The notes under the pieces were generated by a model. It was given only the letters and a program-made list of their open reading frames with translations, had not been told where the DNA came from and ran no database searches. This document shows, piece after piece, positions 1 through 40,073 of a stretch of 40,073 nucleotides of DNA. Source of the stretch: Paludibacteraceae bacterium (GTDB taxonomy: Bacteria > Bacteroidota > Bacteroidia > Bacteroidales > Paludibacteraceae). The position numbers and the translations under genes are program-made. How positions within the stretch are numbered: position 1 is the first letter of the stretch; every line of letters starts with the position of its first letter. The DNA is taken from the NCBI GenBank assembly GCA_024405875.1, contig JAKSOA010000015.1:1-40073 (forward strand). The letters are read 5' to 3'.

Positions 1-698
1 ATTTGCATCTTCGCGCCGGGCTGACGCAGTTGCTGCCAGCCGTCGGCGGTAATTTTCACAAGCTCTCCCGGACCCACAGAAGAGTCTATCTGATAGTCAA
101 GGTTAGGGAATGCGTTAGGTTCGACAGAGACAGACACACTGCCCTCCTTCTTGCCTATTATGACAGGAGTTCTGCCAAGTTTGTCTCTTACGGCAATGAT
201 ACCGTCCTCTGTAAGAATTAGCAGTGAGCAAGAGCCTTTAATGCGGTCAAACATAATTTGAACGCCCTCTTCTATTGTTTTTCCCTGACAAATAAGGGTT
301 GCAATAAGTTCTGTCTGGTTGGTCTTTCCTGAACTGAGTTCCGTAAAGTGATACCCCTTTTCAAGCAAATCCCGCTCTATCTCATCAATATTGTCAACGC
401 GCGCCACCGTCACAATGGCAAAGCGACCTAAATGTGAGTTGAGTATTATCGGCTGGGCGTCAGTGTCTGAAATTACCCCGATACCAGCGGTGGCACCCTC
501 AAACTTGCCGAGTCCGTCCTCAAATTTTGAACGGAAATAGGCACCCTCAATGTTGTGAATGGAGCGAGTCATACCCTTTACAGGTGAGTATGTAGCCATA
601 CCGGCTCTCTTTGTTCCAAGATGTGAATTATAATCTGTGCCGTAAAACAAATCCGCGACACAACTTGACTTTGAAATAGTCCCGAAAAAACCGCCCAT
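1..698 (-). CDS. PurF-type amidophosphoribosyltransferase homologue, N-terminal part (runs off the window)
   Basis: The visible 232 residues form an N-terminal nucleophile (class II glutamine amidotransferase) domain of the Bacteroidetes PurF type. It begins MGGFFGTISKSSC and has the conserved stretches DLFYGTDYNSHLGT, NSHLGRFAIVTVARV, SSGKTNQTEL and RDKLGRTPVIIGKKEG. PurF makes phosphoribosylamine from PRPP and glutamine, the first step of purine synthesis. The start ATG at 698 follows a perfect TAAATTTG -7 box at 730-723. Oddity: classical enzymes have the catalytic Cys directly after the initiator Met, but here that residue is Gly; the nearest Cys is residue 13. The C-terminal phosphoribosyltransferase half lies outside the window, so the exact role cannot be settled. 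From memory, Bacteroides homologues share this start. Confidence 0.85.
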   Translation of the reverse strand, partial: MGGFFGTISKSSCVADLFYGTDYNSHLGTKRAGMATYSPVKGMTRSIHNIEGAYFRSKFEDGLGKFEGATAGIGVISDTDAQPIILNSHLGRFAIVTVARVDNIDEIERDLLEKGYHFTELSSGKTNQTELIATLICQGKTIEEGVQIMFDRIKGSCSLLILTEDGIIAVRDKLGRTPVIIGKKEGSVSVSVEPNAFPNLDYQIDSSVGPGELVKITADGWQQLRQPGAKMQ

Positions 699-722
699 AG
701 ATGATGTGAAATTTTTGAGTTG

Positions 723-730
723 CAAATTTA
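723..730 (-). promoter_or_regulatory. Bacteroidetes -7 box (TAAATTTG) for the purF-like gene
   Basis: The minus strand reads TAAATTTG, a perfect match to the Bacteroidetes TAnnTTTG consensus, about 25 bp upstream of the ATG at 698. Confidence 0.6.
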
Positions 731-740
731 CAAAAAAAAG

Positions 741-768
741 TTGACAGTTGACCCTTGTCTCTTGTCCC
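741..768. repeat. Degenerate heptamer tract (4 units)
   Basis: Four consecutive 7-bp units, ttgacag, ttgaccc, ttgtctc and ttgtccc, lie between the divergent purF-like and lepA promoters. The same kind of 7-bp tract recurs in many intergenic gaps of this window (for example 2648-2797, 9725-9767, 12741-12838 and 23494-23611). Confidence 0.6.
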
Positions 769-776
769 TTTTTTTG

Positions 777-784
777 TACATTTG
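777..784 (+). promoter_or_regulatory. Bacteroidetes -7 box (TACATTTG) for lepA
   Basis: TACATTTG matches TAnnTTTG and lies about 65 bp upstream of the lepA ATG at 850. Confidence 0.5.
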
Positions 785-793
785 TACTTTTAA

Positions 794-841
794 AGATTTC
801 TCGCTACGCTCGAAATGACGGATGCTACGCTAGAAATGACG
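794..841. repeat. Repeat family C, two tandem half copies
   Basis: Two consecutive half-units end in cgctacgctcgaaatgacg and gctacgctagaaatgacg. They match the right half of the palindromic repeat at 4158-4228 (ttcgctaacgctcagaatgacg). This kind of GTCAT...ATGAC repeat is widely dispersed in Bacteroidetes genomes. It sits in the lepA 5' leader. Confidence 0.5.
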
Positions 842-849
842 AATGAGGT

Positions 850-2637
850 ATGAAACACATCAGGAATTTTTGCATTATAGCCCACATTGACCACGGGAAA
901 AGCACGCTGGCTGACCGCTTGCTTGAGGAGACGCGCACCGTGGTGGGCAAGGATATGCAGGAGCAGGTGCTTGATGATATGGATTTGGAGCGTGAGAGAG
1001 GCATAACCATCAAGAGCCACGCCATTCAGATGGACTACAATTATGGCGGTGAGGCTTACAAACTGAACTTGATTGACACTCCGGGACACGTGGATTTCAG
1101 TTATGAGGTATCCCGTTCCATAGCCGCCTGTGAGGGTGCTCTGCTTATAGTTGACGCCACACAAGGCATTCAGGCACAGACTATCTCAAACCTTTATATG
1201 GCTATTGAGAATGACCTTGAGGTTATTCCCGTTATGAACAAGATGGATATGGATAGCGCTATGCCCGATGAGGTTGAAGACCAGATAGTGGAACTGTTGG
1301 GCTGTAAGCGTGAGGAGATTATCAGGGCGAGCGGTAAGACAGGCTTGGGTGTGAAAGAGATTCTTGACGCCATAGTGGAGAGGATTCCAGCCCCTACAGG
1401 TGACCCCGACGCCCCGCTTCAATGCCTTATATTTGATTCCGTGTTCAACTCATTCCGTGGAATTATAACCTATATGAAGATTGTAAACGGCACCATTCAT
1501 ACAGGAGATTTAGTTAAGTTTGTGAATACAGGCAAGGAGTACAACGCTGATGAGATAGGTGTTCTGAAACTTGATATGGAGCCAAAGAGTGAATTGAAGT
1601 GCGGCGATGTAGGCTATATTATATCAGGAATCAAGACTGCGCGTGAGGTGCGTGTGGGTGATACCATTACTCACGTGGAGAGACCTTGCGAACGTGCGAT
1701 TGATGGTTTCCAAGAAGTTAAACCAATGGTATTCGCAGGCGTATATCCTATAGAATCTGAAGATTATGAGGATTTGCGCACATCTATGGAGAAACTGCAA
1801 CTCAATGACGCCGCGCTCACATTCTCACACGAATCAAGCGCCGCCTTGGGCTTCGGTTTCCGTTGCGGATTCTTGGGTATGCTCCATATGGAGATTGTGC
1901 AGGAGCGTCTGGACCGTGAGTTTAATATGGATGTCATAACAACCATACCGAACGTACAGTACCGCATATTCACAAAACAGGGTGATATGATTGAGGTGCA
2001 TAACCCATCTGGTATGCCAGACCCTACCCTGATTGACCATATTGAGGAGCCGTACATCAGGGCTTCAATCATTACTAAGACAGATTTCATAGGTCCAATA
2101 ATGACTCTCTGCCTTGGAAAGCGTGGTGAGTTGGTTAAGCAGGAGTACATTTCAGCAAACCGTATAGAGATTCTCTATGATATGCCTATGGGTGAGATTG
2201 TCTTTGACTTTTATGACAAATTAAAGTCAATATCAAAAGGTTACGCCTCATTTGACTATCATCTGAGCGGTTTCCGCCCCTCAAAATTGGTTAAACTTGA
2301 CATTCTTTTGAATGGTGAGAGTGTGGACGCATTGTCGTCTCTCACTCACGCCGATAACGCTGTAGCTATGGGCAGACGCATTTGTGAGAAACTTAAGGAT
2401 TTGATACCTCGTCAGCAGTTTGACATAGCCGTTCAGGCTGCCATCGGGGCAAAGATTATAGCACGTGAGACTATTAAGCAGGTTCGCAAAGACGTGCTTG
2501 CAAAGTGCTATGGCGGTGATATTACCCGCAAACGCAAACTGCTTGAGAAACAGAAGCGTGGCAAGAAGCGTATGAAACAGATTGGTAGCGTTGAGGTGCC
2601 GCAGAAGGCGTTTATGGAAGTGCTGAAATTGGACTAG
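850..2637 (+). CDS. lepA: Elongation factor 4 (LepA, ribosome back-translocating GTPase)
   Basis: This 595-residue protein is the normal length for LepA, a ribosome-bound translational GTPase thought to back-translocate or remodel stalled ribosomes. Near the N-terminus are the P-loop AHIDHGKS (about residues 11-18), the switch region [17 protein letters not shown] and the guanine-specificity motif NKMD. The diagnostic LepA C-terminal domain ends [19 protein letters not shown]...[14 protein letters not shown]. The start at ATG 850 gives the canonical [19 protein letters not shown] and follows a -7 box at 777-784. It stands alone in its transcription unit; the next gene follows after repeat element A. 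Confidence 0.98.
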
Positions 2638-2647
2638 CGTCCAATTT

Positions 2648-2766
2648 TAGTGAAAAGTTAAAAGTGAAAAAATAAAAGTTGAAAGTTAAAAGTTTTTACA
2701 ATATGTTCCTCCCTTTAGGGAGGTTAGGAGGGAACTTTTCTTTTTTCTTTATTAACTTTTAACTAA
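2648..2766. repeat. Repeat element A, copy 1: CCTCCC/GGGAGG core with inverted heptamer arms
   Basis: A conserved core at about 2705-2733 (gttcctccctttagggagg followed by ttaggaggga) contains the hairpin CCTCCCT-tt-AGGGAGG. The left arm is a run of degenerate 7-bp units of the types gttaaaa, gtgaaaa and gttgaaa. The right arm is rich in ttttaac-type units that are partly complementary to the left. More heptamers (ttgaccc, ctgacca, ttgaccc) follow at 2773-2795. The element fills the lepA to nhaD gap. Other copies lie at 12741-12838 and 23494-23611. Confidence 0.7.
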
Positions 2767-2835
2767 CAAATCCTTGACCCCTGACCATTGACCCTAAGAT
2801 ACAATTATAATTGATTAATAAAAATTTTTACTATT

Positions 2836-4149
2836 ATGGAAATTCCCGGTTGGATGTTAATTCCGTTTGCAGTGATGCTGCTGTGCATTGCTGTTATCCC
2901 ACTGATGCCAAAGGCAGGAGAATGGTGGGAAAGCAACTTGCACAAGTTGTATGTGTCTTTAATTTTAGGTGTGCCTGTAGGCATTTGGATGTGCTGCAAT
3001 GGTGGCGGTCATGAGTTCCTACACACCGTAGTGTATGATTACATTCCTTTTATACTGTTGCTTATGGCTCTGTTTGTAACAACAGGCGGTATCAATATTA
3101 AAGGGGATTTGAAGGCTAAGCCTATAACTAACACAGGCATTATGGCTGTGGGTTGGGCTCTTGCCTCATTTATGGGAACCACCGGTGCCGCAATGCTTAT
3201 GATTAGGCCTATAATGAAAAACATTTCTGAGCGTAAGTATAAGACTCACACAATGTTATTCTTTATTGCAATAGTTGCCAACTGCGGTGGTCTGCTCTCC
3301 CCTCTTGGTGACCCACCGCTATTCCTGCTCTTCCAAAAGGGTGCTCCATTTACTTGGTGGTTGCAGAATATGATTGGAGAATGGCTTGTAACAGGTCTGC
3401 TTCTGCTTATTGTATATTTTATAGTTGACACCTATTATTATAAGAAAGAGCCTAAATGTTGCATCGAGGCTGACGAAAAGAATTATGAGAAGATGAGTAT
3501 CGGGGGATACATTAACATATTCTGGCTGCTTTGCGTAATTGCCAGCACTATGTTCATTAACTCAACTTATATTCCTGCAATGGGTGCTGAAAACGCACCT
3601 TGGTATCTGAGACTGCTAAGAGAATGGGTATTCATTCTTATTATTTTAGGGTCTTGGTTCACTACTAAGAGACAGATTAGAATTGACAACAACTACTCCT
3701 GGACCCCAATTCTTGAGGTTGCGTGCGTGTTTGTAGGTATTTTTGCCACGATGGCTCCAGCATTGCTTTATCTTGGCAGTGAGTCAGTAAGCGCCGCCAT
3801 TGCTAAAGTTATTGAGGCTCCTTGGCAGTATGTTTACAGCACCGGTCTGCTCAGTTCATTCCTTGACAACGCTCCTACCGCTATGGTGTTCAACTCTATG
3901 GCTGTGGGTGCCGGGCATATTTCTGACATTGCCGCTGGTCTTGCCAACGATGAGTACCTTAAAGCCATATCTATGGGTGCGGTATTCTTTGGTTCAATGA
4001 CTTACATTGGCAACGGTCCTAACTTTATGGTTAAGTCCATTGCAGAGCAGAACAAGATTGATATGCCATCGTTCTTTGGCTATATGATTAAATTCTCTTT
4101 GGTAGTATTGCTACCTATATTTATTATAACGCAGTTGATATTTATTTAA
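2836..4149 (+). CDS. Sodium:proton antiporter, NhaD type (ion transporter superfamily)
   Basis: This 437-residue polytopic membrane protein has about 10-12 hydrophobic segments. It carries the motif ANCGGLLSPLGDPPLFLL (about residues 149-166), typical of NhaD/ArsB-type ion transporters, and a second half-motif SSFLDNAPTAMVF (about residues 337-349). By family it should export Na+ or Li+ in exchange for protons at the inner membrane. The start at ATG 2836 puts a first membrane helix at IPFAVMLLCIAVIPL. No TAnnTTTG box is visible just upstream, so it may depend on read-through from lepA or on a promoter in element A. A role as an anion (citrate or arsenite-like) transporter cannot be excluded by eye. 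Confidence 0.85.
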   Translation: MEIPGWMLIPFAVMLLCIAVIPLMPKAGEWWESNLHKLYVSLILGVPVGIWMCCNGGGHEFLHTVVYDYIPFILLLMALFVTTGGINIKGDLKAKPITNTGIMAVGWALASFMGTTGAAMLMIRPIMKNISERKYKTHTMLFFIAIVANCGGLLSPLGDPPLFLLFQKGAPFTWWLQNMIGEWLVTGLLLLIVYFIVDTYYYKKEPKCCIEADEKNYEKMSIGGYINIFWLLCVIASTMFINSTYIPAMGAENAPWYLRLLREWVFILIILGSWFTTKRQIRIDNNYSWTPILEVACVFVGIFATMAPALLYLGSESVSAAIAKVIEAPWQYVYSTGLLSSFLDNAPTAMVFNSMAVGAGHISDIAAGLANDEYLKAISMGAVFFGSMTYIGNGPNFMVKSIAEQNKIDMPSFFGYMIKFSLVVLLPIFIITQLIFI

Positions 4150-4157
4150 CAAACACA

Positions 4158-4228
4158 CGTCATCCTGAACGAAGTGAAGGATCTCTTACTAATCAGCAAC
4201 AGATTCTTCGCTAACGCTCAGAATGACG
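4158..4228. repeat. Repeat family C, full palindromic copy
   Basis: The 71-bp imperfect palindrome runs from cgtcatcctgaacgaagtg to cgctaacgctcagaatgacg, filling the gap between nhaD and purB. Its arms pair over most of their length, so the transcript would form a long hairpin. Related pieces are at 794-841 and 7658-7694. Confidence 0.6.
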
Positions 4229-4238
4229 GAATGAAATT

Positions 4239-5582
4239 ATGGAACTAAATAATTTAACAGCAGTCTCCCCCATTGACGGGAGGTATCGTGGTAAGACAGA
4301 GCCTCTTGCTGAGTATTACTCTGAGTATGCACTGATTAGATACAGAGTAAAAGTTGAGGTTGAGTATTTCATCGCTCTTTGTGAGAAACCTGTGCCTCAA
4401 CTTAAAGGCATTGACAAATGTGTTTTTGAGAAGTTGCGTGCAATCTATAAGAACTTCTCTCTTACTGACGCTCAAACGGTTAAGGATACTGAGAAAATAA
4501 CTAACCACGATGTCAAGGCGGTGGAATATTTCCTTAAAGGCAAGTTTGATGAGATGGGTTTGGAGCAGTACAAGGAGTTCATTCACTTTGGACTGACTTC
4601 TCAGGATATAAACAACACCTCTATTCCAATGGCAGTCAAAGACAGTTTGAATGAGTGCTATATTCCTGCTCTTCAAGGTCTTATTGACAAACTTAACGGT
4701 TTTGCAGAGGATTGGAAAAACATTCCTATGCTTGCAAAGACTCACGGTCAGCCCGCCTCTCCTACCCGTCTTGGTAAGGAGATAAAGGTGTTTGCGTATC
4801 GTCTTGAAGAACAACTTGCACTACTAAAAAGTGCTCCTGTATCCGCTAAGTTTGGCGGTGCCACAGGTAACTATAACGCTCACCACGTTGCCTATCCTGC
4901 TGATGATTGGAAGGCATTTGGCAATAAGTTTGTCAGTGAGTATCTTGGCTTGCAGCGTGAACAATGGACCACTCAAATTTCAAATTATGATAACTTGGCA
5001 TCGGTGTTTGACGCCTTAAAGAGAATCAACTCCATAATTATGGATTTGGACCGTGACTTCTGGACATACATCTCTATGGAGTACTTCAAGCAGACCATTA
5101 AGGCTGGTGAGGTTGGCTCTTCCGCTATGCCTCACAAGGTAAATCCTATTGACTTTGAGAACTCAGAGGGTAACTTGGGCATATCCACTGCCATTCTTGA
5201 GCATCTTGCCCACAAACTGCCTGTTTCCCGTTTGCAAAGAGATTTGACAGACTCTACTGTTATAAGGAACATCGGGGTACCTATGGGACACTCCCTTATT
5301 GCCATTGCAAGCACTATGAAGGGGCTTGGCAAACTTATTCTGAATGAGGCTGTTATAAAAGAGGATTTGGAGAACTGCTGGAATGTGGTGGCAGAGGCAA
5401 TTCAAACCATTCTACGCCGTGAGGGTTATCCAAAACCATACGAGACTCTGAAGGCTCTCACCCGCACTAACGTTGCCGTTACAGAGGCTTCAATCCACGA
5501 ATTCATTCAAACACTGAATGTTTCAGATGCAGTCAAAGCGGAACTGATGCAAATCACTCCATACAACTACACTGGGTTATAA
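4239..5582 (+). CDS. purB: Adenylosuccinate lyase
   Basis: The 447-residue enzyme belongs to the fumarase/aspartase superfamily. It removes fumarate from SAICAR and adenylosuccinate, acting twice in purine synthesis. The superfamily signature SSAMPHKVNPIDFENSEGN lies at about residues 294-312, with the catalytic serine in the SSAMPHKVNP loop. FGLTSQDINNT (about residues 127-137) and TRLGKEIKVFAYRL mark the other active-site regions. The start MELNNLTAVSPIDGRY is the standard PurB N-terminus. It lies 89 bp after the antiporter, separated by a family C repeat, and ends at a strong terminator. Confidence 0.98.
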   Translation: MELNNLTAVSPIDGRYRGKTEPLAEYYSEYALIRYRVKVEVEYFIALCEKPVPQLKGIDKCVFEKLRAIYKNFSLTDAQTVKDTEKITNHDVKAVEYFLKGKFDEMGLEQYKEFIHFGLTSQDINNTSIPMAVKDSLNECYIPALQGLIDKLNGFAEDWKNIPMLAKTHGQPASPTRLGKEIKVFAYRLEEQLALLKSAPVSAKFGGATGNYNAHHVAYPADDWKAFGNKFVSEYLGLQREQWTTQISNYDNLASVFDALKRINSIIMDLDRDFWTYISMEYFKQTIKAGEVGSSAMPHKVNPIDFENSEGNLGISTAILEHLAHKLPVSRLQRDLTDSTVIRNIGVPMGHSLIAIASTMKGLGKLILNEAVIKEDLENCWNVVAEAIQTILRREGYPKPYETLKALTRTNVAVTEASIHEFIQTLNVSDAVKAELMQITPYNYTGL

Positions 5583-5598
5583 TCTACTGCGGTGTAAA

Positions 5599-5641
5599 AA
5601 AATTCTACCTAATTTAGGTTGCCTAGATTAGGTAGAATTTT
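5599..5641 (+). terminator. Strong hairpin terminator after purB
   Basis: A near-perfect stem of about 20 bp has left arm 5599-5618, loop TTG at 5619-5621 and right arm 5622-5641, with only one wobble position. It is preceded by an A-run (5596-5602) and followed by a short T-rich stretch, so it can act in both directions. Confidence 0.8.
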
Positions 5642-5660
5642 CTTGTCTTTGTCCTGTAAT

Positions 5661-5735
5661 TTTTGTCCAATAAAATTTGTATAATGGACAAAAAAGTACT
5701 ATTTTTGTCCATTACAATGAAAATAATGGACAAAA
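5661..5735 (+). promoter_or_regulatory. Duplicated palindromic operator (TTTTGTCCA / TGGACAAAA) before the ATPase gene
   Basis: TTTTGTCCA at 5661-5669 and TGGACAAAA at 5685-5693 form one inverted pair. The same arrangement recurs 42 bp later, TTTTGTCCA at 5703-5711 and TGGACAAAA at 5727-5735, with the same 15-bp spacer length. The second pair ends 11 bp before the likely ATG at 5747. A repeated dyad of identical spacing next to a start codon looks like a regulator binding site, possibly autoregulatory. Confidence 0.55.
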
Positions 5736-5746
5736 ACTACAATCTT

Positions 5747-7000
5747 ATGAAAAAAACAATACTGCAACAAAGGCAAGAACGAGACGAATTGTTAAGCAAA
5801 CAATATCAACCACGAACTGTGAGAGTGCCTTTGGAAGACTATTTGAAATCTCCGCTTATAAAACTCATAACAGGACCAAGACGTGCCGGCAAATCAGTAT
5901 TTGCACTACTTATGCTGAAAAACACAAATTTTGCTTATCTGAATTTTGACGACAACAAACTACTCTCTCTATTCAATGAGGATTCCATAGCAGAATTTCT
6001 ACAAGAAGTTTATCCTGATTATAAATATCTGTTCTTAGATGAAATACAGAATTTACCTAAATGGGAACTTTGGGTAGCAAAATTGTATCGCAGAGGAGTA
6101 AACCTTATAATAACTGGTTCTAATTCAAAATTACTCTCATCTGAAATGGCCACAGCCTTAACAGGAAGGTATCTGAGCATAGATATCTTTCCATTTTCAG
6201 CACTTGAGTATGCTACATATAGGGGAGTTGACATTACAGACAACTCACTTGAAAAGAATCAAATAGCAGTAAAAACTATATATGAATACATACATAATGG
6301 CGGCTTTGCTGAGACCATTCTGACACCTTCAATTTTGAAAACATATTTGAGTGGAATATATGATTCCGTGCTATTGAAGGATATAGTCAAGAGATACAAG
6401 ATACGTAATGTATCAGCATTGTCTGATATTGCCGCATACCTTTTGTCAAATTTTACAAATAGAATTTCAATATCTAATATCACAAAGGAACTAGGATTAT
6501 CAAGTAAGACAAGTACTAATAAATTCTGCAATTATCTTCAACAATCATTTTTGTACTTCTTTTTACCGCAATACAACAACAAATTACAAATTATGAAGAA
6601 GGCGGACAAGAAAGTCTATATGGTTGACAACGGATTTATTACTGCACAAGCATTCACATTGTCTCAAAATGATGGCAGATTATTGGAGAACGCAGTGTTT
6701 ATCCATCTTATTCAAATGGGACTGAAAGTTGAACAAAACTTGTTTTACTATCGCACAAGAAATAACAAGGAAGTGGATTTTGTAATAAAGAATGGTAATG
6801 CGGCAAAAACACTTATCCAAGTTTGTTATGATTTAAGTAGTGATGCTGTTAAAAAGAGAGAGGTCACAGCATTAGTTGAAGGTGCCCAGGATTTAAAATC
6901 TAATGATTTGCTCATCATAACGCTAAATGACGACAGTAAACTTGAATACAATGGTTATAACATTAAGGTGGTGCCGTTTTATAAATGGGTAATGGAATGA
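5747..7000 (+). CDS. AAA family ATPase (AAA_14 plus DUF4143)
   Basis: This 417-residue protein (from ATG 5747) has Walker A GPRRAGKS, Walker B YLFLDEIQNLP and sensor ITGSNSKLLSSEM, then a C-terminal DUF4143 region with a winged-helix-like stretch and the nuclease-fold-like segment YYRTRNNKEVDFVI. These ATPases are numerous and scattered in Bacteroidales, and their cellular role is unknown. An upstream ATG at 5663 would add 28 residues. I prefer 5747 because the added stretch overlaps the duplicated operator and is repetitive, while MKKTILQQRQERDELL fits the family start. The gene is AT-rich compared with its neighbours, which suggests transfer. Its 3' end overlaps the convergent gene by 22 bp. 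Confidence 0.85.
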   Translation: MKKTILQQRQERDELLSKQYQPRTVRVPLEDYLKSPLIKLITGPRRAGKSVFALLMLKNTNFAYLNFDDNKLLSLFNEDSIAEFLQEVYPDYKYLFLDEIQNLPKWELWVAKLYRRGVNLIITGSNSKLLSSEMATALTGRYLSIDIFPFSALEYATYRGVDITDNSLEKNQIAVKTIYEYIHNGGFAETILTPSILKTYLSGIYDSVLLKDIVKRYKIRNVSALSDIAAYLLSNFTNRISISNITKELGLSSKTSTNKFCNYLQQSFLYFFLPQYNNKLQIMKKADKKVYMVDNGFITAQAFTLSQNDGRLLENAVFIHLIQMGLKVEQNLFYYRTRNNKEVDFVIKNGNAAKTLIQVCYDLSSDAVKKREVTALVEGAQDLKSNDLLIITLNDDSKLEYNGYNIKVVPFYKWVME

Positions 7001-7656
7001 TACAACCCAGGGTTGGATTCAAGGGCGTTTCCAATTACCACGATGTCTGCTCCGGCTGTGTAGGCGGATTGCAGGGCTTCAGGGGTACGGATACCACCGC
7101 CTACTATAAGGGGTATTGAAATAGAAGATTTGACGGCTGAAATTACAGCATCGGGGATACGGTTAAGCGCTCCACTACCCGCTTCAAGATAGATGTACTG
7201 CATACCAAGAAGTTGACCTGCGTATGCGGTATTTTTTATGGTCTCAATATCTGATGGCTCTATTGGTTCTGTGCCGCTTACCCGTTGTACGGCACTCTCC
7301 TTGCCTCCATCTACTAAAATATAGCCTACAGGCACAACCTTCAGGCTTGTACCTTTTAGTTTTGCCGCTGCCTTTACGTGTGAGCCTATAAGGTATTCAG
7401 GATTTCTGCCTGATAGCAGGGAGATGAACATTAGTGCATCTGCTTTCTGAGATATTTGAGAGACATTGCCGGGAAAAATCACCACAGGAGCATTGACTTT
7501 GGCTTTCAAATCCTTAATCAAAGATTCCATTGCCGCACCTGTGCTACCACCCACAAGAACATAGTCAGGAGGGGTCTCAGACATATAATTAACAAGAAGG
7601 TTAGTCTTTGAACTAACCTTCTCCGGATCTATTAGTATTGCTAATTTCTTCTGCAT
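6979..7656 (-). CDS. Geranylgeranylglyceryl phosphate synthase family protein (GGGPS/PcrB-like)
   Basis: This 225-residue TIM-barrel prenyltransferase homologue begins KLAILIDPEK and shows DYVLVGGSTG, APVVIFPGN, YIYLEAGSGA and the phosphate-binding end IPLIVGGGIRTPEAL plus GADIVVIGNALE. The family joins a polyprenyl diphosphate to sn-glycerol-1-phosphate. In Bacteroidetes, group II GGGPS homologues are common, but the lipid product in vivo is not well defined. It is the last gene of a likely DUF4301-glgB-GGGPS minus-strand unit, 54 bp after glgB, with a family C repeat in the gap. The start MQKKLAIL at 7656 is the only good candidate. Confidence 0.9.
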   Translation of the reverse strand: MQKKLAILIDPEKVSSKTNLLVNYMSETPPDYVLVGGSTGAAMESLIKDLKAKVNAPVVIFPGNVSQISQKADALMFISLLSGRNPEYLIGSHVKAAAKLKGTSLKVVPVGYILVDGGKESAVQRVSGTEPIEPSDIETIKNTAYAGQLLGMQYIYLEAGSGALNRIPDAVISAVKSSISIPLIVGGGIRTPEALQSAYTAGADIVVIGNALESNPGLYHSITHL

Positions 7657-7657
7657 A

Positions 7658-7694
7658 CGTCATTATGAGATGCTTCACTACGTTCAGCATGACG
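7658..7694. repeat. Repeat family C, short copy
   Basis: A 37-bp segment opens with cgtcattatgagatgcttc and closes with tacgttcagcatgacg. The ends pair (cgtcat / atgacg), as in the copy at 4158-4228. It lies in the gap between glgB and the GGGPS gene; a further C-like piece at about 7719-7755 overlaps the last codons of glgB. Confidence 0.5.
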
Positions 7695-7710
7695 AAAGGA
7701 TATACCTCTT

Positions 7711-9714
7711 TCAATTGATCTTCCTGAGCACAAACGCTGAGCGTGAAGGAATGTAGAGTTTAATCCACTCCTTGTCAAGATACCCTTCTGCCGGCATTGT
7801 GAAGTGGTGAACGGTCTTGTCATTCAAGCCGAAACCACCATATTTTGGGTCATCGGTGTCAAGAATCATCTCATATTCACCTGGTGTTACAAGCATACCG
7901 TAATCTGTATATGAGTTGAATGGGTGGAAGTTGAAGATGAATAGCAGGTCATCACGCCCGTAGGCTATAACCTGGTCTCCTGAGTTATCCCAATATTTGT
8001 AGAACGGAAGTTCCTGATATTTCTTACGACCTGTAATAAGGTGAATCATATCCTTGTCAAAGTCCCCCAAAGGCTTGTACATATAGTTTGGATTATCTAC
8101 AAGGTCCCACTGACGGCGTGCGTATTTGTATGACCAGCCGTTTCCTTCACGTGGGAAATCAATCCACTCAGGATGACCGAACTCATTACCCATAAAGTTA
8201 AGGTAACCACCGTTTATTGTTGATGCGGTGAGCAGACGTATCATCTTATGAAGCGCCACGCCACGGTCTGCAAGGTATGTTGTGTGTCCCTTTTCAAAGT
8301 GCCAATACATATCAGCGTCAACAAGGCGGAAGATTATTGTCTTATCTCCCACGAGGGCTTGGTCATGAGACTCCGCGTAACTTATGGTCTTCTCATCTTG
8401 ACGACGGTTTGTGAGTTCCCAGAAGAGGTGTCCCGGTTTCCAGTTCTCATCTGTATATTCCTTAATATATTTAATCCACAAATCAGGTATTCCCATAGCC
8501 ATACGATAGTCAAAGCCTATGCCACCTTCCTCAAATTTAGAGGCAAGTCCGGGCATTCCGCTCATCTCCTCAGCAATGGTTATCGCATTTGGATTAACCT
8601 GATGTATAAGTTTATTTGCAAGTGTAAGGTAACAGATGGCGTCACCGTCCTGATTTATGTTATAGTAGTCTGAATAACCACTGAACGCCTCTCCAAGACC
8701 GTGGCTCAGATAAAGCATTGATGTTACGCCGTCAAAACGGAATCCGTCAAACTGATACTCGTCAAGCCAGAACTTGCAGTTTGAAAGCAGGAAGTGAAGC
8801 ACCTCATTCTTTCCATAGTTGAAACAGAGTGAATCCCAAGCCGGGTGTTCACGGCGTCCGCCATCGTGGAAGTACTGGTAAGGTGTGCCGTCAAAGCGTC
8901 CAAGTCCCTCAACCTCATTCTTAACTGCGTGTGAATGAACTATATCCATAATTACAGCAATACCCATTGAGTGTGCTGTGTCTATTAACTCCTTTAACTC
9001 CTCAGGTGTGCCGAAACGTGATGAAGCCCCGAAGAAACTTGATACGTGGTATCCGAATGAGCCGTAATACGGGTGCTCCTGAATAGCCATAATCTGTATG
9101 CAGTTATATCCGTCGGCCTTTACACGTGGAAGTACCTCATCTTTAAACTCTATGTATGTACCCACCTTCTCCTTTGCCGTAGCCATTCCAATATGACACT
9201 CATAGATTGCAAGAGGGTCTCTGTTCGGCTTGAAGTTCTTGCACTTGAATGTATATGGTTTCTCTGGTGACCATACCTGTGCTGAGAATATCTTGGTGTT
9301 GTCATCTTGAACCACTCTGCGGCACCAAGCAGGTATGCGTTCCCCCTCACCGCCTGGCCAGCGTACAACAAACTTATAGAGTTGACCGTGCTGGAAAGCC
9401 TTTTCCGGGAATTTTCCTTCAAACACGCCGTTCTCAAGTTTCTTGAGTTTGTAATCCTCACTTATCTGCCAATTATTGAAATCACCCTTTACATATATTT
9501 CTGTGGCATTTGGTGCCCACTCTCTTATTACCCACGAGTCTGAAAGGTGATGCATTCCGAAATATAAATACCCTGATGCAAAATCAGAGAGGGTTGTCTT
9601 ACCGTTGTTGGTCAGTTCAGCCTCCTTACTTAGGGCGTAGTTATAACGTCCTTCAATTGCTGATGTGAATGGCTGTAGCCAAGGGTCATTCTGAATAAGT
9701 TTCAATGAGGTCAT
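7711..9714 (-). CDS. glgB: 1,4-alpha-glucan branching enzyme, GH13 (eukaryote-like GlgB)
   Basis: The 667-residue enzyme makes alpha-1,6 branches in glycogen. An N-terminal CBM48 (about residues 55-150, YVKGDFNNWQ) precedes the GH13 barrel. The catalytic Asp nucleophile is D328 in FDGFRFDGV, the acid/base is in AEEMSG (E382/E383), and the transition-state Asp is in ESHDQ (D451). The conserved second-shell motif IVHSHAVKN is also present. The length and lack of the long N-terminal extension fit the GBE1-like branch common in Bacteroidetes. The gene follows DUF4301 by 51 bp without its own TAnnTTTG box, so both are probably co-transcribed. Its start lies directly after a heptamer tract. Confidence 0.97.
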   Translation of the reverse strand: MTSLKLIQNDPWLQPFTSAIEGRYNYALSKEAELTNNGKTTLSDFASGYLYFGMHHLSDSWVIREWAPNATEIYVKGDFNNWQISEDYKLKKLENGVFEGKFPEKAFQHGQLYKFVVRWPGGEGERIPAWCRRVVQDDNTKIFSAQVWSPEKPYTFKCKNFKPNRDPLAIYECHIGMATAKEKVGTYIEFKDEVLPRVKADGYNCIQIMAIQEHPYYGSFGYHVSSFFGASSRFGTPEELKELIDTAHSMGIAVIMDIVHSHAVKNEVEGLGRFDGTPYQYFHDGGRREHPAWDSLCFNYGKNEVLHFLLSNCKFWLDEYQFDGFRFDGVTSMLYLSHGLGEAFSGYSDYYNINQDGDAICYLTLANKLIHQVNPNAITIAEEMSGMPGLASKFEEGGIGFDYRMAMGIPDLWIKYIKEYTDENWKPGHLFWELTNRRQDEKTISYAESHDQALVGDKTIIFRLVDADMYWHFEKGHTTYLADRGVALHKMIRLLTASTINGGYLNFMGNEFGHPEWIDFPREGNGWSYKYARRQWDLVDNPNYMYKPLGDFDKDMIHLITGRKKYQELPFYKYWDNSGDQVIAYGRDDLLFIFNFHPFNSYTDYGMLVTPGEYEMILDTDDPKYGGFGLNDKTVHHFTMPAEGYLDKEWIKLYIPSRSAFVLRKIN

Positions 9715-9724
9715 ACTTTATTTT

Positions 9725-9767
9725 AGTTAAAAGTTAATTGCTAATTACTAATTACTAATTGCTAATT
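9725..9767. repeat. Heptamer tract (agttaaa/agttaat, then gctaatt/actaatt units)
   Basis: Units agttaaa and agttaat (725-738 of this kilobase) are followed by gctaatt, actaatt, actaatt and gctaatt (9740-9767). The tract overlaps the stop codon of the DUF4301 gene and ends 10 bp before the glgB ATG. It has no CCTCCC core, so it is an arm-only relative of element A. Confidence 0.6.
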
Positions 9768-11361
9768 AATTTTGGTGCTCTTGTCGGAGCAAATCATTTA
9801 TGTTTTTTACCGGGTTGAAGGTCTTTATGGGAACTTCAACAAATATTGTGTTCCAGTCTGCCATACAGCCGTTCCACAGACCGGGACGGTCAAGATGCGT
9901 ACAGATTGTGCCATCGGGGTTCTGTTTCTTACAAAGAATCCACGCATCCGGATTTGCGAATTTTGAGAGGTCAAACTTCTTGCCCTTGTAGTCTGTAACA
10001 CAGCAAGCCATATCAACTGGATTAAAGTGGGTGCTGGCGTTAAAGATTTTCAAAAGTTCAGGGTGCTCATTAACCTCATAATACTCTACTATCTGGAGTG
10101 AGATGGTGCCATCGGGGTTCTTAACCCAACAAGGCATACCACCCTGCTCATCTTCATTCTTCACCATTCCGCAAACACGCAGCGGACGGTTGAGTTTGGT
10201 GCGGAGGAACTCTATCTGCTCCTCACGTGGCATACGCAGAATGCTCTGACGCTTGACATTGAGGGTGTTCTCCACATAGTTTATTATCTCAATGAGTTTG
10301 TCATCAGGCACATCATCTTTGTCAAGCATACGCAGGAACTTCTTTATCTGCTTAAAGTTGAATATGAGTATGCCGCCAAGCACGCGTTTGTACCCCGATG
10401 TCAGTTTTTTAAGTGAGTCTGACGCCTCATTGTCTATGTTCTTTATGAAGATGACATCGGCTGGCGTCTGGTTCAGATTCAGGAACAACGCTCCGTGACC
10501 TGACGGGCAATGCTTGATATTGCCATCGGAATCCCTTTTAACCTCTCCCTTCTCATCTACTGTAACTGTATCTGTCTCAGTGCTTTGTATTGGAAGTGTG
10601 ATATAGAACTGCACTCCGAATTTCTTTTCAATGGGCTGTTTGAACTCACGCACATAGTCTTGTATGACATCACGGTCACCCTTTTGAATAGTGTAGCATA
10701 CATTAACTATGCCTCCTTTTACTCCACTCACCATAGCACTCTCAATAAGGCTCTCTTGTATAGGTGTGCGGGTGTCCTCCCACGATGAATAGTACTTGAA
10801 GAACTTTTTAGGAAGATATTTTGCAACCGCCGTGAATGTCTTGGACTTATCTGTATGGAATTTGAACAGAGCGTGCGGCAGTTGACAGTAGTTAAGCCCC
10901 TTATCAGTAAGCAGATATTCTACTATGAGTTTGAATTTACCCACCTCCATAAGGTCTGAGACCTCCTTGCCCTCCTTCTCTATGCAGAGACGGTTAAGTT
11001 CATTATAGAATGCGAAACTTGAGAGGTGCTTGAAGAAATTTTTCTCAAAATTAGTCTGCGGAGTTACATACGGTGCCTTTAAGAAAGCATATAAATCCTT
11101 GAAGAATCTGGAAGCGGACCCCGATGCCGGTATAAAGTGGTAAACTGGTTTACCCTTCTCTAAATATGTTTTCCAGATGGTCTGGAAGCCGTCTTCCTCT
11201 GCTTTTGTATAGAGTTGTATGCCGTCATCAAGTGTGGCTGTCCTTACAAGTTCAGGAGCCTTGACAACTGATGTGAGAACCTTCAATTGGTTCTCAACAT
11301 CGGCAGGGTCTATGCCCGCCGCCTTTAGTTTGCAGATATCCTCTTTTGAAAGCGATTTCAT
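9766..11361 (-). CDS. DUF4301 domain protein
   Basis: This soluble protein is 531 residues from ATG 11361. It matches the Bacteroidetes DUF4301 family: SKEDICKLKAAGIDPADV at the start, FIPASGSASRFFKDLYAFL, CPSGHGALFLNLNQ and DRPGLWNGCMADWNTIFVEVP at the end. The function is unknown; the ASGSASR loop recalls nucleotide-binding turns in sugar nucleotidyltransferases, but that is only an impression. An in-frame ATG at 11445 would add 28 residues. I reject it because a perfect TATCTTTG -7 box (11392-11385) lies inside the extra stretch. The gene heads the likely DUF4301-glgB-GGGPS unit, so a link to glycogen metabolism is a guess from context only. Confidence 0.85.
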   Translation of the reverse strand: MKSLSKEDICKLKAAGIDPADVENQLKVLTSVVKAPELVRTATLDDGIQLYTKAEEDGFQTIWKTYLEKGKPVYHFIPASGSASRFFKDLYAFLKAPYVTPQTNFEKNFFKHLSSFAFYNELNRLCIEKEGKEVSDLMEVGKFKLIVEYLLTDKGLNYCQLPHALFKFHTDKSKTFTAVAKYLPKKFFKYYSSWEDTRTPIQESLIESAMVSGVKGGIVNVCYTIQKGDRDVIQDYVREFKQPIEKKFGVQFYITLPIQSTETDTVTVDEKGEVKRDSDGNIKHCPSGHGALFLNLNQTPADVIFIKNIDNEASDSLKKLTSGYKRVLGGILIFNFKQIKKFLRMLDKDDVPDDKLIEIINYVENTLNVKRQSILRMPREEQIEFLRTKLNRPLRVCGMVKNEDEQGGMPCWVKNPDGTISLQIVEYYEVNEHPELLKIFNASTHFNPVDMACCVTDYKGKKFDLSKFANPDAWILCKKQNPDGTICTHLDRPGLWNGCMADWNTIFVEVPIKTFNPVKNINDLLRQEHQN

Positions 11362-11384
11362 CCGTTTTACTGTTTTTATGCTCT

Positions 11385-11415
11385 CAAAGATAAGAAATAA
11401 ATGTATTAAGTGCAA
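11385..11415 (-). promoter_or_regulatory. Promoter of the DUF4301-glgB unit
   Basis: On the minus strand TTGCAC (11415-11410) is followed after 17 bp by TATCTTTG (11392-11385), a full Bacteroidetes promoter. Transcription would start near 11380, which rules out the upstream ATG at 11445 and supports the start at 11361. Confidence 0.65.
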
Positions 11416-11483
11416 CATTTTAGCACTCAAAAATGCTATTTTCAATCATTTTCATACATCGTGGTGTAATATGTTTGCAATAA

Positions 11484-11515
11484 TTTGTAAATGGTATTTA
11501 AATTGCGTAAATTTG
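11484..11515 (+). promoter_or_regulatory. Promoter of the aminotransferase gene
   Basis: TTTG at 11484-11487 and TAAATTTG at 11508-11515 are separated by 20 bp, the expected -33/-7 spacing in Bacteroidetes. The ATG follows at 11543. Confidence 0.65.
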
Positions 11516-11542
11516 TACCAAATTTGTTTTTAAAAAACATAT

Positions 11543-12742
11543 ATGCCACAGACATCAGAACGCGGCAAACTTATGCCGCAATCACCTATTAGAAAACTTG
11601 TGCCGCTTGCCGACAAGGCAAAGGAACGGGGCGTTAAGGTTTATCATCTGAATATCGGTCAGCCCGACCTCGCCACCCCTCAGGTGGCTCTTGACGCCAT
11701 AAAGAACATTGACCGCAAGGTGCTGGAGTACAGCCCTTCTGACGGTATCAAATCACTAAGAATAAAACTTGCGGAGTACTACAAGAGGTTTAAGATTGAC
11801 GTTACGCCACAAGATATAATTGTGACGAGCGGCGGTAGTGAGGCTGTGAATTTCGCCTTTATGTCTTGCCTTGACCCTGGAGATGAGATTATTGTGCCGG
11901 AGCCCGCTTACGCCAACTACACAGCATTTGCCATAAGTGCCGGCGCTGTAATCCGCCCCGTTGTATCAAGTATTGATGACGGTTTCTCACTGCCTAAGGT
12001 TGAGAAGTTTGAAGAGCAGATTACACAACGCACAAAGGGTATCCTTATATGCAACCCTAACAACCCTACAGGCTATCTCTACACTCGTAAAGAGATGAAT
12101 ATGATAAGGGATTTGGTTAAGAAATATGACCTGTATCTCTTCTCTGATGAGGTTTACCGTGAGTTCTGCTATACAGGCGCTCCATACATTTCCGCCTTCC
12201 ATCTAAACGGAATTGAGGATAATGTAGTTCTATTTGACTCAGTATCAAAGCGTTATAGTGAGTGCGGAATACGTGTTGGCGCTCTTGTCACAAAGAACAA
12301 GGCTGTTAAGGAGAATGTAATGAAGTTCTGCCAGGCTCGTCTCAGTCCACCGCTCATAGGTCAGATAGCGGCGGAGGCTTCTGTTGACACTCCGGCAGAC
12401 TATATGCTTGAGATGTATAATGAGTTTGTGGAGCGTCGTAAGGTGCTGATTGACGGACTCAACCGCATTCCGGGTGTCTATTCTCCTGTTCCTATGGGTG
12501 CCTTCTACACGGTTGCAAAACTGCCTATTGATGACAGTGACCGTTTCTGCGCCTGGCTTCTTGATGAGTTTGAGTATGAGGGACAGACTGTTATGCTTGC
12601 CCCGGCAAGTGGTTTCTACACAATGAACAATATTGGCAGGAATCAGGTTCGTGTGGCGTACGCCATTGACACGGAAGACCTGAAAAAAGCACTTGTGATA
12701 CTTGAGAAAGCGTTGGAAGCGTACCCAGGGAAAATTAAATAA
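11543..12742 (+). CDS. Class I/II PLP-dependent aminotransferase (aspartate aminotransferase family)
   Basis: The 399-residue protein is a fold-type I aminotransferase. It shows IGQPDLATP (about residues 37-45), the cofactor loop TSGGSEAVNFAF, CNPNNPTGYLYT, FSDEVYREFCY and the Schiff-base lysine in SVSKRYSECGIRVG. The C-terminal arginine that binds the substrate carboxylate is probably in NQVRVAYA. Aspartate or aromatic/branched-chain amino acids are likely donors; the substrate cannot be fixed by eye. It has its own promoter (11484-11515), divergent from DUF4301. The ABC permease follows after an element A copy. Confidence 0.92.
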   Translation: MPQTSERGKLMPQSPIRKLVPLADKAKERGVKVYHLNIGQPDLATPQVALDAIKNIDRKVLEYSPSDGIKSLRIKLAEYYKRFKIDVTPQDIIVTSGGSEAVNFAFMSCLDPGDEIIVPEPAYANYTAFAISAGAVIRPVVSSIDDGFSLPKVEKFEEQITQRTKGILICNPNNPTGYLYTRKEMNMIRDLVKKYDLYLFSDEVYREFCYTGAPYISAFHLNGIEDNVVLFDSVSKRYSECGIRVGALVTKNKAVKENVMKFCQARLSPPLIGQIAAEASVDTPADYMLEMYNEFVERRKVLIDGLNRIPGVYSPVPMGAFYTVAKLPIDDSDRFCAWLLDEFEYEGQTVMLAPASGFYTMNNIGRNQVRVAYAIDTEDLKKALVILEKALEAYPGKIK

Positions 12743-12838
12743 ATGAGAAATGAGAAATGAGAAAGCCCCCTCTTAACCTCCCCCAAGGGGAGGAACATTT
12801 CTCCTTTCTCCTTTTTCCTTTCTCCTTTCTCCTTTAAC
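12741..12838. repeat. Repeat element A, copy 3 (reverse orientation)
   Basis: The core at about 12766-12796 (tcttaacctcccccaagggg then aggaac) is the reverse complement of the copy 1 and copy 2 cores. The left arm is three gagaaat/gagaaag heptamers; the right arm is tttctcc-type heptamers running to 12838, five bases before the next start codon. The arm units differ from copies 1 and 2, yet the two arms are still complementary to each other (gagaaa with tttctc). Confidence 0.7.
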
Positions 12839-12843
12839 TATTT

Positions 12844-14082
12844 ATGTGGGAATTTGATATAGCACATAGAATCCATTTTAAGAACAGCAACGGGCTTCAG
12901 GAGAAGCCTGCTGTTGTTATTGCCACTATAGGTATTGCGTTGGGGCTTGCCGTAATGATAATTGCCTTAGGTATTGTGACGGGGTTCAAGCAGGAGGTAA
13001 GGAACAAGGTGATAGGCTTTGGAAGCCATATTCAAATCACCTCTTTCAGCAACAACAGCACTTATCAGATGGAGCCTGTGAGCTTTTCTGAGAGTCTGAC
13101 AGACTCCATAAAGGCTGTACAAGGTGTGCGTCACACTCAGTTTTTTGCAACAAAGCCTGCTATTCTGAAGACCGACAGTGATTTTGAGGGGGTTGTTCTG
13201 AAGGGTTGGTCAACTGATGCCGACCTTGATTTTTTTAAAAGCAATCTTAAAGATGGTTTTTTCCCCTCTTTTACAGACTCTGCCGCCTCTAATGATGTTC
13301 TTATTTCTGAACAGACCGCCACAAGGCTCGGTCTTAAGGTTGGAGACCCAATTCTCGCCTATTTCATTGAGGATAACGTGCGCGTGCGTAAGTTTAATGT
13401 GTCGGGGCTCTACTCTACTGGGCTTGAGGAGTTTGACAAATTGTTTATCATCGGGGATATACGACACTGCCAGATGCTAAACGGCTGGGACCAAGATGAA
13501 TTCTGCGGAATGGAGATTCTGGTTGATGACTATGAAAAGGTCTCTGACACCGCTTTTGACGTATTTATTGCCACAAGCGGGAAATTTGACCCGCACGGCA
13601 CGCTCTACTATGTGCGCAGCATACGTGAGATATATCCGCAGATTTTCAACTGGCTTGACTTGCTTGACACTAACGTGGCGGTAATAATTATTCTGATGTT
13701 GCTTGTATCGGGGTTCAATATGGTATCAGGGTTGCTGATTCTTATTCTGGACAAGACGCAGTTCATTGGCATTCTGAAGGCTCTTGGCTCTAGAAACTGG
13801 AGTATTCGTAAGATTTTCCTTATTCAGAGTTCTTTTCTTATTCTAAAAGGGCTGTTCTGGGGCAACATAGTGGGTATAGGGCTCTGCCTGCTGCAAATGC
13901 ACTTCCATATTCTGAAACTTGACGCATCAATATATTTTGTTGACTATGTACCTATTATTCTGAATTGGTGGCACATTATTGGTCTGAACCTGCTTTCAGC
14001 AATAACGGCGATGCTTATGCTCCTGCTTCCAAGCATAGTAATATCTCACATAGTTCCGGCAAAAGCGATAAAGTTTGAATGA
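12844..14082 (+). CDS. ABC transporter permease, LolC/LolE-like (MacB-FtsX fold)
   Basis: The 412-residue membrane protein has the LolCDE/MacB permease layout. One helix lies near the N-terminus (AVVIATIGIALGLAVMIIALGIVTGF, about residues 23-48), followed by a periplasmic domain of about 220 residues and three C-terminal helices. FtsX-type features include LVSGFNMVSGLLILILDKTQ and IGILKALGSRNWSIRKIF. By family it would help release lipoproteins from the inner membrane, working with an ATPase that is not in this window. The start MWEFDIAHRIHF resembles the LolE N-terminus. A strand-consistent gap containing element A separates it from the aminotransferase. Confidence 0.9.
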   Translation: MWEFDIAHRIHFKNSNGLQEKPAVVIATIGIALGLAVMIIALGIVTGFKQEVRNKVIGFGSHIQITSFSNNSTYQMEPVSFSESLTDSIKAVQGVRHTQFFATKPAILKTDSDFEGVVLKGWSTDADLDFFKSNLKDGFFPSFTDSAASNDVLISEQTATRLGLKVGDPILAYFIEDNVRVRKFNVSGLYSTGLEEFDKLFIIGDIRHCQMLNGWDQDEFCGMEILVDDYEKVSDTAFDVFIATSGKFDPHGTLYYVRSIREIYPQIFNWLDLLDTNVAVIIILMLLVSGFNMVSGLLILILDKTQFIGILKALGSRNWSIRKIFLIQSSFLILKGLFWGNIVGIGLCLLQMHFHILKLDASIYFVDYVPIILNWWHIIGLNLLSAITAMLMLLLPSIVISHIVPAKAIKFE

Positions 14083-14126
14083 TAATTCTATGGGGTGCAG
14101 ACGCACTGTCATAGGTATATACAAAC

Positions 14127-14229
14127 TTTCAACTTTGTTAAAACAAGTTTTAACCATGTTACTTCGTCACTCGGCATAACATAAGTAAACTTAGTTCTGC
14201 CCTCGTTCCTAGTAACAGTCAATTTTCAA
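14127..14229 (+). repeat. Repeat element B, copy 1 (ends at the folC start)
   Basis: About 103 bp match the reverse complement of 28534-28637 with only a few mismatches. The element contains the dyad GTTAAAAC-AA-GTTTTAAC (14137-14154), a middle block ttacttcgtcactcggcata, and ends in cagtcaattttcaa just before the folC ATG at 14232. Both copies are oriented the same way relative to the downstream gene. Confidence 0.75.
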
Positions 14230-14231
14230 TT

Positions 14232-15452
14232 ATGAACTATAAAGAAACCCTAGACTATCTATTTGTAAAGACCCCGATGTTCTCACAGGTGGGGGCGGCG
14301 GCGTACAAGGAGGGGTTGGATACTACTATGGCTCTTGCAAAGGCATACGAAGAGCCTTACAAAACATATAAGACAGTACACGTCGCAGGCACTAACGGCA
14401 AGGGTTCCACAACTCATAGCATTGCGTCAGTCTTGCAGGAATCGGGGTATAATACGGGGCTATATACATCACCGCACTTAAAGGATTTTTCAGAGAGAAT
14501 ACGGGTGAACGGAAAACCGATAGAACAAAAATATGTGGTTGATTTTGTAGAGGGTGCAAAAGATTTGATTGAGTCATTAAAACCATCTTTTTTTGAGATT
14601 ACCACCATTATGGCGTTCAAATATTTCAAGGATATGGGCGTTGATGTGGCGGTAATTGAGACGGGGCTTGGCGGACGGCTTGACAGCACTAACATTATAA
14701 CTCCGCTTGTGAGCATTATAACTAATGTAAGTTTTGACCATATAAAACAGTTGGGCAACACACTTGAGGCTATTGCGGGTGAAAAGGCTGGAATCATCAA
14801 GCCTGGTGTTCCCGCTGTGGTTGGAGAGGCTTCTGCAAATCTCAGACCTATTTATGAGAGCAAAGGCTCCCCTATTGTCTGGGCTGAAGATATGGAGTTC
14901 CCCGATGTGGATTTTGAACTGAAAGGTCTGTGTCAGGAGAAGAATCTTAAAACCATTCTCGCAGCCCTTGAGGTGCTTAAACTTGACCTCAATATTCCCG
15001 ATGTGGCTATTACAAAAGGTCTCGCTAATGTGATTGAGAACACAGGTCTTATGGGGCGCTGGCAAACAATTGGTACTGAACCACTTATAATTGCCGATAC
15101 AGCACACAATGAGGGCGGGATACGCTACATTGCAGAGCATCTGCAGAAGATGATGAAGTCTGATTCTCCTAAATTCACAAATCTGAGAATTGTGTTTGGT
15201 ATGGTTAAGGACAAAGATATATCTGCCGTACTTGCCCTACTGCCTAAAGATGCCGTCTATTACTTTTGCAAAGCAACCTCACAACGCTCACTTCCCGCTT
15301 CTGAATTACAGGCGTTGGCATCGGGGTACGGATTAAAAGGAAACTGCTATCCCTCTGTAAAAGAGGCGTTTGCATCAGCCAAAGCAGACTCAGCCGTCTC
15401 AGACCTCATCTATGTAGGCGGTTCTAATTTTGTGGTGGCGGAGGTGCTATAA
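14232..15452 (+). CDS. folC: Dihydrofolate synthase / folylpolyglutamate synthase
   Basis: The 406-residue Mur-ligase-fold enzyme adds glutamate to dihydropteroate and then extends the polyglutamate tail of folates. It carries the P-loop VAGTNGKGSTTHSIASVL (about residues 50-67), LYTSPHLKDFSERIRVNG, VIETGLGGRLDSTN and NVSFDHIKQLGNTLEAIAGEKAGIIKP, all diagnostic of FolC. NEGGI and GRWQ in the C-terminal half bind the glutamate. The length is normal. The ATG lies immediately after element B, which forms most of the 149-bp gap to the permease gene. The 3' end overlaps the convergent flavoprotein gene by 6 bp. Confidence 0.96.
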   Translation: MNYKETLDYLFVKTPMFSQVGAAAYKEGLDTTMALAKAYEEPYKTYKTVHVAGTNGKGSTTHSIASVLQESGYNTGLYTSPHLKDFSERIRVNGKPIEQKYVVDFVEGAKDLIESLKPSFFEITTIMAFKYFKDMGVDVAVIETGLGGRLDSTNIITPLVSIITNVSFDHIKQLGNTLEAIAGEKAGIIKPGVPAVVGEASANLRPIYESKGSPIVWAEDMEFPDVDFELKGLCQEKNLKTILAALEVLKLDLNIPDVAITKGLANVIENTGLMGRWQTIGTEPLIIADTAHNEGGIRYIAEHLQKMMKSDSPKFTNLRIVFGMVKDKDISAVLALLPKDAVYYFCKATSQRSLPASELQALASGYGLKGNCYPSVKEAFASAKADSAVSDLIYVGGSNFVVAEVL

Positions 15453-16676
15453 TAAATTAGCTAATTGAATTGCCTCTTTCATATTGTCTTCTATTGAACT
15501 ATAGTTCCAACTACCATATCTTCCAATAGAATAAATCTGTTTTGTACTAAGAAAAGATTTCCATTTTTTGACTTCCTCTATCCCTTTTTTACTAATATGC
15601 ACATAAGCGGGATTCATTATCACTGAATGCCACGATATTAAATTTTGGTTAGATATAATTCCTGCAACCCTTAAATCATTCAGCACTTGTTGAAGTTTGT
15701 CATTAACATTTACTTCATCTTCTGGTTTTAATCCTATTTCTATGTATAATGACATTCGTTCACTTGAAATAATATTACTATAAAATCCCACTCTATAAAA
15801 GCAATATTTACTTTCGGGAAAATAAATCCAATGATTTCTTGTGTCAGAACTTTGTTTGTCAAATCCTAAATTATAAACCAAAACCTTGTTCCAAGACAAA
15901 GATTGTTTATCATACTCAATATCACATAATTTTAGAAGTTGAACAAATGGTATGGTCGAAATCAGATTGTCATAATTGATTCTTCTTTTATTAGTCTCAA
16001 TTATTTTTTCCGCATAGTTAATAGATATTACTTTTTCATTCAAACATATAGAGGATTTTTCTACATCTCTTTCCAATGCGTGTACATATTCAATAGCTCC
16101 TCCTTTATGATATAAAAAAGAGCCATTATATGAGTCATTATTGGATTTTTTAAAATTTAAGATAATCTCTTCCTTGTCTGCGTATGGAAAAAATCTCCCC
16201 ATTGCATCAGCATCCAATACATTCAAATCAGTAGCATATAATTTTTGATTGTATGGAATTAGAAATTTTTCCGCTATTGATTTGCCGAATTTTGAATACA
16301 GCATCTCCTTAAATGTTAAAAAAGAGTTCTGTTGGACGTTGAATAAATCATATAAACAATCAATGAACTCTTTCTTGCTTAATTGATGAATGTTCTTCTG
16401 AAATGGAAAGTCAATCAATCTTTCCTTGTATTTAATTTGAGTGTGCTTATCCACCTTAACCAAGCCTGTCTCATCTAATCTTTCTTTAATAAATTTTGCA
16501 ATTGTCGGGTCCTGAAAATGGAAAAAGTGCCCGGAATAATCCCAAACAAATCCATCTTTTTTAATAGTATTACACAAGCCTCCAGTATGATCAGATGACT
16601 CCAAGATTATGTAAGGATTGTCTGTGAAATTAGCATAAGTCAATCCTGTTATTCCTGCTCCAATTATTATATCCAT
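15447..16676 (-). CDS. NAD(P)/FAD-dependent protein resembling UDP-galactopyranose mutase / protoporphyrinogen oxidase
   Basis: This 409-residue flavoprotein has an N-terminal FAD-binding beta-alpha-beta motif IIIGAGITGLTYANF (residues 3-17) and the glycine-rich HTGGLCNTIKKDGFVWDYSGHFFHF. The second motif resembles the UDP-galactopyranose mutase and amine-oxidase superfamily. Such proteins next to glycosyltransferases usually make or modify nucleotide sugars for surface glycans. It lies 2 nt after the GT2 gene and is co-transcribed with it. Both genes are clearly richer in A and T than folC, which suggests they were acquired together. A true mutase call would need the UDP-binding arginines, which I cannot confirm. 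Confidence 0.8.
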   Translation of the reverse strand: MDIIIGAGITGLTYANFTDNPYIILESSDHTGGLCNTIKKDGFVWDYSGHFFHFQDPTIAKFIKERLDETGLVKVDKHTQIKYKERLIDFPFQKNIHQLSKKEFIDCLYDLFNVQQNSFLTFKEMLYSKFGKSIAEKFLIPYNQKLYATDLNVLDADAMGRFFPYADKEEIILNFKKSNNDSYNGSFLYHKGGAIEYVHALERDVEKSSICLNEKVISINYAEKIIETNKRRINYDNLISTIPFVQLLKLCDIEYDKQSLSWNKVLVYNLGFDKQSSDTRNHWIYFPESKYCFYRVGFYSNIISSERMSLYIEIGLKPEDEVNVNDKLQQVLNDLRVAGIISNQNLISWHSVIMNPAYVHISKKGIEEVKKWKSFLSTKQIYSIGRYGSWNYSSIEDNMKEAIQLANLL

Positions 16677-16678
16677 TT

Positions 16679-17704
16679 TTATAAATGTCTTTTAATCCAT
16701 CTAATTGAACGATTTTTAAATCTGTATATCTTATACCAGGATATATAGATATTAAATGGTAAACTTCTGTATAATTTTACCAATCTTGTTATTGGAACAT
16801 CGGGGTGGTTAGTTGTCACATATAAATCCCAATCCCATAACGCTTTTTCAGCATATTCTTTTGGCTCTCTGCTAATTTCATCATAATGATAAACAATTAA
16901 ACTTCTATAAAGTTCCTGCCCGAAATCTCTTCGTGTTGATGGTTCTTGCGGAATGTTATTTTTTGTAAATTCAATAGTGGATTTTACTACTGTTGTTACA
17001 TCATCAAAGTGTTTGGCTCTTACCTTTGGGTCATAACTTTGACCAACTCTTCCTTTATAATAGTTATAAATACATAAATCATAGTAAACAAAAGAGTTGG
17101 CAATGAGAATTGACAATCCCTCCAAAATAATATCATCATAACGCACCTTCTCTAAAAATATGGGTAAGTGAGGTTTTAAAAGTTCTGATTTAATAATACA
17201 ATGAACAATATATGTTTGGTTCGGGGTATGCTCTGTATGTAACCAATCATACTTGTTTGCATCATAAATTTTATCTGGTATCATATTTATAATACGAGAC
17301 TGTGAATAGGTGTCATTCTCAGCATAATATGTTTGACTATTGACAAATATTAAGTCGGTATCTGTATCTATTATTTTATCAATAAAAATACTAAACTGCT
17401 CTGTATCAAACCAATCATCAGAATCTAAGAAAAAAATATATTTACCAACAGCCTCTTTAATTCCTGTATTCCACGCTCCTCCGTGTCCTTTATTTTCTTG
17501 ATCTATCACTCTAATTACATTAGGATATTTTTTAGAGTATTGCTTGGCAATTTCCGCAGAATTATCCGGAGTGCCATCATTTACTACTACGATGTCTAAT
17601 AATTCAAATTGCTTCATAGGTACAATTAATGAATCCAAACATTTTCCTATGAATTTTTCCACATTATACACAGGAATTACTACTGATAAAATTTTTTTGT
17701 TCAT
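16679..17704 (-). CDS. Glycosyltransferase family 2
   Basis: The 341-residue GT-A fold enzyme begins SVVIPVYNVEKFIGKCLDSL and has VVNDGTPDNSAEIA (nucleotide-binding Asp) and the DXD-type metal site FFLDSDDWFD. The C-terminal half (about residues 200-341) is rich in aromatic residues, as in capsule and LPS glycosyltransferases. The donor and acceptor are unknown. It is the first gene of a two-gene unit with the flavoprotein. There is no TAnnTTTG box between its ATG and the structured RNA upstream, so the RNA promoter at 18063-18056 may serve as its promoter. It is AT-rich. Confidence 0.9.
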   Translation of the reverse strand: MNKKILSVVIPVYNVEKFIGKCLDSLIVPMKQFELLDIVVVNDGTPDNSAEIAKQYSKKYPNVIRVIDQENKGHGGAWNTGIKEAVGKYIFFLDSDDWFDTEQFSIFIDKIIDTDTDLIFVNSQTYYAENDTYSQSRIINMIPDKIYDANKYDWLHTEHTPNQTYIVHCIIKSELLKPHLPIFLEKVRYDDIILEGLSILIANSFVYYDLCIYNYYKGRVGQSYDPKVRAKHFDDVTTVVKSTIEFTKNNIPQEPSTRRDFGQELYRSLIVYHYDEISREPKEYAEKALWDWDLYVTTNHPDVPITRLVKLYRSLPFNIYISWYKIYRFKNRSIRWIKRHL

Positions 17705-17742
17705 ATATGTAAGTTTTAATGAGACTATTCAAAACAAGACAT

Positions 17743-18050
17743 AAAAAAAGCGGGACTCGCATTGTTGCTCGTTCCGCATTTCGAGGCTCTAGCATCGCCC
17801 AGTCATTGAGAAGAGCAACGCAGAAAGCCCACGCCGTATGTAAGGCATCGTGGCAAATTACCACGATTGCATATACACACCCCGAAGCTATCCGAGTTGC
17901 CTTGTCTTGCAATGACTTTTGAAAGTTGCTAGATTCCGAAATGTCAAGAACAAAGCGTCGTCAGACGCAAATAATATGTCTTAGAGGTATTCCTACCTCA
18001 ATATTTAAAACCCACCCATCCGCTCTGTATATGAGCTATGGCGTGGTTTT
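17743..18050 (-). ncRNA. Candidate structured RNA (leader or standalone) upstream of the GT2 operon
   Basis: No credible protein is encoded in this 300-nt stretch, but many helices are compatible with one fold. Nested stems are 937-943/777-783 (CGAAATG/CATTTCG), 927-933/788-794, 910-917/801-808 (8 bp), 896-900/815-819, 874-880/836-842 and 861-867/847-853, all numbers plus 17,000. Two local hairpins lie towards the 5' end: GAGGTA/TACCTC (17984-17989/17994-17999) and GCGTC/GACGC (17955-17959/17964-17968). The transcript would begin near 18050 after a perfect -7 box and reach a seven-T run at 17749-17743, 38 bp before the GT2 start. I do not recognise it as RNase P, tmRNA, SRP or 6S RNA. Confidence 0.65.
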
Positions 18051-18055
18051 CAGTG

Positions 18056-18063
18056 CAAAGATA
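18056..18063 (-). promoter_or_regulatory. -7 box (TATCTTTG) for the structured RNA
   Basis: The minus strand reads TATCTTTG, a perfect TAnnTTTG match. No other such box lies between here and the GT2 start at 17704. Confidence 0.65.
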
Positions 18064-18105
18064 TATTTTTTCCCAGAAAAAAATGGAATTTATTTTTTAA
18101 ATCAA

Positions 18106-18113
18106 TAACTTTG
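18106..18113 (+). promoter_or_regulatory. -7 box (TAACTTTG) for the DUF4160 remnant / DUF2442 unit
   Basis: TAACTTTG matches TAnnTTTG, 17 bp before the ATG of the DUF4160 remnant at 18131. It is divergent from the RNA promoter at 18056-18063. Confidence 0.6.
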
Positions 18114-18130
18114 CTAAAAAATAATTCATT

Positions 18131-18241
18131 ATGCCAGAGATAAGCAGATTTTATGGAATTATTGTAAGTTTGTTTTGGCGATATGTTACGGGTAACAGAT
18201 GTAGAATATATAAAAGATTACCAATTACTGTTAACATTTAA
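18131..18241 (+). pseudogene. Truncated DUF4160 gene remnant
   Basis: The frame opens with MPEISRFYGIIVSLFW, which matches the start of DUF4160 proteins (typically MPxISxFYGIxIxM). After this, the expected NPPHFH-type segment is missing. The frame runs instead into the DUF2442 gene in a different frame and stops at 18239-18241. DUF4160 and DUF2442 are usually encoded as an adjacent pair, so an internal deletion has probably removed nearly all of the first gene and the gap while leaving its promoter and first 16 codons in place. Confidence 0.7.
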
Positions 18242-18470
18242 TGACGGTATTAGCAAATTGGTTGACTTAGAAAAACACCTTACAGGAGCTGTGTTTGGAC
18301 CATTGCGTGACAAAAAACTTTTTATTCAATTTGCATTAACTCGTATGACTATTGAATGGGTTAATGGTGCGGATCTTGCCCCCGAATTCCTGTATGATAT
18401 TGGGAAAACAGTTGAACGCAAATTGTGTGTTGCAGAAGATGCCGCTGACTACCAAATCAATCAACGGTAG
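18183..18470 (+). CDS. DUF2442 domain protein
   Basis: The 95-residue protein matches DUF2442: MLRVTDVEYIKDYQLLLTFNDGISKLVDLEKHL, then FGPLRDKKLFIQFALTRMTIEWVNGADLAPEFLYD. The family normally forms a two-gene unit with DUF4160 and is suspected to be part of a toxin-antitoxin-like module, but the biochemical role is not established. Here the partner is reduced to a 16-codon stub that overlaps its 5' end. The DUF2442 protein itself looks intact, so it may be an orphan. Its stop is 7 bp from the stop of the convergent ATPase gene. Confidence 0.85.
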   Translation: MLRVTDVEYIKDYQLLLTFNDGISKLVDLEKHLTGAVFGPLRDKKLFIQFALTRMTIEWVNGADLAPEFLYDIGKTVERKLCVAEDAADYQINQR

Positions 18471-18477
18471 TCATAAA

Positions 18478-19602
18478 TCATCTGGTTTTTTCTAACCAAA
18501 TGGCTAAGAATTTATCATAAATCTCATACACTCCATTTGTATTTGTAATCAACCCTCTCTCAAGCAAAATCGGCACAGCGGCTTTTACAGAACTTGGTGA
18601 TAATAGTCCATATTTTTTAGAGAACTTACCCGATGTAAGATTTTTAGCCTTCCCCTCAAGTGCAATCGCTTTTAAAACCTGTGTTTGTTTTTGAGGGAGT
18701 TGATATAACAAGTCTTCATAAATATTTGCTGAGTATTTGATAATATTTTGAACGGCTCTGTCAACATTATCAGCCGAACAATTGTCATTTGCATCTGTCA
18801 TAGAATACAGTTCATTCATTATACGCTGCAAATAGTATGTTATGCCCTCAAACTTATTGTAAACATCTTCAACAATTTCAGCAGATATCTCCTTGCCGTT
18901 GATTTTGAACATATTTAAACAAAACTCTGTATATTTATCAAGAGGAATGACATCTAAAGAGTAGTTTGTGACACTTTGATAAAATGGTCTGGCTGGCGAA
19001 TTAAATATGGAACTCATTAAATGACGCTGTGAACCTGAGAACACAAAACGTGCATTGGAACAATACTGTACTTTTGTTCTTAACATTGCCTCCACATTGT
19101 CTTTTTCAAATTTTGTAATTTGCTGAAACTCATCAATTGCAACTAAACAAGGCTTATCGGCTGATTGCAGATATTTAAAAATTTCATCTAGTGTGACTGT
19201 AGGATTACTTACGGCATCAAATTCCACAGTCCACGTAGGCATTCCTTGCATATCATAGGTGATTCCTGGTCTTATGGAAGATAACGCATTCAAAAAATTT
19301 TCCCATACCACTCTTCCTTTTGGCTTTAACTCCTCTAAAATGCTTTTACCCATTAAGGAGACCATTTCTTGATATGATTTTGCAGTATATATATCAACTA
19401 TAAATGTGTAGTAATTGTTCTTTATTTCATCTTGTGCAAAACAATGTCTTATAAGGTCTGTCTTACCGTATCTTCTTGGTGAAATTAGTGCCAGATTATT
19501 GCCATTTGTAAACAAACGTATAATATCCGCTGTTTCGTTTTTACGGTCACAGAAATACTTTTCTCCCGCATAACCTGTTGTGATAAAAGGATTTTCAGTC
19601 AT
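18478..19602 (-). CDS. AAA-type ATP-binding protein (archaeal-ATPase/STAND-like)
   Basis: The 374-residue protein has a Walker A SPRRYGKTDLI (about residues 41-51), Walker B CLVAIDEFQQI (about residues 151-161) and sensor FVFSGSQRHLMSSIF. The C-terminal winged-helix-like region (about 300-374) ends YEIYDKFLAIWLEKTR. The start MTENPFITTGYAGEKYFCDRKNE is typical of a large Bacteroidales family of unknown function, often mobile and found next to repeats. A perfect TATCTTTG box (19629-19622) lies about 20 bp before the ATG, overlapped by a short palindrome. It is unrelated in detail to the DUF4143 ATPase at 5747-7000. Confidence 0.85.
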   Translation of the reverse strand: MTENPFITTGYAGEKYFCDRKNETADIIRLFTNGNNLALISPRRYGKTDLIRHCFAQDEIKNNYYTFIVDIYTAKSYQEMVSLMGKSILEELKPKGRVVWENFLNALSSIRPGITYDMQGMPTWTVEFDAVSNPTVTLDEIFKYLQSADKPCLVAIDEFQQITKFEKDNVEAMLRTKVQYCSNARFVFSGSQRHLMSSIFNSPARPFYQSVTNYSLDVIPLDKYTEFCLNMFKINGKEISAEIVEDVYNKFEGITYYLQRIMNELYSMTDANDNCSADNVDRAVQNIIKYSANIYEDLLYQLPQKQTQVLKAIALEGKAKNLTSGKFSKKYGLLSPSSVKAAVPILLERGLITNTNGVYEIYDKFLAIWLEKTR

Positions 19603-19621
19603 TTTTTATATATTATTTTTG

Positions 19622-19652
19622 CAAAGATACATATTTTTCCATAAAATGGAAA
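19622..19652 (-). promoter_or_regulatory. Promoter and adjacent dyad of the ATP-binding protein gene
   Basis: On the minus strand TATCTTTG occupies 19629-19622. Just upstream is the dyad TTTCCA-taaaa-TGGAAA (within 19634-19652), a possible operator. Confidence 0.5.
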
Positions 19653-19697
19653 TTATTTTTTGGAAAATACTAAAAACCGTTGATGCTGAATTTTGTG

Positions 19698-19705
19698 TAA
19701 CTTTG
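19698..19705 (+). promoter_or_regulatory. -7 box (TAACTTTG) directly before the BASS transporter start
   Basis: TAACTTTG ends only 8 bp before the ATG at 19714, so the mRNA leader would be a few nucleotides at most. It also overlaps, and so argues against, a TTG start at 19693. Confidence 0.55.
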
Positions 19706-19713
19706 CGCCCCGT

Positions 19714-20706
19714 ATGAGAAAAGTTTGTAAGTTTATAACTGACTATATGTCACTGATAGTGCTGGTGGCTGCGGCATCAGCATTCTTTTTTCCAAAGGCA
19801 TTGAGTTTTATTGAGACTTCATTCATAACTCCATTGCTGGGTATAATAATGTTTGGTATGGGTTTGACAATCAATTTGTCTGACCTAAAAACCACATTCG
19901 GTTTGCAAGATGTCAAGGCATTTGGCAAATTCAACATAAAGGTTCCTTGCCGAAACATAATAATAGGGACTGTGGCTCAATTCCTCATTATGCCACTGCT
20001 TGCCTGGTTTCTTGTGAAGATATTCTCTCTGCCTCCTGAACTTGCTGTAGGTGTTATTCTTGTAGGTTGCTGTCCTGGCGGCACATCTTCTAATGTAATA
20101 ACCTATCTTGCTGGTGGTGATTTAACCCTGTCTGTGGGAATGACTACTGTGAATACCTTGCTGGCTCCGCTACTTACACCTATTCTGGTCTGGCTTTTTG
20201 CCGGAACCTTGATTGAGATAGATTTTTGGGGAATGTTCCTCTCTATAGCACAGATTATTCTGCTGCCTATTGCTCTTGGTATGGTTTTCCAGAGATTTTT
20301 CCCCGATACAACACTTAAAATAAAGGATTATTTACCAGCCATATCAACCATTGCTATAACCGCCATAGTAATAGCGGTTGTAGCCGCAAATGCCTCAGCA
20401 CTTGCCACATCGGGGTTGATAATTATTGCGGTGGTTTTACTACACAACACATTAGGATATGCGTTAGGCTATGTCACAGGCAAGTTGTTCAGGCTTGGCA
20501 GACCTCAATGTATTGCAATGAGCGTGGAGATAGGTATGCAGAACAGCGGTCTCGCTTGCTCTATGGCTGCCATTCACTTTGCCACGATGCCCCTTGCCAC
20601 GGTGCCTGGTGCAATCTTTAGTGTGTGGCACAACATCTCCGGAGCCTTATATGCAAGAATTCTGAATATTCATATTTCTGTTGCACAATACAGCAAAAAA
20701 AACTAA
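19714..20706 (+). CDS. Bile acid:sodium symporter family (BASS) transporter
   Basis: This protein of about 330 residues has 9-10 hydrophobic segments and the BASS signature motifs GIIMFGMGLTINLSDLK, VGCCPGGTSSNVITYLAGGDLTLSVGMT and SVEIGMQNSGLACSMA. Family members couple import of an organic anion to sodium; in gut Bacteroidales the substrate is usually not known (pantoate, 2-oxo acids and bile acids occur in the family). I start it at ATG 19714 rather than the TTG at 19693 because a perfect -7 box lies at 19698-19705 and MRKVCKFITDYMSLIV fits the family N-terminus. ATG 19747 is an alternative. leuS follows after 29 bp. Confidence 0.88.
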   Translation: MRKVCKFITDYMSLIVLVAAASAFFFPKALSFIETSFITPLLGIIMFGMGLTINLSDLKTTFGLQDVKAFGKFNIKVPCRNIIIGTVAQFLIMPLLAWFLVKIFSLPPELAVGVILVGCCPGGTSSNVITYLAGGDLTLSVGMTTVNTLLAPLLTPILVWLFAGTLIEIDFWGMFLSIAQIILLPIALGMVFQRFFPDTTLKIKDYLPAISTIAITAIVIAVVAANASALATSGLIIIAVVLLHNTLGYALGYVTGKLFRLGRPQCIAMSVEIGMQNSGLACSMAAIHFATMPLATVPGAIFSVWHNISGALYARILNIHISVAQYSKKN

Positions 20707-20711
20707 ATTTG
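20704..20711 (+). promoter_or_regulatory. -7 box (TAAATTTG) for leuS
   Basis: TAAATTTG overlaps the stop codon of the BASS gene and lies 24 bp before the leuS ATG, suggesting leuS has its own promoter. Confidence 0.5.
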
Positions 20712-20735
20712 TGGTCTGTTTAAATAAGGTTAGTT

Positions 20736-23492
20736 ATGGACTACAATTTCAGAGAGATTGAGCAAAAATGGCAGGAGTATTGGAAAAAGAATGCCGTGTA
20801 CAAAGTTGATATTGATGAGAGCAAGCCTAAGTTCTATGTGCTTGATATGTTCCCCTACCCGTCTGGTGCGGGATTGCACGTTGGACACCCGCTGGGCTAC
20901 ATTGCTTCAGACATATACAGCCGTTTCAAAAGATTAAAAGGCTATAATGTGCTTCACCCTATGGGCTACGATGCCTACGGACTGCCAGCAGAGCAATACG
21001 CCATACAGACAGGACAACATCCTGAAAAAACCACTTTTGACAATATAGCCCGATACCGTAGCCAAATGGACAAGATTGGGTTCTGCTATGATTGGAGCAG
21101 AGAGGTAAGAACTTGTACTCCAGACTACTACAAGTGGACACAGTGGGCTTTCCTGCAGATGTTCAAGCACTATTATGACAAGGACGCAAACAAGGCTCTG
21201 CCAATAACAGAACTTGAAAAGAGATTTGCCGCAGAGGGTAACGCCAATGTTAATGCGGCAACAGGATATGAAGAGACTTTCACCGCCGCAGAGTGGAACG
21301 CATTCTCTGATAAGGAGAAGCGAGCCGTGCTTATGCAGTACCGCATAGCCTACAAGGCGGACACAATGGTGAACTGGTGTCCTAAATTGGGAACAGTACT
21401 TGCCAACGATGAGGTTTCTGAAGGACTCTCTGTGCGTGGAGGCTACCCTGTGGAACAGAAAGTAATGAGCCAATGGTGTCTGCGTGTAAGCGCCTACGCA
21501 CAACGCCTGCTTGACGGACTTGAAACCATTGATTGGACAGACTCTCTTAAAGAGACACAGCGTAACTGGATTGGCAGAAGTGAGGGTGCCGAGATGAAGT
21601 TCCGCATAGACGGCACAGATGAATACTTTACCGTATTCACCACCCGTGCCGACACCACATTTGGCGTGACATTTATGGTACTTGCCCCTGAAAGTGAGTA
21701 TGTTGCAAAGGTTACAACAGATAAGCAAAAGGCAGAAGTTGACGCATATCTTGATGCTGTAAAACGCCGTACGGAGCGTGAGAGAATTGCAGACCGTAAG
21801 GTTAGCGGCGTATTCTCAGGCTCATACGCAGTGAACCCGTTTACAGGTGATAAGATTCCTGTCTATATTTCAGACTATGTGCTTGCAGGCTATGGTACAG
21901 GTGCCATTATGGCTGTACCCGCCCACGATAGCCGTGACTATGCCTTTGCAAAGCACTTTAACTTGCCTATAATACCTCTTATTGAGGGTTGTGATGTTAC
22001 AAATGAGAGTTATGACGCCAAAGAGGGCGTTATGTGTAATTCAGGATTTCTTAACGGATTACAGGTTAAGGAAGCCATTGCGGCGGCAAAAAAATATATA
22101 TCAGAGAAAGGCATTGGTAAGGTTAAAGTGAACTACAGACTTAGAGATGCCATTTTCTCTCGTCAGAGATATTGGGGCGAGCCGTTCCCAATCTATTACA
22201 AAGATGGTGAGCCGTTCCCTCTTGATGAGAGCGAACTGCCTGTAACGCTTCCTGAAATTGATGAGTACAAGCCTACTGAGACGGGAGAACCGCCTCTTGG
22301 ACGTGCTAAGAATTGGGTTAATGCGGAGGGCTTCCCTCTTGAACTCTGCACAATGCCAGGTTTCGCCGGTTCATCAGCCTACTACCTGCGTTATATGGAC
22401 CCGCATAACTCTGAAGCACTTGTAAGCAAGAGAGCCGATGAGTATTGGCGTAACGTTGACCTCTACATCGGGGGAACGGAACACGCCACCGGTCACTTGA
22501 TTTACAGCCGTTTCTGGAACAAATTCCTATATGACTTGGGCATTGTATGTAAAGAGGAGCCGTTCAAGAAACTTATTAACCAGGGTATGATTCAGGGACG
22601 CAGTAACTTTGTTTACCGTGTCATAGGCACTAATAAATTTGTCTCTTTTGGACTCAAGGAGCAGTACAAGACTCAGGAAATACACGTAAATGTGAACATA
22701 GTTTCAAATGATATTCTTGATACTGAGGCATTTAAGGCGTGGATGCCCGATTTTGCAAACGCTGAGTTCATTCTTGAAGACGGCAAATATGTGTGTGGCT
22801 GGGCTGTTGAGAAAATGAGTAAGTCAATGTTCAATGTTGTCAACCCCGATGACATAGTTGAGAAATATGGTGCAGACACTCTGCGTCTGTATGAGATGTT
22901 CCTTGGTCCGCTTGAGCAGTCAAAGCCTTGGGACACCAACGGCATTGACGGTGTGCACCGATTCCTGAAGAAGTTCTGGGGCTTGATGTTCAATGGTGAT
23001 GAACTCTCTGTAAGCGACGCTGAGCCTACTGCGGAGGAACTAAAGATTCTGCACCAAACCATAAAGAAGGTTACATTTGACATTGAACACTTCTCTTATA
23101 ACACCTCTGTCTCCGCATTTATGATTTGCATAAATGAACTGAGCCGCCTGAAATGCAACAAACGTGCTGTAATAGAGCCACTTGCAATACTTATTGCTCC
23201 GTTTGCTCCACATATTGCAGAGGAGATGTACCACATTTTAGGAAATGACGGCACTGTATGTGACGCTACATACCCTGTATGTAATGAGGCTTACCTTGTG
23301 GAGAATACTGTAAAATACCCTATCTCATTCAACGGCAAGACACGCTTTATGCTTGACCTGCCTGCAGGTGCTTCACGTGAAGATATTGAGAAGGCTGTTC
23401 TTGCAGATGAACAGACAGCAAAATTCCTTAACGGCGGCTCCCCGAAGAAAGTAATAGTGGTGCTTGGCAGAATTGTAAACATAGTTATTTAA
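20736..23492 (+). CDS. leuS: Leucyl-tRNA synthetase
   Basis: The 918-residue class Ia synthetase charges tRNA-Leu. The HIGH-type motif is in [15 protein letters not shown] (HVGH at residues 48-51), and the KMSKS motif lies at residues 693-697. The CP1 editing domain includes [19 protein letters not shown] (the T-rich editing site) and [21 protein letters not shown]. The C-terminal domain ends [14 protein letters not shown]. The length is on the long side for bacterial LeuRS (about 860-880) but typical for Bacteroidetes. The start is fixed by [16 protein letters not shown]. Confidence 0.98.
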
Positions 23493-23493
23493 G

Positions 23494-23611
23494 AGGGACA
23501 AGGGACAAGTGAAAAGTGAAAAAAGAAAAGTGAATAGTTTGTACAATCTGTTCCTCCCTTTAGGGAGGTTAGGAGGGCACTATTCTTTTTTCTTTATTAA
23601 CTATTAACTCT
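23494..23611. repeat. Repeat element A, copy 2
   Basis: The core at about 23550-23578 is nearly identical to copy 1 (gttcctccctttagggagg, then ttaggagggc). The left arm has gggacaa, gggacaa, gtgaaaa, gtgaaaa, aagaaaa and gtgaata heptamers; the right arm begins actattc and ends in ttaactattaact before the wzx ATG. The 30 bases adjoining the core on each side can pair at about 24 of 30 positions. The base change next to the core (aaaagt in copy 1, aatagt here) is matched on the other side (actttt, actatt). Confidence 0.7.
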
Positions 23612-23617
23612 ATCATA

Positions 23618-25069
23618 ATGAGTGACAACCTAAAGAAGACAATGCTTGGTGCCTTAAAGTGGGCTACTGCAGACCGTGTGGCTCAACAGGGTATACAGTT
23701 TGTCATCGGGGTTATTCTCGCCCGCTTGCTTGACCCTAAGGACTACGGTCTTATGGGTATGATTCTCATTTTCGCCCAAATTGCATACGTTATGGTGGAG
23801 AGCGGACTCGGCTATGCACTGGTACGCACCACAGAGATTACCGAGACTCACAAAAACACTGTTTTCTATAGTAATTGCGGTATATCTGTAATACTTTATC
23901 TGATTCTGTGGTTCTGCTCCCCTGCCATTGCCACATTCTTTAATCAGCCCGATTTGGTTTGGATTGCACGGGTTACATTCCTTGCCATTCTCTTCAACGC
24001 ACTCTATCTTGTGCCTTATAATATGATGGGAAGGGCGCTTGACTACAAAACACTTACTAAAATTAACTTTACGGCAACTCTGCTGAGTGGTATCTCCGGA
24101 ATTGTGATGGCTTATTGTAATCTTGGAGTGTGGGCGTTAGTTACACAACAGACTTCATACCACTTCTTTCGTATGATTCTGTTCCATTGCCACTCCACTT
24201 GGAAACCTGCTTTGCTCTTCTCATTCCAGATACTGAAAGGGTACGCCGGATTTAGTGTGAATATGCTTGGGACATCACTGCTGACAGTTCTTTTCAATAA
24301 TATTTATACTCTGCTTCTTGGAAAACTCTACCCTGTGAAACAGGTTGGATACTATACTCAGGGAAATAAAATGAGTGAGACTGTGAACTTCACATTTCTT
24401 GCAATTCTAAGCACGGTATATAATCTGATGGCTCAGATTCACGAGCAGACGGAGCGTGTGGCAAACATTTTGCGAACATTCAGCAAGAATGTCAGCAATA
24501 TAACTCTGCCACTTTCAGTATTCCTGCTTTGTGCGGCAAAACCACTCTTCTTTCTGCTATTTGGTGAAAAATGGCTTGATGCCGTGCCATATTTCCAACT
24601 TATGTGTGCGGCAAACCTCTTTGCACCACTCTATCAACTTAAAGTTCACACACTTAACGCACGCGGACGTTCACGTACCACATTTCTGGTAGAACTTACT
24701 AAACGTGTCATAATACTGCTATCCATTGTTGTTTGCCTGTGGCTTGATTGGGATATTAAGATTATGCTGCTCTTCTACATTGGTTCCTGCTGGCTTGCCT
24801 ACATACTATCTGCCGTAGCCATCAAAAAGGAACTGCTCATATACTACCGCCACCAATTTCTTGACATCCTGCCATCACTTGGTTCAAGCGTACTTGTTGG
24901 CGCTTCTGTGTTTGCCATATCACTATGCTTTGATAATCTGTACATTACAATAGGCATACAAACTGTAACGGCTCTTGCCGTTTACTTTTTATATCAGTTG
25001 ATTTTCAACCGACAGTTCCTGACAGAGACTAAAAACCTTATCCAAGGCAAAGTAGATGAGAATGAATAG
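23618..25069 (+). CDS. Polysaccharide flippase (Wzx/MOP family)
   Basis: This 483-residue protein has 12-14 hydrophobic helices and begins MSDNLKKTMLGALKWATADRVAQQGIQFVIGVILARLL, the standard start of the oligosaccharide flippase (MOP, Wzx-like) family. It should move lipid-linked O-antigen or capsule repeat units across the inner membrane. The glycosyltransferases downstream support this. It directly follows element A copy 2, with no TAnnTTTG box seen, and overlaps the next gene by 14 bp, so the two are co-translated. Confidence 0.9.
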   Translation: MSDNLKKTMLGALKWATADRVAQQGIQFVIGVILARLLDPKDYGLMGMILIFAQIAYVMVESGLGYALVRTTEITETHKNTVFYSNCGISVILYLILWFCSPAIATFFNQPDLVWIARVTFLAILFNALYLVPYNMMGRALDYKTLTKINFTATLLSGISGIVMAYCNLGVWALVTQQTSYHFFRMILFHCHSTWKPALLFSFQILKGYAGFSVNMLGTSLLTVLFNNIYTLLLGKLYPVKQVGYYTQGNKMSETVNFTFLAILSTVYNLMAQIHEQTERVANILRTFSKNVSNITLPLSVFLLCAAKPLFFLLFGEKWLDAVPYFQLMCAANLFAPLYQLKVHTLNARGRSRTTFLVELTKRVIILLSIVVCLWLDWDIKIMLLFYIGSCWLAYILSAVAIKKELLIYYRHQFLDILPSLGSSVLVGASVFAISLCFDNLYITIGIQTVTALAVYFLYQLIFNRQFLTETKNLIQGKVDENE

Positions 25070-26255
25070 CAAAAGGCTTATACTACTTACAAACACCTGG
25101 CCATTTGACGGTGGAGAGACATTCATTGACAATGAGGCTGGTTACCTTTCTGAAGCCTTTGATAGTGTTGAGGTTTTCCCTCTTTACCACGATGGCAATG
25201 ACAAACGTCCTGTACCATCTAATTTCAATGTACACAAACCCGCCTTACGCAAGAATCCAAAAAACAAAGTCGCTCTTTTAAGACAAGGTATCTTCTCAAC
25301 CGCACCTCTCTTTTTTGCAATAAAGGAGTTATTCTCCGATAAATGTCTGACAGGTAAAAAACTCTGGAATCTCTGCACTGGTGCACTTACATTCAGGGCT
25401 TCATACCCTACTCTTAAACGCTTTGGCTTAACAAATAATGATGTGTTATACTCATATTGGGGCGACAAGTGGTCCGCCTCTCTGCCATTTGCAAAAGAGA
25501 TATCGGGGTGTAAATGTGTGGCAAGATTCCACGGCACAGACCTCTTTGAAGAGGTTAAAGGCTACATACCATTCAGAAAGGCGTTATTTAACTCATTAGA
25601 TGCGGCATTCCCCATATCTGACGCTGGTGCAAAATATATAAAGGAGAGATATAACTATAACGGTTATGTTAAGGTTGCGAGGCTTGGAGTGCCAAAAGCA
25701 GTGGCAAATCCGCCTTCGGACGGCAGTTGTTTTAAAATTGTGAGTTGCTCAAATGTCATACCTCTCAAACGCCTGGATTTAATAGCCAACGCCTTGCCTC
25801 TACTTGATTTTCCTATAAAATGGACTCATATTGGAGACGGAGTTATGCTCTCATCAATAAAGGAGTTATGCCAGAACTTTCCGTCTCATATTTCTGTAGA
25901 TTTCAAAGGAAGGTTAAGCAATTCTGATGTGCGTAAACTCTACGCTACAGAACATTTTGACATATTTTTAAATGTAAGTTCCAGTGAAGGCCTCCCTGTC
26001 TCAATTATGGAGGCGTTTTCACAAGGTATTCCAGCACTTGCCACAAATGTCGGCGGCACAAGTGAGATTGTGGATTCCACTGTAGGTGGTTTGCTTCCCG
26101 CTTGCATTACGCCGGACAATCTTGCCGTAGCCATTAGAGAGATTAGAGATAACTACACAAACACCATCAGGGAGAACGCTTTGGAGCGTTGGAGTTCAAT
26201 GTGTGACGCAAGCATTAACTACAAAGCCTTTACAAAAGCCTTGCTATCCATTTAA
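25056..26255 (+). CDS. Glycosyltransferase family 4
   Basis: The 399-residue GT-B enzyme has the N-terminal acceptor-side domain (RLILLTNTWPFDGGETFIDNE) and a C-terminal GT4 domain with NVSSSEGLPVSIMEAFSQGIP, the EX7E motif that binds the donor. Retaining transfer onto a lipid-linked glycan is expected; sugars are unknown. A second ATG two codons in (25062) is equally plausible. The overlap of 14 bp with the flippase gene and the shared strand mark an operon for a surface polysaccharide. The 3' end overlaps a convergent GT2 gene by 12 bp. Confidence 0.92.
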   Translation: MRMNSKRLILLTNTWPFDGGETFIDNEAGYLSEAFDSVEVFPLYHDGNDKRPVPSNFNVHKPALRKNPKNKVALLRQGIFSTAPLFFAIKELFSDKCLTGKKLWNLCTGALTFRASYPTLKRFGLTNNDVLYSYWGDKWSASLPFAKEISGCKCVARFHGTDLFEEVKGYIPFRKALFNSLDAAFPISDAGAKYIKERYNYNGYVKVARLGVPKAVANPPSDGSCFKIVSCSNVIPLKRLDLIANALPLLDFPIKWTHIGDGVMLSSIKELCQNFPSHISVDFKGRLSNSDVRKLYATEHFDIFLNVSSSEGLPVSIMEAFSQGIPALATNVGGTSEIVDSTVGGLLPACITPDNLAVAIREIRDNYTNTIRENALERWSSMCDASINYKAFTKALLSI

Positions 26256-27212
26256 GTGTTTGAGGACAAGACGTTTGGCAAAAGTGAGCCTTACAGATGG
26301 TTTTGGTGACTTTATGCAAGTGATTAGACTTATATTACTCCGCACTTGACGCATAGCCTTGAAAAACGCACACAAACCCTTGAAATGCAACTCATTAAGC
26401 AACGATGTGAAAATCCTCTGAAAAACTGAGTTAGAAATCTCCTGCCTATACGCATCTCCGCTACCCTTAAGAAACTCTATCATTTCACACAAATAGTTAC
26501 ACACCTTTGTTATGGAGCGGTAACTGTATGAGCGGTATTCATTCTCTCCTGTCTCAACGTGATAATATAGTGTCTCTGGTATATATGAGACGCTTTTAGC
26601 GAGGCTGTATGCCTTTATAAGGAAGAGTGAGTCCTCGTATGTCACTACTCTGTTATCGCTAAACGTAACATTGTTTTCCAACAAAAACGTGCGTCGGTAT
26701 ATCTGATTCCAAATAGAGTTGCAATTATCAAATGAATGAGTACCACGCTTAAACGGAGAGCCATTGATAAGAGACCTCAAATAACTCTCTCTGAAATTAT
26801 CTGAGTTTTCAGGGAAACCTGTGGTATGTTTAATACCGTTTATATCTTCCCCGATGTCACTTATAACAATATCAGCGTCTCTATCCGTAGCATTGCGGTA
26901 CAGGTGTTCAAACATCTGAGGTTCACAGTAGTCATCGTGGTCTGAAAAACCGACATACTCTCCTTGGGCAATCTTCAAGCCCTCATTGCGTGAAAATCCT
27001 ATGTTCAGATTCTCCTTATTACGGATTAGTTTTATGCGTGAATCTTTTGAGGCGTAGTGCTCAGCCACCTTGTCACTTCCATCTGTGGGGCAATCAAGCA
27101 CTATTATAATCTCAATCTCCTTAAGTGTTTGATTAGTGAGAGAGTCAAGGCATTGGCACAAGCGTTCACCTGCGTTAAAAACCGGTACTATTACGCTGAC
27201 TTTGGGTATCAT
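26244..27212 (-). CDS. Glycosyltransferase family 2
   Basis: The 322-residue GT-A enzyme starts VSVIVPVFNAGERLCQCLDSL and shows IIVLDCPTDGSDKVAEHY and the metal site GFSDHDDYCEP (DXD-like DHDD). The C-terminal half is alpha-helical and positively charged, common for capsule-type GT2 enzymes. It overlaps the upstream GT4 gene on the same strand by 4 bp (ATG within the stop region), so the two minus-strand genes form one unit. The substrate is unknown. Confidence 0.9.
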   Translation of the reverse strand: MIPKVSVIVPVFNAGERLCQCLDSLTNQTLKEIEIIIVLDCPTDGSDKVAEHYASKDSRIKLIRNKENLNIGFSRNEGLKIAQGEYVGFSDHDDYCEPQMFEHLYRNATDRDADIVISDIGEDINGIKHTTGFPENSDNFRESYLRSLINGSPFKRGTHSFDNCNSIWNQIYRRTFLLENNVTFSDNRVVTYEDSLFLIKAYSLAKSVSYIPETLYYHVETGENEYRSYSYRSITKVCNYLCEMIEFLKGSGDAYRQEISNSVFQRIFTSLLNELHFKGLCAFFKAMRQVRSNISLITCIKSPKPSVRLTFAKRLVLKHLNG

Positions 27213-28480
27213 TTTTTTATTAATTCAGCCACTTTGCCGCACAGTGTGCGTCGGCTGTAGGCTTCGGCTGTCTTACGGTTTGTTTGATTTATATGCCAAT
27301 TTGGGTTAAGAGTCAGACTCTCTACCACTTTTGTTATATATTCAGCTATTTTCTTGGACTCACCAAATGCGAATACACCTTCTTGTTCATACTTATTCAA
27401 TATATTCGCTGCGTCGCCATCTTTAAAGCAGATAGCAAGCACAGGTTTCCCCGATGCCATATATTCAAAAAGTTTTCCGGTAACAATTCCTTTATTTTCA
27501 GCCTGATTTGGAAGCAATAACAGCAATAAATCAGAACTGCACATATACTCTATTGCCTCTGAGTGCGGAACGTAGTGGACAGTGGACAGTTGACAGTTGA
27601 CAGTGGACAGTGATTCTTGTAGTTTTGAAGGAATTGTGCCACCTACAAATTGCAAATGGATTTTGCTCTGAACATCGGGGCTGAGAAGTTTGAGAGCGTT
27701 TACAAATGTCTCTGTCTCATACTGCGGAGCTAATGAGCCTATATAACTAATGGTGATGCGGTGATGCGGTGATGCGGTGTCCCTTGTCCCTTGACCCTTA
27801 TTTTGAGACAGAGTCTCAAAATCAACCTCATCATAGCCATTGGGAATCAAGTGTATCGGGAGCGGTTTGCTGGTTTTGGACTGGAAGTTACGAACACACT
27901 CACCACTTACGGTAATTATTTCATCGGCGGTTTCCAATACCTTGCGTTCAAGACGGGCGTTATACCACTTTGCAAGAGAGGTCTGATACAAATCCTTATT
28001 GAAATAGATATCTGTCCAAGGGTCTCTTAAATCTGCTATCCACTTGATATTAGGATATTTACGTTTGAGTTTAAGTCCTATAAGTTGTGTTGAGTGCGGA
28101 GGGCTTGTAGTAACTACCGCATCAATATGTTCTGATTCTATAAGTTTGCAAGCCTCTTTAAAGGCATACTTGTTCCACCCTCTTCTTGGGTCGGGCAAAA
28201 AAAAGTTGCCGCGTATGAATCTGGCTATTTTCTGCCCAATAGTAGGATTCTTTTCATTTGCAAAACCCGTATGTGGCAACTCCCCTGTAGGAGAGACCTT
28301 TTTATATAGTGACAAGACTTCACTAGTGCGGGTTTTAAAAACCCTGAGATCTGACGGCACATCTGCCATCAGGCTCTCATCTATCTGCGGATATGAGGCA
28401 TACCTTTCATCTACGGTAATAACCATAGGTTTCACACCGTTCTCCGGCAAATATTTGCAGAACTTCAGCCACCTCTGCAC
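27209..28480 (-). CDS. Glycosyltransferase family 4 with in-frame short tandem repeats; start codon problematic
   Basis: The GT-B protein shows TTSPPHSTQLIGLKLKRKYP, WIADLRDPWTD, the donor-domain start ISYIGSLAPQYETE and ENKGIVTGKLFEYMASGKP (EX7E-like). The first canonical start is GTG at 28480 (423 residues), but this would cut the conserved N-terminal strand and glycine loop. The frame stays open upstream and encodes NLLVITYYFPPSGGAG, the usual GT4 start, with ATC at 28531-28529 exactly where ATG is expected. Two repeat tracts encode low-complexity insertions (27752-27800 and 27576-27612). A single 7-bp gain or loss in them would shift the frame. Expression may be off, phase-variable, or dependent on a rare start codon. 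Confidence 0.8.
   Translation of the reverse strand: MQRWLKFCKYLPENGVKPMVITVDERYASYPQIDESLMADVPSDLRVFKTRTSEVLSLYKKVSPTGELPHTGFANEKNPTIGQKIARFIRGNFFLPDPRRGWNKYAFKEACKLIESEHIDAVVTTSPPHSTQLIGLKLKRKYPNIKWIADLRDPWTDIYFNKDLYQTSLAKWYNARLERKVLETADEIITVSGECVRNFQSKTSKPLPIHLIPNGYDEVDFETLSQNKGQGTRDTASPHHRITISYIGSLAPQYETETFVNALKLLSPDVQSKIHLQFVGGTIPSKLQESLSTVNCQLSTVHYVPHSEAIEYMCSSDLLLLLLPNQAENKGIVTGKLFEYMASGKPVLAICFKDGDAANILNKYEQEGVFAFGESKKIAEYITKVVESLTLNPNWHINQTNRKTAEAYSRRTLCGKVAELIKK
27576..27612. repeat. Heptamer tract inside a glycosyltransferase gene
   Basis: About five 7-bp units, tggacag, tggacag, ttgacag, ttgacag and tggacag, lie inside the minus-strand GT4 gene. They encode STVNCQLSTVH, which breaks the usual linker before HYVPHSEAIEYM. 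These units are the same type as the intergenic heptamers at 741-768. Confidence 0.65.
27752..27800. repeat. Octamer plus heptamer tract inside a glycosyltransferase gene
   Basis: Three copies of an 8-bp unit (gtgatgcg) are followed by tcccttg, tcccttg and accctta heptamers. The tract encodes NKGQGTRDTASPHHR just before the donor-binding domain. Confidence 0.65.
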
Positions 28481-28531
28481 ACCTGCCCCGCCGCTTGGTG
28501 GAAAGTAATATGTGATAACTAATAAATTGAT
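28481..28531 (-). other. Conserved 5' coding extension of the GT4 gene without a canonical start
   Basis: Seventeen codons in frame with the GT4 gene encode the N-terminal motif INLLVITYYFPPSGGAG. Further upstream the frame runs into element B and reaches a stop without any ATG, GTG or TTG. The codon at 28531-28529 is ATC, one base from ATG. Confidence 0.6.
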
Positions 28532-28533
28532 AG

Positions 28534-28637
28534 TTGAAAGTTGACTGTTACTAGGAACGAGAGCAGAACTAAGTTTACTTAAGTTATGCCGAGTGACGAA
28601 GTAACATGGTTAAAACTTGTTTTAACAAAGTTGAAAA
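28534..28637 (-). repeat. Repeat element B, copy 2 (abuts the GT4 start)
   Basis: The minus strand of this segment is nearly identical to 14127-14229 over about 103 bp, including the GTTAAAAC-AA-GTTTTAAC dyad. Its 3' end (cagtcaactttcaactatc) touches the expected start codon of the GT4 gene, just as copy 1 touches folC. Confidence 0.75.
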
Positions 28638-28662
28638 TTATGCAAACTTACACATTTTTTAG

Positions 28663-28670
28663 TATTTTTG
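28663..28670 (+). promoter_or_regulatory. -7 box (TATTTTTG) for glnN
   Basis: TATTTTTG fits TAnnTTTG. Transcription from here would give a leader of about 120 nt before the glnN ATG at 28799. Confidence 0.5.
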
Positions 28671-28682
28671 CAATTAAATTTA

Positions 28683-28790
28683 TCGGTTCACCGATTACGG
28701 CTACGCCGTGATTATGGGCTTCGCCTCAACATACAAACAGGTTTGTCTGTGTTCGGCTTGCACCATAATTCACCGATTAAACGAATAAAC
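28683..28790 (+). promoter_or_regulatory. glnN leader with hairpins and a direct repeat
   Basis: The leader holds a small hairpin ACGG-ctacg-CCGT (28697-28709) and a large imperfect palindrome at about 28711-28770 whose arms are attatgggcttcgcc...acaaac and gtttgt...ggcttgcaccataat. An 11-bp direct repeat ttcaccgatta (about 28688-28698 and 28769-28779) brackets it. It could be a regulatory leader or a small inserted repeat. Confidence 0.45.
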
Positions 28791-28798
28791 AAAAATAT

Positions 28799-30985
28799 AT
28801 GAATAGTCTTAGATTTGATGCAGTTAAGGAGGCTTTCAACCGTAAGGCGGTTAAACCGGAAGCGCATAATGAACTTACATCGGAGTACTTTGGAAAGAAT
28901 GTCTTTGACATTCAGAAGATGAAGGGATACCTTCAGCAAAGTACAGTACAGGCTATTCAAGACAGTATTACAAACGGAACCACCCTTGACCGCAACCTTG
29001 CCGACGAGGTTGCCTCTGGTATGATGAAATGGGCTATTGAGATGGGGGCGACGCACTACACTCACTGGTTCCAGCCGCTTACTGAGGGTACTGCGGAAAA
29101 ACACGACTCCTTTATTGAGTATGGTGGCAAGGGTGTCATTGAGCAGTTCTCAGGAAAAATGCTGGTGCAGCAGGAGTCTGACGCTTCAAGTTTCCCTAAC
29201 GGTGGCATAAGAAATACATTTGAGGCTCGTGGATACACCGCTTGGGATACCTCAAGTCCCGCCTTCGTGGTTGAGGACACGCTTTGTATCCCCACTATCT
29301 TTATTTCATATACGGGTGAGTCTCTGGACTACAAGACACCTCTCTTAAAAGCCATTCAAGCGGTAGATAAGGCAGCCACCGATGTCTGTAAATATTTTAA
29401 CCCCGATGTAAGAAAGGTTAGCACATATCTGGGTTGGGAGCAGGAGTATTTCTTAGTTGATGAGAGCCTCTACGCCGCCCGTCCTGACCTTATGCTTACT
29501 GACCGTACTCTTATGGGACATGAGAGTGCAAAGAACCAACAACTTGAGGACCACTACTTTGGCGCCATACCAGCACGCGTCACTGCGTTTATGCAAGATG
29601 TTGAGACTGAAGCATATAAATTTGGAATCCCGCTAAAGACACGCCATAATGAGGTGGCTCCGAATCAGTTTGAATTCGCTCCAATCTACGGAGAGGCGAA
29701 CCTTGCCAATGACCAGAACCAACTTATTATGACACTTATGAAGAAAATTGCCTCAAAGCACCACTTCCGTGTCTTGCTTCACGAGAAACCTTTTGCAGGT
29801 GTCAATGGCTCCGGCAAGCACAATAACTGGTCACTTGGTACCGATACAGGCATCGGTCTGTTCACACCTGGCAAGAATGACACAAAGAACCTCCAATTCA
29901 TCACATTCCTTGTAAATGTGTTGATGGCGGTTTACAAGAACAACGCACTTTTAAAGGCATCTGTTATGACTGCTCAGAATGAGCATCGTTTAGGTGCCCA
30001 CGAGGCTCCGCCTGCCATTATTTCAGTTTTTCTTGGCAGTCAGATTTCCCAAATTCTTGACCATCTTGAAGATGACTCTATGGGCGATGAGATTACACTT
30101 AAAGGTAAACGGCAGATGCGGCTCGGCATCTCCAATGTGCCGGAGGTGTTGCTTGACAATACAGACCGCAACCGCACGTCTCCATTCGCATTTACAGGTA
30201 ACCGTTTTGAGTTCCGTGCCGTTGGCTCTTCCGCAAACTGTGCCAGCGCCATTATAGCCCTCAATTCCGTTGTGGCCGCTCAACTTACTGAATTTAAGGC
30301 ATCTGTAGATTACCTGATAAGTCAGGGAACGAGCAAAGAGAGTGCCATTCTAAAAATTGTAAAACAATATATTAAGGAGTCCAAGCCTATCCGTTTTGAC
30401 GGTAACGGCTACGGCGATGCCTGGAAAGAGGAGGCAAAGAAGCGTGGACTTGACTGTAACGGAAGCACGCCTGAAATTATAGACGCATATACGTCTGAAC
30501 AAAGTCTGAAGATTTTTGAGGATATGCACATCTTCACCCGTAAAGAGGTAGAGGCTCGCAATGAGGTTAAATGGGAGGTCTATTCAAAGAAAATTCAGAT
30601 AGAGTCTCGTGTGCTGTGTGACCTTGCTATGAACCACATAATTCCTGTTGCATCTCAATATCAATCACTCTTACTGGAAAAGGTTGCGAGAATGCAGTCT
30701 GTATTCCCATCCGAAGAAGCGGCTGTATTATCAGAACAAGATATGGACCTTATACGCAACATTGCCGCACACATACAACTTATTAAGCGTGAGAGTGATG
30801 AGATGGTGGAGGCTCGCAAGGTTGCCAACGGACTCACTGATGGCCGTGAGAAGGCGATATCCTACCATAATAATGTTCTACCCTATCTTGGCTCTATAAG
30901 AAATGCCATTGACGCACTTGAACTTGTGGTGGATGACGGTATGTGGAGTCTGCCTAAATACAGGGAGTTGCTGTTTATAAGATAA
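28799..30985 (+). CDS. glnN: Glutamine synthetase type III
   Basis: The 728-residue protein is a GSIII enzyme, the large form typical of Bacteroidetes and cyanobacteria, which makes glutamine from glutamate, ammonia and ATP. It has the GSIII N-terminal block (YFGKNVFDIQKMKGYL), THYTHWFQPLT, LGWEQEYFLVD (metal-binding glutamates), RHNEVAPNQFEFAP, GSGKHNNWSLGTDTG (glutamate and ammonium site) and NRTSPFAFTGNRFEFRAVGSSANCA. The length matches the family. It has its own promoter and a hairpin-rich leader. The 3' end overlaps the convergent AsnB-like gene by 11 bp. Confidence 0.97.
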   Translation: MNSLRFDAVKEAFNRKAVKPEAHNELTSEYFGKNVFDIQKMKGYLQQSTVQAIQDSITNGTTLDRNLADEVASGMMKWAIEMGATHYTHWFQPLTEGTAEKHDSFIEYGGKGVIEQFSGKMLVQQESDASSFPNGGIRNTFEARGYTAWDTSSPAFVVEDTLCIPTIFISYTGESLDYKTPLLKAIQAVDKAATDVCKYFNPDVRKVSTYLGWEQEYFLVDESLYAARPDLMLTDRTLMGHESAKNQQLEDHYFGAIPARVTAFMQDVETEAYKFGIPLKTRHNEVAPNQFEFAPIYGEANLANDQNQLIMTLMKKIASKHHFRVLLHEKPFAGVNGSGKHNNWSLGTDTGIGLFTPGKNDTKNLQFITFLVNVLMAVYKNNALLKASVMTAQNEHRLGAHEAPPAIISVFLGSQISQILDHLEDDSMGDEITLKGKRQMRLGISNVPEVLLDNTDRNRTSPFAFTGNRFEFRAVGSSANCASAIIALNSVVAAQLTEFKASVDYLISQGTSKESAILKIVKQYIKESKPIRFDGNGYGDAWKEEAKKRGLDCNGSTPEIIDAYTSEQSLKIFEDMHIFTRKEVEARNEVKWEVYSKKIQIESRVLCDLAMNHIIPVASQYQSLLLEKVARMQSVFPSEEAAVLSEQDMDLIRNIAAHIQLIKRESDEMVEARKVANGLTDGREKAISYHNNVLPYLGSIRNAIDALELVVDDGMWSLPKYRELLFIR

Positions 30986-32288
30986 TGCCGTGATACCACA
31001 TAACTAAGGCAAACGCTTTCCATCTCTCTCTCCAAAATTTAGAGGAGATATAATCCCGGGCGACGCCTTTCTTCCCAGTCAGCATATCAAGTGTGCCGTC
31101 ATTTAATGTGCTGTTTATCAACTCAGACCATTCAGGTTGTTCCATCCAGTGTTTGAGAGGGGAATAAAAGCCTATTTTTTTGCGGCTGACAATATCTTGT
31201 GGCAATACACGTGAAGCCGCGTTTCTTAATACCATCTTATTGGAGACATCTGATACGTTACACCCGATAGGCAGCCTCATACATAACTCAACAATCGCCC
31301 GGTCTGCATACGGATAGTAAACTTCAATGCCAAACGCCCTCATACCAGCCTCCAGACTTGGGAAAAAATCATCTCCCAATAATTCCTTAATGTCAGTACA
31401 TTGCAGTTTGATTATATCTTCCGTAGTAAGACCCTTGACCTCATAACGACGGTATCCTACCAGCATTTCATCAGCCGATTCTCCTGAACAAATTGCATCA
31501 CAATATTTTGCGGCTTCTTTAAGTAACAAATAGGTGAATGTAAATGAAGGGTCTGCCGTAGGCTGCTCCCTTGATATCTGAGATTCCTTTACAGCAGAGA
31601 AGAACTCATCAGCGGAAAACGGAATCTGTATATTTGGAACTGACAGATAGTCAGCCGTTTGTTTTGCTTTTTCACTTTCATCATCAGGATTATTGAATAC
31701 TGCGGTAATAGTTTTATCAGCAGGCAAAGTAGCGGCGATATAGGCACTGTCTATACCTGATGAGAGAAAACATGTTTTGCATTTCTCCGCTTTAATAGCG
31801 GCGTTTGTTATATTGTAGAACTCATTTTCCCATTGGGTTTGAGATATGCTGCTATCTCTGTCAAATGAAGGGTTAAAATATCTTACGCACTCTGTAACGC
31901 CATTATGATAATGAAGATATGAACCCGAATCCAACTTATACACGCCTTCAAATATTGTCTTCCTCCCGTAAATGTAACCTTTTTCCAAATATTCCGCAAC
32001 CGCGTTCCTACATACTTTAATATCTTTACCAGTAAGTTTTAAGAGATTGAGGATTGATGTGCCGCATAGTGGTACGTTATCTTCTGTAAAAGTGTAGAAC
32101 AACTGTCTGGTGCCAAGCATATCCCTTGCGGCAAAAATCTCATTTGTGGCATTGTCTGTCATCCAGAAACAGAATGAGCCGTTAAGCTTATTGACCATCT
32201 GCACTCCATACATATCCCATAAGGCTGACAATTCCTCTTCCGGCTTTGTCATACCCTTAAAATACCCGTTTATACCTGCAACATTCAT
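30975..32288 (-). CDS. Asparagine-synthetase-like ATP-pyrophosphatase lacking the glutaminase active site
   Basis: This 437-residue protein is shorter than AsnB (about 520-630). The N-terminus begins at a point matching roughly residue 90-100 of AsnB (VNKLNGSFCFWMTD, ARDMLGTRQLFY), so the catalytic Cys and the glutamine-binding residues are absent. The synthetase half is intact: PP-loop FLSSGIDSAY (residues 174-183), CSGESADEMLVGY (267-279) and YYPYADRAIVEL. The family activates a carboxylate as acyl-adenylate and transfers ammonia or another amine. It lies 2 nt after the MurT-like gene, the last gene of a cell-wall operon. Its substrate may therefore be a peptidoglycan precursor rather than aspartate (inference). 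Confidence 0.8.
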   Translation of the reverse strand: MNVAGINGYFKGMTKPEEELSALWDMYGVQMVNKLNGSFCFWMTDNATNEIFAARDMLGTRQLFYTFTEDNVPLCGTSILNLLKLTGKDIKVCRNAVAEYLEKGYIYGRKTIFEGVYKLDSGSYLHYHNGVTECVRYFNPSFDRDSSISQTQWENEFYNITNAAIKAEKCKTCFLSSGIDSAYIAATLPADKTITAVFNNPDDESEKAKQTADYLSVPNIQIPFSADEFFSAVKESQISREQPTADPSFTFTYLLLKEAAKYCDAICSGESADEMLVGYRRYEVKGLTTEDIIKLQCTDIKELLGDDFFPSLEAGMRAFGIEVYYPYADRAIVELCMRLPIGCNVSDVSNKMVLRNAASRVLPQDIVSRKKIGFYSPLKHWMEQPEWSELINSTLNDGTLDMLTGKKGVARDYISSKFWRERWKAFALVMWYHGIIL

Positions 32289-32290
32289 AA

Positions 32291-33523
32291 TTAATTCCTA
32301 ATTTTCCAAAGACTGATTTCCTTATCTATTCTGCAAGATTCAGAGTAGCAAGGCAACCAAATAACCTCACTCTCCTGTTTTATCAGTTCATTCATAATGG
32401 AGTCAAAATCGTGTATTACGCAAACATCTGATTTTGAGAAGCCACTCTTATACAAATGGCCTTCCCATACCTCAGCACAAGTTCCCGTAACATATATTTT
32501 TTCTATAAACTTGCTCTCACTTAGTTTTTTCAGATTCACTTTTGCCACCCAAGCGGTATCCATATCGTCAGGAATCTCCGCCGCCTGCGCTATTACAATT
32601 CTTACAGGTTCTGTCAATGTTGATATATACTCTATGGAAGCGTCAAATGATGCTACATTCTTAGCCAAAATGGTACGCATAGAGACACCACCTATTTTCA
32701 TAGTCTCCATTCTGGATGGGCAGGGCTGCACATTTTCTAACATTGAGGCACAACTTGCCATATCTTTTCTGTACAGACTGCATGCACATAACGCCGCCAT
32801 TGCATTATATGCATTATAACTACCTGGGAATGCCAATTTTACACTAAATTCACCATTTTCTGACCGCAATGAGAATCTCTGTCCCTCTCCTTCGGCTTTA
32901 GATATTCCGTTCCAACTGAGCCTTAGTTTCCCCGATGTTTCAGACTCCTTTCCAAAGAGCAATGCTGTGTTGGTGCATTTTTCGGCTAATGTCATAGTCA
33001 ATTCATCGCTAGCATTAAGACATAGAACGCTGTCCGGCGTAGTGGCAATGGCTGTGACTATACGGTCTCTTACATACTCAACAGACGGGAACCGGCTTAC
33101 TTGGTCTTCTGAAATGTTTGTAACCACAATTACATCTGGTTTTATTGATTTGAAAAGAACAGGCGTGTAATCCTCATCACACTCTATAACGGCATATTTC
33201 CACTTAGGGTCACCGTTTTTAATAAAATTCCAAACCACGCTTTGAGGCAGATTGACACCTGTTATTGATTTCATTACAGCATCGGGGTACCAATGCTCCA
33301 AAATTGAACGTATAAAATGTGTGGTTGTAGTTTTGCCGTTTGTACCTGTAACACATATACATTTCACATCAGAGGTAAGAACTGATAAGATATCGGGGCA
33401 TAGTTTAAGTGCAATAAAACCGGGTAACGCCTCACCGTTTTTACCCAATAATTTCAGTACCCAATTGGTTAATTTAGCCAAAAGGATAGCGATTCTATGT
33501 CTTATCTGAAGTTTTTTATTCAT
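32291..33523 (-). CDS. MurT-like Mur ligase family protein
   Basis: The 410-residue protein matches MurT, the catalytic subunit of lipid II isoglutaminyl synthase, better than MurC-F or FolC. It has an N-terminal amphipathic region LAKLTNWVLKLLGKNGEALPG, the P-loop VTGTNGKTTTTHF (58-70), the Mur acidic motif VIECDEDYTPVLF, VVTNISEDQVSRF, FPGSYNAYNAMAA and a C-terminal DUF1727-type end (CPSRMETMKIGG, RTILAKNVASFDASIEYI). Missing are the four-Cys zinc ribbon of Gram-positive MurT and, apparently, the Asp of the DVSWIWD-type motif (here DTAWVAK, 322-328) that serves GatD. No gatD lies in the window. It overlaps mtgA by 1 bp. Confidence 0.8.
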   Translation of the reverse strand: MNKKLQIRHRIAILLAKLTNWVLKLLGKNGEALPGFIALKLCPDILSVLTSDVKCICVTGTNGKTTTTHFIRSILEHWYPDAVMKSITGVNLPQSVVWNFIKNGDPKWKYAVIECDEDYTPVLFKSIKPDVIVVTNISEDQVSRFPSVEYVRDRIVTAIATTPDSVLCLNASDELTMTLAEKCTNTALLFGKESETSGKLRLSWNGISKAEGEGQRFSLRSENGEFSVKLAFPGSYNAYNAMAALCACSLYRKDMASCASMLENVQPCPSRMETMKIGGVSMRTILAKNVASFDASIEYISTLTEPVRIVIAQAAEIPDDMDTAWVAKVNLKKLSESKFIEKIYVTGTCAEVWEGHLYKSGFSKSDVCVIHDFDSIMNELIKQESEVIWLPCYSESCRIDKEISLWKIRN

Positions 33524-34131
33524 TATTTTATTTTTCGGTATAAAGGGTCCCGCATTATATACAACAATGCTAACGCCTGCTCTTCTGTCAATTCTTCCGC
33601 TGTAGTGTTAAAGTGATATTCAGCCGCACTCTCAATACCATATACACCGTCACCCAATTCTATTATATTTTTATACACCTCAAAAATCCTCTCTTTTCCC
33701 CATATCAGTTCAATAAGAACCGTAAAATATGCTTCAAATGCCTTTCTTGTGTATGTCCTTGAAAAAGTGCAGAATACATTTTTAGCGGTCTGTTGTGAAA
33801 TGGTACTGCCACCACCTGCCAAATAGCCTACACGCTTATTCTCCTTATAGTTTCTCTTAATTTCATCAAAGTTAAATCCGTGATGTGTATAGAAAGTACT
33901 GTCCTCTCTCTCAAGCAACACATTTGTAAAATTGACCGATGACTTTTCAAGCGGCACCCATTTTTGTTTTATATGGTACTGCTTGCCCAATATCTTTGCC
34001 TCCGCATAACGGATATACATAATAGGTGTCCTGCGCACAGGCACAAAACGCAGTATTATCACTTCAAGCAGAGACAGCGATACAAACGCTATGATTATGA
34101 CAAGTGATATTTTATAGATTTTATTCAGCAT
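33523..34131 (-). CDS. mtgA: Monofunctional biosynthetic peptidoglycan transglycosylase (GT51)
   Basis: The protein is 202 residues from ATG 34131 (an upstream ATG at 34155 would add 8). It has one N-terminal membrane helix followed by a GT51 domain that polymerises lipid II into glycan strands. Motif 1 is EREDSTFYTHHGFNFDEI with the catalytic Glu, motif 2 GGGSTISQQTAKNVF, motif 3 RKAFEAYFTVLIELIWGKERIFEVYKN. The start at 34131 overlaps the upstream gene by 11 bp and places the helix at the very N-terminus. It is the third gene of the operon and lacks a transpeptidase domain. Confidence 0.92.
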   Translation of the reverse strand: MLNKIYKISLVIIIAFVSLSLLEVIILRFVPVRRTPIMYIRYAEAKILGKQYHIKQKWVPLEKSSVNFTNVLLEREDSTFYTHHGFNFDEIKRNYKENKRVGYLAGGGSTISQQTAKNVFCTFSRTYTRKAFEAYFTVLIELIWGKERIFEVYKNIIELGDGVYGIESAAEYHFNTTAEELTEEQALALLYIMRDPLYRKIK

Positions 34132-34831
34132 AATTTTCTCTAATGAATTTAACAAGTGCGACTGTATCCAGTCTGTTTTGAATCGGGGTTATATTGTAAT
34201 CATATATATTAAAGAGACTCTCTTTCTTGGCTATATGTATCTTTCTGACTGTATCTGTTACAATATATACATTTTCAGGTGGAAGAATCCATTGGGCGGC
34301 TGTATCTATAAGACCGTATAAGGAGTCATCGCCGGCAACTATCAAGGCTCCGCCCCTAAAAGTCATTTCCACTTCATTTCTATAGTGTATATGCGATGAT
34401 GGTACTACAGAACCGTCTCTCCTGTATATTGTAATACTGTCTCCTATAGACATTACGCCTCTGTCACCCAAAAACGCCCAAGCCTTATCACCTGATATGT
34501 CTGTAAGCAGTTCACCTGTGTTTATATTGAAATATGCACGCTTATTATACTTTGCCAATATAGCCAGCGTGTCAAAATCTTCAACGTATATCCAATCTAT
34601 AGAGTCAATCTTGACCTCTCCGGTACTTATATCATACAAAAAATTTAATGAATCACGTTTATAATACATATCGCCTGACCCGATATGTGTTCCATATCTG
34701 TCAAGTGATATTCTCTTTTTGGAAAGTTGTATTGTTCCAACTATATCAATGGCAAAAAACACAACCATAGTGGCGGCGATAAAGATAACCGCCCATTGCC
34801 AAAAAGACAATCCTGATTTAAATTTTGACAT
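34121..34831 (-). CDS. Membrane-anchored WG-repeat-like protein
   Basis: This 236-residue protein of unknown function has one transmembrane helix near the N-terminus (WAVIFIAATMVVFFAIDIVGTI, about residues 13-34) and an extracytoplasmic part of short beta-rich repeats. The segment YGLIDTAAQWILPPENVYIV (about residues 180-199) resembles a WG (KWG) repeat. Less regular repeats such as YFNINTGELLTDISG precede it. It overlaps mltG by 1 bp and mtgA by 11 bp, so translation is probably coupled. By position it may be a scaffold or regulator for the transglycosylases on the periplasmic side (inference). Confidence 0.65.
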   Translation of the reverse strand: MSKFKSGLSFWQWAVIFIAATMVVFFAIDIVGTIQLSKKRISLDRYGTHIGSGDMYYKRDSLNFLYDISTGEVKIDSIDWIYVEDFDTLAILAKYNKRAYFNINTGELLTDISGDKAWAFLGDRGVMSIGDSITIYRRDGSVVPSSHIHYRNEVEMTFRGGALIVAGDDSLYGLIDTAAQWILPPENVYIVTDTVRKIHIAKKESLFNIYDYNITPIQNRLDTVALVKFIRENYAE

Positions 34832-35916
34832 TATTTGATACCTTTCTTATTTAAATTCTTTTGATATTTTCTGGCATACCGACTATGTTGCCGGAATGTT
34901 GTGGAATAATCATGAGTGCCGGAAAAGTCAGACTTGGCACACATATAATAGTAATTATGGCGCTCATAATTAAGCACAGCATCAATAGCCCTCTCTGATG
35001 GTATGCGGATAGGACCAGGTGGCAACCCCTGATATTTATATGTGTTATACGGCGAGTCTATCTCCAGATGAGCCTTCAACACCCTTTTTATGGAGAAATC
35101 TCCCCACGCATAACGGACCGTAGGGCAAGATTGCAACGGCATACCTTTTCTAATTCGGTTCATATAGACACCAGCCACCATACGGCGGTCATCGTAGTCA
35201 TTTGTCTCCTCCTCAACTATTGACGCAAGAATAGTAACCTGAATGGGAGTTAGTCCAATCTCATTGCACTTTGCAAGACGTTCCGCATTCCAGAATTTAT
35301 TGTATTCATCAGCCACTGTCCTTGCAACATCATCCGCTGTGGAGCACCAGCAGACATCACGCTTAAAACGCACAAACATAGCCAGAGATGACGCCTCCGT
35401 CAGTCCGAACTTACGCAGAGTTGTATCTGCCGTAAAAGCCTTATAAAGCGACGCCGAATCCACATCCAACTGACGTGACAGATTCCTTGCCACCCAACGG
35501 GTGTATCGTGTCATCTTAACCTCCATAGGCACTTTATTTGAAAGTCCGTAAGCCACCCTGTTAATGAAAGAGCGGTTTGAAATGCCCGGCTCAAGTGAAT
35601 AAAATCCGCACTGAGGCTCCTTCCCCTTTGCAAAAAGCATTATCGCGTGGTCAAACTCCATCTCATTACGAATTAAACTCTTAGACATCAGAGAATCCTT
35701 CACACTATCCCAAGTTGCATTTTTAAGTACATAAAAGTTCCTGTACTTACCACCCTCACAGTTAATGTTGGCACGCCACAGAATATCATAAGCCAGCACT
35801 GCCCCGATGGCAATCACAGCCACGGCGGCAAAAATAATCAGCATATACTTAAGTGCTGGTTTATCCTGTTTTTTTCCACTTTTGGTATTAGAACCTTTAT
35901 TTTTCAAATTTTTCAC
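34831..35916 (-). CDS. mltG: Endolytic murein transglycosylase
   Basis: This protein of about 361 residues has a short basic cytoplasmic tail, one membrane helix (YMLIIFAAVAVIAIGAVLAYDIL) and a YceG/MltG domain. It cuts nascent glycan strands and sets their length. The catalytic Glu lies in the ILASIVEEETNDYDDRRMVAGVYMNR block, followed by SPYNTYKYQGLPPGPIRIPS, the family signature. A TTG at 35937 would extend the frame by 7 codons but lies inside the -7 box TAGATTTG (35942-35935). I therefore start at GTG 35916, about 14 nt after the expected transcription start. It heads the operon mltG-WG-mtgA-MurT-like-AsnB-like. Confidence 0.92.
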   Translation of the reverse strand: MKNLKNKGSNTKSGKKQDKPALKYMLIIFAAVAVIAIGAVLAYDILWRANINCEGGKYRNFYVLKNATWDSVKDSLMSKSLIRNEMEFDHAIMLFAKGKEPQCGFYSLEPGISNRSFINRVAYGLSNKVPMEVKMTRYTRWVARNLSRQLDVDSASLYKAFTADTTLRKFGLTEASSLAMFVRFKRDVCWCSTADDVARTVADEYNKFWNAERLAKCNEIGLTPIQVTILASIVEEETNDYDDRRMVAGVYMNRIRKGMPLQSCPTVRYAWGDFSIKRVLKAHLEIDSPYNTYKYQGLPPGPIRIPSERAIDAVLNYERHNYYYMCAKSDFSGTHDYSTTFRQHSRYARKYQKNLNKKGIK

Positions 35917-35934
35917 AATAAAATTTTCAAATCT

Positions 35935-35942
35935 CAAATCTA
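35935..35942 (-). promoter_or_regulatory. -7 box (TAGATTTG) of the mltG operon
   Basis: The minus strand reads TAGATTTG, a perfect TAnnTTTG. It lies five bases from the divergent tRNA-Ser -7 box, so the two promoters overlap. Confidence 0.6.
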
Positions 35943-35947
35943 TTGAC

Positions 35948-35955
35948 TAAATTTG
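35948..35955 (+). promoter_or_regulatory. -7 box (TAAATTTG) for tRNA-Ser
   Basis: TAAATTTG lies 43 bp before the first base of the tRNA and is divergent from the mltG promoter. Confidence 0.55.
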
Positions 35956-35998
35956 CACTCGCAAAATTAATAAAAGTTTTGCAATTTTCAGCACAAAA

Positions 35999-36085
35999 GG
36001 AAGGATGGGTGAGTGGCTGAAACCACCAGTTTGCTAAACTGACGTACGGGTTACCGTACCGGGGGTTCGAATCCCCCTCCTTCCG
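35999..36085 (+). tRNA. tRNA-Ser (anticodon GCU)
   Basis: This 87-nt tRNA has the acceptor stem GGAAGGA (35999-36005) pairing with TCCTTCC (36078-36084), discriminator G at 36085, and anticodon stem-loop CAGTTTGCTAAACTG with GCT at 36033-36035. A long variable arm (acgtacgggttaccgtacc region) is typical of class II serine tRNAs, and the T-loop is GGTTCGAATCC. The CCA end is not encoded. It reads AGU/AGC serine codons. A rho-independent terminator follows at 36104-36131. Confidence 0.97.
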
Positions 36086-36219
36086 CAAGCGGTTGATTAG
36101 CAGGAGAACACGAAAGTGTTCTCTTTTTTTATTGTGAGTATGCGTTGGGAGTTTACTCACAAAAGCATATACACAATAAAAAATAGGAGGCATTCGCCTC
36201 CTGCTAATCAACCGCTTGC
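36085..36219. repeat. Palindromic element with 22-bp perfect terminal inverted repeats at the tRNA 3' end
   Basis: The first 22 bp (36085-36106, beginning gcaagcggttgattagcag) are exactly complementary to the last 22 bp (36198-36219). Inside are nested dyads: GAACAC/GTGTTC followed by T7, TTGTGAGTA/TACTCACAA, and AGGAGGC/GCCTCCT next to the right arm. No protein is encoded. The left end coincides with the discriminator base of tRNA-Ser, which suggests a small mobile or tRNA-targeting element. Confidence 0.65.
36104..36131 (+). terminator. Rho-independent terminator of tRNA-Ser
   Basis: GAGAACAC-gaaa-GTGTTCTC forms an 8-bp stem with a GAAA loop followed by seven Ts. It lies about 20 nt after the tRNA. 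Confidence 0.75.
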
Positions 36220-36239
36220 AAGGATGCCTGCGGCAGCAT

Positions 36240-36345
36240 TTGGGGATCACGGAGCGAAGCGACGTAATCCCCCTCCTTGCAGGGAACCCCGCCGGAAGGA
36301 AGGGGTTCACGAGCATCTTTAGATGCGAGTAATCCCCTACACCAT
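36240..36345. repeat. Repeat family D, copy 1, with hairpins
   Basis: The direct-repeat part at 36253-36300 (agcgaagcgacgtaatcccc, then cctccttgcagggaacccc) reappears at 37717-37760. Hairpins include GGGGATcACG/CGTaATCCCC around agcgaagc, and GCATCTttAGATGC in the second half. The copies sit on either side of the AbiE pair. Confidence 0.6.
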
Positions 36346-36368
36346 CTCCATGAGTGGCATAGTGAATT

Positions 36369-37070
36369 TTATACTACAAGTGGTACCGCTTGGAAGATAT
36401 GTAGTAAGGAGATAGTCTCTTGACGCAATTTTGTGTGTACAAAATTTTTCATCTTTCCATCCAATAATTCGCCTAAACCTACGTGCATCTGCTTGTCATT
36501 TAGGGCTTCAAGCCTATTTATGCAGTCTTGAATATAGTCTGTCAACGGTTTACCCATTCTTTCTTCAACTATTGATGAGTTGATAGGTGTATGATTTTCT
36601 AAGAAGAACCAACAATCAAAAACATCGCGGTTTGTAGTTTCTGCTCTGTCTAATAAAGCACATAACTTGTGTGCAAACATATCAGAGGCAGACATTACGT
36701 TAACATTGATACCCAACAATGAACGCAATTCATAATGGTTTTGATTCTGAAACACTCTGTTTGAGATTTCTACCTTTAAGTTTCGTTCACCAGCACCATA
36801 GTCCAGCACAATGATAGGACCATAAAATTTACGTTCAGCATCAATGATACGTCCGTACTTAAGCAGAATTGTCTGCACTCGCTCATATACCAGTTGCTCT
36901 TTCTCTTTATCAAGCAAATTAAAGTCCAAATCAACGGAAAATCGGGGCAAATTATAGAAAAACATCAGAGCGGTTCCACCCTTAAAACCTAACAGACTAC
37001 TCAAGTCTTTATCGTTGTAAATATCTTTCAATATTTGCAACATATAGTATTTGTGTTGGTTAACGTTCAT
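36369..37070 (-). CDS. AbiEii-type nucleotidyltransferase toxin
   Basis: The 233-residue protein has the nucleotidyltransferase signature of the AbiEii/DUF1814 family: FKGGTALMFFYNLPRFSVDLDFNLL (about residues 29-53), containing GG-TA and the R-S-DLDF metal-binding aspartates. LKVEISNRVF (third acidic residue), MSASDMFAHKLCALLDRAETTNRDVFDCWFFL and the C-terminal helices are also typical. The family acts as toxin of type IV toxin-antitoxin systems and in phage abortive infection, by modifying tRNA or other nucleotides. It overlaps the AbiEi gene by 4 bp. Confidence 0.85.
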   Translation of the reverse strand: MNVNQHKYYMLQILKDIYNDKDLSSLLGFKGGTALMFFYNLPRFSVDLDFNLLDKEKEQLVYERVQTILLKYGRIIDAERKFYGPIIVLDYGAGERNLKVEISNRVFQNQNHYELRSLLGINVNVMSASDMFAHKLCALLDRAETTNRDVFDCWFFLENHTPINSSIVEERMGKPLTDYIQDCINRLEALNDKQMHVGLGELLDGKMKNFVHTKLRQETISLLHIFQAVPLVV

Positions 37071-37639
37071 TGTTTCAAAATTTTATTAACCCGTTCAGTC
37101 AGTCTTTTACATTGATACATTGGCAGCAGTTCCTCTATTGTTTCTTTGTTGAGAATAGAAATGTTGTCAAAATAGTAATTGGCATTTAAATATAAAGTGT
37201 CCAAAAATGCCCGTTCCGGCGATGCTGTGTTCACGTTCCCATCTTGAATTATTCCACGTGTATCAGCCATAATCTCTCCCTTGATGCGATTATATGTGAT
37301 AATATTTCCATCCACGTCTATTTCCCTATTCAGATAACTTATCAAGGTTATTTCCTCTCCATATTGAAATATCACACCTGCTTTACGCAGTACATAATCC
37401 AAACTGATATACGTGGGAGTATATAGCATACACGCAAGTTCTAATGGATTATATGCAAGTTTGGCATAAAAACCTTTTCTGGGATTCAACAATCTGCCAC
37501 TTTTTACATAATGATTCATTCGCAAAGCTATAACGGACGATGTTAAATCCGGATACATCAATCTTAGCTGAACCATAGATATGACTGTTGCCTTTGAAGC
37601 ATAAAAATCAAGTAATATCTTATTTTGTGAACCAATCAT
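37067..37639 (-). CDS. AbiEi-type antitoxin / transcriptional regulator
   Basis: The 190-residue protein has an N-terminal winged-helix region (about residues 1-60: VISMVQLRLMYPDLTSSVIALRMNHYVKSGRLLNPRKGFY) and a C-terminal AbiEi-like region (PTYISLDYVLRKAGVI, TASPERAFLDTLYLN). The first residues LELACMLYTPTYISLDYVL are characteristic. AbiEi proteins bind their own promoter and repress the operon, and neutralise AbiEii. A perfect TAAATTTG -7 box lies at 37672-37665, 26 bp before the ATG. The order antitoxin then toxin, with a 4-bp overlap, is the usual layout. Confidence 0.85.
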   Translation of the reverse strand: MIGSQNKILLDFYASKATVISMVQLRLMYPDLTSSVIALRMNHYVKSGRLLNPRKGFYAKLAYNPLELACMLYTPTYISLDYVLRKAGVIFQYGEEITLISYLNREIDVDGNIITYNRIKGEIMADTRGIIQDGNVNTASPERAFLDTLYLNANYYFDNISILNKETIEELLPMYQCKRLTERVNKILKQ

Positions 37640-37664
37640 ATTATGTAATCATATTTTCAGTTCG

Positions 37665-37672
37665 CAAATTTA
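37665..37672 (-). promoter_or_regulatory. -7 box (TAAATTTG) of the AbiE operon
   Basis: The minus strand reads TAAATTTG, 26 bp upstream of the AbiEi ATG at 37639. Confidence 0.6.
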
Positions 37673-37716
37673 GTCATAATTTTAGTAAATTCAAATTTTT
37701 TACAAAAAAAATCCAT

Positions 37717-37765
37717 AGCGAAGCGACATAATCCCCCTCCAAGGAACCCCGCTGGAAGGGAGGAT
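37717..37765. repeat. Repeat family D, copy 2
   Basis: This copy (agcgaagcgacataatcccc, then cctccaaggaaccccgctgg) differs from 36253-36300 by a few bases. It ends at the stop codon of the DUF308 gene and forms the other flank of the AbiE pair. Confidence 0.6.
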
Positions 37766-38397
37766 TACTCCCCCTTCTCCGCAGATGTGTAATATTGTTG
37801 TTTAAGTGCGTTAATCTGCCTCTTGGCGTTATTTATGCGGCTACCAAACACACAACTTGTTATAATTCTGAAAATTGCATCAACAATTAAAGCGTATCCC
37901 GCTACAATCATAACAGTGCCAAAATTGCCAATGATGACAACTGCACCTATTGCAAGCACTAACAAACTCATAATCAATAGCAGAAACCAATTGCTAAGAC
38001 TAAACTTGGCGCATTCAATACTACCAACAAACATATAAGCGCCATCAGCAATAATCAGCATTCCTATGATGAACGTGAGCATACTCTCCGCTACTTCGGG
38101 GTTTGCCAAAAACAAAATACCGGCAAAAAGCAAAAGAATGCCGAACAGCAATGAGAAACCACCGAACATAATGCTACGGGCAAAGCAGGCAGCCATTGCA
38201 ACAACTCCTGCGGAGATGAGGAAAATGCCTGTGACAAGGCAGACTGCGTGACCTGAAAGCTCAGGTGTAAGCACAAACATAACACCAAGTCCTAATAGCA
38301 TAATTGAGTAGGCTATCTGTTCAACTAGTGCGTAGCGAACCTGTTTCTTTAACTCCTTTCCAAAGGAGATACCTTCTTGATTCTGATTCTGTTTCAT
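37765..38397 (-). CDS. DUF308 membrane protein (HdeD family)
   Basis: The 210-residue protein has six hydrophobic helices arranged as three pairs, as in HdeD/DUF308 proteins (IAYSIMLLGLGVMFVLTPE, AVCLVTGIFLISAGVVAMAA, GGFSLLFGILLLFAGILFL, LTFIIGMLIIADGAYMF, WFLLLIMSLLVLAIGAVVII, IVAGYALIVDAIFRI). HdeD is linked to acid stress in E. coli; the role in Bacteroidales is unknown. The N-terminus MKQNQNQEGISFGKELKKQ is soluble. A TATTTTTG box lies at 38470-38463. The promoter region is shared with the divergent ZIP gene. Confidence 0.85.
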   Translation of the reverse strand: MKQNQNQEGISFGKELKKQVRYALVEQIAYSIMLLGLGVMFVLTPELSGHAVCLVTGIFLISAGVVAMAACFARSIMFGGFSLLFGILLLFAGILFLANPEVAESMLTFIIGMLIIADGAYMFVGSIECAKFSLSNWFLLLIMSLLVLAIGAVVIIGNFGTVMIVAGYALIVDAIFRIITSCVFGSRINNAKRQINALKQQYYTSAEKGE

Positions 38398-38462
38398 AAT
38401 TAATAAATAAAATGTTTGTTATATTGATTAAAAACACATCAACAAAAGAGATTTAACAAGTG

Positions 38463-38490
38463 CAAAAATAATAAAAACACCATATCTTTG
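38463..38490. promoter_or_regulatory. Divergent promoters of DUF308 and ZIP genes
   Basis: The minus strand has TATTTTTG (38470-38463) and the plus strand TATCTTTG (38483-38490), both TAnnTTTG, 12 bp apart. Confidence 0.55.
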
Positions 38491-38511
38491 TAATCTAAAA
38501 AAAGAAAAATT

Positions 38512-39252
38512 ATGACTAACGTTTGGATTAGTGCCGCAGGACTCGCTCTTGCCACCATTATAGGTTCCATATTAGGATTTGTAGTAAAGAAACTGCCGCA
38601 CAAGTGGAATGACGCTCTGCTTGGCTATTGTGCCGGAGCGATGCTTGCAGCCGCAACCATAGGACTGCTTGTACCTGCCGCTGAGCAGGCTGGAGACGGC
38701 AGATGGTGGGTTGTATGCCTTGGAGTGATTGCCGGTCTGCTTTTCCTTAACTTACTTGATGACCTCATACCCCACCTTCATAAACTAACGGGGTTAGACA
38801 AGGAAGAGCATATAAACAACACCTCAGTAAACAAAATTCTGCTTTTTGTGCTGACAATAGCCATTCACAAACTGCCTGAAGGTATTGCCGCTGGTGTGGG
38901 GTTCAACTCCACTGACACCACAGCCGCTTGGGATGTTACAATAGGCATCGCCATTCAGAACATCCCTGAGGGTATGGTAGTTATAGCACCTTTGCTTATG
39001 GCTGGAGTCTCAACGTGGAGAACATTCCTAATCTCCTTAGCAATTGCAGGACTTGAGGTCATAGGCGTTTGGATTGGCTACGGATTTGGCAGTATTTCAG
39101 CAAAATTCCTACCCGCAATGCTTGCCTTTGCCGGTGGTGCTATGTTATATGTTGTCAGTGATGAGATGATTCCGGAAACCCACGCACACGGCTATGAGAA
39201 GATAGCCACGTACGCTCTTCTTGCGGGATTTCTCACTATACTTTTCATCTGA
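38512..39252 (+). CDS. ZIP family divalent metal transporter
   Basis: The 246-residue membrane protein has eight predicted helices. Helix IV and V signatures are AIHKLPEGIAAGVGF (about residues 122-136) and IAIQNIPEGMVV (about residues 149-160). The His, Pro-Glu-Gly and Asn residues form the metal path in ZIP transporters. The family imports zinc, iron or other divalent ions into the cytoplasm. The loop of about 40 residues between helices III and IV is short and has few histidines (HLHKLTGLDKEEH). The start ATG at 38512 follows TATCTTTG at 38483-38490. Confidence 0.92.
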   Translation: MTNVWISAAGLALATIIGSILGFVVKKLPHKWNDALLGYCAGAMLAAATIGLLVPAAEQAGDGRWWVVCLGVIAGLLFLNLLDDLIPHLHKLTGLDKEEHINNTSVNKILLFVLTIAIHKLPEGIAAGVGFNSTDTTAAWDVTIGIAIQNIPEGMVVIAPLLMAGVSTWRTFLISLAIAGLEVIGVWIGYGFGSISAKFLPAMLAFAGGAMLYVVSDEMIPETHAHGYEKIATYALLAGFLTILFI

Positions 39253-39281
39253 CACTATTTAAAAATAGTAGAATTCCATAA

Positions 39282-39313
39282 TTTGCAAGATTTATATAAA
39301 AATATTATCTTTG
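39282..39313 (+). promoter_or_regulatory. Promoter of the amylase-like gene
   Basis: TTTG at 39282-39285 and TATCTTTG at 39306-39313 are 20 bp apart, a full Bacteroidetes promoter. The ATG follows at 39349. Confidence 0.6.
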
Positions 39314-39348
39314 CATAACAACCTGATATCAATAAATATCTATATACT

Positions 39349-40073
39349 ATGAAAAACCTATTTCTAACAGTAGCCACACTACTTCTTGCGGCATCGGCGT
39401 TAGCGCAAATCACCACAAACCCTGCAAAAATTGAGGAGGGTTACACAGGTAACGTAACCATCACATTCAACCCTACCGGCACAGGTATGGCTGGTCAGTC
39501 AACGTGCTACGCACACATTGGCGTAACTACGGCGGAAACAGGAGCCTGGCAATGTGCGCCAACATGGGGGAATGACTCAATCATATACAAACTTAACAGA
39601 TCTGGTTCCAACTGGGTACTTAATTTGGGTAATATGTATGACTACTTTAGTTGTGCAACTGCCCAAGGCAAGACATTCACCGCAATTAATGTTGTATTCC
39701 GTAATGAAGCTTGTAATAAACAAACTGGAGACCTTATTATTACCATATATCCCAAAGGCTTTGAAGAGAAAGACCCTGAAACAAAAGCCCGCCCATCGGG
39801 TATAGATGAAGGTATATATTATAATGGTAATAAGGTTACAGTGAGCCTTTATACAGCCGACAAGAGCGGCAACCCTGCACAGAATGTATATCTGTTGGGA
39901 GATTTCAACAGTTGGACATACTCAAATGACTACCACTGCTACAAAGATGGTGCATACTATTGGTTTGAGTTCACAAATCTGCAAGCAGGCAAGGAGTACG
40001 CTTTCCAATATGCCGTAAAGCGCGGTGGTAACTACTTCCAAGTAGCAGACCCCTACTCTCAAAAGGTTCTTCA
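39349..40073 (+). CDS. Secreted alpha-amylase-family protein, N-terminal part (runs off the window)
   Basis: The first 241 residues begin with a signal peptide MKNLFLTVATLLLAASALAQ (cleavage likely after ALA). A beta-rich domain follows (about residues 22-145, EEGYTGNVTITFNPTG), then a CBM48/E-set module (about residues 150-241: NVYLLGDFNSWTYSNDYHCY, FTNLQAGKEYAFQYAV, VADPYSQKVL). This layout is the N-terminus of secreted Bacteroidetes GH13 starch-degrading enzymes; the catalytic domain should lie beyond 40073. The DPYSQKVL stretch normally precedes the GH13 barrel. Its promoter is at 39282-39313. A glgB-like internal role is excluded by the signal peptide. Confidence 0.85.
   Translation, partial: MKNLFLTVATLLLAASALAQITTNPAKIEEGYTGNVTITFNPTGTGMAGQSTCYAHIGVTTAETGAWQCAPTWGNDSIIYKLNRSGSNWVLNLGNMYDYFSCATAQGKTFTAINVVFRNEACNKQTGDLIITIYPKGFEEKDPETKARPSGIDEGIYYNGNKVTVSLYTADKSGNPAQNVYLLGDFNSWTYSNDYHCYKDGAYYWFEFTNLQAGKEYAFQYAVKRGGNYFQVADPYSQKVL

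Follow-up and report, generated by a model that had tools for sequence, protein, structure and literature searches.

A short word with lineage-specific spellings, CATCG(G/T)GG(T), as a putative DNA uptake sequence in uncultured gut Bacteroidales

Why a single seven-letter word, ATCGGGG, should recur so often on both strands of a Bacteroidales contig is the question raised by the window, that is, the whole stretch of 40,073 nucleotides that was analyzed. A preliminary description had counted about 32 copies, 20 and 12 by strand, and had attributed them to a DNA-level signal such as an uptake sequence or Chi. All 32 copies have been located, 20 on the plus and 12 on the minus strand, against 2.07 expected from 100 dinucleotide shuffles (largest value 6). 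The longer form CATCGGGGT was found 13 times (0.17 expected), on the plus strand at 5270..5278 (in purB), 9912..9920, 10110..10118, 15319..15327 (in folC), 16798..16806, 20408..20416, 23704..23712 and 33280..33288, and on the minus strand at 10392..10400, 11118..11126, 14271..14279 (in folC), 22843..22851 (in leuS) and 29400..29408. The other ATCGGGG copies are located on the plus strand at 2443..2449 (in lepA), 3499..3505, 7150..7156, 13450..13456, 13707..13713, 14441..14447 (in folC), 22467..22473 (in leuS), 25502..25508, 27674..27680, 33392..33398, 34182..34188 and 36941..36947, and on the minus strand at 476..482, 14900..14906 (in folC), 20301..20307, 26849..26855, 27449..27455, 32930..32936 and 35802..35808.

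The flanks and neighbors of the word were close to those described before. T follows it in 18 of the 32 copies and GTCGGGG occurs twice, both as reported, while C precedes it in 23 copies instead of 22 and TTCGGGG occurs 6 times rather than about 5. G is preferred three bases upstream of ATCGGGG. A second form overlooked in the earlier count, ATCGTGG, is present 14 times (2.78 expected), on the plus strand at 4285..4291, 8863..8869, 11458..11464, 17847..17853 and 26934..26940, and on the minus strand at 3746..3752, 4505..4511, 7038..7044, 10780..10786, 15630..15636, 17861..17867 (forming an inverted pair with the copy at 17847), 20582..20588, 21923..21929 and 25187..25193. The best word is CATCG(G/T)GG(T), which describes the core better. 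An expectation-maximization motif model drifted into codon periodicity and was discarded.

The excess extends over the whole 1.85 Mb metagenome-assembled genome (MAG), with 865 copies of ATCGGGG (424 and 441 by strand) versus 90 of the reversed word (42 and 48), and 154 plus 149 copies of CATCGGGGT versus 4 plus 5. The preliminary description had made its claim depend on a count corrected for codon usage, and such a control has been carried out by synonymous shuffling (40 shuffles) of 391 heuristically called ORFs in a 440 kb sample. The excess survived, with 183 copies of ATCGGGG observed against 17.3 in the shuffles (maximum 28) and 146 of CATCGGGG against 6.3 (maximum 10), the latter an excess of about 23-fold, which rules out an explanation by codon pairs or protein sequence. 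In the same analysis the word was read 90 times in sense and 93 times in antisense, and several reading frames were used. Together, the synonymous shuffles, the variety of frames and the balance between sense and antisense show that the word is a DNA-level signal, as originally suggested.

Outside ORFs, which cover 92% of the sequence, no excess of CATCGGGG was observed (11 of 157 copies), and an intergenic regulatory or terminator element has been ruled out on this basis. Close pairs of sites were at chance level (14 versus 14.7 expected). A single terminator-like pair of sites is found at L003:12992-13018. In known uptake-sequence systems the word is enriched outside genes and in close or inverted pairs that act as terminators; no such enrichment is seen here, a point against uptake.

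Strand bias, a check proposed in the preliminary description, has been analyzed with contig or stretch orientation as a stand-in for replication direction, and on that basis both strands were alike. When the six genomes were pooled, giving 637 sites over 61 stretches, the best p was 0.5, with an interval reaching 0.57, and p=0.75 was rejected by 48 log units. Estimates for single genomes also gave a best p of 0.5, except for 0.56 in G137, with upper limits between 0.59 and 0.70.

A 35 kb Mu-like prophage, the sole mobile element examined for site depletion, contains 2 sites versus 27.2 expected (Poisson p 6e-10), in a region that was chosen for being cold. The comparison of core and accessory genes by tblastn revealed no clear trend in ATCGGGG density, which ranged from 0.39 to 0.60 per kb over the identity classes and was 0.43 in genes without a match, and the claim about mobile DNA therefore depends on the prophage. 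Site density also varies among other stretches.

The codon-matched screen of the 16 genomes of the genus, in which genome samples were used, some of only 29-60 kb, revealed the signal in six: the window's uncultured gut Bacteroidales MAG and five close relatives. The relatives were scored by shuffles because the reversed-word control is composition-biased, and it fails to split the carriers G040 (357 copies of ATCGGGG versus 91 of the reversed word) and G123 (321 versus 90) from some other members of the genus. As raw enrichment is similar in some genomes classified as non-carriers by the screen (219 versus 40 in G145, 151 versus 33 in G096), the pattern of presence and absence depends on the shuffled samples. 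Other, weaker words were likewise above the shuffles in genomes of the genus. Among 80 named leuS-region loci, the 70 with a length of 10 kb or more were scored and none had a comparable word, a comparison of little power at about 20 kb per locus; the highest CATCGGG counts among them were 12 versus 4.2 (L169) and 9 versus 2.4 (L138).

In single-gene, midpoint-rooted trees the carriers are placed on one side of a branch, with support 100/100 in the LeuS tree for five of the six (G123 being without LeuS) and 99/99 in the ComEC tree for all six. The spelling differs by lineage (CATCGKGG, YATCGGGK, GYATCGGNG and CATCGGNG) and is heterogeneous across the six carriers (chi2 366, 35 df), whereas sister genomes spell the word alike (G137/G141, p 0.13; G040/G123, p 0.36). 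These dialects are congruent with the phylogeny of the six carriers given by those trees. Individual sites turn over, the exact word being kept at 15 of 80 aligned sites in a codon-based comparison, which supersedes an earlier blastn one (4/35 kept); control 7-mers were kept at 12-15%. By genome, retention was 6/23 in G137, 3/15 in G141, 6/25 in G007, 0/9 in G040 and 0/8 in G123. Amino-acid identity at motif codons was 175/240 (73%) versus a background of 79%, a difference that may point to a cost to the protein.

CATCG(G/T)GG(T) is probably a DNA uptake sequence. Among the functions named in the preliminary description, an uptake sequence, Chi and methylation, uptake is favored and Chi disfavored because of the strand symmetry, the depletion in the prophage and the lineage dialects. 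The alternative that survives best, although unlikely, is a binding site for a nucleoid or repair protein, or a hyper-iterated word of other use like HIP1, unrelated to uptake. It is compatible with how dense the sites are, with their location in coding sequence and with the symmetry of the strands, but the lineage spellings, the low site retention and the scarcity in the prophage suit a tag of self DNA better, and HIP1 of cyanobacteria is palindromic.

Still less likely is a Chi-like recombination hotspot, in which the word would halt a nuclease of the AddAB/RecBCD type and mark self DNA for repair. Like the Chi octamers, the word is short, G-rich at its 3' end and scarce in the prophage, and the genome encodes, at L017:8054-11146, an AddA-like protein in which a UvrD helicase domain and a PD-(D/E)XK nuclease domain are present. 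However, Chi shows a leading-strand excess and the FtsK-orienting KOPS a strong strand polarity, whereas the Bacteroidales word has no strand skew, and this symmetry rules out both as the best reading; the sense/antisense balance and a codon-matched excess above that of known Chi also argue against a hotspot. It is very improbable that the word is a side effect of methylation, of codon pairs or of mutation bias, in spite of the weaker words that exceed the shuffles too, given the shuffle results, the occurrence in both orientations and several frames, and a 20-fold 8-mer excess whose spelling shifts between near relatives, which mutation bias would hardly produce.

An uptake sequence, the preferred reading, can be compared with the described systems. 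According to the available text of a 2025 paper, uptake sequences with dialects are known only from Neisseriaceae and Pasteurellaceae (PMC12616744), and the DUS of Neisseriaceae is described in the accessible parts of two reports as being read by the minor pilin ComP (PMC3630211; PMC3868556). As in the DUS, in the portion of the description available (PMC3630211), the Bacteroidales signal is a short, non-palindromic, many-copy word with a common core and dialects that follow phylogeny; unlike the DUS, it belongs to an unrelated word and phylum and shows no excess outside ORFs. The PilB/PilT-type type IV pilus ATPase (PF00437), moreover, was found above the cut-off in none of the 16 Bacteroidales genomes (78-100% complete), with two weak matches; this is a further point against uptake. 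With the Pasteurellaceae USS, in the corresponding part of its description, the word shares a similar density, a mostly genic location and dialects within one family (PMC12616744). It differs from the USS in word, phylum and machinery, and in its lack of an excess of close pairs. The USS of H. influenzae has about 1,470 copies, compared with 865 of the Bacteroidales 7-mer in 1.85 Mb, and the receptor predicted in Pasteurellaceae is a type IV minor pilin, like ComP.

Riemerella columbina, which belongs to the same phylum as the Bacteroidales host, prefers its own DNA in competition; the available text of that report gives a raw k-mer count with only A/T-rich runs, and it contains no codon-controlled word or dialect (PMC7965970). 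In its sister species R. anatipestifer, transformation requires ComEC and DprA, both described as essential in the accessible part of the study (PMC8459023). ComEC was found in 12, DprA in 13 and HHH proteins in all 16 of the genus genomes, the window's genome included in each case. A long HHH protein (about 640 aa) was found in 14 of the 16, and its gene lies within 3 kb of dprA on one contig in 13 of the 13 genomes in which dprA was found. A protein of 269 aa is its neighbor. This long, fast-diverging protein beside dprA is proposed as an uptake candidate, and its resemblance to an outer-membrane barrel is a guess. ComEC, DprA and the long HHH protein are also present in members of the genus without the signal, and therefore each is at most a candidate reader of the word.

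In the mechanism that we propose, members of this Bacteroidales lineage would carry a surface receptor with a preference for DNA that bears the word, so that DNA from kin would be imported and recombined more often, and copies would thereby multiply across the genome where proteins tolerate them. The preference of the receptor may drift, with the spelling following by lineage, which would generate the dialects. As a guess, a type IV pilus would play no part in the route, which could run from the long HHH protein to ComEC and then to DprA and RecA. It is possible, and put forward tentatively, that in the Bacteroidota uptake sequences arose for a third, independent time, with no type IV pilus involved, and that the dialect words are read at the cell surface by a dprA-adjacent outer-membrane system in which a fast-diverging barrel is linked to an HHH domain. 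With four spellings available, the receptor should be findable by co-variation.

A Bacteroidales word that has dialects and holds up under codon control would be the third such case, separately arisen and apparently without type IV pili. If the proposal is true, the dprA-adjacent system would supply the outer-membrane step that natural transformation still lacks in Bacteroidota, and natural transformation with self-sorted gene exchange would be implied in these uncultured gut bacteria.

The over-representation of ATCGGGG was reproduced in the window, with 32 copies (20 on the plus and 12 on the minus strand) against 2.07 in shuffled sequences, and it extends to the rest of the genome. The whole assembly (1.85 Mb in 38 contigs, 78.7% complete) contains 865 ATCGGGG against 90 copies of the word read backwards, and 303 CATCGGGGT against 9. 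A 440 kb sample of this genome, formed by the window and 20 stretches of 20 kb from the low-numbered, non-random contigs C1-C6, contained 157 CATCGGGG and 73 CATCGTGG, with 3.9 and 6.5 expected from third-order statistics. In this sample a T directly follows ATCGGGG in 104/194 cases, in agreement with the longer consensus suggested in the preliminary description, and G is preferred three positions upstream (102/194). A codon control was carried out by shuffling synonymous codons within each of 391 heuristically called ORFs (92% of the sample) in 40 rounds. The excess survived this correction, with 146 CATCGGGG seen in ORFs versus 6.3 after shuffling (largest of the 40 shuffles, 10) and 66 CATCGTGG versus 9.1. 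The use of several reading frames was also borne out, Ile-Gly, Ser-Gly and Pro-Asp being the most frequent, and the 195 copies comprise 90 in sense and 93 in antisense orientation, the last 12 lying outside ORFs. The word is a DNA-level signal.

The window is ordinary chromosome that includes lepA, purB, folC, leuS, mltG, a monofunctional transglycosylase gene and several glycosyltransferase genes. Short tandem repeats at 27574-27612 (7 nt x 5.6) and 27752-27779 (8 nt x 3.5) fall inside a glycosyltransferase-like ORF (27209-28480), where phase variation is possible. Other 7-nt arrays lie between ORFs (2649-2694, 9735-9768 and 12798-12835), and A/T-rich 7-nt arrays of the TTAATTATTAATT type were present in 10/20 own-genome stretches, counted irrespective of gene position. 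Rotations of a 7-nt tandem unit, GTTAGGA, are among the top over-represented words in three genus members without the signal, G131 (L031-L035), G064 (L041-L045) and G149 (L046-L050). A tRNA-Ser (gct) at 35999-36086 overlaps a called ORF on the opposite strand (35927-36316).

A synonymous-shuffle screen of 19 genomes (16 of the genus and three of other genera, with G010 and G092 left out) has revealed the signal in six, all of the genus and sampled at 100-440 kb. The codon-matched spelling was CATCGKGG in the window's own genome (G000), YATCGGGK in G137 and G141, GYATCGGNG (N mostly G, A or T) in G007, and CATCGGNG in G040 and G123. Nothing comparable was found in the remaining 13 (samples of about 29-140 kb each), with weak hints in G149 (CATCGGC, 28 vs 8.5; CATCGGG, 10 vs 2.8) and G025 (CATCGGGG, 6 vs 1.3). 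A clean split of 6 versus 13 is contradicted by the raw counts of entire genomes relative to the reversed word, in which some of the 13 equal G040 and G123 (ATCGGGG, 219 vs 40 in G145; 357 vs 91 in G040). According to the shuffles, the raw excess in genomes without the signal is due to composition and codons, 7 copies of ATCGGGG being seen in G145 and 7.0 expected. The counts of eight spellings varied across the six genomes (chi2 366, 35 df, p = 1e-56); they did not differ within the sister pairs G137/G141 (p = 0.13) and G040/G123 (p = 0.36), and differed strongly in four tested non-sister pairs (p of 8e-8 or less).

The signal genomes are one group, with dialects. Identity to the window LeuS was 90-91% for the best matches in G137, G141, G040 and G007 and 74-82% for those of the other ten genomes, and LeuS was not found in G123. 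In a LeuS tree of 13/16 genus genomes and four other Bacteroidales, the five rows with the motif were on one side of a branch (support 100/100), Candidatus Aphodosoma fell among the genus rows and G115 stood apart. In a ComEC tree (12/16 genus genomes, three long branches flagged) all six signal genomes were on one side of a branch (99/99), with G040 paired with G123 and G141 with G137. At 80 alignable own-genome sites, a figure in which the same site can be counted for more than one genome, the exact word was kept in 15 cases (control 7-mers, 12-15%): 15/63 in G137, G141 and G007 and 0/17 in G040 and G123. Individual sites are therefore gained and lost, and a share of them persists between genomes with a common spelling.

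The coldest stretch for the word, at about 104.7-139.9 kb of contig C1, encodes a Mu-type transposase and transposition ATPase, terminase, portal, sheath, tape measure and amidase, with PHROG matches in 9/10 scanned proteins, which identifies it by gene content as a predicted prophage with Mu-type transposition genes. It holds 2 ATCGKGG (ATCGGGG and ATCGTGG jointly), whereas the density in the remaining sample predicts 27.2, with a p-value (6e-10) that is after the fact because the stretch was chosen for being cold. The earlier suggested check for depletion in acquired DNA is answered by this one prophage; core and accessory genes otherwise showed no clear difference.

The prophage edge on C1 (stretch L006) has what looks like a diversity-generating retroelement (L006:3161-4672 and 6481-6568), with a minus-strand reverse transcriptase (3161-4456) adjoining two 88-nt repeats, 89% identical (4585-4672 and 6481-6568). 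Their ten printed differences are all at T of the plus strand (A of the minus) in L006:4585-4672, and the second copy lies in the first third of a minus-strand ORF (4975-6921). A CRISPR array (L006:about 400-2723; a 24-mer x13, repeat about 47 nt by eye) adjoins cas2 and cas1 and directly borders the prophage region.

Candidate uptake genes were found: ComEC domains in 12/16 genus genomes, DprA in 13/16 and HHH in 16/16, always including G000. No type II/IV secretion ATPase was over the cut-off in the 16 genomes, with two weak matches. A protein of about 640 aa with an HHH domain occurs in 14/16 and is encoded on the dprA contig, within 3 kb, in 13/13 genomes with dprA (own genome, C12:68624-70543; G040, L225:16387-19126, which includes a 269-aa neighbour without Pfam match). 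Compared with the G040 copy, those of G000, G141, G007 and G123 are 55-67% identical, and the nine remaining ones 26-42%. Pfam gave only HHH above cut-off (residues 62-123); the rest reads by eye as a putative outer-membrane barrel, with a signal peptide, aromatic strand ends and a final F. According to PMC8459023, transformation of Riemerella anatipestifer requires ComEC, DprA, ComF and RecA, and four further essential proteins new to the field include an HHH-domain protein and another that is assigned to the outer membrane.

Polarity was estimated by fitting the fraction on one strand for contigs of unknown orientation, no origin being mapped in the assembly. The best fraction was 0.5 for ATCGKGG in the own genome (interval to 0.57), 0.535 for ATCGGGG alone (to 0.635) and 0.56 for G137 by itself. 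The six genomes pooled (637 sites, 61 stretches) gave 0.5 (to 0.57), fractions of 0.65 and 0.75 being worse by 12 and 48 log units, so that the strand bias considered earlier was absent under this model. Some other DNA-binding use of a word with these properties is unlikely. A Chi function is highly improbable, known Chi and KOPS examples being strand-skewed.

The titles and abstract openings listed, from mostly non-subscription literature and for the word itself covering 20 of 1,377 papers, mention no such word for Bacteroidota, for uptake or for Chi/AddAB. R. columbina prefers its own DNA, and the k-mers given with that finding are A/T-rich only (PMC7965970); discrimination of DNA is described in PMC12616744 as known in two families only. 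The word is not filed under the DUS/USS systems of Neisseriaceae and Pasteurellaceae because their pilus machinery was not found in the 16 genomes and their extragenic and paired arrangement is missing here. From the original proposal of an uptake- or Chi-type signal, it is the uptake part that is favoured: the word, without polarity and scarce in the prophage, probably works like a DNA uptake sequence.
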